NCBI RefSeq assembly: GCF_018476525.1
Contig: NZ_JAHCST010000078.1
Coordinates: 1-42,146, forward strand
DNA: 42,146 nt
Reading direction: 5' to 3'
Source of the DNA: Acrocarpospora catenulata
GTDB taxonomy: Bacteria; Actinomycetota; Actinomycetes; Streptosporangiales; Streptosporangiaceae
Shown: positions 1 to 42,146 of the stretch, piece after piece
Numbering within the stretch: position 1 is the stretch's first letter
Layout: every line of letters begins with the position of its first letter
Notes under the pieces: model-generated
Told to the model about the DNA's origin: nothing
What the model saw: only the letters and a program-made list of their open reading frames with translations
The model's database searches: none
Position numbers and translations under genes: made by a program

Positions 1-20
1 GGCGAGGGCTGTTCCACCAG

Positions 21-53
21 GCTCGGCCCGGGAGCACCGCTCCCGGGCCGAGC
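21..53 (-). terminator. Hairpin terminator of the minus-strand operon
   Basis: A perfect 15-bp inverted repeat (21-35 and 39-53) with a 3-base loop, almost pure G+C. It lies 14 bases beyond the stop of the 64-residue ORF at 68, where the minus-strand operon should end. There is no T run after the stem on the minus strand, which is common for actinobacterial hairpin terminators. Because the repeat is symmetrical it could also serve a plus-oriented reader coming from outside the window. Confidence 0.7.
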
Positions 54-67
54 GCGTCCGCGCCGGT

Positions 68-262
68 TCAGCTCTGGCCGGCCAGGTCCGGCGCGAACTG
101 CGCCGTCGACACCTCGACCGCCGCCGCGATGTCGGCGGCCGTGGCGGTGCCGGAGTTCTCGATCGCCGCCGTCCAGGCGCGCACCGACGCCAGGGAGAAC
201 TCCTGCGCCTGCGGGGAACCGGCCGCCGCGACCGGCTGGTAAATAGGATTCAGAGGCGGCAT
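68..262 (-). CDS. Small protein of unknown function (64 aa), coupled to hisG
   Basis: I do not recognise this protein. The frame gives 64 residues starting at the ATG read from 262; the start lies inside the last codons of hisG (stop at 250), a 13-base overlap that suggests translational coupling. The product is Ala/Thr/Ser/Gln-rich, has only one Arg and no Lys (so it is acidic), and has no signal peptide, membrane segment or Cys. The last 40 residues look amphipathic and helical. It is followed by a strong hairpin, so it is the last gene of the transcript. A longer frame exists upstream in the same phase but it lies wholly inside hisG and is a shadow. A RiPP precursor was considered, but no maturation enzyme is adjacent. 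Real gene versus chance ORF is open; position and overlap favour a real gene. Confidence 0.5.
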   Translation of the reverse strand: MPPLNPIYQPVAAAGSPQAQEFSLASVRAWTAAIENSGTATAADIAAAVEVSTAQFAPDLAGQS

Positions 263-1101
263 GCCTGGATCTGGGTGGTTTGGATGGCGTGGGCGCCCGC
301 CAGTTTGAGGTGGTCCATGATGGTCTGGGTCTGGTGGGCGGGAACCATCGCGCGTACCGCCGCCCAGCCCGCCCGGTGCAGCGGCGAGACGGTGGGGGAT
401 TCGAGCCCGGGGGTGAGCGTCAGGGCGTGGGCGACGTCCTCGATGCGGATGTCGTAGTCCATCAGCACGTAGTCGCGGGCGATCAGCACCCCGCGCAGGC
501 GGCGGACGAAACGGCTGGCGCGACCCTCTCCGGGAGTGGTGGAGTACGGGCGGACCAGGATCGCCTCGGAGGTCATGATCGCGGGCCCGACGGCCTCCAG
601 GCCCCGGTCGGCCAGCGCGGCCGGGGACCCGATCACGTCCGCCACGGCGTCGGCCACCCCGAGGTGCAGCGCGATCTCGACCGTGCCGTCCACCCGCAGG
701 ATCCGGCGCGGCGCCACCCCGTGGTCGGCCAGGTACTTGCCGAGGATCCCCGGGTAACCGGTCGCGATGACCCGCCCGGTCAGATCGTGCACCGAGGCCA
801 CGGCCCCCGGCCTGGCGGCCAGCTGGAAGGCGCACCGGGCGAACCCCAGCGGCAGGACCTCCTCGGCCGCGGCCTCGGAGTTCAGCAGCAGGTCGCGCCC
901 GGTGATGCCCAGATCGACCCGGCCGGAGCCGACATAGGTGGCGATGTCGGCGGCCCGCAGGTAGAAGAACTCGACGCCGTTCTCCCGGTCCGCCACGACG
1001 AGTTCCTTGGTCCCCGTGCGCTGCGCGTACCCGGCTTCGCGGAGCAGCGTGACCGCCGGGCCGGAGAGTTCCCCTTTGTTCGGAATGGCGACACGCAGCA
1101 T
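250..1101 (-). CDS. hisG: ATP phosphoribosyltransferase (HisG), long form
   Basis: HisG condenses ATP with PRPP to N1-(5-phosphoribosyl)-ATP, the first and feedback-controlled step of histidine biosynthesis, in the cytoplasm. The 283 residues match actinobacterial HisG throughout: N-terminal LRVAIPNKG, the GRVDLGITGRD segment near residue 60, the DGTVEIALHLGVADAVADVI phosphate-binding region around 138-157, and a C-terminal PII-like regulatory domain (VLMDYDI, LTPGLESPTVSPL, WAAVRAMVP) that makes it the long, hexameric, HisZ-independent form. The start is an ATG with AGGGGG five bases upstream. In many actinobacteria hisG sits beside hisE; here its neighbours are a sugar-type epimerase and, downstream, a 64-aa unknown ORF. 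It may be the only hisG of the genome or a second copy attached to a sugar-modification locus; the sequence alone cannot decide. No key residue looks lost. Confidence 0.95.
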   Translation of the reverse strand: MLRVAIPNKGELSGPAVTLLREAGYAQRTGTKELVVADRENGVEFFYLRAADIATYVGSGRVDLGITGRDLLLNSEAAAEEVLPLGFARCAFQLAARPGAVASVHDLTGRVIATGYPGILGKYLADHGVAPRRILRVDGTVEIALHLGVADAVADVIGSPAALADRGLEAVGPAIMTSEAILVRPYSTTPGEGRASRFVRRLRGVLIARDYVLMDYDIRIEDVAHALTLTPGLESPTVSPLHRAGWAAVRAMVPAHQTQTIMDHLKLAGAHAIQTTQIQACRL

Positions 1102-1208
1102 GAAGGCCCCCTGTAGCTACCCGGATGCAGATAGTTACACCATGCTCGAACCGCCCCCGCCAGCGCAGCCGACGCGCCGCAGTCACTTCGCAGGGACGAC
1201 CGGAGCCG

Positions 1209-2216
1209 TCACCGGGACTTCCCCCGGGCCGTCTCCCTGATGGTGTCGGTGATGGTGTCCAGCAGGATGTCGTCCAGGTTTCGGGTGGGCCGCCAGCCGG
1301 TGAGGGCGCGCAGCCGGGACGTGTCGGGCACCCGCCGGGGCAGGTCCTCGAAGCCGCGCTCATAGACCTCTTTTTCGTGGACCTCGTGGTAGGGCACCAT
1401 CTCCACCGGCGAGCTGCTCCGGGTCAGCTCGATCACGGTCTTGGCGAGTTCCAGGATGCTCACCTCCTCGGCCGAGCCCACGTTGAAGGTCTGGCCGACC
1501 GCGAGCGGCTCGTCGAGCAGGCGGATCAGGGCGTCCACCACGTCCAGGACGTGCACGAAACAGCGGGTCTGGGTACCGTCGCCGTAGACGGTGAGCGGGC
1601 GGGCGGCCAGGGCCTGCCGTACCAGGCGGGGGACGACCACGCCGTAGGCGGGGCTCTGGCGGGGGCCCACGGTGTTGAACAGGCGGGCGATGACGGCGGG
1701 CAGGCCGCGTTCCCGGTGGTAGGCGGCGGCCATCAGCTCGTCCACCGCGGTGGCGGTGCCGTACGACCAGCGGGCCACGGCGGTGCTGCCGAGGATGCGC
1801 TCGGCGTCCTCGCCCAGCGGGACCGCGGTGTTCTTGCCGTAGATCTCGCTGCTGCTGGCCAGCAGGATCTTCCGCCGGTAGCGGTGGGCCGCCGCGATGA
1901 CGGTCTCCGCGCCCCGGATGTTGGTGGTCAGCGAGCGGAGCGGGTGGTCGGCGATCAGGCGCGTCCCGACCGCGGCGGCCAGGTGCACGACCACGTCGCA
2001 CTGGTGGGTCAGCTCGTCCACCAGCAGCCCGTCCAGGACCGAGCCCTGGACCACGTGCAGCCGGGGATGGGCGGCCGACTGGCGCAGGTTGGCCGCCCGC
2101 CCGGTGGACAGGTCGTCGAGGACGGTCACCGCGTCACCCCGGGCGAGCAGGGCATCGGTGAGGTGCGATCCGATGAACCCGCAGCCGCCGGTGATCAGAT
2201 AGGTCGTAGCGGTCAA
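1209..2216 (-). CDS. NAD-dependent epimerase/dehydratase (extended SDR) lacking the catalytic Lys
   Basis: An extended SDR of the UDP-sugar epimerase/decarboxylase group, 335 residues. The N-terminal Rossmann motif GGCGFIGSH (10-18) and the DD ending beta-2 (34-35) indicate NAD binding. The active-site serines (SSSEIYG, 121-127), the RLFNTVGPRQ segment and the YGDGTQTRCFVHV sugar-binding region are all present. The catalytic motif is unusual: Tyr152 is in place, but the Lys expected at 156 (usual form Y-x-x-x-K) is Thr, coded ACC at 1749-1751. So either the activity is altered or lost, or the protein binds a nucleotide sugar without turnover. The start is TTG at 2216 with AGGAG five bases upstream. 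It lies between an AsnB-type amidotransferase and hisG in the same operon, which suggests sugar or glycoconjugate modification. Substrate unknown. Confidence 0.88.
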   Translation of the reverse strand: MTATTYLITGGCGFIGSHLTDALLARGDAVTVLDDLSTGRAANLRQSAAHPRLHVVQGSVLDGLLVDELTHQCDVVVHLAAAVGTRLIADHPLRSLTTNIRGAETVIAAAHRYRRKILLASSSEIYGKNTAVPLGEDAERILGSTAVARWSYGTATAVDELMAAAYHRERGLPAVIARLFNTVGPRQSPAYGVVVPRLVRQALAARPLTVYGDGTQTRCFVHVLDVVDALIRLLDEPLAVGQTFNVGSAEEVSILELAKTVIELTRSSSPVEMVPYHEVHEKEVYERGFEDLPRRVPDTSRLRALTGWRPTRNLDDILLDTITDTIRETARGKSR

Positions 2217-2310
2217 GGTGACTCCTCATCTGTGCGAGTCAGGGCCGGGCGCGTCACACGCGCCCAGGTCATGGCTGTTGTCCGGCCGCCGATATGGGCG
2301 TTACCCGGGA

Positions 2311-4185
2311 TCACACCCGGACAGGTGTCGCGGCACGCTGCCAGAGTTCGAACTGGAGCAGCGTCCAGATTCGGGTGGCGTGGTCGTGGCCGGACATGTG
2401 CTCCTCCAGCAGCCGGGCGATGCCCTCCGGCTGGAAGAAGCCCCGGGACGCGGCGGTGCGATCGGTCAGCGCGTCGTAGGCCAGATCGCGCAGGGACGTG
2501 CGCAGCCAGGCGGCCAGCGGCACGCCGAAGCCCTTCTTCGGCAGCGCGAGCGTCTCGGGCGGCAGCCACGGGGCGACCGCTTCCCGCAGCAGGTGCTTGG
2601 TCCGCCCCTTCCTGATCCGCAGGTCGTCGGGCAGCCCGGCCGCCCACTCCAGCAGCACGTGGTCCAGGAACGGCGAGCGGGCCTGCACCGAGTGCGCCAT
2701 CGTGGTGATGTCCGTCCTGACCAGCAGGTCACCCGGCAGGTAGGTGGCGATGTCGGCGTCCACCGCCCGCCCGAGCGGGGTGCGCGCCCGGGAGGTCGCG
2801 TACGCCTCGTCCACCAGCGCCCCGCTGCGCACGCCGGTCAGGGCCGCCCGTGCCTCCGGCGTGTAGAGCGCCAGCTTCTCCTCATGGTCGAAGCAGGTCA
2901 TCAGCCCGGCGTACCGGCGGGACGGCGGCTGCCCGAGCACGCGCAGCGTCCAGCCGGTCTGGCGGAGCGGGGTGCCCGGCGCGCCGCGCGCGACCAGCGC
3001 GTTGCCCGCCGCCGTCAGGGCCCGGCTGAGCGGGCCCGGCGCCCGGGCCGCGCCCAGGCGGGCCATCAGCAGGTGCCGCTGGTACCCGGCGAAGCACTCG
3101 TCCCCGCCGTCCCCGCTGAGCACCACGGTGACGTGCGCGCCGCTCATCCTGGCCAGGTAGAGGCTGGGGATGGCGGAGGCGTCGGCGAACGGCTCGTCGA
3201 AGTGGCGGGTCAGCCCGGCCACCGACTCGGCCGCCGACGGGGTGGCCACGAACTCGTGGTGGCTGGTGCCGTACATGCCGGCCAGGGCGCGGGCCGGAAC
3301 CCGCTCGTCGAAGCGCGGGTCCTCGAAGCCGATGGTGAAGGTGCGCAGCCGCCCGCCGGTCACCCGGGCCATGGCGGCGACCACCGCGGCCGAGTCGATG
3401 CCGCCGGACAGGAACGCCCCGATCGGGCGCTCGCCCGCCAGCCGCCGCCGGGTGGCGTCCAACAGCAGTTCGCGGAGCCGGGCGGCCTCGTTCTCCTCGT
3501 CGGCCACCGGCCGGGGCGTGGCGTCCAGCCGCCAGTAACGCCGGACCTGCGTGGTGCCGTCCCGCCAGATCAGCAGGTGCCCGGGCGGCAGCTTGTGCAC
3601 GCCGTCCAGCAGGGAGAGCGGGGCCGGGACGTACCGGTAGGTCAGATAGTGGTGCAGGGCCTCCAGGTTGACCGCCTGCGGGAGCTCCGGGTCCTGGCGG
3701 AGCGCCTTCAGCTCGGAGGTGAAGGTCAGCGTTCCGGCCCGCTCGCGGTAGAACAGCGGCTTCTTGCCGAGCCGGTCCCTGGCCAGCAGCAGCTGTCCCG
3801 TCCGGTCGTCCCAGAGCGCGAAGGCGAACATGCCGCGCAGCCGGTGCACCAGGTCGGGGCCGTGTTCCTCGTACAGGTGGGGGATCAGTTCGGCTCCGGA
3901 ACCGCTGTGCAGCTGGTGGCCCCTGGCCAGCAGTTCGGTGCGGAGCTCCGGGTAGTTGTAGATCTCGCCGTCGAACACGACGGTGACGTCGCCGCGCTCG
4001 TTGCGTACCGGCTGGCCGCCTCTGGCCACGTCCGTGACCGCCAGGCGGCGCATGCCGAAGGCGGCGCGTGGCCCGTGGTGGAAGCCGTCGCCGTCGGGTC
4101 CCCGGTGCGCGAGGGCGTCGCACATCCGCCGGACCAGGTGGTGGTCGGGGCCGCCGACGGCGACCTGTCCCGCTATCCCGCACAT
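2311..4185 (-). CDS. asnB: Asparagine synthase (glutamine-hydrolysing), AsnB-like
   Basis: Glutamine-dependent amidotransferase of 624 residues. The N-terminal class II glutaminase domain begins with Cys2 as nucleophile (MCGIAG) and contains RGPDG (28-32), RLAV (47-50) and the FDGEIYN loop (71-77). The C-terminal synthetase domain has the ATP pyrophosphatase loop SGGIDS at 260-265 and a long helical end. It is longer than E. coli AsnB (554 residues) and nearer the 600-650-residue actinobacterial paralogues often found in exopolysaccharide or specialised-metabolite loci, so it may amidate a substrate other than aspartate. The ATG has GGAG six bases upstream. The preceding glycosyltransferase gene ends 16 bases before this start, consistent with one transcript. 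The family call is firm; true asparagine synthesis versus amidation of a sugar acid is not settled. Confidence 0.93.
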   Translation of the reverse strand: MCGIAGQVAVGGPDHHLVRRMCDALAHRGPDGDGFHHGPRAAFGMRRLAVTDVARGGQPVRNERGDVTVVFDGEIYNYPELRTELLARGHQLHSGSGAELIPHLYEEHGPDLVHRLRGMFAFALWDDRTGQLLLARDRLGKKPLFYRERAGTLTFTSELKALRQDPELPQAVNLEALHHYLTYRYVPAPLSLLDGVHKLPPGHLLIWRDGTTQVRRYWRLDATPRPVADEENEAARLRELLLDATRRRLAGERPIGAFLSGGIDSAAVVAAMARVTGGRLRTFTIGFEDPRFDERVPARALAGMYGTSHHEFVATPSAAESVAGLTRHFDEPFADASAIPSLYLARMSGAHVTVVLSGDGGDECFAGYQRHLLMARLGAARAPGPLSRALTAAGNALVARGAPGTPLRQTGWTLRVLGQPPSRRYAGLMTCFDHEEKLALYTPEARAALTGVRSGALVDEAYATSRARTPLGRAVDADIATYLPGDLLVRTDITTMAHSVQARSPFLDHVLLEWAAGLPDDLRIRKGRTKHLLREAVAPWLPPETLALPKKGFGVPLAAWLRTSLRDLAYDALTDRTAASRGFFQPEGIARLLEEHMSGHDHATRIWTLLQFELWQRAATPVRV

Positions 4186-4201
4186 TCCCGCTCCAGGTGC
4201 T

Positions 4202-5359
4202 TCATCGGGCGGCCAGCAACCGGCCGTAGATGGACAGGTGCCGGTCGGCAGCCGCTTCGGCGTGCAGGTGCTCCTTGCTCCACGAGTAGCCCCGCCAGGT
4301 CAGCGCGGAGGCCAGCGCACGGTCCCGGAGCAGCCGTTCCAGGGCCCGGGACAGCGCGTCCGCGTCGCCGGGCGGCACCAGCAGGCCCCGGCCGGTGAGC
4401 AGTTCGGGCACGCCGCCGATCGCGCTGGCCGCCACCGGCACCCCGGCCGCCATCGCCTCCATCACCGCCAGCCCCGCGTGTTCCGACAACGACGGGTGGG
4501 CCAGCACGTCGGCCCTGGCCAGCCACCGGCCGACGTCCGGCCGGGCGCCGAGCAGCCGGGCGTCCACCCGGAAGCTGGCGGCCAGGCGGCTGAGCGTCGC
4601 GCGCTCCGGGCCCTCGCCGAGGATCACCACCGTGCAGTCCAGGCCCCGCTGCCGGAGCAAGGAGGCGGCCCCGAGCAGGACGCTGTGGCCCCGGGACGGG
4701 TGCAGGGCGCCGATGGCCAGGATGACCGGGCCCCGGGTGTCGATCTGGGCGGGCACGTACCGGGCGAACGCGTCGGCGGGCAGCCCGGCGTAGGCCACGC
4801 CGATCCTGCCGTCCGGCAGGCGGGTGCTCTCGGCCACCCGCCTGGCCAGCTCGCCGCCGCCCGCCAGCAGGTAGTCGGCCCGGCGGGCGGCCCGCCGGTC
4901 CAGCAGGCGGACCAGGCGGGAGGCTCCGCGCCGGCCGGTCATGGCGTGTGCCGCCGCCACCAGTACCCGCGCGCCGGCCGGGCGGGCCAGCAGCGCGGTG
5001 GTCAGGTGGCCCTGGAACAGGTGGGTGTGGAGCACGTCGGGGCGTCTGCGCCGCAGGTAGACGATCATGCGCAGGCAGCCCCGGAGCACGGCGGGCAGCG
5101 CCCGCAGCCCGTACCGCGAAAAGGTGCGGAATCCCAGGTGATGGACGGGGATTCCGGCCTTTTGCAGGGTCTCGTCCCGGCCGCCGCCGTACATGACCAG
5201 GACCTCGGAGCGTACGCCCCGGGCCGCCAGCTCCTTGGCGAGCAGCACGCCCTGATGCTCCGCCCCGCCCTGACCCAGATGCCCGATGAGCTGCACGACC
5301 AGCTCGGGGCGGCGCGAAGGGTTACCGAACATGACCGTGATGCTACTCAAAGTGATCAT
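4202..5359 (-). CDS. Glycosyltransferase family 4 protein
   Basis: A GT-B fold retaining glycosyltransferase of about 385 residues. The N-terminal domain opens with the LIGHLGQGGAEHQ loop typical of GT4 acceptor-domain beginnings. The C-terminal donor-binding domain has ILAIGALHPSRGH, VILGEGPER, LLGARPDV and the E-x7-E motif (SEHAGLAVMEAMAAGVPV) that contacts the nucleotide sugar. No signal peptide or clear membrane segment is present, so it would act at the inner face of the membrane or in the cytosol. The start is uncertain: ATG at 5359 or the in-frame ATG at 5332, neither with a good ribosome-binding site; homology only begins after the second. The short GGGGAT/ATCCCC repeat at 5367-5382 lies just upstream. 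Donor and acceptor are unknown; the neighbours suggest glycoconjugate synthesis. Confidence 0.92.
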   Translation of the reverse strand: MITLSSITVMFGNPSRRPELVVQLIGHLGQGGAEHQGVLLAKELAARGVRSEVLVMYGGGRDETLQKAGIPVHHLGFRTFSRYGLRALPAVLRGCLRMIVYLRRRRPDVLHTHLFQGHLTTALLARPAGARVLVAAAHAMTGRRGASRLVRLLDRRAARRADYLLAGGGELARRVAESTRLPDGRIGVAYAGLPADAFARYVPAQIDTRGPVILAIGALHPSRGHSVLLGAASLLRQRGLDCTVVILGEGPERATLSRLAASFRVDARLLGARPDVGRWLARADVLAHPSLSEHAGLAVMEAMAAGVPVAASAIGGVPELLTGRGLLVPPGDADALSRALERLLRDRALASALTWRGYSWSKEHLHAEAAADRHLSIYGRLLAAR

Positions 5360-5420
5360 CGAGTCCGGGGATTGACATCCCCGCGCCTGCAGTGGCCGCT
5401 CCGTGAAGCCGCCGGAGTGA

Positions 5421-6176
5421 TCAGCGGTAGCGGCGGCCGACCCGGGCGGAGATCCAGGCGACGCGGTTGGCAGGGATCAACCGGCCCACCCCGACGATCG
5501 CCTTGTACCGCAGGCTGGGCACGCTGACCACCTTGCCCAGGGCCAGGTCGCGCATGGCCACCCGGGTCACGTAGTCGGCGTCCAGCCAGAGGAAGTCCGG
5601 CACCCCGGAAACATCGATCTCCGCGCGCCGGTGGAACTCGGTCCGCACGAACCCCGGGCAGAGCGCCATCACCCGCACCCCCGGCACCTCGGCGGCCACC
5701 GAGCCGCTGAAGTTGACCACCCACGCCTTGGAGGCGCTGTAGGTGCCCCGGGAGAAGAACGCCGCCACCGAGGCGACGTTGATCACCCCACCCCGCCCCC
5801 GCTCGGTCAGGTACTGCAGCGCCGCGTAGGTCAGCCGGAGCACGGCCTCGCAGTGCACCCGGAGCATGGTCAGCTCCTCCGCCACCGGGACCTCGAGGAA
5901 CTCGCCCGGATGGCCGAAGCCGGCGTTGTTCACCAGCAGGTCGACCCCGCCGGCCCGCAGGCGCTCCTCCACGGCCGACAGCCCGGCCTCGGTGGACAGG
6001 TCGGCGGGGAGCACCTCGACGGGCACGCCGTACCGTTTGCGGAGGTTCTCGGCGGCGGCGGCCAGGCGTTCCCGGTCGCGGGCGACCAGCACCAGGCGGA
6101 ACCCGTCCCCGGCCAGGCGGCGGGTGAACGCCGCGCCGATTCCCGCGGTGGCGCCGGTGATGAGAGCGGTGAGCAT
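5421..6176 (-). CDS. SDR family oxidoreductase
   Basis: A classical short-chain dehydrogenase of 251 residues. It has the nucleotide-binding TGATAGIG motif at 7-14, a basic ARDRERL stretch after beta-2 that favours NADP(H), NNAG near residue 87, and the catalytic Ser (INVASV) and Tyr/Lys (YSASK). The C-terminal portion (MRDLALGKVVSVPSLRYKAIVG) resembles the DltE/YqjQ-like group, in which this part often contacts the membrane. It follows the upstream carboxymuconolactone-decarboxylase-like gene after 16 bases, so the two are probably co-transcribed. The next gene on the strand, a glycosyltransferase, starts 61 bases further on. Substrate unknown; the family assignment is secure. Confidence 0.93.
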   Translation of the reverse strand: MLTALITGATAGIGAAFTRRLAGDGFRLVLVARDRERLAAAAENLRKRYGVPVEVLPADLSTEAGLSAVEERLRAGGVDLLVNNAGFGHPGEFLEVPVAEELTMLRVHCEAVLRLTYAALQYLTERGRGGVINVASVAAFFSRGTYSASKAWVVNFSGSVAAEVPGVRVMALCPGFVRTEFHRRAEIDVSGVPDFLWLDADYVTRVAMRDLALGKVVSVPSLRYKAIVGVGRLIPANRVAWISARVGRRYR

Positions 6177-6192
6177 CCCCGCAGACTAGAGG

Positions 6193-6555
6193 CTAGTCGA
6201 GGGTGCGCGCGATCAGCTCCTCGACCTGGTCGTTCAGTTTCGCGCCAACGGTCCAGCCCGCGTAGTGGGTGAGGAAGACGACCACTTCGCGTAACTCGTC
6301 CGGGGTCAGCTCTCCGGTGCGGAGCGCGGCGTCCAACTGGGTGGCGAGCGCGTCGTGCAGGCCCTGGCCGACCAGCAGGCCGGTCAGCAGCAGCCGCCGG
6401 TCCCGCATGGAGAGCCCGTCCCTGGCCCACACCTGGGCGAACAGGTGCTCGACCGTCATCGCGAAGAAGTCGCCGGGGGCGTCTCCGACGTGGTCCCAGC
6501 CGTACACCCGCTTCATGATCTCCAGGCCGCGCGTGCGGTCCTCTGGCTCACTCAT
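6193..6555 (-). CDS. Carboxymuconolactone decarboxylase (CMD) family protein
   Basis: A 120-residue all-helical protein of the CMD family. The pattern RGLEIMKRVYGWD... followed by LSMRDRRLLLTGLLVGQG and the conserved helix TPDELREVVVFLTHYAGWTVG is typical of the 4-carboxymuconolactone decarboxylase branch. It has no CxxC pair, so it is not an AhpD-type peroxidase. The true PcaC works in protocatechuate degradation, but no other beta-ketoadipate gene is nearby, so a different carboxy-lactone or small-molecule substrate is likely. It is the first gene of the minus-strand operon; the ATG at 6555 has GGGAAG seven bases upstream. Function beyond family level is not supported. Confidence 0.85.
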   Translation of the reverse strand: MSEPEDRTRGLEIMKRVYGWDHVGDAPGDFFAMTVEHLFAQVWARDGLSMRDRRLLLTGLLVGQGLHDALATQLDAALRTGELTPDELREVVVFLTHYAGWTVGAKLNDQVEELIARTLD

Positions 6556-6627
6556 CTGGCACTTCCCGTCCCCGCCCGGTTCCGCGAGTGGTTGTCTTTC
6601 CCATGGTCGGCCACTTGGCGGGGCCTG

Positions 6628-6656
6628 CCCAGGGTCGTGAGCACCCTTGCCCTGGG
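6628..6656. repeat. Inverted repeat CCCAGGG-N15-CCCTGGG
   Basis: Perfect 7-bp arms at 6628-6634 and 6650-6656, upstream of the minus-strand CMD gene. It could be an operator or a weak hairpin. No T run follows on either strand, so a terminator is unlikely. Confidence 0.4.
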
Positions 6657-6780
6657 TGTACCAATATGTCGTGCACGATGGCGCGGGATGTTACAGACCG
6701 ACGGCACGCATGGTGCTGTTGTGACAGGTTTCGGATGTCGGTTACGAATCGGCGATTCCGGGGAAAGGAGCACCAATAGC

Positions 6781-6831
6781 GTGCGCCGCAACTGTTTATC
6801 CTTCAACTACCCAGATCTCCTAGAGCTGTGA
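6781..6831 (+). CDS. Possible leader peptide (16 codons)
   Basis: A GTG at 6781 lies 10 bases after a strong GGAAAGGAG (6762-6770) and opens a 16-codon frame ending in TGA at 6829-6831. The deduced peptide is MRRNCLSFNYPDLLEL. It includes a TTA leucine codon, very rare in such GC-rich genomes. It sits about 135 bases upstream of the lipoprotein start on the same strand. A ribosome-binding site this good in an otherwise empty region is the only real support; it may be chance. If translated it could act as a leader that couples translation to expression of the downstream genes. Confidence 0.2.
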   Translation: MRRNCLSFNYPDLLEL

Positions 6832-6833
6832 TC

Positions 6834-6893
6834 ATGTAACAAGTCGAGCTAAGATCTGGGCAAGATTTGGTCAAGTTTTCCAAGATGTAACAA
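6834..6893. repeat. Direct repeat ATGTAACAA (two copies, 51 bp apart)
   Basis: Identical 9-mers at 6834-6842 and 6885-6893, separated by close to five helical turns, upstream of the lipoprotein gene. A related ATGTTACAG lies at 6688-6696. Such spacing fits a pair of activator or repressor sites on one DNA face. The regulator is unknown. Confidence 0.4.
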
Positions 6894-6967
6894 CCTTCCC
6901 GTGAGATGGATACTTGGGAAACGGGCAAGACTACCTCGTAGGCCCGCAAAGCGGAGGTATGGCCCAG

Positions 6968-7675
6968 GTGAAAAGATCGCGGGTGGGTTCCGCAGTTACG
7001 GCGGCCCTCGCGGCAGCCACGCTCGCCGCCGGACTCGCAGGGTGTGGCGGCGCTCAGTTCACGTATGTCCGTGACAATGAGGGCGAAACGTATTTCAAGG
7101 TTCCGGCGTCCTGGCCGAAAGTGGACCACGCGCCGATCCAGCAGATGCTCACCGGTGAGGACCCGGAGTCGGAGACCGCGAAACTCCGCGCCCAGCTGGT
7201 GTGGTCGGCGGCCTTCGACGGCGACGCGAAGAAACCGAACGTCGACCACTTCATCCCGCTCGGGGACGCCAGCGCCGATCAGCCCTTCGTGTTCTCCACG
7301 GTGCAGCCGCTCTCCGAGGAAACGCGCGACACCGTGTCGCTCAACGTGCTGCGCAACGCCATACTGCCGGTGACCAAGTCGTACCGCGACCAGATCGCCG
7401 AGCAGAGCCCCGATTACCCGCTGCGCAACTTCGAGTTGCTCGCCGACGACGTGCTCCAGCCGGGCGACGGCGTGCGCGGAGTGCACGTGCGGTTCAACTA
7501 CCAGCTCGGGGCCACCGGCGGCACGCACACCTTCGACCTCACCGCGTACCTCAACGAGGACGACACGAAGATGTCGATTCTGCTGGTCCGTTGCTCGGCC
7601 ACCTGCTACCGGCAGCGGGCCTCCGAGCTCGACGGGGTCACGCAGTCATTCAAGGTCAGGAAGATGCTCGGGTAA
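6968..7675 (+). CDS. Lipoprotein of unknown function
   Basis: A secreted, membrane-anchored protein of about 235 residues. I choose GTG at 6968 as start because GGAGG (6953-6957) lies 10 bases upstream; the in-frame ATG at 6959 is only two bases from it. The N-terminus then reads VKRSRVG followed by an Ala/Leu-rich hydrophobic stretch and the lipobox LAGC, so lipidation is expected about 23 residues in. The mature part has no domain I recognise. It carries two Cys close together near the C-terminus (LLVRCSATCYRQ) that could form a disulfide. Its stop lies 47 bases before the large FtsH-like membrane protease on the same strand with no terminator between them, so the two are likely co-transcribed and the lipoprotein may be a partner or substrate-handling subunit. 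Confidence 0.8.
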   Translation: MKRSRVGSAVTAALAAATLAAGLAGCGGAQFTYVRDNEGETYFKVPASWPKVDHAPIQQMLTGEDPESETAKLRAQLVWSAAFDGDAKKPNVDHFIPLGDASADQPFVFSTVQPLSEETRDTVSLNVLRNAILPVTKSYRDQIAEQSPDYPLRNFELLADDVLQPGDGVRGVHVRFNYQLGATGGTHTFDLTAYLNEDDTKMSILLVRCSATCYRQRASELDGVTQSFKVRKMLG

Positions 7676-7722
7676 GGAGCCCACGTTGACCATAGATCAG
7701 AGACCCGGGTGGTGACGCAGCG

Positions 7723-10683
7723 ATGAATGCCCCCCGCATGACGTACGAAGGGCTGCGTGCCCCGGGTTCCGGCCCGGATGATCGGGACCCGAAGACCCGC
7801 AAGCGGATGGCCTTCTGGGACCGTTCTAAGATCATCATCATCCTGGGCCTGGCGTTCCTCCTACTGGCCGTGAAGACGTACGGCGAGTTCGACGGCATCA
7901 TGACGTTCCAGGACGCCCTCTACGAGCAGGCCAAGGCCACCCCCTGGCTGCTCTATCTGATCGGCCTGGACGCCCTGCGTCAGGTGCACTTCCTGATCAG
8001 CGAACGCTCGGCCGGCTACCACCGGTTCTGGACCAAGGGCGTGTTCGGCGGCTTCGAGCGCTGGAGCCACCGCACCTTCAGCGACTGGAACCGGTTCCGC
8101 CTGGCCCGCTTCATCAAGTGGGCGTTCTGGATCACGATCCTGGCGTTCGTGCTGGCCGAGGCGCTGCCGAACGACCCCTCGCCGATCCAGGCGCTGTTTC
8201 AGGCGCCGGCGCTGCTCTGGTCGGCGCTGCCGTACGTGGCGCAGCTGGCCTTCGCGTTCTTCTTCATCATGTTCCAGTTCATTGGTCTGTTCTGGTTCCT
8301 GTCGAAGGGCGGCATCGAGACCTACTTCCCGGACGACATCAAGACCCGGTTCTCCGACGTCTGGGGCCAGGACCACGTGGTCGAGCGGGTCAAGGAGAAC
8401 ATCGTCTTCCTGGAGCGGCCGGACGAGATCGAGAAGCGCGGCGGTTACGTGCCCAGCGGTCTGCTGCTGTGGGGGCCGCCCGGCACCGGCAAGACCCTGA
8501 TGGCCGAGGCGGTGGCCGGCGAGACCGGCAAGCCGTACGTGTTCGTGGACCCGGGCGCGTTCGTGAACATGTTCATGGGCATCGGCATCCTCAAGGTCAA
8601 GTCGCTCTTCCGTAAGCTGCGCAAGCTGGCCCTGCGGTACGGCGGCGTGATCGTCTTCTTCGACGAGGCCGACTCGCTGGGCCGCCGCGGCTCACTGGCC
8701 CAGCAGGGCCCGAACGCCGGTCCCCGGATGAGCCCGCTCGTGGACAGGATGAGCTGCAACGGCTACAGCTACATGTCCAGCAACATGCGCAGCATGCTGG
8801 AGGAGAGCTTCGCCCCGCCGCAGGAGCCCGCCCGCCGGCGGAACTTCTTCATGATGGGCGGCAACATGATGGGCGGCGGTGGTGGGGACATGGGTACCCT
8901 CCAGGCCCTGCTCACCGAGCTGTCCGGCCTGAAGAAACCGCGCGGCATCATCAACCGCCACGTACGGCGACTGCTCGGCATGCGCCCCAAGCCGCCACCC
9001 AAGTACCGCATCCTCGTCATGATGGCCACCAACATGCCCAACGCGCTGGACGAGGCGCTGCTGCGGCCGGGCCGTATCGACCGCATCTACAAGGTCGGCT
9101 ACCCGTCCAAGGCCGGACGCCTCCGCACGTACCAGGGCTACTTCGAAAAGGTGAACCACGAGATCACCGACGAGCAGATCGAGAAGCTGGCCACCATCAC
9201 CCCGTACGCCACCGGCGCCACGATCAAGGACCTGGTCAACGAGTCTTTGATCATCGCCATCCGGGACGGCCGGGAGGTGATCACCTGGCAGGACGTGATC
9301 GCGGCCAAGCACCTGAAGGATCTCGGCCCGCCGGAGGGTGTGGAGTACGTCGAGCGCGAGCGGCACGCCACCGCCGTGCACGAGGCCTGCCACGCGGTGA
9401 TGGCTATCCGTGTCCAGCGTTACACCGAGATCGACCTGGCCACCATCGAGAAGGGCGCCGGCTACCTGGGCATGGTGTCCAGGATTCCGCTGGAGGACCA
9501 GTTCACCGAGTGGAAGTCCACCTACGAGGCGCACATCCTGACCTCGCTGGCTTCGCTGGCGGGGGAGCGCATGTTCTTCGGCGAGGACAACTCCTCCGGC
9601 GTCTCCGGCGACCTGGCCAACGCCACGCTGGTGGCCGGACGCATGGAATCGCACTGGGGCATGGGCGTGGGCATCGCCTCGCTGCCCGCGCTCCAGGACC
9701 TGGGGATCCAGCCGGGCGAACCGGACCAGCGCCGGCGCGGCGAGCCGGGACGGATCGGCTTCCTGGCCCAGCGGCTGGGCCCCAATGACGAGAACATCGC
9801 CCCCGAGGCGCTGGGCATGCGGGTCGAGTACACCCTCAGCCGACTGCTGGAGAAGGCCGAGAACATCCTCCGGGAGAACCGGGCCGAGGTGCTCGCCGTG
9901 GCGCACGCGCTGGAGACGTACAAGACGCTCAGCGGTGAGGACGTCAAGGCGGTCATGGACGGCGTGCCGGGCACCATCGTGGACGGCAGGATCTACAAGG
10001 ACCCGCGCTTCGTGGCCGAGATCGACGCCTACCACGAGGCGGCGCTCCGGGCCCACCTGGAGCACGACCAGTCCATGCTGCCGCTGCCGGTCTACCAGCA
10101 GGTCCAGCAGTTGGAGCCGGTCGGCGCCGGGGTGGGTTACCCCGCCGCCGGGCCCGCCTTCATCGCCGGGGAGATCGTGCAGACCAACGGCAACGGCAAC
10201 CGCGGGGCGGTGGCCGGGGCGGCCGGGGTGGCCTCACCCGACTTCGTGCCGTGGAACGGCGGGAGTCAGCCGCCGCCTCCGCCGGCCGGGTACGCCCAGC
10301 CGTACCCGCCGCCCGCGCCGGTCGAGACGTCCAAGGGCCGGGGCATGCTCTGGGCGCTGGTCGGGGCCTCGATGGCACTGGTGGTCTTCGTCGTGCTGCT
10401 GTTCGCGGCCTTCGGCGCCGGGATGACGCCGGAGTCGGCCGAGATGAGCGGCGGCGGTCTGAGCACCGGGACCATCATCGCGTTCCTGGTCGGCATCCTG
10501 GTGCTGATCGGCCTGATCGTGGCCATCGCGCTCATCGTGCGCAACCAGCAGGCGACCAGGAAACGGGCCGAGGAGTCCAGGGACCGGGCCAACGAGCGGG
10601 CGCAGTTGCTGGCCGCCGCGATGGAGCCGGAGGTCGCGATGCGGCTGCTCGGCTATGACGGGCGGGACAAGCAGGGTCCCTGA
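7723..10683 (+). CDS. FtsH-like membrane AAA ATPase / M41 zinc metalloprotease, extended form (986 aa)
   Basis: A membrane AAA+ protease in the FtsH mould but about 330 residues longer than usual FtsH. The N-terminus has hydrophobic segments near 37-50, 133-149 and 165-193. The AAA domain has Walker A GPPGTGKT (251-258), Walker B VIVFFDE (309-315) and the second-region-of-homology RPGRIDR. Between Walker B and the sensor there is an extra Met/Gly/Asn-rich insert of roughly 55 residues (about 325-385). The M41 protease part has the zinc motif HEACH (553-557) and the third ligand Asp630 (SGVSGDLANAT), so both activities look intact. After a Pro/Gly-rich stretch two more transmembrane segments follow (about 876-900 and 917-940) and a charged C-terminal tail. 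ATP-driven extraction and degradation of membrane proteins is the expected role. The extra C-terminal membrane hairpin and the insert suggest a different topology or partner, possibly the lipoprotein encoded just upstream. Confidence 0.92.
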   Translation: MNAPRMTYEGLRAPGSGPDDRDPKTRKRMAFWDRSKIIIILGLAFLLLAVKTYGEFDGIMTFQDALYEQAKATPWLLYLIGLDALRQVHFLISERSAGYHRFWTKGVFGGFERWSHRTFSDWNRFRLARFIKWAFWITILAFVLAEALPNDPSPIQALFQAPALLWSALPYVAQLAFAFFFIMFQFIGLFWFLSKGGIETYFPDDIKTRFSDVWGQDHVVERVKENIVFLERPDEIEKRGGYVPSGLLLWGPPGTGKTLMAEAVAGETGKPYVFVDPGAFVNMFMGIGILKVKSLFRKLRKLALRYGGVIVFFDEADSLGRRGSLAQQGPNAGPRMSPLVDRMSCNGYSYMSSNMRSMLEESFAPPQEPARRRNFFMMGGNMMGGGGGDMGTLQALLTELSGLKKPRGIINRHVRRLLGMRPKPPPKYRILVMMATNMPNALDEALLRPGRIDRIYKVGYPSKAGRLRTYQGYFEKVNHEITDEQIEKLATITPYATGATIKDLVNESLIIAIRDGREVITWQDVIAAKHLKDLGPPEGVEYVERERHATAVHEACHAVMAIRVQRYTEIDLATIEKGAGYLGMVSRIPLEDQFTEWKSTYEAHILTSLASLAGERMFFGEDNSSGVSGDLANATLVAGRMESHWGMGVGIASLPALQDLGIQPGEPDQRRRGEPGRIGFLAQRLGPNDENIAPEALGMRVEYTLSRLLEKAENILRENRAEVLAVAHALETYKTLSGEDVKAVMDGVPGTIVDGRIYKDPRFVAEIDAYHEAALRAHLEHDQSMLPLPVYQQVQQLEPVGAGVGYPAAGPAFIAGEIVQTNGNGNRGAVAGAAGVASPDFVPWNGGSQPPPPPAGYAQPYPPPAPVETSKGRGMLWALVGASMALVVFVVLLFAAFGAGMTPESAEMSGGGLSTGTIIAFLVGILVLIGLIVAIALIVRNQQATRKRAEESRDRANERAQLLAAAMEPEVAMRLLGYDGRDKQGP

Positions 10684-10694
10684 TCCGGGGATCG

Positions 10695-10731
10695 AAACGG
10701 CCCGGCCTTTTTCCCGAAGGCCGGGCCGTTT
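10695..10731 (+). terminator. Rho-independent-type terminator after the FtsH-like gene
   Basis: A perfect 15-bp stem (10695-10709 and 10717-10731) with a 7-base loop begins 12 bases after the stop codon. The stem starts AAACGG and ends CCGTTT, so the plus-strand transcript has a short U stretch at the 3' arm. It separates the lipoprotein/FtsH-like pair from the carboxypeptidase gene. Confidence 0.85.
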
Positions 10732-10792
10732 GCTTGAAAAATCACAGTATTGCTGGAGAAGCACAGGCGTCTGACACGGTCGCTTAACCGTC

Positions 10793-10825
10793 TTGACTTC
10801 GCGTCGTGCGGACTACTTGTATGAT
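10793..10825 (+). promoter_or_regulatory. Possible promoter of the carboxypeptidase gene
   Basis: TATGAT at 10820-10825 is a good -10 match. TTGACT at 10793-10798 resembles a -35 box, but the spacing is 21 bases rather than 17, so another -35 or an activator may be used. Transcription from here would start near 10832, just before the leader hairpin. Confidence 0.35.
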
Positions 10826-10833
10826 CGCTGCCG

Positions 10834-10867
10834 CCATCTGACCTTGACCACAAGGTCTGCCAGATGG
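10834..10867 (+). promoter_or_regulatory. Leader hairpin overlapping the ribosome-binding site of the carboxypeptidase gene
   Basis: Two stacked inverted repeats: outer CCATCTG (10834-10840) with CAGATGG (10861-10867), and inner ACCTTG (10841-10846) with CAAGGT (10851-10856). The loop is four bases and a 4-base bulge lies on the 3' side. The outer 3' arm runs into the GGAGG ribosome-binding site (10866-10870) of the gene starting at 10880. Folding would partly hide that site. It could be an RNA control element or a DNA operator. Confidence 0.5.
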
Positions 10868-10879
10868 AGGGCACAAAGG

Positions 10880-12703
10880 GTGAAGCGCGTCTTAACTGCA
10901 TTAACACTGTTCGTGATGTTCTGCGCCTGGGGACTGACCGGGGCGACCGCCTCCCAGTCCGCGGCCGAACCACCGGCCAACCGTCAGTACCGGGTCGCGG
11001 GGGTGACCACCCAGCCGCAGCGCTCCGCCATCGCCGCCACGGGCGCCGCCATCGACGAGGTGAGCGCCGCGGACGTGGTCGTGACCGCCACCGAGAACGA
11101 GGTCGCGGCCATCAGGGCGCTCGGCCACACCGTCACCGTCCTGCCGAAGCCCCTGACCCCCGTGGTGCCGCAGCTGCAGGACTTCCCGGCGGCCGACAGC
11201 GGCTACCACAACTACGCCGAGATGACGGCGGAGATCAACCAGGCGGTCCTGGACCACCCGGCGATCCTCAGGAAGATCAGCTACGGCACCTCGTACGAGG
11301 GCAGGGACCTGATCGCCATCAAGATCAGCGACAACGTGGCCACCGACGAGAACGAGCCCGAGGTGCTCTTCACGGCCCACCAGCACGCCCGCGAACATCT
11401 CACCGTCGAGATGGCGCTCTACCTGATGAACCTGCTCACCGACAGCTACGGCACCGACTCCCGGATCACCAACCTGGTCAACACCCGGGAGATCTGGATC
11501 ATGCCGGACCTCAACCCGGACGGCGGCGAGTACGACATCGCCACCGGCTCCTACCGGTCCTGGCGGAAGAACCGGCAGCCCAACGCCGGCTCCAGCGCGG
11601 TCGGCACCGACCTCAACCGGAACTGGGCCTACCAGTGGGGCTGCTGCGGCGGCTCCTCCGGGACCACCTCCAGCGAGACCTACCGGGGCCCGTCCGCCGA
11701 GTCGGCCCCCGAGGTGAAGGCGGTCGCCGACTTCGTCAGGAGCCGGGTGGTCGGCGGCGTGCAGCAGATCAAGTCCACCATCGACTGGCACACCTACGGG
11801 CAGCTCATCCTCTGGCCGTACGGGTACACCACCGCCGACACGGCGCCCGGCCTGACCCTGGACGACCGGAACGCGCACGCCACACTCGGCCAGAACATGG
11901 CCTCCACCGCCAGCGGCTACACGCCGGAACAGGCCAGCGACCTCTACATCACCGACGGCTCCATCGACGACTGGATGTGGGGCGTCTACAAGATCTTCGC
12001 CTACACCATCGAGATGTACCCGACCGGTTCCAACCCCGGCTTCTACCCGCCGGACGAGCAGATCGTGCCACAGACCACCAAGCTGCGGGAGGCGGTGCTC
12101 CGCTTCCTGGAGTACTCCGACTGCGTCTACCGGATCATCGGCAAGGAGGTCCAGTACTGCAACGCCACCCCGCCGACCGTGGTCTACAACGACACCTTCG
12201 AGACCGCCACCGGCTGGACGGTCAACCCGCTCGGCACCGACACGGCCACCCTAGGCCAGTGGGAGCGGGCCGATCCGCAGGACACCAACTCCAGCGGGGC
12301 CAAGCAGCTGGGCACCACCGTCAGCGGCAGCTACGACCTGGTGACCGGTCCGCTGGCGGGCGCCTCCGCGGGTGACTACGACGTGGACGGCGGGGTGACC
12401 TCGATCCGGTCGCCGTCCATCACGCTGCCCGCGAGCGGGACGCTGACCCTGTCGTTCTCCTGGTACCTGGCGCACGGGTCCAACTCCTCCACCGCCGACT
12501 ACCTGCGGGTGCTGGTGAACGGGACCCAGGTGTTCCAGCAACTGGGGGCGGCGTCCAACCGGAACGGCGCGTGGGGGGTGGCCACCGCCAACCTGTCGTC
12601 GTTCGCCGGGCAGACGGTGCAGATCACCATCCAGGCGGCGGACGCCTCGACGGCCTCACTGGTCGAAGCCGGCGTTGATGATGTGAAGATCACACAGCAG
12701 TGA
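10880..12703 (+). CDS. Secreted M14 zinc carboxypeptidase with C-terminal beta-sandwich domain
   Basis: An extracellular metallocarboxypeptidase removing C-terminal amino acids from peptides, about 607 residues. GTG at 10880 is chosen because GGAGG (10866-10870) lies 9 bases upstream and a signal peptide follows at once ([18 protein letters not shown], cleavage near ATAS); an upstream in-frame start would add an unlikely Arg-rich extension. A propeptide of about 100 residues precedes the catalytic domain. Zinc ligands are His169 and Glu172 (HAREH) and His304 (DWHTYG). Catalytic Glu378 is in YTIEMYPTG and the substrate-binding segment DLNRNW is present. After about residue 430 an Asn/Thr/Ser-rich beta-sandwich domain of some 175 residues ends the protein, probably for binding a surface or substrate. 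It is followed by a small HTH regulator and a subtilase, so it is probably part of a secreted proteolysis set. Confidence 0.93.
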
Positions 12704-12715
12704 TGGACGCCATCG

Positions 12716-12738
12716 CATGTCAATGTAAATGTGACATG
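12716..12738. promoter_or_regulatory. Palindrome CATGTCA-N9-TGACATG at the start of the HTH gene
   Basis: Perfect 7-bp arms (12716-12722 and 12732-12738) with a 9-base AT-rich spacer. It spans the proposed GTG start (12731) of the HTH protein and begins 13 bases after the carboxypeptidase stop. Size and position fit an operator for self-regulation. If the operator reading is right, the true start of the HTH gene may be slightly downstream. Confidence 0.45.
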
Positions 12739-13168
12739 TGTGGCAACTGATCGGGCGCGTGGGACGGAGCGGGAACTGGCCGTACTGCTCCGGACCGGGC
12801 CGTTCGAACGGGCACTCCGGGCCGCCATCGCGGCCCGGGGGTTGTCCCTGGAACGTCTCCATGTACGGCTGGCCGAACGTGGTACGCATGTCAGCCTGGC
12901 CAGCCTGAGCAACTGGCAGCGTGGGCGGTCCCGGCCGGAGCGGTCCTCGTCGTTGGCGGCGGTGGGGGAGCTGGAGATCATTCTGGGGCTGCCCACGCAC
13001 TCGCTGGTGACGCTGCTGGGGCCGCGGCGGCCGCGGGGGCGGTGGCTGGGGGATGATCCGTCGGCGCAGCGGGAGGAGTTGCGGGGCATCGTGGAGTCGC
13101 TGGCCGACGATGAACTGCCGACTGTACTCGCTGTGCTGCGGGCGCTCCGGTCGTCAGACCGGAAATGA
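12731..13168 (+). CDS. Small helix-turn-helix regulator-like protein
   Basis: A 145-residue protein whose first 100 residues look like an XRE/Cro-type HTH: FERALRAAIAARGLSLERLHVRLAERG, then VSLASLSNWQRGRSRPE, then a helix ending in LEIILGLP. The SLSNWQRGRSRPER segment matches the usual recognition-helix and SxWERG-type pattern. The rest is Arg/Glu-rich and probably helical, without a known effector domain. The start is GTG at 12731 (GTG at 12740 is an alternative); no good ribosome-binding site is visible, so a leaderless message is possible. A palindrome overlaps its start and two related palindromes follow the gene in front of the subtilase. It therefore probably controls the flanking secreted peptidases or itself. 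DNA targets are inferred, not shown. Confidence 0.78.
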   Translation: MTCVATDRARGTERELAVLLRTGPFERALRAAIAARGLSLERLHVRLAERGTHVSLASLSNWQRGRSRPERSSSLAAVGELEIILGLPTHSLVTLLGPRRPRGRWLGDDPSAQREELRGIVESLADDELPTVLAVLRALRSSDRK

Positions 13169-13185
13169 CATACCACCTGATTCCT

Positions 13186-13199
13186 CGCGAAATTTCGTG
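13186..13199. promoter_or_regulatory. Palindromic site 1, CGCGAAATTTCGTG
   Basis: The core CGAAATTTCG (13188-13197) is a perfect 10-bp palindrome. It resembles the second site at 13239-13254, with centres 54 bp apart (close to five helical turns). It lies between the HTH gene and the subtilase gene and is a candidate operator. Confidence 0.45.
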
Positions 13200-13202
13200 G
13201 AA

Positions 13203-13238
13203 GCTCGGGACCTGGCGCTGTCACGCCCGAGCGGTTTT
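13203..13238 (+). terminator. Rho-independent terminator after the HTH gene
   Basis: Stem GCTCGGG (13203-13209) with CCCGAGC (13226-13232), a 16-base loop region, then GG and a run of five T. It starts about 35 bases after the stop of the HTH gene and should end that transcript before the subtilase. Confidence 0.65.
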
Positions 13239-13254
13239 TCACGATATTTCGTGA
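13239..13254. promoter_or_regulatory. Palindromic site 2, TCACGA-TATT-TCGTGA
   Basis: Perfect 6-bp arms with a 4-base AT spacer, 49 bases upstream of the subtilase ATG, within its likely promoter region. It shares the form TC(G/A)CGA-ATTTCGTG with site 1. It is a candidate operator for the subtilase gene. Confidence 0.5.
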
Positions 13255-13302
13255 TTTGTCGGTGTGTGGGGCGTCTTCTGCTTGTTCCGGAAGGGGACCC
13301 CG

Positions 13303-14778
<1,476 letters not shown>

Positions 14779-16011
14779 TCAGAAATGGGTGTACGCCAGC
14801 TCGGTCACCGTGTAGTCGGCGTCGACGATCGGGATGACCCGCCACTTGTCGAAGGTCGTACACGGGTGGGAGATGCCGAACGCGACGACGTCGCCCACCG
14901 CGAGCGGCAGGTCCGCGGGCAGGGCGAGATAGGCGTGCTGGTCGTTGACGGCGGTCACCCGTAGCTCGCCGTCGAGCTGGGTGATCAGGCCGGTGCGGTC
15001 GCGCACCATGCGGGGCACCGGCAGCCCGTCGTCCGTGGAGGCGTCCCGACGGCCCAGCCCGGCCAGCGCCAGCGTCGGCTCGGGGCGGGACAGCACCGGC
15101 GCCCAGATCCGCAGCGCCTCGCGGAGCCGGTACGGTGCCCGGGGCAGGGCGCCGAACGGGGAGATCGCCTCGTAGCCACCGGCGTCATGGGTGACGTAGC
15201 ACCCGCTGCGCAGGACGGTCAGGAACGGTGTGCCGGCCAGGGCCGGCGCCAGTCGCTCCACCACCCGGTCGAAGTAGGCGCTGCCGCCCACGGTGACGAT
15301 CGGCGGCGGTCCGGCCCCGATCAGCCCGTCCGCGTACGCGGTGCGCGCCACGCCGGAGAGCCGGTCGAGGAGCCGGTCGACCAGCGCCAGGGTGCCGGTT
15401 AGGTCGGCTCCGCGCAGGATGCCCTCGAAAGCGGAGAATCCGGCCAGCCCCAGGGGGCCGCCCGCGATCCTGGCCGCCAGGGCGAGCGCGTCGCGGTCGT
15501 CGCGCAGACCGGTCCGTCCACCGGCCACCCCGAGCTCGACGAGAACCCGCGCTCGGCCGCGCAGGCCCGCGTCGATGCCGGTTTCCAGAGCGTGCAGCGC
15601 GGCCGGCGAATCGGCGTAGCAGTAGAGTTCGAGGTCGTCATGGCGTGCCAGCACGTCGTTGAGGAGCCGGAGCGAGCCGGGGTCGACGACGCAGTTGGCC
15701 AGCACCAGGCGGCGCACGCCCATGTCGGCCACCGTCCGGGCCTGCCACGCGGTCGCCACGGTGATCGCCCACGCCCCGGCCGCGAGCTGCCGTTCGATGA
15801 TCTGCGGGGACATCGTCGTTTTGCCGTGGGGGGCCAGCAGCACGCCGTTGGCCGCGCAGTACGCGGCCATCGTGGCGAGGTTGTGCTCGAGTTCGTCCCG
15901 CAGCAGCACGGCGGTGGGCAGCGGGAACGTGCCGTCGAAGAGCTGGGCTCCGCGCGGGTCGGCGACGTCGGGCAGCCCTTTCTCCGGCGTGACCTTCGGC
16001 TCATCCCGCAT
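14779..16011 (-). CDS. D-threonine aldolase / D-serine dehydratase-fold PLP enzyme
   Basis: A fold-type III PLP enzyme (alanine-racemase-like N-terminal barrel) of 410 residues. The Schiff-base lysine is Lys64 in APHGKT. The C-terminal metal site HPC (His382, Cys384) in GISHPCTTFDKW is the zinc site seen in D-serine dehydratases and metal-dependent D-threonine aldolases. It should deaminate or cleave a beta-hydroxy D-amino acid. Its start overlaps the end of the N-acyl-D-amino-acid deacylase gene by 11 bases. This strongly suggests that the deacylase releases the free D-amino acid that this enzyme consumes. The stop abuts the stop of the convergent subtilase (TGATCA). Dehydratase versus aldolase, and the exact substrate, cannot be told from sequence. 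Confidence 0.9.
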   Translation of the reverse strand: MRDEPKVTPEKGLPDVADPRGAQLFDGTFPLPTAVLLRDELEHNLATMAAYCAANGVLLAPHGKTTMSPQIIERQLAAGAWAITVATAWQARTVADMGVRRLVLANCVVDPGSLRLLNDVLARHDDLELYCYADSPAALHALETGIDAGLRGRARVLVELGVAGGRTGLRDDRDALALAARIAGGPLGLAGFSAFEGILRGADLTGTLALVDRLLDRLSGVARTAYADGLIGAGPPPIVTVGGSAYFDRVVERLAPALAGTPFLTVLRSGCYVTHDAGGYEAISPFGALPRAPYRLREALRIWAPVLSRPEPTLALAGLGRRDASTDDGLPVPRMVRDRTGLITQLDGELRVTAVNDQHAYLALPADLPLAVGDVVAFGISHPCTTFDKWRVIPIVDADYTVTELAYTHF

Positions 16012-17605
16012 GGCGCAGCACCTTTCCCGGACGGGCGGTGCCGAGCACGCCGTCCCGTACGACGATCTGACCGCCGACGACGGTCAGCGCGATCCCCACC
16101 GGCGCCTGCCGGGGCTGTTCGAAGGTGGCCCGGTCGGCCACCGTGGAGGGGTCGAAGGCGACCAGGTCGGCGACGAATCCCGGACGGATCTGCCCGCGAT
16201 CGCGTAGGCCGAGCCGGGCCGCCGGGGCGGCGGTCATCTTGTGTACCGCGTCGGGCCAGGCCAGCACGCCGAGTTCGCGCACGTAACGCCCCAGGACCCG
16301 GGCGTTGGTGCCGTAGGCGCGCGGGTGCGGCTGGTCGGCGCGGGCACGTAACGGCAGCGCGTTGCCGTCCGAGCCCACGATCGAGAGGCGATGGGCGAGG
16401 AACGCGGTCATGTCGGCCTCGGTGCGGTAGTGCAGCACCACCTGGGCCGCGCTGCCCAACTCGACGCACAGGTCGAGCAGGACCTCCTCGGGCGGCCGGC
16501 TCCGACGCCGGGCCACCTCGCCGATCGAGCTGCCGGGCAGGTCGTCGTACGGCCCGGCGGCGGTGATCACGATCCGGTCCCAGTGCCAGGGAATGCCGCC
16601 GAAGAAGCCGGCTCGGATGTCGCCAAGCGCGCGCTGCCGCCATGCGGCGTCGCCGGAGTGCCGGCGCAGCTCCGCGCTGCCGCCCCGCTGCACCCACTCG
16701 GGAAGGTACTGCACCAGTGCCGAGGACGAGGCGGCGTAGGGGTAGACGTCGAAGGCCACGTCGAGACCCTGCGCCTCGGCGGTGTCGAAGCGGGCGAGCG
16801 CGTCGGCGGCGCGGCCCCAGTAGGCGGGATCGTTCAGCGCGAGGTGGGAGAACTGCAGCCGCCCGCCGGTACGCCTGGCGGTGTCGACGGCCTCGTCTAC
16901 GGCCGCCAGCTCCCGGCCGGCCGAGGCCCGGGCGTGGGTGGCGTAGACGGCGTCGTGCGTGGCGCAGATCTCCACCAGCGCGGCCACCTCGCCGGGGTCG
17001 CCGAGTGAGGACGGCGTGTGGGTGAGCCCGGTGGACAGGCCGAACGCGCCGGCCGCGAGCGCGTCGTCGAGCAGGTGCCGCATGCGGGCGACGTCGGCGG
17101 TGGTGGCCGGCCCGTACGGGTCTTCCATCGCGGCGATCCGCAGCGCGCCGTGACCGGCGAGGGCGGCGACGTTGATGGCCGGTCGCGCGCCGGTCAGGGC
17201 CTCGGCGTACCCGTCGAAGTCGGTCCAGGTGACCGGGGCGGAGCCGTCGCCCAGGCGGGCGAGGTGGTCGGTCAGCAGGTGGTGGCGGGCCGGATGCACC
17301 GGGAAGGCCGAGTACCCGCAGTTGCCGACCACCTCGGTGGTCACCCCCTGCAGGGCCTTACTCTCGCCGCGCGGGTCGAGCAACAGGCTGACGTCCGAAT
17401 GGGTGTGGATGTCGATGAATCCGGGAGCGAGGGTGAGCCCGGTCAGATCGACCGTTTCGACCGCCGTGACACCGTTCTCCGGGGAGGCTCCGGGCGCCTC
17501 CAGGTGAGTGATCCGGTCCGCGGTCACCCCGATGTCGAGCCGGCGCTCCGGCGCGCCGGTGCCGTCCAGCACGGTGGCCCCGTGGAGCCACAGGTCGAAG
17601 GCCAT
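16001..17605 (-). CDS. N-acyl-D-amino-acid deacylase (D-aminoacylase)
   Basis: An amidohydrolase-superfamily enzyme of 534 residues that hydrolyses N-acyl-D-amino acids to the acid and free D-amino acid. It shows LAPGFIDIHTHSD with His67 and His69, the D-aminoacylase Cys (GNCGYS, Cys96, a zinc ligand in characterised D-aminoacylases), and the C-terminal signature KMTAAPAARLGLRDRGQIRPGFVADLVAFDP. Length and features fit the family with no truncation. No signal peptide is present, so the substrate must be imported. It follows the iclR gene after an 18-base gap and overlaps the aldolase/dehydratase gene, forming an iclR-deacylase-aldolase operon. Together with the transport operon at 20147 this points to a substrate that contains an acylated D-amino acid. 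Confidence 0.94.
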   Translation of the reverse strand: MAFDLWLHGATVLDGTGAPERRLDIGVTADRITHLEAPGASPENGVTAVETVDLTGLTLAPGFIDIHTHSDVSLLLDPRGESKALQGVTTEVVGNCGYSAFPVHPARHHLLTDHLARLGDGSAPVTWTDFDGYAEALTGARPAINVAALAGHGALRIAAMEDPYGPATTADVARMRHLLDDALAAGAFGLSTGLTHTPSSLGDPGEVAALVEICATHDAVYATHARASAGRELAAVDEAVDTARRTGGRLQFSHLALNDPAYWGRAADALARFDTAEAQGLDVAFDVYPYAASSSALVQYLPEWVQRGGSAELRRHSGDAAWRQRALGDIRAGFFGGIPWHWDRIVITAAGPYDDLPGSSIGEVARRRSRPPEEVLLDLCVELGSAAQVVLHYRTEADMTAFLAHRLSIVGSDGNALPLRARADQPHPRAYGTNARVLGRYVRELGVLAWPDAVHKMTAAPAARLGLRDRGQIRPGFVADLVAFDPSTVADRATFEQPRQAPVGIALTVVGGQIVVRDGVLGTARPGKVLRHAG

Positions 17606-17623
17606 GGGGACTCCCTTCCCGGA

Positions 17624-18388
17624 TCAGGTGAGCGCGTTGCCGAGCCCCGCGCACACCTCGAGCAGGCGCCGCCCCACCGTGGCCAGGGTCTCGTCGGTCA
17701 TGCGCGGGGTGGGCGCGGAGACGCTGATCGCGGCCACCGGCCGGCCCTCACCATCCAGGATGGGCGCGGCCACGCAGCGGGAGCCCACCTCGTTCTCCTC
17801 GTCGTCGATGGCGTAGCCGAGCCGGCGGAAGGGCCCAAGAGTCGCGAGCAGTTCCTCGACCGAATTGACGGCTTTGGGGGTGGGTTGCGACCAGTCGGCC
17901 TCGGCGAGTAGCTCGCGGGCCTGCTCCTCGGGGAGCGCGGCGAGGACCGCCTTGCCCAGCGCTGTGGTGTGCACCCGGTCGCGCAGCGCGATCTGCACCG
18001 TCGTGCGCAGCCGCTGGGGGCTCTCCACCGCGTCGAGGTAGACGACCTGGCCGTGGCTGACCACCCCGAGGTTGACGGTCTCGCCGAACTCCTCGTTGAG
18101 CGACTGCATGGCCGGGCGGGTCAGCCGGACCAGGTCGGTGGAGTTCCGCGCCGCCCGGCTCAGGCCGTAGAGCGCGGGGCCGAGCGAGTACTCCCGGCGC
18201 ACCTCGTCGCGCACCACGTAGCCCCGCTGGTCGAGGGTCTTGAGAATCCGGTACGCCGCCGGCTTGGTGATCCCGGTGTGCTGGCAGAGCTGGGCCACGG
18301 TACAGGGTGCGTCCGTCGCCATCCGGTCGAGGATGTCGAGCGCCTTGACGAGGACTCCGACCTCGTCGGACCGCCGTTCGCTGGTCAC
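17624..18388 (-). CDS. IclR family transcriptional regulator
   Basis: About 254 residues with an N-terminal winged HTH (VLVKALDILDRM...TVAQLCQHTGITKPAAYRILKTLDQRGYVVRD) and a C-terminal IclR effector domain (LGVVSHGQVVYLDAVES, TALGKAVLAALP, GYAIDDEENEVGSRCVAAPIL, AAISVSAP). I take GTG at 18388 as start. A TTG at 18397 is also possible; GGAAGGAG lies just upstream, 12 bases from the GTG and 3 from the TTG. The gene heads the minus-strand unit with the D-aminoacylase and aldolase genes, and is divergent from an M81 peptidase gene. The shared motif TCCG-N5-CGGA, found in that divergent promoter and in the 14-gene operon promoter, is its most likely operator. It probably represses the island until a breakdown product binds. 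Confidence 0.93.
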   Translation of the reverse strand: MTSERRSDEVGVLVKALDILDRMATDAPCTVAQLCQHTGITKPAAYRILKTLDQRGYVVRDEVRREYSLGPALYGLSRAARNSTDLVRLTRPAMQSLNEEFGETVNLGVVSHGQVVYLDAVESPQRLRTTVQIALRDRVHTTALGKAVLAALPEEQARELLAEADWSQPTPKAVNSVEELLATLGPFRRLGYAIDDEENEVGSRCVAAPILDGEGRPVAAISVSAPTPRMTDETLATVGRRLLEVCAGLGNALT

Positions 18389-18425
18389 CGGTACCAATGG
18401 CTCCTTCCGGGTGGATACCCCGTCA

Positions 18426-18454
18426 TTGCGAAGTCCGATATACGGAACTAGATT
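18426..18454 (+). promoter_or_regulatory. Promoter with central operator in front of the M81 gene
   Basis: -35 TTGCGA (18426-18431), 17-base spacer, -10 TAGATT (18449-18454). The spacer contains TCCG-ATATA-CGGA (18434-18446), the same 13-bp pattern as in the promoter at 20063-20130. A protein bound there would sit between the -35 and -10 boxes and block polymerase. The site also lies upstream of the divergent iclR gene, so self-regulation is likely. Confidence 0.65.
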
Positions 18455-18493
18455 TCGCTTATCGTACACCTGGCTGATCGGAAGGGCAAAGTG

Positions 18494-20011
18494 ATGACGG
18501 TTCGGATCGGGCTGGGCGGAATCTGGCAGGAGACGAACACCTTCGCAGTCGAGCCCACCACATTGGCGGACTTCCGTCAGTACCAGTTCTTCGAGGGCGG
18601 GGAACTGGTGGCCTCGCTCCGTGGGACGGGCACTGAGCTGGGCGGGGCCATCGACGCGGCCCGGCGGCGGTCGGCAGATCCGGTGGGGCTGTTCTTCGGT
18701 GCCGCGCTGCCCTCCGGAATGGTGCGGTCGCGGGCGTTCGAGTCGATGTTGCGCCGGCTGACCGCCCTCACCCGGGCTCAGCTTCCCCTCGACGGACTGG
18801 TGCTGTCGCTGCACGGTGCGATGGTGGTCGACGGCCATCCGGACCCCGAGGCGGAGATCGTCACGGCGCTCCGTGCCGTCGTCGGCGACATCCCGATCGC
18901 CGCCACGCTGGACTACCACGCGAACATCGGCGCCACCCTGCCCGAGGTCACCGACATCCTGGTCGGCTACCGCACCTATCCGCACGTGGACATGGCCGAA
19001 CGCGGCGCGGAGGCGATGGAGGCGGTGCTGCGCCTGCTGCGCGCGCCGTGGCGGGGACGCCGCCCGGCCCGGCACCTGGAGAAGCTTCCGCTGCTCACGG
19101 TGCCCCCGTCCCAGGAGGACGTGGCCGAACCGATGCGGTCCATCCTCGCCGCGGCCGACCAGTTACGCGCCGAGCCCGGCGTCTGGGCCGCCAGCGCGCT
19201 GCCCGGGTTCGCCTACGCCGAGAGCGACCGGCTCGGGTTCGCGGTGTACCTAGCGGCGGAGACGCACGCGGTGGCGCGCGCCCGGGAGCTGGCCGCCCAT
19301 GTGTGGCGGGAGCGTGCGGCGTTCTCCGCGCCGCTGGTCAGCCCGGCCGAGGCGGTGGCCAGGCTGGCCGGCGTCCGGGGGCGGGGGCCCACCGTGCTGG
19401 TCGACGTGGCGGACAACGTGGGCGGCGGCTCACCGGGCGACGGTACGGCGCTGCTCCACGCGCTGGCCCAAGCCGGCGTTTCCGGCGCCATCGCGGTCAT
19501 CTGGGATCCGGCCGCGGTGGCCGCGGCGCACGCGGGGTCCGCCGACCGGATGGAGTTGCGGGTGGGCGGCCACAGCGACCCGGTGATGGGGCCGCCGTTC
19601 CGCGCGGCCGGGCCGGTCCGCCGCTTCGGCGCCGTGTCGTACCTGCGTACCGGCTCGTACATGCGCGGTCAGCGGGTGGAGATGGGCCGGGTGGCGGTGA
19701 TCGAGGCGCCGATCGGCGCGATCGTGCTGACCGAGAACCGGGTGGTCCCGTTCGATGACGATCATCTGCGCGCGCTGGACCTGGCGCCGCGCGGCGCTCG
19801 CGTGATCGTCGCCAAGGGGGCCATCGCGTGGAAGGCCGCGTTCGCCGGATACGCCGCACAGACCGTTTACGTCCGTACTCCGGGTTACTGTCCGGCCGCG
19901 CTCGACCAGCTCGACTACCGGTCCCGCCCGGCACCGCTCTACCCGCTGGAACGGGACCCGGCCTGGGAATCCGCCGTGGCCACCGGGCTGACCTCGGGGA
20001 ACCTTCCGTAA
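18494..20011 (+). CDS. M81 family (MlrC-like) metallopeptidase, copy A
   Basis: About 505 residues of the M81/MlrC family. MlrC, the named member, hydrolyses the linear product of microcystin breakdown; most family members have unknown amide substrates. I choose ATG at 18494 (GAAGG about 8 bases upstream) over the adjoining GTG at 18491 because the second copy in this island begins the same way (M-x-VRI...QETNTF). The N-terminal domain has LDYHANIG and GYRTYPHVDMAERG, carrying the likely metal ligands. The C-terminal domain has the family motif DVADNVGGGSPGDGT. No signal peptide is present, so it acts in the cytoplasm. It stands alone between its own promoter, carrying an operator, and the promoter of the 14-gene operon. 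A role in cutting an amide bond of the imported substrate is inferred. Confidence 0.9.
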   Translation: MTVRIGLGGIWQETNTFAVEPTTLADFRQYQFFEGGELVASLRGTGTELGGAIDAARRRSADPVGLFFGAALPSGMVRSRAFESMLRRLTALTRAQLPLDGLVLSLHGAMVVDGHPDPEAEIVTALRAVVGDIPIAATLDYHANIGATLPEVTDILVGYRTYPHVDMAERGAEAMEAVLRLLRAPWRGRRPARHLEKLPLLTVPPSQEDVAEPMRSILAAADQLRAEPGVWAASALPGFAYAESDRLGFAVYLAAETHAVARARELAAHVWRERAAFSAPLVSPAEAVARLAGVRGRGPTVLVDVADNVGGGSPGDGTALLHALAQAGVSGAIAVIWDPAAVAAAHAGSADRMELRVGGHSDPVMGPPFRAAGPVRRFGAVSYLRTGSYMRGQRVEMGRVAVIEAPIGAIVLTENRVVPFDDDHLRALDLAPRGARVIVAKGAIAWKAAFAGYAAQTVYVRTPGYCPAALDQLDYRSRPAPLYPLERDPAWESAVATGLTSGNLP

Positions 20012-20062
20012 CCTGCCTGGTCACAACTCGGTACCAGTCGAAGATCGCGACACGTCGAGTGA

Positions 20063-20092
20063 TTGACACAGCCGTTCCGGCCTTCCTAATTT
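20063..20092 (+). promoter_or_regulatory. Promoter of the 14-gene catabolic operon
   Basis: A consensus -35 TTGACA (20063-20068), 18-base spacer and -10 TAATTT (20087-20092). Transcription should begin near 20099, inside the first copy of the operator-like repeat. It is the strongest promoter match in the window and lies directly in front of the binding-protein gene. Confidence 0.75.
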
Positions 20093-20093
20093 G

Positions 20094-20130
20094 GTCCGCA
20101 TAGCAAAAACGTAGTCCGCATAGCGGACTA
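20094..20130. promoter_or_regulatory. Operator of the 14-gene operon (palindrome plus upstream half-copy)
   Basis: TAGTCCGC-ATA-GCGGACTA (20112-20130) is a perfect palindrome with 8-bp arms. Exactly 20 bp upstream, GTCCGCATAGC (20094-20104) repeats its left part. The core TCCG-CATAG-CGGA (20115-20127) has the same arms and spacing as the site at 18434-18446. Both copies lie just downstream of the -10 box, over the transcription start, the usual place for a repressor. IclR binding is inferred. Confidence 0.75.
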
Positions 20131-20146
20131 ACCCTAAGGGGTAGCA

Positions 20147-21358
20147 ATGCCTGACACGTCGAAGGGCCTGGGCCAGTTCAACCGGCGCGATCTCCTGCGC
20201 CTCAGCGTCATCACCGGAGCCGGGATCGCTGTCGGCGCCCCGCTACTCAGCGCATGTTCGGTCGACAGCGGGACGGGCTCGGGCACGGAGCAGAGCTCCG
20301 CACCGGGCGCCGCCACCCAGAAAGCGATCGGCAACGGCCTCACCGAGAAGAAGGAGCTGGCACCCTTCCAGTTCGGCGGCCCGGCGGGCGAGAAGCCCGA
20401 CATCCCCCAGCGGATCGCCTGGGCCAACACCTCCGACGCCGAGTTCTTCCTGCAGATCACCCAATCCATCCAGCTGGCCGCCACCGCCCGCGGGCTGGAG
20501 TTCGTGACGGCGATCGCCAACGACGACTCGGCCAAGAACGTCGAGCAGATCGAGACCTTCCTGCAGCGCGGCATCGGCGCGCTGTGCATCCAGCCGCTGG
20601 ACGCCAACGCCCAGGCGCCGCTGATGAAGCGCGCGATCGAGGCGGGCGCCGCCGTGATGTCGCTGGTGACCCCGCCCAGCACCTCACAGGCCGTCGCCGA
20701 CCAGTACAAGGTCGGGAACACCCAGGGGCTGGCCGCCGCCAAGTACATCACCGAGAAGCTGGGCGGCAAGGCCAACGCCGTCTATTTCAACATCGACACC
20801 ATCGAGGTGCTCAAGGCCCGGCACCAGGGCGTGCTGGACGGCCTGAAGACCGCCGGACCGGATGTGAAGATCATCGCCGACGTGCAGCCGCCGGCCCTCA
20901 CCCAGGATGGCGGCTTCAAGGCGATGAACACCATCCTGCAGGCCCACCCCGACGTCAACGTCGTCGTGGGCGGTGACACGCACTGCCTGGGCGCGCTCTC
21001 GGCGCTGCAGGCCGCCGGCAAGGACCGGCCGGACATGTACCTGTCCGGGATCGACGGCGACGAGCAGGCCCTGGCCGAGATCCGCAAGGGCGGAGCGTAC
21101 AAGGCCAGCTTCGCCTTCGCCTACCCGTTGATGGGCTACGCCTGGGGACAGTTCGCGGCGGACTGGCTGGAGGGCAAGCCGATCCCTCAGGTCATGCAGT
21201 TCAACGCCATCGAGCTCAACTCGGCCGAGACCATCGACAAGTACCAGGCCGACATGAAGGCGGTGGCCGAGACCTGGAAGAACGCCGGCACGTACTTCAC
21301 GCTGCTGGGCTCCATCCGCTACCAGGAACGGGACCAGTTCATCAACTACGCCGCCTGA
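20147..21358 (+). CDS. Sugar-type ABC transporter substrate-binding lipoprotein
   Basis: A 403-residue solute receptor of the ribose/RbsB class (periplasmic-binding-protein domain 4). The N-terminus has a twin-arginine motif NRRDLLR (Arg13-Arg14), a hydrophobic stretch and the lipobox LSAC with Cys37, so it is exported folded by Tat and anchored to the membrane. The ligand-binding part shows PQRIAWANTSDAEFFLQITQS, GIGALCIQPLDANAQAP, an NVVVGGD segment and a typical hinge near the end. AAGGGG lies five bases before the ATG. It is the first gene of a 14-gene operon and is followed after 23 bases by the permease-ATPase fusion, its cognate transporter. The ligand should be a sugar or sugar conjugate; the enzymes downstream suggest one bearing a D-amino acid or amino group. 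Confidence 0.93.
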   Translation: MPDTSKGLGQFNRRDLLRLSVITGAGIAVGAPLLSACSVDSGTGSGTEQSSAPGAATQKAIGNGLTEKKELAPFQFGGPAGEKPDIPQRIAWANTSDAEFFLQITQSIQLAATARGLEFVTAIANDDSAKNVEQIETFLQRGIGALCIQPLDANAQAPLMKRAIEAGAAVMSLVTPPSTSQAVADQYKVGNTQGLAAAKYITEKLGGKANAVYFNIDTIEVLKARHQGVLDGLKTAGPDVKIIADVQPPALTQDGGFKAMNTILQAHPDVNVVVGGDTHCLGALSALQAAGKDRPDMYLSGIDGDEQALAEIRKGGAYKASFAFAYPLMGYAWGQFAADWLEGKPIPQVMQFNAIELNSAETIDKYQADMKAVAETWKNAGTYFTLLGSIRYQERDQFINYAA

Positions 21359-21381
21359 ACCGCCACTTAGGGGTTGCTGCT

Positions 21382-23235
<1,854 letters not shown>

Positions 23236-23236
23236 C

Positions 23237-24004
23237 ATGGACGACTTCGACCTGACCGGCCGCCGGGTACTGGTCACCGGAGGCGGGGACGGGCTCGGCC
23301 GGCAGATGACCGAGGCGTTCGTGGACGCGGGCGCCCGCGTGGTCATCTGCGGGCGTCGCAGGGAACCGCTGGAGCGGACCGCCGCCGAGCTGGCCGAGCG
23401 CGGCGAGGTCACGCCGGTCCAGGCCGACGTGACCGTCCCCGCTGACGTGGACGCGCTGGTCGCCGCGGCCGGCCAGATCGACGTGCTGGTCAACAACGCC
23501 GGACTCGCGCACCGTACGCCCTGGCAGGAGGTCGAGTCCGCGGAGTGGCGACGGATCATGACGCTCAACGTGGAGGCGCCGTTCTGGCTCTGCCAGCGTT
23601 TCGTGCCCGGCATGATCGAGCGCGGCTGGGGCCGGGTGATCAACGTTGCCTCGGTGTACGGGCTGGTCGCCGGGGACGCCGGCCGCTATCCGGGCCTTGG
23701 CCTGGACATCGCCTCCTACTTCGCCAGCAAGCACGCCGTCATCGGGATGACCAAGTTCCTCGCCGCCCAGATCGGCACGACCGGCGTGACGGTCAACGCG
23801 CTCTGCCCCGGCATGTTCCCCAGCCCGGCCAACGACGACGCGCTACAGCCCGAGGTGATCGCGGCGCTCTCCGCCGGCACCCCGATGGGCCGGCTGGGCA
23901 CCGACCGGGAGCTGCGTTCGGCCGTGCTGTTCCTCGCGGCACCCTCCTCCTCCTTCGTCACCGGGCAGAGCCTGGTGGTCGACGGCGGATGGACGATCTG
24001 GTGA
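23237..24004 (+). CDS. SDR family oxidoreductase A
   Basis: A classical SDR of 255 residues. It has TGGGDGLG for the cofactor, GRRREPL after beta-2 (NADP preference possible), NNAG, INVASVYG with the catalytic Ser, and YFASK with Tyr and Lys; the C-terminal FVTGQSLVVDGGWTIW is typical of sugar or polyol dehydrogenases of the gluconate 5-dehydrogenase type. ATG at 23237 follows GGGGA; an upstream in-frame ATG would overlap the transporter gene. It is the third gene of the operon, directly after the transporter, and may oxidise the imported substrate or a 2-keto-3-deoxy acid later in the route. Which of the operon's SDRs and MDRs acts first is not known. Confidence 0.92.
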   Translation: MDDFDLTGRRVLVTGGGDGLGRQMTEAFVDAGARVVICGRRREPLERTAAELAERGEVTPVQADVTVPADVDALVAAAGQIDVLVNNAGLAHRTPWQEVESAEWRRIMTLNVEAPFWLCQRFVPGMIERGWGRVINVASVYGLVAGDAGRYPGLGLDIASYFASKHAVIGMTKFLAAQIGTTGVTVNALCPGMFPSPANDDALQPEVIAALSAGTPMGRLGTDRELRSAVLFLAAPSSSFVTGQSLVVDGGWTIW

Positions 24005-24017
24005 AGGAGAGCCACTG

Positions 24018-25316
24018 ATGGAATTCGACGTGTCACGGGCACAGGTCGAACAGGCCGCCGCGGTGGTCGCGGGTGGGGTGAACAGCGCCTTCCGGCTCGG
24101 CATCCGCCCCCATCCGCTGGTCTTCGCCTCGGCGGACGGCGCGATCCTGACCGATGTGGACGGCAACCGGCTGATCGACTACTTCCTCGGCATGGGGCCG
24201 ATGCTGCTCGGGCACCGGCCACCGGCCGTCGTCGAGGCCGCGCGGGCGCAGCTGGACCGGAGCATCCTCGTCGCCGGGCAGACCGAACTGGAGTACGCCG
24301 CCGCGCGGTTGCTGGTCGACCTGGTGCCCTCGGCGGAGCTGGTGCGCTTCTCCGTCTCCGGCAGCGAGGCGGTGCAGGCCGCGCTGCGGGTGGCGCGGGC
24401 GGCCACCGGGCGGTCGGTGGTGGTCAAGTTCGAGGGCCACTACCACGGCTGGTTCGACAACGTGCTGTGGAGCGTGGCGCCGGACCTCGCCAAGGCCGGT
24501 CCGCGGGAGGCGCCGGTGCCGCTACCCGGATCGGCGGGCCAGATACCCGACCAGAACATCTCCGTACTGCCCTGGAACGACGCCGAGGCCCTGCGCGAGC
24601 GGCTCGGCGCCGGTGACGTGGCCGCCGTCATCATGGAGCCGGTCATGTTCAACAGCGCCGGCATCCTGCCCGCGCCGGGCTACCTCGAAGCGGTCCGCGA
24701 AGCCTGCGACGCCGCCGGGACCGTGCTCGTCTTCGACGAGGTGATCACCGGTTTCCGGGTGGCCCCCGGCGGCGCGCAGGAACGGTTCGGCGTGGTACCC
24801 GACCTGACCATCCTCGGCAAGGCGCTGGCCAACGGGTTCCCGGTGGCCGCCGTGGTGGGACGGCGGCGGTACATGGATCTGATCGCCGACCGGCAGGTGC
24901 TGCACGGCGGCACCTACAACACCCAGTCCATCGCGATGGCCGCCACGCTCGCCACCCTGACCCAGATCAGGGAGGGCACGCCGTACCGGCGGCTCGACGA
25001 GGTCGGCGCCCGGCTGATGGACGGGCTGCGCGGGGAGTTCGCGGCAGCGGGAGTGGACGCCCAGGTCGTCGGCTATCCGGCCGTGTTCCAGGTGCGGTTC
25101 GGCGCGGTGCGCCCGCGCGACTACCGCGAGGCCCAGCAGGCCGACAACGCGCGGTACGCCGACTTCGCGGCGGCGCTGCTCCGCCACGGGGTGCGGGTGC
25201 TGCCCCGAGGCACCTGGTTCGTGTCCGCCGCGCACGAGGACAGCCACGTCGACGCCACCCTCGCCGCGGTCCGCGCGGTGCTCGCCGAGGTCCGACCCGA
25301 AGGGACCCTCTCTTGA
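24018..25316 (+). CDS. Class III aminotransferase, glutamate-1-semialdehyde aminomutase-like
   Basis: A PLP fold-type I class III aminotransferase of 432 residues related to HemL but in a catabolic setting. VAGGVNSAFR (18-27) and EGHYHGWFDNVLW (139-151) are GSAM-like. The PLP-binding Asp is Asp240 in VFDEVITGFR, and the Schiff-base lysine is Lys268 in LGKALANGFP. It could remove an amino group from an amino sugar or amino acid released from the substrate, or act as an aminomutase or ammonia-moving enzyme. It starts 13 bases after the SDR with GAAGGAG upstream. Its stop overlaps the TTG start of the enolase gene by 4 bases. It is unlikely to be the haem enzyme because no hem gene is near. Confidence 0.92.
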   Translation: MEFDVSRAQVEQAAAVVAGGVNSAFRLGIRPHPLVFASADGAILTDVDGNRLIDYFLGMGPMLLGHRPPAVVEAARAQLDRSILVAGQTELEYAAARLLVDLVPSAELVRFSVSGSEAVQAALRVARAATGRSVVVKFEGHYHGWFDNVLWSVAPDLAKAGPREAPVPLPGSAGQIPDQNISVLPWNDAEALRERLGAGDVAAVIMEPVMFNSAGILPAPGYLEAVREACDAAGTVLVFDEVITGFRVAPGGAQERFGVVPDLTILGKALANGFPVAAVVGRRRYMDLIADRQVLHGGTYNTQSIAMAATLATLTQIREGTPYRRLDEVGARLMDGLRGEFAAAGVDAQVVGYPAVFQVRFGAVRPRDYREAQQADNARYADFAAALLRHGVRVLPRGTWFVSAAHEDSHVDATLAAVRAVLAEVRPEGTLS

Positions 25317-26521
25317 AGATCGTTGACATCCGTGCGACCCCGGTGACGGTGCCGCTGCGCCGGCCGCTGCGCTGGTCCTTCGGCGTCGAGGTGTCCACCA
25401 CCCGCACCATCGTGGAACTGATCACCGACGAGGGCCTGATCGGCGTCGGCGAGACCCGGGGCGGCGACGAGGTCGTGCGCGCCCTCATGCTCCACCGCGA
25501 CCTCTACATCGGCGTCGATCCGATGGAGGTGTGGCGGATCACCCGCCGCTTCAGCGTCTTCCGGATGACCAGCGAGCAGCTGGCGCTGGTCGGCGCCGCG
25601 AAGCTGGCCGGCGCCGCCGTGGAGATGGCCTGCTGGGACCTGGTCGGCAAGGCGCTGGGCAAGCGCTGCGGAGACCTGTGGGGCGGCATCGAGAACGAAC
25701 AGGTGGAGTTCGCCGCGTACGTCTTCTACCGCTACGCCGCCACCGGCGAGATCGGCAACGGTGACCGTCCCGAGGACGCCGCCGACCACGCCGAGGAGCT
25801 CTTCGACACCTACGGGTTCACCGACATCAAGTTCAAGAACGGGGTCCTGCCGCCGGAGCAGGAGATCGCCTCGGTCCGCATCATGCGGGAGCGGCTCGGT
25901 TCGCGGCTGCGGTACCTGCGGATCGACCCCAACGCGGTCTGGTCGGTGGAGACCAGTGTCCGGGTGCTCAACGAGCTGGCCGACTACGGCCTGGAGTTCT
26001 GCGAGGACCCGACCTGGGGGATCGAGGGAATGTCGCTGGTCAGGGAGCGCACCCCGGTCCCGCTGGCCACCAACATGTGCTGCGTCACCTTCGAGCAGAT
26101 CCCGCTGTCGGTACGGCTGCGCGCGGTCGACGTGATCCTCGGCGACGTGCACTTCTGGGGCGGCCCCAGCTCGGTGCTGCAACTGGCGAAGGTGTGCGAG
26201 ACGTTCAACCTCGGCCTGAGCATGCACAGCGACCGCGAACTGGGCATCTCCACCGCGGCGGTGCTGCACGTGGCCGCCGCGGAGACGATGGTCAGCCACG
26301 CCGTCGACTCCCACCTGCCGGAGCAGGCCGACGACATCATCACCGAGCCGTTCACCTTCCGCGACGGGCGGATCCAGGTGCCGGCCGGACCCGGACTCGG
26401 CGTCGAGATCGACCAGGACAAGCTGCGCTTCTACGCGGACTACCACCGCAGGAACGGCGAGGGCAGCGAGTTCGCCGACACCGCCCAGCCCGGGTTCCGC
26501 GCGAAGTTCCCGAGGTTCTGA
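25313..26521 (+). CDS. Enolase superfamily (mandelate racemase/muconate lactonizing) dehydratase, glucarate-dehydratase-like
   Basis: A 402-residue sugar-acid dehydratase of the enolase superfamily. The N-terminal capping domain (VDIRATPVTVPLRRPLRWSFG) is followed by the barrel with KxK (Lys173, Lys175 in DIKFKNG), the probable metal ligands Asp205 (RIDPN), Glu231 (EFCEDP) and Asn254 (ATNMCC), and Asp278 with His305 (GLSMHSDRELG). The Asn as third metal ligand and the His-Asp pair match the glucarate dehydratase subgroup, so proton abstraction by Lys or His and loss of water to a 2-keto-3-deoxy acid are expected. The start is TTG in the sequence TTGA shared with the preceding stop. Its own TGA shares one base with the next ATG. 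The true substrate acid, perhaps an amino-sugar acid, is unknown. Confidence 0.91.
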   Translation: MKIVDIRATPVTVPLRRPLRWSFGVEVSTTRTIVELITDEGLIGVGETRGGDEVVRALMLHRDLYIGVDPMEVWRITRRFSVFRMTSEQLALVGAAKLAGAAVEMACWDLVGKALGKRCGDLWGGIENEQVEFAAYVFYRYAATGEIGNGDRPEDAADHAEELFDTYGFTDIKFKNGVLPPEQEIASVRIMRERLGSRLRYLRIDPNAVWSVETSVRVLNELADYGLEFCEDPTWGIEGMSLVRERTPVPLATNMCCVTFEQIPLSVRLRAVDVILGDVHFWGGPSSVLQLAKVCETFNLGLSMHSDRELGISTAAVLHVAAAETMVSHAVDSHLPEQADDIITEPFTFRDGRIQVPAGPGLGVEIDQDKLRFYADYHRRNGEGSEFADTAQPGFRAKFPRF

Positions 26522-27291
26522 TGCCGGCAGGGTCATTGGCGGGCCGGGTGGCCCTGGTGACCGGGGCGGCCGGCGGCATCGGCCGCCAGATCGCGCGGCG
26601 GCTGGCGGCCGACGGCGCGGCGGTCGCGGTCAACTACCACCCGGCGGCGGACGAGGAGACCGCCGCCGAGGAGCTGGTCCGGGAGATCGGCGCGGACCGG
26701 GCCACCGCGATCCCCGCCGACGTGTCCGACCCGGATCAGGTCGCGGAACTGGTGAGCACGGCCCGCGACCGGTTGGGGCCGGTCTCGGCGCTGGTGTGCA
26801 ACGCGGCGACGTCGGTGGCCGCGCGGGGCGACTGGCGGCGGCTCACCGCCGAGGACTGGGCACGGGTGCTCGCGGTCAACGTCACCGGCGCCTTCCTCTG
26901 CGTCCAGGCGGCCTATCCCGACCTGGCCGCCGGCGGCCACGGCGCGGTGGTGGTGATGTCGTCGGTCACGCCGCTGCTCGGCCGGACCGGGAACCTGCAC
27001 TACGTGACCTCCAAGGCCGCGCTGATCGGGCTGACCCGGGCGCTGGCCCGGGAGTCCGGCCCGGACGGCGTACGGTTCAACGCCATCGCGCCCGGCGCGA
27101 TCCGTACCCCGGCGGAGGCGGTGTACGGCGGCGAGGCCGAACTCGCCGCGGACCTGGCGGCCGTGCAGTCGCTGCGCCGGCGCGGCGAACCGGCGGACGT
27201 GGCGGCGGCGACGAGCTTCCTGCTGAGCGAGGACGCCTCGTTCGTGACCGGGCAACTGCTGGTCGTCGACGGTGGCTGGGTGATGCACTGA
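26521..27291 (+). CDS. SDR family oxidoreductase B
   Basis: A 256-residue classical SDR: TGAAGGIG cofactor loop, VNYHPAADEE after beta-2 (as in FabG-like NADP enzymes), CNAA in place of NNAG, VMSSVTPLLG with the catalytic Ser and YVTSK with Tyr/Lys. FVTGQLLVVDGGW ends the domain. It resembles 3-oxoacyl-ACP-reductase-like enzymes, but the catabolic operon argues for a sugar or hydroxy-acid substrate. Start and stop are shared with neighbours: ATG overlaps the enolase stop by one base, and its TGA overlaps the next ATG by one base, so translation is tightly coupled. The Asn-to-Cys change in NNAG is tolerated in some SDRs. Confidence 0.91.
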   Translation: MPAGSLAGRVALVTGAAGGIGRQIARRLAADGAAVAVNYHPAADEETAAEELVREIGADRATAIPADVSDPDQVAELVSTARDRLGPVSALVCNAATSVAARGDWRRLTAEDWARVLAVNVTGAFLCVQAAYPDLAAGGHGAVVVMSSVTPLLGRTGNLHYVTSKAALIGLTRALARESGPDGVRFNAIAPGAIRTPAEAVYGGEAELAADLAAVQSLRRRGEPADVAAATSFLLSEDASFVTGQLLVVDGGWVMH

Positions 27292-28793
27292 TGCCGGTCA
27301 GGATCGCCGTCGCGAGTCTCATCCAGGAGACCAACACCTTCTCCCCGCAACCGTCCACCCTGGACGACTTCCGGGCGCAGGGGCTCTGGCTGGGCGCCGA
27401 GGCCATGGACAGGTCCGCCGGCACCAACACGGAGTTCGCCGGCGCGGTCGAGCGGATCGGGGAGGCCGGGGCCCGGCCAGTGCCGATCATGCGGGCCTGG
27501 GCGATGTCCGGCGGCGTTCTCGACCGGCCCGGCTTCGCCACCCTGCGGGGGCTGCTGACCGACGGCCTGGCCGCCGCGGGACCTGTCGACGCGCTGGTGC
27601 TCTGCCTGCACGGCGCGCTGGTCGCCGACGGCGCGGCCGCCGCCGACGCCGTGCTGGTGGAAGCCGCGCGCGCGGCGCTCGCCCCCGGCGTGCCGGTGAT
27701 CGTGACCCACGATCTGCACGCCAACGTGACGCGGCGGATCGTGCGCGCCGCCGACGCGCTGATCGGCTTCCACACCTACCCGCACGTGGACCAGGGCGAG
27801 ACCGGGCGGCGCGGCGCCGACCTCGCGCTGCGCGCGGCGGACGGCGGGCCGATGCCGGGTACGGCGCTGGCCAAACGGCCCATGCTGGTGCCGGCCGAGT
27901 CGCAGGCCCTGGCCGACCCGCCGATGGCGCGGCTGCGCGCGCTCGCCGACGCGGCGACCGGCGGGCCGATCCTCGACGTGTCGCTGTTCCCGGTGCAGCC
28001 CTGGCTGGACGTACCGGAGCTGGGGTTCGCCGTGACGGTCACCCACACCGGAGCGCCGGGCGCCGCGGCGGCGGCCGAGGCGGTCGCCGATCGGATCGCC
28101 GGTGCGGCGTGGGACGGCAGGGCGGGGTTCTCGGTCCAGCCGGTGCCGGTCGCCGAGGCCATCCGCCGGATCCGCCCGGGTACCGGGCTGGGGCCGGTGC
28201 TGCTGGTTCAGTCCGCCGACTCGCCCACGGCGGGGGCCACCGCCGACAGCGCCGCCGTGATCGCGGCACTGCGGGAGCACGGCCGGGGCCTGCGGGCGTA
28301 CGCGACGGTGGTGGACGCTCCGGCGGTGGCCGCGTGTTTCGCCGCGGGACCGGGGGCCACGGTCGGCACCGTGGTCGGCGCGACCCTGGATCCGCGATGG
28401 TCCGGGCCGACGCCGCTGTCCGGAACCGTACGGCGGCTGGGCGCGGAACCGGTCATTCTGACCGGTGACTCGATGACCGGCCAGGCGATCTCCATGGGCC
28501 GCTGGGCGACCGTCGACACCGGCGAGGGCTTGGTGGTGCTGGTGACCGAGCGCCCGGCGCCGACCTTCGATCCCGCCGGATACCGGCACGCCGGGCTCGA
28601 ACCCGCCGACGCGGACACCGTCGTGGTCCGCTCGGCCACCATGTACCGGGCCGGGTTCCGCGGCATCCACGCCGGCGCGATCCTGCTCGACCTGCCCGGC
28701 GCCAGCACGCCCCGGCTCGACTACCTCGAGTTCCGGCACGCCCCGCGACCGCTTCATCCCCTGGACCCGACTCTGGCGGAAGGCAGCCGATGA
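27291..28793 (+). CDS. M81 family (MlrC-like) metallopeptidase, copy B
   Basis: A second M81 protein of 500 residues, clearly related to copy A at 18494 (both have QETNTF near the N-terminus, DxHAN, and TYPHVD) but divergent. The metal-site region reads HDLHANVTRR and GFHTYPHVDQGETG. The C-terminal motif differs: copy A has DVADNVGGGSPGDGT, copy B has VQSADSPTAGATADS. The two copies therefore probably act on different amide bonds or different stages. It has no signal peptide. It overlaps the SDR gene by one base and the next gene by four bases (ATGA). Placement inside the operon, with copy A under a co-regulated promoter, implies a two-step amide hydrolysis; this is inference. Confidence 0.9.
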   Translation: MPVRIAVASLIQETNTFSPQPSTLDDFRAQGLWLGAEAMDRSAGTNTEFAGAVERIGEAGARPVPIMRAWAMSGGVLDRPGFATLRGLLTDGLAAAGPVDALVLCLHGALVADGAAAADAVLVEAARAALAPGVPVIVTHDLHANVTRRIVRAADALIGFHTYPHVDQGETGRRGADLALRAADGGPMPGTALAKRPMLVPAESQALADPPMARLRALADAATGGPILDVSLFPVQPWLDVPELGFAVTVTHTGAPGAAAAAEAVADRIAGAAWDGRAGFSVQPVPVAEAIRRIRPGTGLGPVLLVQSADSPTAGATADSAAVIAALREHGRGLRAYATVVDAPAVAACFAAGPGATVGTVVGATLDPRWSGPTPLSGTVRRLGAEPVILTGDSMTGQAISMGRWATVDTGEGLVVLVTERPAPTFDPAGYRHAGLEPADADTVVVRSATMYRAGFRGIHAGAILLDLPGASTPRLDYLEFRHAPRPLHPLDPTLAEGSR

Positions 28794-29833
28794 ACTCCAG
28801 ACCAGCCCCGCTGCTGCTGGCGGACAACCGGATACCGGTCTACTACGCGGGCGGCGAGCGGATCAGCGAGTTCCGGGGCGGCGGCGACTCCCCGACCGGC
28901 CCTGAGGACTGGGTCGGCTCGCTGACCGCCCTGCCCGCCGCCCTCCTGCCACCCGGATATCCGCAGGACACGGGCGTCTCGCGGACCGACCGCGGCTCGC
29001 TTCGCGACCTGGTGAAAGCCGCCCCACAGGCCTGGCTGGGGGAGGAACTGGCCGCCGCCCACGGCGCCGAGAGCGGACTGCTGGTCAAGCTGCTCGACGC
29101 GGGCGAACGGCTGCCGGTGCACTGCCACCCGACCCGCGACTTCGCCCGGGCCCATCTGGGCAGCCGGTTCGGCAAGACCGAGGGCTGGATCGTGCTGGCC
29201 GCCGCGCCCGGTGCCCGGGTCTGGCTCGGCCTGCGCGAGCGGGTCGCCGCCGAGGAGCTCCGGCGCTGGATCACGGCCCAGGACAGCACCGCCATGCTCG
29301 CCGCGATGAACGAGATCCCGGTGACCGCCGGCCAGGTGTTCTACGTTCCCGCCGGGCTGCCGCACGCGATCGGCGCGGGCGTGATGGTGACCGAACTGCA
29401 GGAACCGACCTCGTTCTCGGTCCTCGCCGAGCACGACGCGTTCGGGCTGGGATCGGCGGCGGCGACCCTGGGACTGGGCTGGGATCTCGCGCTGACCTGC
29501 TTCGACCTGAACGGCTACGCCGACCGGCTCGGCGAGCTGATGCCGGCCTCCCGTGATCTGCGGTCGTCCTCCGGCGGCCGGCTGCGCAGCCTCTTCCCCG
29601 CCGACGCGGACGCCTACTTCCGCGCCTGGCAGGCGGAGTGCACCGAGGATCTGGCCCTGCCGGGCGCCGGATTCGCCGTCCTCGTCGTCACCGGCGGCGC
29701 GGGCACACTGGTCTGGAACGGCGGGGAAACCCCCATCGCGCGCGGCCAGACGCTGGTGGTGCCCGCCGCGGCCGGACCGCTGTGCCTGCGGGGCACAGTC
29801 CGGGTGATCGCCTGCCTGCCGCCGGAGTGCTGA
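28790..29833 (+). CDS. Type I phosphomannose-isomerase-like cupin (ManA family)
   Basis: A 347-residue protein of the class I mannose-6-phosphate isomerase fold. Zinc ligands are conserved: His111 and His113 (LPVHCHP), Glu131 (FGKTEGW) and His192 (PAGLPHAIG). It is shorter than E. coli ManA (391 residues). The surrounding operon has no sugar kinase, so an aldose-ketose isomerisation of an unphosphorylated sugar or amino sugar is more likely than the classical reaction. The start ATG shares ATGA with the preceding stop, and its own TGA shares one base with the next ATG. Binding of sugar without isomerisation is also possible. Confidence 0.88.
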   Translation: MNSRPAPLLLADNRIPVYYAGGERISEFRGGGDSPTGPEDWVGSLTALPAALLPPGYPQDTGVSRTDRGSLRDLVKAAPQAWLGEELAAAHGAESGLLVKLLDAGERLPVHCHPTRDFARAHLGSRFGKTEGWIVLAAAPGARVWLGLRERVAAEELRRWITAQDSTAMLAAMNEIPVTAGQVFYVPAGLPHAIGAGVMVTELQEPTSFSVLAEHDAFGLGSAAATLGLGWDLALTCFDLNGYADRLGELMPASRDLRSSSGGRLRSLFPADADAYFRAWQAECTEDLALPGAGFAVLVVTGGAGTLVWNGGETPIARGQTLVVPAAAGPLCLRGTVRVIACLPPEC

Positions 29834-30726
29834 TGGACCTCGGCCGCCTGCCCCGCCTCCCCGCGCGTACCGTACAGGTCGTCGACAGCCGGTGCGCGCT
29901 GGGAGAGAGCCCGCTGTGGCTGCCCGGCACCGCGGAACTCCGCTGGGTCGACGCGGTACGCGGTGAGTTGCACACGCTGGGTCCGGGCGGGCACCAACGA
30001 CGGCCGGTCGTGACCGGGGTGCTCAGTGCGATCGCCGCCGACACCGGCGGCGGCCTGGTGCTCACCGCCGACCGGCGGGTCCTGCGTACGGCAGGGCCGG
30101 GCGGACCGGCCACCGAGCTCGCGCGAATCCCCGACCAGCCCCCTGGGATACGGTTCAACGACGCGAAGGCAGGCCCGGACGGCCGGCTCTGGGCCGGCAC
30201 GGTCTGCCCGGGACAGCCGAACACCGCCGCCCTGTGGTCGATCGGCCCCACCGGCGACACCGTCCGGCACTGGTCCGGAATCAGCCACGGCAACGGCATC
30301 ACCTGGAACCCGTCCGGCGACACGATGTTCTTCGTCGACAGCGGCGAACGGACCGTGTCCCGCGCCGCGTTCTCCAGCGACGGCGGGGTCGGGGCCGGCG
30401 AGGTCATCGCTCGCATCCCCGACGGCATCCCCGACGGCCTGACCGTGGACGCCCAGGCCGACCTGTGGCTCGCCGTCTGGGGTGGCGGCTGTCTGGTACG
30501 GCTGCGCGCCGACGGCACCCCGGTCGGACGGGTCGACCTGCCCGACCGGAACGTCACCTCATGCGCCTTCGCCGGACCCGACCTCGGCCTGCTCGCGGTG
30601 ACCACCGCCGCGGACGACGTCGACCCGGCCGGTGGCGGGGGATCGGTCTACCTGCTGGATGTCGGCCGGCACGGCGTCCCCGGCCATCTGTTCGGCGCGA
30701 CCGCGGAAAGGAGCGGTGAGCAGTGA
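29833..30726 (+). CDS. SMP-30/gluconolactonase family lactonase
   Basis: A 297-residue six-bladed propeller of the SMP-30/gluconolaconase/LRE-like family, which opens sugar lactones using one divalent metal. The ligand motifs are visible in order: CALGESPLW with the metal Glu, RFNDAKAGPDGRLWAGT with Asn and substrate residues, HGNGITWNPSGDTMFFVDSG with the metal Asn, and PDGLTVDAQADLWLA with the metal Asp. It should act after a dehydrogenase turns the sugar into a lactone, delivering the acid for the enolase-superfamily dehydratase encoded earlier in the operon. ATG at 29833 is chosen because it shares one base with the preceding TGA; the upstream in-frame extension lies inside the previous gene. 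The stop overlaps the next GTG by four bases. Confidence 0.92.
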   Translation: MDLGRLPRLPARTVQVVDSRCALGESPLWLPGTAELRWVDAVRGELHTLGPGGHQRRPVVTGVLSAIAADTGGGLVLTADRRVLRTAGPGGPATELARIPDQPPGIRFNDAKAGPDGRLWAGTVCPGQPNTAALWSIGPTGDTVRHWSGISHGNGITWNPSGDTMFFVDSGERTVSRAAFSSDGGVGAGEVIARIPDGIPDGLTVDAQADLWLAVWGGGCLVRLRADGTPVGRVDLPDRNVTSCAFAGPDLGLLAVTTAADDVDPAGGGGSVYLLDVGRHGVPGHLFGATAERSGEQ

Positions 30727-31760
30727 GTATGCGACAGGTGTGGATCAACGGGCCTGAGCTGGCCGAGGTGCGCGAAGTGCCGATCTGCCGGCCGGCGGAG
30801 GGCGAGGTCCTGGTACGCATGGCCTACGCCGGCATCTGCGGCTCGGACCTGCACACACTGCGGCGCGGGCATCCCTGGCTGCCCTACCCCATCGCGCCGG
30901 GCCACGAGGCGTCCGGCGTGGTCGCCGAGATCGGTCCCGGCACGTCCGGTCTCGCGGTCGGTGACGCCGTCTACCTCCGCCCGGCCCTGCACTGCGGACG
31001 GTGCTTCTACTGCCGCCGCGGCCGGGAGAACCTGTGCGCCAACCTGATCGGGATCGGCTCGCACCGGCCCGGCGCGTTCGCCGACTACTTCACGGTGCCG
31101 CACGCCGCGCTCGCCCCGGTCCCCGCCGGGGTCGGCCTGGGGGCGGCGGCGATGACCGAGCCGCTGGCCACCGCAGTGCACGCCGTCGCCCTGGCGGCCG
31201 GGCGCGGCGGGCGGCTGGACGGGTGCACGGCCGCCGTGCTCGGCGGCGGCACGATCGGGCAGTGCGTGCTGCTCGCGGCGCTCGACGCGGGGGCCGCCGC
31301 GGTGGCGGTCACCGATCCTGTCCCGGGCAAGCGGGCGCTGGCCACCCGGCTGGGCGCGGTGGCGGCCCTGGACGCGGCCGACCCGGCACTCGAATCCGGC
31401 CTCGCCGAGGTGCTCGGCGGCCGTCCGGACGTGGTCTTCGACTGTGTGGCGACCGCCGGCTCGCTGGGGGTCGCGATCTCGCTGTCCTCGCGTGGCGGCA
31501 GCGTGATCGTCGTCGGCGTCGGCCACGGTCCGCTGGAGGTCGCCATCGAGGTTATCCAGGACCAGGAGATCCGCATCGCCGGCTCGGCCATGTACGTACC
31601 CGGCGACTTCACCGCCGCGGAGCGGCTCATCGCCGCCGGAGCGCCGGTCGACCGGCTCGTCACCTCGATCCGTCCGGTCGGCGACGCGCCGGACGCGCTG
31701 CGCACCGCCGCCACCGGCGCCGAAGTCAAGATCCACCTGTCCGGCCCGGCCGCCGGCTGA
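30723..31760 (+). CDS. Zinc-type medium-chain dehydrogenase A
   Basis: A 345-residue sorbitol/threonine-dehydrogenase-like MDR. The catalytic zinc site has Cys in AGICGSDLH, His-Glu in APGHEASGVV and the TEPLATAVHAV segment; the structural zinc lobe has four Cys (CGRCFYCRRGRENLC). The Rossmann domain shows AVLGGGTIGQCVL. It probably oxidises a sugar or polyol hydroxyl with NAD(P)+. GTG at 30723 overlaps the lactonase stop by four bases and has GGAAAGGAG about 9 bases upstream; the ATG at 30729 is an alternative. It is one of three MDR genes in a row, which are too different to be simple tandem copies. Confidence 0.92.
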   Translation: MSMRQVWINGPELAEVREVPICRPAEGEVLVRMAYAGICGSDLHTLRRGHPWLPYPIAPGHEASGVVAEIGPGTSGLAVGDAVYLRPALHCGRCFYCRRGRENLCANLIGIGSHRPGAFADYFTVPHAALAPVPAGVGLGAAAMTEPLATAVHAVALAAGRGGRLDGCTAAVLGGGTIGQCVLLAALDAGAAAVAVTDPVPGKRALATRLGAVAALDAADPALESGLAEVLGGRPDVVFDCVATAGSLGVAISLSSRGGSVIVVGVGHGPLEVAIEVIQDQEIRIAGSAMYVPGDFTAAERLIAAGAPVDRLVTSIRPVGDAPDALRTAATGAEVKIHLSGPAAG

Positions 31761-31780
31761 TCGTTGGAGGAGGAAACCCG

Positions 31781-32875
31781 ATGCGCGTAGCCACGCCGGT
31801 GCTGTTCCAGGCGGGCACCCCGCACCGCGTCGTCGAACTGGACGTCGACGAACCCCGCGCGGGCGAGGTACGGGTGCGGATGGCGGCCTCCGGAGTCTGC
31901 CACAGCTGCCTGTACACCATGAACGGCCAGCACGCGGGGATCCCGATGCCGATCGTGCTGGGCGACGAGGGGGCCGGGGTGGTCGAGTCGGTCGGCCCCG
32001 GCGTCACCTCGGTCGCCGAAGGCGACCATGTCATCGTCTCCTGGGCGCCCGGCTGCGGCCGGTGCCGTACCTGCCTGCGGGGAGCCCCCGCCCTGTGCGC
32101 CGCCGGGCCGCCACTGGGCCGGATGGCCGACCACACCACCCGGTTCCACCTCGACGGCGCGGAGGTCTTCCACTACGGCCCGGCCACCAACGCGCCGCTG
32201 ACCGTGCTGAACGAACGCGCCGTGGTCACCGTCGACCCGCGGATGCCGCTGGACCTGGCCGCGCTGATCGGCTGCGCCGCCGCGACCGGGGTGGGCGCGG
32301 TGCGCAACACCGCGCGGGTGCGGACCGGCGAGAGCATGGTGGTGGTCGGCTGCGGCGGGGTCGGTATCAGCGCATTGCACGCGGGCGCGCTGGCCGGCGC
32401 GTACCCGGTCGTGGCCGTCGACGTGGTGCCGGAGAAGTTTCCCGCGCTCACGGCACTCGGCGCCACGCACTGTGTGGACGCGACGGCTGACGACGCCGTC
32501 GCGCGCATCCTCGACATCACCGGCGGTGGCGTGGACTACGCCCTCGTCACCAGCAGCGCGCCCTCCGCGTTCCCGCTCGCGACCCGCGTGCTGGCCCCCC
32601 AGGGCACCTGCGTGCTGATCGCCGGCTATCCGGACGGCGCGACGCTCTCCTTTGACCCGGGACATCTGCTCAACGGGGAACGCCGGATCATCGCCTCCAA
32701 GTACGGCTCGTCGAATCCACCGGTCGACTTTCCCGATCTGGTCGACCTGTATCTCGCCGGGCGGCTGCGCCTGGACGAACTGGTCTCCCGGAGATGGCGG
32801 ATCGATCAGGTGGACGAGGCGTATGAGGCGCTCAGCTCCGGCATGCAGACCCGCGGCCTGATCGTCTTCGAGTGA
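31781..32875 (+). CDS. Zinc-type medium-chain alcohol dehydrogenase B with altered zinc site
   Basis: A 364-residue MDR closer to the class III/NDMA-dependent alcohol dehydrogenases. It has the catalytic-domain ASGVCHSC, the structural zinc lobe CGRCRTCLRGAPALC, the Cys in LIGCAAATGVGAVRNTA and the Rossmann loop VVGCGGVGISALHAG. The usual zinc-binding His in GHE(G)AGVVE is Asp here (LGDEGAGVVESVG), and the Asp of CHSD is Cys. An Asp could still hold zinc, or the site may be altered. ATG at 31781 has a strong GGAGGAGG upstream (31766-31773). It follows MDR A by 20 bases and precedes MDR C by 10. The likely substrate is an alcohol or aldehyde formed in the pathway; this is not certain. Confidence 0.9.
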   Translation: MRVATPVLFQAGTPHRVVELDVDEPRAGEVRVRMAASGVCHSCLYTMNGQHAGIPMPIVLGDEGAGVVESVGPGVTSVAEGDHVIVSWAPGCGRCRTCLRGAPALCAAGPPLGRMADHTTRFHLDGAEVFHYGPATNAPLTVLNERAVVTVDPRMPLDLAALIGCAAATGVGAVRNTARVRTGESMVVVGCGGVGISALHAGALAGAYPVVAVDVVPEKFPALTALGATHCVDATADDAVARILDITGGGVDYALVTSSAPSAFPLATRVLAPQGTCVLIAGYPDGATLSFDPGHLLNGERRIIASKYGSSNPPVDFPDLVDLYLAGRLRLDELVSRRWRIDQVDEAYEALSSGMQTRGLIVFE

Positions 32876-32885
32876 GGGGGAGCCA

Positions 32886-33884
32886 ATGCACGCCGTGGTG
32901 GTAGAGGCGCCGGACCGCCTCGCCGTGACCCAGGTGCCCGATCCGGCGCCGGCGCCCGACGGCGTGGTGATCGCCGTCCGTTCGTGCGGCATCTGTGGCA
33001 CCGACCTGCACCTGGTCAGCGGCGACCTCGGGGTGGACCGGCTGCCGCTGATCCCCGGGCACGAACCGTACGGCGAGGTGGTCGCGGTCGGTGCCGAGGT
33101 AGGCGGGTACGCGGTGGGCGACCTCGTCGCCGTGGACCCGTCGCTGCACTGCGGCCGGTGCGACCCATGCCGGCGGGGGCAGGGCAACATGTGCCTGCGG
33201 TGGGGTGCGCTCGGCGCCACCAGGCCCGGCGCGTGGGCCCAGTTCGCCGCGGTGCCCGAGGCCAACCTGTACCGCCTGCCGGAGTCGTTCCCCCTGGAGG
33301 CGGCCCCGCTGGCCGAACCGGTGGCCTGCGCGGTTCGCGGCCTGCACCGGTTGAACCCCCGGCCCGACGAGCCCGCGATCGTCTTCGGGGCCGGCACGAT
33401 GGGGCTCATCCTGGCGATCATGCTCGACTCGCGGGGCGTCGGGCCGGTGACCGTGGTGGACATCAACCCGGCCAGGCGGGAACTCGCCGAACGGCTGACC
33501 GGCGCGCGCGCCTGCGACCCCGAGGAAGCCGCGGGGCTGCGGGCGCCGTGGGTGATCGAGGCGACCGGCAGCCCGCGGGCGTTCGCGCAGGCCCTCGACT
33601 GCGTGGCGCGCGCCGGCCATCTGCTGGTCTTCGGCGTCGCCTCGCCGCAGGCCACGGCCGCGGTGTCGCCGTACCGGATCTACGCCGACGAGTTGACCAT
33701 CGTGGGTTCGATGGCCATCCTGAACAGCTTTCCCCCGGCCATCGACGTCATCCGCCGTCACGCGGCCCGGCTGGCACCGCTGGTCACCGACAGGTTCGAG
33801 CTGGATCGGATCGACGACGCGCTGGCCCTGGTACGGTCCGGCCGGACCGTCAAGACCGTGCTCACCCCGGAGGTACGGCCGTGA
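32886..33884 (+). CDS. Zinc-type medium-chain dehydrogenase C
   Basis: A 332-residue MDR of the polyol/threonine dehydrogenase group: CGICGTDLHLVSG and IPGHEPYGEV for catalytic zinc, CGRCDPCRRGQGNMC for structural zinc, AEPVACAVRGLHRL, and the cofactor loop VFGAGTMGLILAIM followed by VVDINPARRE, whose Asp indicates NAD. The catalytic His is intact, unlike MDR B. GAGGGGGA lies just upstream of the ATG. Its TGA overlaps the GTG of the next SDR by four bases. With MDR A it offers two independent oxidation steps for sugar or amino-sugar intermediates. Confidence 0.92.
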   Translation: MHAVVVEAPDRLAVTQVPDPAPAPDGVVIAVRSCGICGTDLHLVSGDLGVDRLPLIPGHEPYGEVVAVGAEVGGYAVGDLVAVDPSLHCGRCDPCRRGQGNMCLRWGALGATRPGAWAQFAAVPEANLYRLPESFPLEAAPLAEPVACAVRGLHRLNPRPDEPAIVFGAGTMGLILAIMLDSRGVGPVTVVDINPARRELAERLTGARACDPEEAAGLRAPWVIEATGSPRAFAQALDCVARAGHLLVFGVASPQATAAVSPYRIYADELTIVGSMAILNSFPPAIDVIRRHAARLAPLVTDRFELDRIDDALALVRSGRTVKTVLTPEVRP

Positions 33885-34624
33885 CCGGGCGTACGATCTT
33901 GATCACCGGAGCCCGCCGGGGCATCGGGGCGGCGCTCGCCGAGGGCTTGGCGGAGCCGGGCGTCACGCTGGTGCTTCACCACCTGGCCGCCGAGCAGGAG
34001 ACCGCCGAGGTGGCGCGGCACTGCACGGAGGCGGGCGCGAAGGTGCGGATCGTCGAGGCCGACCTGACCGAGCCGACCGCGGTATCGGCGTTGGCGGACC
34101 AGGCCGGCGCGGTCGACATCCTGATCAACAACGCGGCCAGAGCCTCGAACGTGACCCCCGACGAGCTGTCGCCGGCCGAGTGGCAGGCGACCTTCGCGGT
34201 GAACGTGACCGCCCCGATGCTGCTGGCGCAGGCGCTGGCCGGCGGGATGCGGACACGGGGCTGGGGGCGGGTGATCAACATCACCTCGGCCACGGTACGG
34301 CTGGCCGGCCCCTCCGGACCGGCCTACGTCGCCAGCAAGGCGGCGCTGGTCGGGCTGACCCGGTCGCTGGCGCGGGCGTGGGGCCCGGACGGCATCACGG
34401 TCAACGCGATCTCGCCAGGCGCGATCAAGACAGCGAGCGAAGTCGAACTCGCCGACGGCCGTGACCAGGCCGAACTGGACGCCGACGTGATCGCCCGGCA
34501 GACGATGCGCCGCCGGCTGGTGCCGGCCGACCTGGTCGCGGCGGCGCGTTTCCTGGCCGGTGACGGCGCCGCCGGAGTCACCGGCCAAGTGATCGAGGTC
34601 GGCGCCGGCCTCGTCTACCGCTGA
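33881..34624 (+). CDS. SDR family oxidoreductase C
   Basis: A 247-residue classical SDR: TGARRGIG at the cofactor loop, LHHLAAEQE after beta-2, NNAA for NNAG, INITSATV with Ser and YVASK with Tyr/Lys, and the C-terminal GVTGQVIEVGAGL. It lies directly before the FAH-family hydrolase. In the L-fucose and L-rhamnose diketo-hydrolase routes an SDR oxidises the 2-keto-3-deoxy acid to a 2,4-diketo-3-deoxy acid, which the FAH-like enzyme then cleaves. SDR C is the best candidate for that step here; assignment by context only. Start GTG at 33881 overlaps the preceding stop by four bases with GGAGG about 9 bases upstream. Confidence 0.91.
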   Translation: MTGRTILITGARRGIGAALAEGLAEPGVTLVLHHLAAEQETAEVARHCTEAGAKVRIVEADLTEPTAVSALADQAGAVDILINNAARASNVTPDELSPAEWQATFAVNVTAPMLLAQALAGGMRTRGWGRVINITSATVRLAGPSGPAYVASKAALVGLTRSLARAWGPDGITVNAISPGAIKTASEVELADGRDQAELDADVIARQTMRRRLVPADLVAAARFLAGDGAAGVTGQVIEVGAGLVYR

Positions 34625-34643
34625 CCCCGAAAGGAGAAGTGCC

Positions 34644-35492
34644 TTGTACCTCATGCGCATCGGCGCAACCGGCGCCGAGAAGCCGGTCGTCCGCGTCGAT
34701 GAGTCCCACTACATCGACGTCTCGGACGTCACCCCCGATTTCGACGAGCGTTTCTTCGCCGCAGGCGGCACCGCGCTGCTGGCCGACCGGGTCGCCCGGG
34801 GCGATGTGCGGGCGTTCGCCGGCGAGCGGGTCGGCGCGCCGATCGCCCGGCCGCACCAGATCCTCTGCATCGGCCTGAACTACAGCGACCACGCCGCCGA
34901 GACCGGCCAGGCCGTCCCGGCCGAGCCGATCCTGTTCACCAAGTCGCCCAACACCCTGATCGGCCCGTACGACGAAGTGCGCATCCCGCGTGGCGCGTCC
35001 AAGACCGACTGGGAGGTGGAGTTGGGCGTCGTCATCGGCCGCCGCACCTCCTACCTGGACTCGCCGGAGGAGGCCGCTGACGCGATCGCCGGATACTGCG
35101 TGGTCAACGACGTCAGCGAGCGCGCCTTCCAGCTGGAGCGCGGCGGCCAGTGGAGCAAGGGCAAGTCCGCCGAGACGTTCAACCCGGCCGGGCCGTGGCT
35201 GGTCACCCCGGAGGAGGTCCCCGATGTCAGGAACCTCGGCATGTGGCTGGAGGTCAACGGGGTGCGCCGCCAGACCGGCACCACCAAGACCATGATCTTC
35301 GACCCGTACGTGATCGTGCACCACCTGAGCCAGTTCATGGTGCTGGAGCCCGGCGACCTCATCAACACCGGCACCCCGCCCGGCGTCGGCATGGGCCACA
35401 ATCCGCCCATCTGGCTCCAGCCCGGCGACGTCATGGAACTCGGCATCGACGGGCTGGGCAGCCAGCGCCAGCAGGTCGTAGGACCCCGGTAG
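34644..35492 (+). CDS. FAH-family hydrolase, 2,4-diketo-3-deoxy-acid hydrolase-like
   Basis: A 282-residue fumarylacetoacetate hydrolase family protein. It has ILCIGLNYSDHAAETG, FTKSPNTLIGPYDEV, the metal-binding ESW-type WEVELGVVIGR, CVVNDVSERAFQ, GGQWSKGKSAETFNPAGPWL and NTGTPPGVGMG. The QLERGGQWSKGKS... stretch is typical of the subgroup with 2,4-diketo-3-deoxy-L-fuconate hydrolase, which yields pyruvate and a hydroxy acid. Start TTG at 34644 has AAGGAG seven bases upstream. It is the last gene of the operon; the convergent aldehyde dehydrogenase gene ends only 19 bases away and no hairpin is seen. Cleavage of the final diketo acid is the expected role. Confidence 0.93.
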   Translation: MYLMRIGATGAEKPVVRVDESHYIDVSDVTPDFDERFFAAGGTALLADRVARGDVRAFAGERVGAPIARPHQILCIGLNYSDHAAETGQAVPAEPILFTKSPNTLIGPYDEVRIPRGASKTDWEVELGVVIGRRTSYLDSPEEAADAIAGYCVVNDVSERAFQLERGGQWSKGKSAETFNPAGPWLVTPEEVPDVRNLGMWLEVNGVRRQTGTTKTMIFDPYVIVHHLSQFMVLEPGDLINTGTPPGVGMGHNPPIWLQPGDVMELGIDGLGSQRQQVVGPR

Positions 35493-35511
35493 CAGCCTCG
35501 CGGCCACTGGT

Positions 35512-37047
35512 TCAGAGGCGGAAGCCGAGGTCTGGGGTGATGTCGGCGACGTCCATCTGGGCCTTCTGCAGGCGGCCCGAGTAGTCCCAGTTCAGGGCCT
35601 GCCATCGGGTGAACTGGTCGAGGACCCACATTCCGGATTGGCGGCTTCCGTTACCTGACTTTCCGTTTCCGCCGAAGGGGAGGTGTGCCTCCGCGCCCGA
35701 GGTCGAGTTGTTCACGCTGACCATTCCGGCCGAGATGCCCTCCCGGAAGCGGAACGCCGCCTTCGGGTCGGTGGTGTAGATGGAGGAGGAGAGTCCATAG
35801 CCGGGCTTGTTGGAGAGTTCGATCGCCTCGTCCAGGGTCTGGTAGGTGGTTACGCCGACGATCGGGCCGAAGGTCTCCTCAAGGAAGAGACGATCACCGT
35901 CCCGTACACCGTCCACGATCACCGGGTGGTAGTAGAGCCCACCCGCCCCGGTGAACTCGCCACGCGGATTGTCAGCGCTGATCTGCCCAACCGGGCCGGA
36001 AACCACCTGGTGATGGGGTTCGATCCACCCCAGATACGCCTCGAACCGGTCGGCGAAGCGACGATCCAGAAGGGGCCCGCAGAGGACATCGCCGCCCGGA
36101 TCCCCGATCTCCGCGGCCCCGACGGCCGCCGCGTACCGAGCCACGAACTCATCGTGCACCGACTCGTGCACGATCACCGTGCCCAGCGAGGTGCACCGCT
36201 GCCCAGCAGTACCGAACCCCGCGAATAGCGCCCCCTCGACGGCGAGGTCGAGATCGGCGTCCGCCGTCACCACCATCGGATTCTTCCCACCGAGCTCCAG
36301 ACAGGGCGCCTGCAGGTGACGCCCACAGAGCTCACCCACCCGCCGCCCCACCTCGGACGACCCGGTGAACCCGACCTTCTGCACCAACCCTTCGGCCAGC
36401 CCCCGCTCAAGCCCCGCGTAGGTGGTCTCCCCGTCCGCGAAGACGATGTTCAACACCCCATCCGGCAACCCAGCCGCCACGAACAGCCGGAAAAGCGCGT
36501 GCGCGGACGCGGCGGCGTACTCGGCGGGCTTCCACACCACGGCGTTGCCGCAGAGCAGCGCGGGCACCAGATACCAGGAGGGCACCGCCACCGGGAAGTT
36601 CCCCGCCGTGATGATCGCCGCCACCCCCACCGGCGTACGGAAGGTGAACAGGTTCTTGTCCGGCATCTCGGACGGCACGGTCTGCCCGTACAGCCGCCGC
36701 CCTTCCCCCAGGAAGAAGTCGCAGGTGTCCACGATCTCCCGAACCTCGCCCAGCGCCTCCGCGTACGGCTTGCCGATCTCCTCGGTCACCAGCCGCGCCA
36801 GCGTCTCGGCGTTGGCCTCCACCAGCCGCCCGATCGAGGCCACCACCCGCCCCCGGACGGGAGCCGGCACCCGCGCCCACTCCGCCTGCGCCTCCTTGGC
36901 GGCACGGCAGGCTCCCGCGAACGTCTCGACGTCCGCCAGCCGGACCTCCGCGACGATCTCGTCCAGCCGGGCCGGATTGACCGACTCGTAGACCGGCCCA
37001 AGCGAGCCGTCTTTCCCTGCGATTACGGAAACGATGTGGCGGGTCAC
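35512..37047 (-). CDS. Aldehyde dehydrogenase family protein
   Basis: An NAD(P)-dependent aldehyde dehydrogenase of 511 residues. Present are the PSWYLVPALLCGNAVVWKPAEY cofactor region, GFTGSSEVGRR, the general base Glu in ELGGKNP, and the nucleophile Cys in GQRCTS, then EETFGPIVGV and LPFGGNGKSGNG. The actual start is GTG at 37047, six bases after GGAGG; an in-frame ATG at 37134 would give a 29-residue extension without a ribosome-binding site. The form resembles the ALDH group that includes piperideine-6-carboxylate and ketoglutarate semialdehyde dehydrogenases, but the substrate is open. It is the third gene of a minus-strand set (LuxR-type regulator, cupin_5 protein, ALDH). It abuts the catabolic island, but lies on the opposite strand under another promoter. 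Confidence 0.93.
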   Translation of the reverse strand: MTRHIVSVIAGKDGSLGPVYESVNPARLDEIVAEVRLADVETFAGACRAAKEAQAEWARVPAPVRGRVVASIGRLVEANAETLARLVTEEIGKPYAEALGEVREIVDTCDFFLGEGRRLYGQTVPSEMPDKNLFTFRTPVGVAAIITAGNFPVAVPSWYLVPALLCGNAVVWKPAEYAAASAHALFRLFVAAGLPDGVLNIVFADGETTYAGLERGLAEGLVQKVGFTGSSEVGRRVGELCGRHLQAPCLELGGKNPMVVTADADLDLAVEGALFAGFGTAGQRCTSLGTVIVHESVHDEFVARYAAAVGAAEIGDPGGDVLCGPLLDRRFADRFEAYLGWIEPHHQVVSGPVGQISADNPRGEFTGAGGLYYHPVIVDGVRDGDRLFLEETFGPIVGVTTYQTLDEAIELSNKPGYGLSSSIYTTDPKAAFRFREGISAGMVSVNNSTSGAEAHLPFGGNGKSGNGSRQSGMWVLDQFTRWQALNWDYSGRLQKAQMDVADITPDLGFRL

Positions 37048-37081
37048 CGTCGACCTCCAAAATGCTCCACGATGGGCATGC

Positions 37082-37534
37082 TCATCCTTCAGTATTTCCG
37101 TCTCCATCGAGCATCCGGAAGTCCGCGAAGTCAAACCCCGGCGACACCACGCAACTCACCAGGACGCCCTCCTCCCCGGCGGGCCGCGCGGCCTGCCAGG
37201 TCCCCGCCGGCACCAGCGCCTGCGGCACCTGCCCACCCGCCACATCCGGCCCCAGCACGACAGCCGTCTCCGCACCGGGAGCGGCCCCATCCCCGCCCAG
37301 GGTCAGCACCAGCGGCCCACCCCGATGCCAGAACCAGAGCTCGGCGCTGCGCACCACGTGCCACACCGACTCCTCCCCGGGCTCCAGCAGAAAGTAGATC
37401 GAGGTGGCGCTGCTCCGCGCCCCCGGATACCCCGGCGGCTGGAACGCCACCGGCGACCGCCACACCTCCCGGAACCAACCACCCTCGGGATGCGGAACCA
37501 GCCCCAGCTCTTCGGCGAGTTTCGGTGTGCTCAT
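37082..37534 (-). CDS. Cupin_5 (DUF985) domain protein
   Basis: A 150-residue single-domain cupin. GLVPHPEGGWFREVWRS near the N-terminus and SSATSIYFLLEPGEESVWHVVRSAELWFWHRG are the hallmark of the cupin_5 family, for which no firm function is known; SVVSPGFDFADF-type ends also match. It has no signal peptide. It starts 9 bases after the LuxR-type regulator stop and its own stop lies 34 bases before the aldehyde dehydrogenase start, so the three genes are probably one transcript. A sugar or small-molecule binding or isomerase role is possible. Confidence 0.9.
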   Translation of the reverse strand: MSTPKLAEELGLVPHPEGGWFREVWRSPVAFQPPGYPGARSSATSIYFLLEPGEESVWHVVRSAELWFWHRGGPLVLTLGGDGAAPGAETAVVLGPDVAGGQVPQALVPAGTWQAARPAGEEGVLVSCVVSPGFDFADFRMLDGDGNTEG

Positions 37535-37543
37535 GCGAAAATC

Positions 37544-40417
37544 CTAGTTTTCCTGACCCGCGATGCCCTCCTGATGGGCGATGGCCGCGGCCTGTGTCCG
37601 CGTGGTGGCCCCGAGTTTGGCCAGGATGTTCGACACGTGCACGCTCGCCGTCTTCTGCGAGATGAACAACCGCTCCCCGATCTCCCGGTTGGACGCCCCG
37701 GCCGTCACCAGGGCGAGCACCTCCCGCTCCCGGCTGGTCAGCCCGCCCAGCAGGCTCGGCGGCGGCGCCTCCCCGGCCGCGAACCTGGCCCGGCGCCCCA
37801 GCTCGGTCAGGGCCCGTCCGAGCGGCGCCGCCCCCAGTTGCTCGGCCACGGCCACGGCGGCGTGCCACTCGACCCGGGCCGTTTCCCGCTCCCCGGCCTC
37901 CAGCAGGGCTTCGGCCAGCCGCCACCGTGACCGGGCCTCCTCGTACCGGAACCCGAAGCCGAAGGCGTGCACCGAGGCCCGCCAGACCTCCGGTGTGGCG
38001 GTGCCGCACACCCGGTGCCACTCCGCCTCGGCCCGGGCCAGCCAGCCCAGGCCCTCAGGGCCGAGCTCCCCGCGCGGCCCGGACAGGCCGTTGGCCGCCG
38101 CGTGCCGCGCCGCCGCCAGCAGCTCGTCGGCCCGCTCCCGGACCGCCGCCCGCTGCTGGCTGCCCAGTTCGGCAAGCGCCCACAGCCCCGTGGCCGCGAT
38201 CCGGATCCACCCCGGATCGTACGGCTTGAGCGTGCCGGCCACCGCTTCCACATGCTCCCGCGCGGTGCCCGGATCCCCCCGCCAGAGCGCCTGCTCGGCC
38301 GCCATGCCCCGGGCCATGTAGTTGACCAGCTCGTCCCCCCAGAACGGCGCCAGCCAGCGCAGCCGCTCGTCGGCGGCCTCCCGCCCCTGCCCGACCTCCA
38401 CGAACAGCGCGAAGGAGGACAGCGTCGCCTCGGGGATGGTGCCCACCCGCACCCCGAACCCGGCCGCCAGCGTCTCGGCGGTGGCCCAGTCCCCGTCCAC
38501 GTAGTGCACCAGATACTGAAGGAACCGCAGGTCGGTGCCGAACAGGCTCCAGGTGAGCCCGGTCTCCCCGGCCAGCCGGATCCCGTCCTCGGCCGACTTG
38601 GCCGCGGCCTCCAGATGGCCCTGCTCGAACTGCACCCGGGCGTGGTTGAACCGGGCCCGCAGGTTGATGGACAGGATCGGCGAGTTCTGCGCGGCGGCGC
38701 CGGACAGCAGCTTCTCGGCCTGCGCGAGGGTGCCGGTGGCCTCCTCGAACAGGGCCAGCGAGACCAGCGCGGCGGCCTCCGCGTCGCCGGCCCCGGTGTG
38801 CCGGGCCACCTCCAGCGCCCGGGTGGCGGTGGCCCGCGCCTCGCCCGGCTGTTCCGCGGCCCAGAGCGTGCGCGCGTAGGTGGCCAGGGCGCGGGCCAGC
38901 AGCGGGCTGTTCCCGAGCGGGTCGAGGGTCGTTACCGCGGTGCGGGCCGCGTCCAGCATGCCGGCGAAATCGTCCACGTCGGCCTGGTAGTAGGCCAGCC
39001 GCTCGTTGACCTCGGCCACCAGCTCGGGGGTGGTGGCCAGCCGCCGCAGCCGTTTGAGCTGGGCGATGGCCCGGTGGTACTCGCCGCTGTCGGCCGCCGC
39101 GGCGGCGCTGTCCAGGGCCAGCCTGGCCAGGGTGACGCCGGTCAGCCGCTCGGCGTCCGGCACATGCTCCCAGTCGGCCAGGGCGCGGTCGAAGTGGCGG
39201 TGCGCCTCGGCGGGGGCGCCGAGCTCGATGGCCCGCCGCCCCGCCGCCACCGAGGCGAGCACCGCGCCGCGCGGGTCGTGCGCGGCGGCGTAGTGGTGGG
39301 CCAGCTCGGCGGGCGCGCCGCCGAGCTCGGTGAGCAGGCCCGCGAAAGCCAGGTGCAGCCGGGTCCGCTCGCCGGGCAGCAGGTCGCCGTAGACGGCCTC
39401 CTGGAGCAGCGCGTGCCGGAACTGATAGCCGGTCCGCCGGTCCACGGTGAGCAGGCCGCGCGAGACGATCTCACGCAGCGACTCCTCCAGCGGCCCGTCG
39501 GCCAGCCCGGCCGCCGCCCTGAGCAGGTCGTGGTCGACCCTGCGCCCGGCCACCGCGGCCACCCGGATCACCTGCTGCGCGGTGTCCGGCAGCCCTTCCA
39601 CCCGGGCCATCAGCACGTCGGCCAGTGTGCCGGGCAGCCGCTCGGCCTCGGCGGTGGCGGCGAACAGCTCCTCGGCGAAGAACGGGTTGCCCCCGGCGCG
39701 CCGGATCACCCCGTCGAGCACGGCGGTGTCGCCGTCGCACAGCTCCAGCAGGTGGGCGGCGATCGCGTCGTCCGGCAGCGGCGCCAGCTCCACCCCGGTG
39801 ACCAGCGGCAGCCGGTGCAGCTCGGCCAGCACCGGGCGCAGGGGATGACGGCGGTGCAGGTCGTCGGTGCGGTAGGTGCCGACCAGGCAGACCCGCTCCC
39901 GCTGGAGCATCCGGGTCAGGAACACCACCAGGTCGCGGGTGGACCGGTCGGCCCAGTGCAGATCCTCCAGCACCAGCAGCACCGGCCGCTGCCCGGCCAC
40001 CTCGCCGAGCAGGCTGATCGTCGAACCGAACAGCCGCTGCTGCGCCAGCCCCCCGGTCACCGGGTCGCCCGGCGCGGCCTCCCCGTCCGGCAGCAGCCGC
40101 CGCAGCACCGGCCGCGCGGCCAGCGCCCCCGGCACCGGCCCGTCCGGCCCGGCCCCGCGCAGCGCGTCGGCCAGCGGCAGGTACGGCAGCGCGTCCCCCA
40201 GCTCCGCGCACTGGCCGACCAGAACCTCGAACCCCCGCTCCCCGGCCAGCCGGGACAGCTCCTTGACCAGCCGGGTCTTGCCGATCCCCGCGTCGCCCCC
40301 GACCAGCGCGACACCGGCCAGCCCCCCGGCCGCCGCGTCGAGCACCCCCCGCAGCCGGGCCAGCTCGGCGGACCGCCCGATAAGCTCGCTATGGGTGCTT
40401 TGAGCGAATCGCGCCAT
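37544..40417 (-). CDS. LuxR family regulator with AAA ATPase domain (LAL type)
   Basis: A large ATP-binding LuxR-type activator of about 957 residues. The N-terminal AAA/STAND domain has LIGRSAELARL, Walker A GGDAGIGKTRL (41-51) and Walker B-like LLVLEDLHWAD; a long Ala/Glu-rich helical-repeat middle (TPR-like) spans roughly 400-870; the C-terminal LuxR HTH reads LTSREREVLALVTAGASNREIGERLFISQKTASVHVSNILAKLG. ATG at 40417 is adopted; the GTG directly before it (40420) is equally possible and no good ribosome-binding site is seen. Such proteins use ATP and a bound sugar or protein signal to activate nearby catabolic or secondary-metabolite genes. Its neighbours in the same direction are a cupin and an aldehyde dehydrogenase. 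Confidence 0.94.
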   Translation of the reverse strand: MARFAQSTHSELIGRSAELARLRGVLDAAAGGLAGVALVGGDAGIGKTRLVKELSRLAGERGFEVLVGQCAELGDALPYLPLADALRGAGPDGPVPGALAARPVLRRLLPDGEAAPGDPVTGGLAQQRLFGSTISLLGEVAGQRPVLLVLEDLHWADRSTRDLVVFLTRMLQRERVCLVGTYRTDDLHRRHPLRPVLAELHRLPLVTGVELAPLPDDAIAAHLLELCDGDTAVLDGVIRRAGGNPFFAEELFAATAEAERLPGTLADVLMARVEGLPDTAQQVIRVAAVAGRRVDHDLLRAAAGLADGPLEESLREIVSRGLLTVDRRTGYQFRHALLQEAVYGDLLPGERTRLHLAFAGLLTELGGAPAELAHHYAAAHDPRGAVLASVAAGRRAIELGAPAEAHRHFDRALADWEHVPDAERLTGVTLARLALDSAAAAADSGEYHRAIAQLKRLRRLATTPELVAEVNERLAYYQADVDDFAGMLDAARTAVTTLDPLGNSPLLARALATYARTLWAAEQPGEARATATRALEVARHTGAGDAEAAALVSLALFEEATGTLAQAEKLLSGAAAQNSPILSINLRARFNHARVQFEQGHLEAAAKSAEDGIRLAGETGLTWSLFGTDLRFLQYLVHYVDGDWATAETLAAGFGVRVGTIPEATLSSFALFVEVGQGREAADERLRWLAPFWGDELVNYMARGMAAEQALWRGDPGTAREHVEAVAGTLKPYDPGWIRIAATGLWALAELGSQQRAAVRERADELLAAARHAAANGLSGPRGELGPEGLGWLARAEAEWHRVCGTATPEVWRASVHAFGFGFRYEEARSRWRLAEALLEAGERETARVEWHAAVAVAEQLGAAPLGRALTELGRRARFAAGEAPPPSLLGGLTSREREVLALVTAGASNREIGERLFISQKTASVHVSNILAKLGATTRTQAAAIAHQEGIAGQEN

Positions 40418-40486
40418 CACGGAGTGAGTATTTCACGCGCCACCGACAGAACCCGGACCCCGAACAACGGGCTGAACTGGGCGGGC

Positions 40487-40514
40487 TTGTTTTGTCGTCC
40501 GCCCCGGATATGGT
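40487..40514 (+). promoter_or_regulatory. Probable promoter of a leaderless SWIM gene
   Basis: -35 TTGTTT (40487-40492), 16-base spacer, -10 TATGGT (40509-40514). The predicted transcription start, seven bases after the -10 box, coincides with the GTG at 40522. No ribosome-binding site precedes that GTG. Together these fit a leaderless message. Confidence 0.5.
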
Positions 40515-40521
40515 GCGGCGC

Positions 40522-41862
40522 GTGATCGAACGTTGGAGTCGGGATCAGGTGCTGGCGCTCGCGCCGGACGCCGCGTCGCAGAAGGCGGCGGCAGGTGTGA
40601 GCGCCCCCGCGAAGTGGCTGGTGACCGGGGTGACCGGGGCCGTGGTGTGGGGGGAGTGCAAGGGCAGCGGCGCCAAGCCGTACCGGGCGTGTGTGGATCT
40701 GAGCGAGCCCGCGTACAAGTGCAGTTGCCCGAGCCGGAAGTTCCCCTGCAAGCACGCGCTTGGCCTGCTGCTGCTCTGGTCGGCGGACGGGGCGCCGCCC
40801 GTCGAGGAGCCGGTGGACTGGGTGGGCGAGTGGCTGGACCAGCGCCGGGAGCGGGCGGCCAGGCAGGAGGCCAGGGAGAAGGCGAAGGCGGAGGCGGAGC
40901 CGACGGAGAAGGCCGAGAAGGTCACCGACGAGCGGCGCGCCCGGCAGCGGGCGGAGCGGGTCGAGGCCGGGCTGGCCGACCTGGAGCGCTGGCTCCGCGA
41001 CCAGATCGCCCACGGCATCGCGGACGCCCGCCGCACCGGCCTGCGGGACTGGGACGAGCTGGCCAAACGGCTGATCGACGCGCAGGCCCCCGGCGTCTCC
41101 AGCGCGGTCGCCGGGCTCAGCCGGGTGCTCAGGCACGAGGACTGGCCGGCCAGGCTGCTCGCCGAGTACGGGCTGATCCACCTGCTCGCGGTCGGCTACC
41201 GGCGCAGCGCCGAGCTCCCGGCGGACCTGGCCGAGACGATCAGGTCCCGGGTGGGCTTCTCCACGCCGAAGGAGGCCGTGCTCGCCCGGCCCCCGGTCCG
41301 CGACCACTGGCAGGTGGTGGCCACCCGGGACGAGGAGCGCGACCGCCTGGTCTCCCGCCGGGTCTGGCTGCACGGCCGGGCCACCGGCCGCCCGGCCCTG
41401 GTCCTGTCCTTCGCCCCGGTCGGCCAGGTGCTGGACGCCTCGCTGGTGCTGGGCACCACGCTCGACGCCGACCTGGCCTTCTACCCGGGCGCCGCGCCGC
41501 TGCGGGCGCTGGTCGCCGAGCGCCACGCGCCCGCCACGCCCATCCAGGCTCCGCCGCACGGGATCCGCGTCGCCGAGGTGCCCGGCCTGATCGCCGACGT
41601 GCTGGCCAGGGACCCGTGGACGGAGTCCTGGCCGCTGATCCTCACCGACGTGGTGCCGGCCCGCTCCGGCGACGCCTGGCATCTGACCGACCACCATCCC
41701 AAGGAGGAGAACGCCGTGCCGCTGCTGCCCTCGGCCGCGCCGCCGTGGAACCTGGCTGCGGTCTCCGGCGGCCATCCGGTGACCGTGGCCGCCGAGTGGA
41801 CCCCCGACGGCCTGCGCCTGCTGACCACCTGGGACGAGTACGGACGGGTGGTGACACTGTGA
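40522..41862 (+). CDS. SWIM zinc finger protein
   Basis: About 446 residues. The N-terminal part has RWSRDQVLALAPDAASQKAA and the SWIM zinc motif CSCPSRKFPCKH (CxC...CxH) followed by an Ala/Glu/Lys-rich coiled-coil-like region and then a mixed alpha/beta domain without a known fold. SWIM motifs bind DNA or protein. I choose GTG at 40522 because homology begins there and because the promoter suggests a leaderless transcript; upstream in-frame TTG (40492), ATG (40510) and GTG (40513) are alternatives. The stop overlaps the next GTG by four bases, so the two proteins are made together. From memory, such SWIM/DUF5691 pairs in actinobacteria are often followed by MoxR-type AAA and VWA-domain genes. 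Function unknown. Confidence 0.9.
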   Translation: MIERWSRDQVLALAPDAASQKAAAGVSAPAKWLVTGVTGAVVWGECKGSGAKPYRACVDLSEPAYKCSCPSRKFPCKHALGLLLLWSADGAPPVEEPVDWVGEWLDQRRERAARQEAREKAKAEAEPTEKAEKVTDERRARQRAERVEAGLADLERWLRDQIAHGIADARRTGLRDWDELAKRLIDAQAPGVSSAVAGLSRVLRHEDWPARLLAEYGLIHLLAVGYRRSAELPADLAETIRSRVGFSTPKEAVLARPPVRDHWQVVATRDEERDRLVSRRVWLHGRATGRPALVLSFAPVGQVLDASLVLGTTLDADLAFYPGAAPLRALVAERHAPATPIQAPPHGIRVAEVPGLIADVLARDPWTESWPLILTDVVPARSGDAWHLTDHHPKEENAVPLLPSAAPPWNLAAVSGGHPVTVAAEWTPDGLRLLTTWDEYGRVVTL

Positions 41863-42146
41863 GCGAATGGGAGCACCTGGTCTCGGCCGCGCTGGTGGGC
41901 AGCGACCGCGGGGCCGGCCCCTCGGCGGCGGCCGTGCTGGAGCAGGCCGCCGTGGAGGTGGCCGGGCGGCGGGCCGGGCAGCCGCTGGTCCGGGCCGAGC
42001 CGCTGCCGCCGGCCCCGGAGGAGACCCGCCCGGCGGCCCCGCGCCGGGCGGGGGACCGGCTGGCCCGCATGCTCGGCGGCGAGCACCCCCGGCTGGTGGA
42101 GGAGTGGCTGGAGATCGCCGCCGAGCGGGGCGTCCGGGTGCCGGCC
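41859..42146 (+). CDS. DUF5691-like protein, N-terminal part only
   Basis: A GTG at 41859 overlaps the SWIM gene stop (GTGA) and opens a frame of 96 codons that runs to the window end without a stop. It begins VSEWEHLVSAALVGSDR, then an Ala/Pro/Arg-rich stretch, then ARMLGGEHPRLVEEWLEIAAERG. The position after a SWIM gene and the N-terminal LVSAALVGSDR pattern fit the DUF5691 family. The protein is incomplete, so the call depends mainly on context. Confidence 0.7.
   Translation, partial: MSEWEHLVSAALVGSDRGAGPSAAAVLEQAAVEVAGRRAGQPLVRAEPLPPAPEETRPAAPRRAGDRLARMLGGEHPRLVEEWLEIAAERGVRVPA

What the first reader, a model, noticed from the sequence alone, without database searches (positions are those of the whole stretch)
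14779..35492. An 18-gene catabolic island, apparently for a sugar (acid) conjugated to an acylated D-amino acid
Seen: iclR, D-aminoacylase and a fold-III PLP enzyme on one strand; an M81 peptidase; and a 14-gene operon of sugar-type ABC transporter, SDRs, MDRs, class III aminotransferase, enolase-superfamily dehydratase, second M81 peptidase, PMI-like cupin, SMP-30 lactonase and FAH-family hydrolase. Known: D-aminoacylases release free D-amino acids; DSD/D-threonine aldolase enzymes consume them; SMP-30 plus enolase-superfamily dehydratase plus SDR plus FAH hydrolase make up non-phosphorylated sugar-acid routes. Inference: one substrate holds both parts, for example an opine-like, muropeptide-like or aminouronate-amino acid conjugate. 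I know of no characterised pathway with this exact set, in particular two M81 enzymes with a PMI-like protein.
Basis: partly seen in the sequence, partly recalled or inferred. Interest (0 to 1): 0.8.

Follow-up and report, generated by a model that had tools for sequence, protein, structure and literature searches.

The report
Transferable amino-sugar catabolic gene island
A 20.7-kb block of 18 genes, moved as a unit between soil actinobacteria, probably lets them take up and burn an unidentified nitrogen-bearing sugar by a route that combines a known amino-sugar-acid scheme with two unexplained metallopeptidase-like enzymes.

Summary
In detail: 18 intact genes at the stated coordinates, forming a discrete inserted island (14779-35493). 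The 4 other same-genus genomes searched lack it at this site.

The two halves belong together here. The D-aminoacylase/PLP unit and the sugar operon are linked in 7 of 7 islands with enough flank, and IclR-type palindromes lie in both control gaps (7 of 7 and 6 of 7).

A sugar-amino acid conjugate is not required. Deacylase plus fold-III PLP deaminase is also the ong arrangement, where a 2-acetamido-2-deoxy sugar acid is itself the N-acyl-D-amino acid and ends as a 2-keto-3-deoxy sugar acid. Related clusters carry families that could consume such acids (FAH, KdgD-like, DHDPS, PfkB).

Best reading: a non-phosphorylative pathway for an N-acylated amino sugar or its acid, with aminotransferase and M81 enzymes handling a further nitrogen or amide. 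The deacylase is not a plain OngB: it scores closer to amino-acid deacylases, and a lysine reported as strictly conserved is Ala in its clade.

Substrate unknown. New variant of a known kind.

The parts
14779..16011 (-). fold-III PLP enzyme, D-serine deaminase/dehydratase-like (DSD)
   Evidence: Pfam PF14031 68 bits; best solved relative 3gwq D-serine deaminase 249 bits; Lys in APHGKTT and HPC motif present (motif roles recalled)
16001..17605 (-). D-aminoacylase-family amidohydrolase (DAA), divergent clade
   Evidence: Pfam PF07969; solved relatives N-acyl-D-Glu deacylase 277 bits, D-aminoacylase 276, PpOngB 243; SHLA in place of SHLK/SHHK at OngB Lys254
17624..18394 (-). IclR-family regulator (BhcR/KdgR-like); start codon inferred
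   Evidence: PF01614, PF09339; NF045644 203 bits, cut-off 350
18432..18446 (.). IclR-type palindrome AGTCCGATATACGGA in the iclR-M81a gap
   Evidence: site found by pattern in 6 of 7 islands, degenerate in L086; AGTCCGN5CGGA, a pattern chosen after seeing the sites, gives 3 matches at 2 places, 0.31 expected, 0 of 100 shuffles reach 3
18491..20011 (+). M81 metallopeptidase-family protein a
   Evidence: PF07364 279 bits, PF07171 142 bits; zinc ligands of MlrC (E, D, H, H) aligned
20095..20130 (.). tandem operator-like site: half-site TCCGCATAGCAAA and palindrome AGTCCGCATAGCGGACTA
   Evidence: half-site and palindrome conserved upstream of the SBP gene in 7 of 7 islands, the centre of the palindrome varying
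20147..21358 (+). ribose-type sugar-binding lipoprotein (lipobox read by eye)
   Evidence: PF13407 122 bits; sugar/ribose-binding proteins nearest in PDB
21382..23235 (+). fused sugar ABC permease plus single ATPase domain
   Evidence: PF02653 at 49-312 and PF00005 at 383-537 of 617 aa
23237..24004 (+). SDR 1 (gluconate 5-dehydrogenase-like)
   Evidence: PF13561; NF006070 227 bits, cut-off 279
24018..25316 (+). class III aminotransferase, HemL-like (AT3)
   Evidence: PF00202 196 bits; NF000818 360 bits, cut-off 398; best PDB 4zm3
25313..26521 (+). enolase-superfamily sugar-acid dehydratase (ENO), glucarate-dehydratase-like
   Evidence: PF13378 191 bits; KFK, D, E, N and D/H motifs present (their roles recalled)
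26521..27291 (+). SDR 2
   Evidence: PF13561 214 bits
27291..28793 (+). M81 metallopeptidase-family protein b
   Evidence: PF07364 259 bits; MlrC solved relative 7ylq 172 bits
28790..29833 (+). type I phosphomannose-isomerase-like cupin
   Evidence: TIGR00218 52 bits, cut-off 116; model pLDDT 94.7 matches 1qwr at E 1.2e-23; H111, H113, E131, H192 invariant in 23 of 23 aligned, window included
29833..30726 (+). SMP-30/gluconolactonase-type lactonase (variable cargo)
   Evidence: PF08450 180 bits; not at this place in 4 of 7 islands
30723..31760 (+). MDR 1, zinc alcohol dehydrogenase
   Evidence: PF08240, PF00107
31781..32875 (+). MDR 2, NDMA-dependent-type alcohol dehydrogenase-like
   Evidence: TIGR03989 312 bits, cut-off 440
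32886..33884 (+). MDR 3, zinc polyol/threonine dehydrogenase-like
   Evidence: PF08240, PF00107; all NCBIfam matches below cut-off
33881..34624 (+). SDR 3
   Evidence: PF13561 164 bits
34644..35492 (+). FAH-family hydrolase, 2,4-diketo-3-deoxy-rhamnonate hydrolase-like (variable cargo)
   Evidence: PF01557 243 bits; NF053535 322 bits, cut-off 500; best PDB 8gsr 257 bits, next 165

Best explanation
The island encodes uptake and non-phosphorylative oxidative breakdown of an N-acylated amino sugar (or its acid), under one IclR regulator. A ribose-type ABC transporter brings it in. SDR/MDR enzymes, the PMI-like isomerase and, where present, the SMP-30 lactonase turn it into a sugar acid. The D-aminoacylase homologue removes an acyl group and the fold-III PLP enzyme eliminates the amino group, giving a 2-keto-3-deoxy sugar acid. 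The enolase-superfamily enzyme makes the same kind of acid from the hydroxy form. An SDR oxidises C4 and FAH splits the product to pyruvate and a smaller acid. M81 enzymes and the class III aminotransferase remove a further amide and amine. Shown here: gene content, linkage, conserved operator-like sites, the empty site and identity contrast, intact motifs. Inferred: transfer, regulation, every reaction and their order.
For: Halves linked in 7 of 7 islands with flank, with an IclR-type palindrome in both gaps (7 of 7 at SBP, 6 of 7 at iclR-M81a). Deacylase plus fold-III deaminase is the published ong arrangement for GlcNAc1A (PMC9537276, passages and section 13). The window loop YPYAASSS equals that of PpOngB. 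In other actinobacteria, DAA-DSD sits with a PfkB-family kinase in 5 of 5 gene-called loci and with RidA in 3 of 5. Downstream partners differ but fit 2-keto-3-deoxy acids: FAH here, a KdgD-subfamily protein in L105 (378 bits, subfamily cut-off 278; KdgD equivalog 296, cut-off 374), a DHDPS-family protein in L017. A GH20 hexosaminidase-family gene lies beside the same deacylase clade in L106 (Pfam) and L111 (80% identical). The dehydratase has the glucarate-dehydratase motif set.
Against: The deacylase scores closer to N-acyl-D-glutamate deacylase and D-aminoacylase than to OngB (277, 276, 243 bits; N-acyl-D-glutamate deacylase also first in Foldseek). Its clade lacks OngB Lys254; the window also has His at Tyr194 and Ser at Glu226. 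The SSS loop is not unique to OngB: it occurs in K. pneumoniae D-acylase 9g5m. No RidA, kinase or glycosidase is in the island. The window DSD does not group with the DSD of the PfkB-linked loci (weak support). Modules are separable: ENO-M81b/AT3 without the deacylase, AT3-M81 pairs without either. M81 and AT3 have no assigned step with evidence. The binding protein resembles plain sugar/ribose binders.
Confidence: 0.5

Rival explanations
1. The substrate is a true conjugate: a sugar acid or amino-uronate joined by an amide to an acylated D-amino acid (for example a peptidyl-sugar or nucleoside-antibiotic-like compound). M81 cuts the conjugate, the deacylase and PLP enzyme consume the D-amino acid, and the operon consumes the sugar.
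For: Two M81 peptidase-family genes per island (6 relatives plus the window, and both also in L013); the known M81 enzyme MlrC cuts amide bonds with the same zinc ligands; the halves are linked and share operator-like sites; the deacylase is nearest in score to amino-acid deacylases.
Against: The transporter is monosaccharide-type; the deacylase lost a lysine reported to bind the alpha-carboxylate of N-acyl-D-amino acids; a single amino sugar acid explains the set more simply.
Confidence: 0.2
2. The island is a regulon of two parallel pathways: D-amino acid scavenging on one side and a non-phosphorylative aldonate/aldarate route on the other, brought together by one regulator because both feed pyruvate.
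For: The modules occur apart elsewhere: ENO-SGL-FAH in L010 and L015, ENO-SGL in L011, DAA-DSD in Streptomyces-like loci, AT3-M81 alone; OngC also deaminates D-serine and D-threonine (PMC9537276, section 13).
Against: The deacylase clade tracks M81 and AT3 (7 of 10 loci each) while other D-aminoacylases do not (M81 0 of 26, AT3 3 of 26); the block appears to have moved as one.
Confidence: 0.2
3. The substrate carries its nitrogen in or next to the sugar ring (iminosugar or diamino sugar). Oxidation gives a sugar lactam, an M81 enzyme opens it, AT3 removes the freed amine, a gluconate-5-dehydrogenase-like SDR reduces the ketone, and ENO dehydrates the resulting aldonate.
For: Fits class III aminotransferase, SDR1 nearest gluconate 5-dehydrogenase (227 bits, cut-off 279) and a glucarate-dehydratase-like ENO; M81-AT3 groups with SGL, SDR2 or RidA recur without the deacylase.
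Against: No enzyme assay or structure seen here shows M81 opening a lactam; the chemistry is my construction; one literature search with related terms (first 10 of 54 listed) showed nothing on point.
Confidence: 0.1

Closest known systems
ong pathway for oxidised chitin (OngB deacetylase, OngC deaminase, KdgK, OngD RidA)
   Same: D-aminoacylase-fold deacylase beside a fold-III PLP deaminase and a regulator; OngB loop YPYAASSS matched by the window
   Different: Deacylase lacks Lys254 and scores nearer amino-acid deacylases; no kinase or RidA; ribose-type ABC transporter; adds enolase-superfamily dehydratase, M81, aminotransferase and FAH
Non-phosphorylative L-rhamnose/L-fucose diketo-hydrolase route (lactonase, dehydratase, dehydrogenase, LRA6-type FAH hydrolase; pathway order recalled)
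   Same: SMP-30 lactonase, enolase-superfamily dehydratase, SDRs and an FAH protein nearest 8gsr
   Different: Dehydratase is glucarate-dehydratase-like, not rhamnonate dehydratase (NF011968 46 bits, cut-off 393); FAH below its equivalog cut-off; amine-handling genes added
Microcystin degradation enzyme MlrC (M81)
   Same: Same family and zinc ligands
   Different: 145 and 163 bits against a cut-off of 999; sugar operon context; mlrA and mlrB were not searched for by name
Jiangella-type clusters with M81, AT3, DAA, DSD, SDR2, IclR in varying subsets (L104-L111; family name inferred from one contig length)
   Same: Same core enzymes, deacylase clade with the Lys254-to-Ala change
   Different: Deacylase 48-50% identical, at most one M81 within the stretch, no SBP or PMI-like match at the threshold used

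Membership tests
ong (GlcNAc1A) catabolic cluster | D-aminoacylase-fold deacylase with subtype-V metal ligands (Cys/His/His) and catalytic Asp | tested here: met
   HTH, GNC, H and GSDG present in window and clade; fold matches 9kb1 at TM 0.82/0.92
ong (GlcNAc1A) catabolic cluster | strictly conserved anchoring residues Lys254 and Tyr194 (PMC12017989, passages) | tested here: not met
   Ala at Lys254 in 17 of 17 clade members with that region (window included); His at Tyr194 in the 7 islands, Tyr in the other 10
ong (GlcNAc1A) catabolic cluster | Ser292 in place of Thr | tested here: inconclusive
   Ser present, but also in K. pneumoniae D-acylase 9g5m
ong (GlcNAc1A) catabolic cluster | Gln298 | tested here: inconclusive
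   PDB alignment ends at OngB residue 294; counting on without a gap, the window has Gln two places earlier
ong (GlcNAc1A) catabolic cluster | KDG kinase and RidA in the cluster | tested here: not met
   no PfkB or RidA family among the 18 genes
ong (GlcNAc1A) catabolic cluster | activity on GlcNAc1A | not testable with these tools
   needs an enzyme assay
L-rhamnose/L-fucose diketo-hydrolase pathway | FAH hydrolase over the NF053535 cut-off | tested here: not met
   322 bits, cut-off 500; still the closest curated family
L-rhamnose/L-fucose diketo-hydrolase pathway | rhamnonate-type dehydratase | tested here: not met
   NF011968 46 bits, cut-off 393
D-glucarate dehydratase | TIGR03247 cut-off | tested here: not met
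   164 bits, cut-off 829; catalytic motif set present (roles recalled)
M81 metallopeptidase family | Pfam DUF1485 plus MlrC_C domains and zinc ligands | tested here: met
   both domains over cut-off in both proteins; ligands
Microcystinase MlrC | NF041767 cut-off 999 | tested here: not met
   145 and 163 bits
Type I phosphomannose isomerase | fold | tested here: met
   Foldseek 1qwr E 1.2e-23, TM 0.75/0.82
Type I phosphomannose isomerase | manA equivalog cut-off and Gln metal ligand (ligand set recalled) | tested here: not met
   52 bits, cut-off 116; His in place of Gln in 23 of 23 aligned sequences, window included

The most novel reading that the evidence does not exclude
The island and its M81-AT3 relatives define an undescribed catabolic route for sugars with a ring or second nitrogen, in which M81 proteins, best known as the microcystin peptidase MlrC, act as hydrolases of sugar amides or lactams, and a D-aminoacylase clade without the carboxylate-binding lysine deacylates an amino sugar rather than an amino acid.
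Probability: 0.2. Interest if true: 0.8.

Novelty: new variant of a known kind. Interest (0 to 1): 0.55.

Why it matters
If right, it extends the ong idea (amino sugars broken down through D-amino acid chemistry) from marine chitin degraders to a mobile actinobacterial island. It would also offer a function for M81 enzymes outside microcystin degradation and name a deacylase clade with a clear residue marker. The conserved palindromes, the single binding protein and the empty site make the substrate question directly testable.

Tried and rejected
Considered and dropped: plain chitin/GlcNAc1A catabolism (Lys254 lost, no kinase or RidA); L-rhamnose or L-fucose route (dehydratase not of that family); microcystin degradation (MlrC cut-off far missed); beta-hydroxyaspartate cycle (BhcC 62 bits, cut-off 690; BhcR 203, cut-off 350); the flanking ALDH as a member (present beside the site in same-genus genomes without the island).

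Led nowhere: plasmid search for the PMI-like protein (no match) and for M81b (one unannotated record); PMI-like contexts (L088-L099 show only ABC/SBP-type hits and scattered AT3, IclR, SDR, MDR or subtilase hits); paper searches on M81 with aminotransferase, D-aminoacylase or catabolism; an iminosugar search and a search on the rhamnonate route, listings only. The gene calling is a rough GC-frame caller and misses or misplaces some genes; tblastn placements were used for counts.

Results against significance: TCCGCATAGCGGA with up to 3 mismatches (23 matches, 13 of 100 shuffles reach it) and TCCGC-N3-GCGGA (29 of 100 shuffles) are not significant. The pattern that is was chosen after the sites were seen. 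The strict 18-base pattern occurs once in the genome, but the reversed control pattern also gave one hit.

Sampling limits: one search used 34 stretches holding 36 of the 84 non-own D-aminoacylase places (14 near the top, not strictly the best 14, and 20 chosen down the list), plus 2 plasmid loci. Before the 0-of-26 count I dropped L001 (the window itself) and the second copy in L112, which shares a locus with a clade member; L133 holds two copies and counts once; L122, L124, L135, L102 and L103 are shorter than the rest. RidA counts rest on one query and are lower bounds: RidA in L131, L132 and L137 was missed there and found by Pfam. Loci are related to each other, so no p-value is given.

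Full report
Observation. Minus strand: DSD-like PLP enzyme, D-aminoacylase (DAA), IclR. Plus strand: M81a, then SBP, fused ABC, SDR1, class III aminotransferase (AT3), enolase-superfamily dehydratase (ENO), SDR2, M81b, PMI-like cupin, SMP-30 lactonase (SGL), MDR1, MDR2, MDR3, SDR3, FAH. No listed NCBIfam match of these proteins reaches its curated cut-off, so the labels are family labels. Catalytic motifs are present where checked; my strict SDR pattern failed on SDR1, whose sequence reads SYFASKH at that place.

A discrete inserted island. In the same-genus genome G002, 4 bases separate the subtilase end (window 14778) from the ALDH end (window 35512). The other three same-genus genomes also lack the island there: the gap is 474 bases in G004, 421 in G001 and 5.5 kb in G003, with no island-protein match in the first two and only an ABC match of 34% and a short LuxR match in the third. 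Homology with the island of genome G297 runs from 14776 to 35493. Identity is 93.3% in the main 17.3-kb aligned block, while the ALDH gene matches that genome at 78.5% and same-genus genomes at 82-83%. I read this as horizontal transfer between genera. No mobility family was found among the 18 genes, and no repeat was evident by eye in the junctions printed. All 18 genes have dN/dS 0.15-0.42 against G297 and no stops.

Distribution. M81b at E at most 1e-60 is in 3 of 341 same-family genomes, own included, and in none of the 4 other same-genus genomes (4 candidates scored per genome). ENO at E at most 1e-100 is in 1 of 296 phylum genomes, the own one. The named genome collection gave close ENO relatives (85-88%) in Micromonospora echinofusca, Phytohabitans flavus, P. 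maris, P. suffuscus, Paractinoplanes rishiriensis and one MAG (best 80 of 148 relatives kept), so the host is probably a Micromonosporaceae (inferred).

Do the halves belong together? Yes in this family. DSD-DAA-IclR-M81a is linked to the operon in the window, L084, L086, L005, L006, L007 and L009, that is 7 of 7 with enough flank. L004 and L008 are cut by contig ends. SGL is exactly missing between PMI and MDR1 in L005, L006, L007 and L009, and FAH is not found behind SDR3 there; other places of those genomes were not searched. G382 has lost most of MDR3 and SDR3 and shows no FAH match; by eye the sequence after the SDR3 end begins like the FAH start. So 16 genes are core and two are cargo. 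Further away the halves separate: L012-L018 keep subsets of ENO, AT3, SDR2, M81b and PMI with no DAA in the DNA held (L012 and L014 are short contigs); L010 (9 kb) and L015 keep ENO (79%), SGL and FAH, and L011 ENO and SGL.

Regulation. The gap between iclR and M81a and the gap between M81a and SBP carry the same type of palindrome. It is found by pattern in 7 of 7 islands at the SBP gap and 6 of 7 at the iclR gap; L086 has a degenerate copy there. A second half-site upstream of SBP is also conserved. AGTCCGN5CGGA, chosen after seeing the sites, has 3 matches at these two places in the window and none elsewhere, against 0.31 expected, and 0 of 100 shuffles reach 3. Looser patterns are not significant. 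The strict 18-base form occurs only here in the genome, but a reversed control pattern also gave one hit. The conservation across islands is the stronger evidence. Binding by this IclR is inferred.

The deacylase. The window DAA lies in a clade (FastTree support 1.0) with the six island orthologues and ten others, L104-L113. The clade members have Ala where PpOngB and D-aminoacylases have Lys254, a residue said to bind the alpha-carboxylate and to be strictly conserved (PMC12017989, passages read; the position checked by counting). Another group, the DSD-linked Streptomyces-like loci, has Thr there, so the lysine is not universal. OngB Tyr194 is His in the islands and Tyr in the ten others; OngB Glu226 is Ser in the window. 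The loop YPYAASSS is identical to PpOngB 285-292, but K. pneumoniae D-acylase 9g5m has YPYSASSS, so this is weak evidence. By phmmer the window protein is closer to N-acyl-D-glutamate deacylase (277 bits) and D-aminoacylase (276) than to OngB (243). The AlphaFold model (pLDDT 94.7) matches all three with similar TM-scores, N-acyl-D-glutamate deacylase first.

Neighbours of that clade outside the islands, within 9 kb, 10 loci: M81 7, AT3 7 (L113 at 31%), IclR 6, DSD 5, RidA 5, GH20 2. Other D-aminoacylases, 26 loci: M81 0, AT3 3 (32-40% identity), DSD 8. In G460 (L111) an M81 and an AT3 lie 13 kb or more away, in L160. L105 also has a DHDPS-family protein over the 5-dehydro-4-deoxyglucarate dehydratase subfamily cut-off (378 against 278 bits) but under the KdgD equivalog cut-off (296 against 374), beside an ENO relative. 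In 5 gene-called DAA-DSD loci of other actinobacteria, a PfkB-family kinase is present in 5 and RidA in 3. That is close to the composition of the ong cluster described in PMC9537276 (passages and section 13). The curated KDG-kinase cut-off is not reached by the one tested, L132 (158 against 400 bits). In a DSD tree of 15 the window groups with L084, then with L113 (support 0.55), apart from those PfkB-linked loci.

M81 and AT3. In 148 class genomes, M81 at E at most 1e-30 occurs in 17, own included. In the 20 non-own short loci, AT3 (45-50%) is adjacent in 9. In 16 of these 20 places fetched wider, AT3 is present in 9, IclR in 7 and SGL in 5; RidA lies between M81 and AT3 in L161. So M81-AT3 is a recurring pair that can live without the deacylase. 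M81 zinc ligands E39, D167, H169 and H191 of MlrC (PMC9982164, passages; one passage prints H196 for H191) are kept in both window proteins. What M81 hydrolyses here is unknown.

Other enzymes. FAH is closest to L-2,4-diketo-3-deoxyrhamnonate hydrolase 8gsr (257 bits, next 165) but under its NCBIfam cut-off. The PMI-like protein has the type I PMI fold with His in place of the recalled Gln ligand in 23 of 23 aligned sequences, window included.

Conclusion. Its conjugate idea is one option. I favour an N-acylated amino sugar or its acid, degraded without phosphorylation through a 2-keto-3-deoxy acid (confidence 0.5). The substrate and every reaction remain inferred. Paper searches that bear on novelty; none listed a pathway with this set, but the library holds open papers only and the listings were capped.

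Noticed in passing
window 21382-23235: Sugar ABC permease and a single ATPase domain fused in one 617-aa protein; matched over one place in the island relatives.
   Followed up: no
window 14779-35511; L176-L179: The island's site between two convergent gene ends is empty in G002 (4 bases) and holds 421-474 bases or 5.5 kb of other DNA in the three other same-genus genomes; no mobility family in the island, so the mechanism of insertion is unknown.
   Followed up: partly
L158, L159, L161, L163-L166, L168: Recurring M81-AT3 pairs (RidA between them in L161), most with IclR, SGL or SDR2, without the deacylase.
   Followed up: partly
L128, L131, L132, L136, L137: ong-like clusters in other actinobacteria: deacylase, PLP deaminase and PfkB kinase in all five, RidA in three; an amino-acid permease family gene sits beside the one in L128.
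   Followed up: partly
L088-L099: A PMI-like subfamily with His in place of the usual Gln metal ligand (recalled), beside ribose-type ABC matches in several; function unknown.
   Followed up: partly
L112, L113: Related DAA-M81-DSD clusters in genomes of about 1.5 Mb; L112 carries two deacylase copies and an aminotransferase 63% identical to the window's.
   Followed up: no
L010, L011, L015: ENO 79% identical to the window's with SGL (and FAH in L010 and L015); in L015 with aldose epimerase, RraA-like and amino-acid-permease-family genes: probably a separate sugar-acid pathway.
   Followed up: partly
L086/L087: Island copy in G382 at another locus with a decayed 3' end.
   Followed up: yes
L106, L111: GH20 hexosaminidase-family genes near the Lys254-less deacylase clade, hinting at amino-sugar substrates.
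   Followed up: partly
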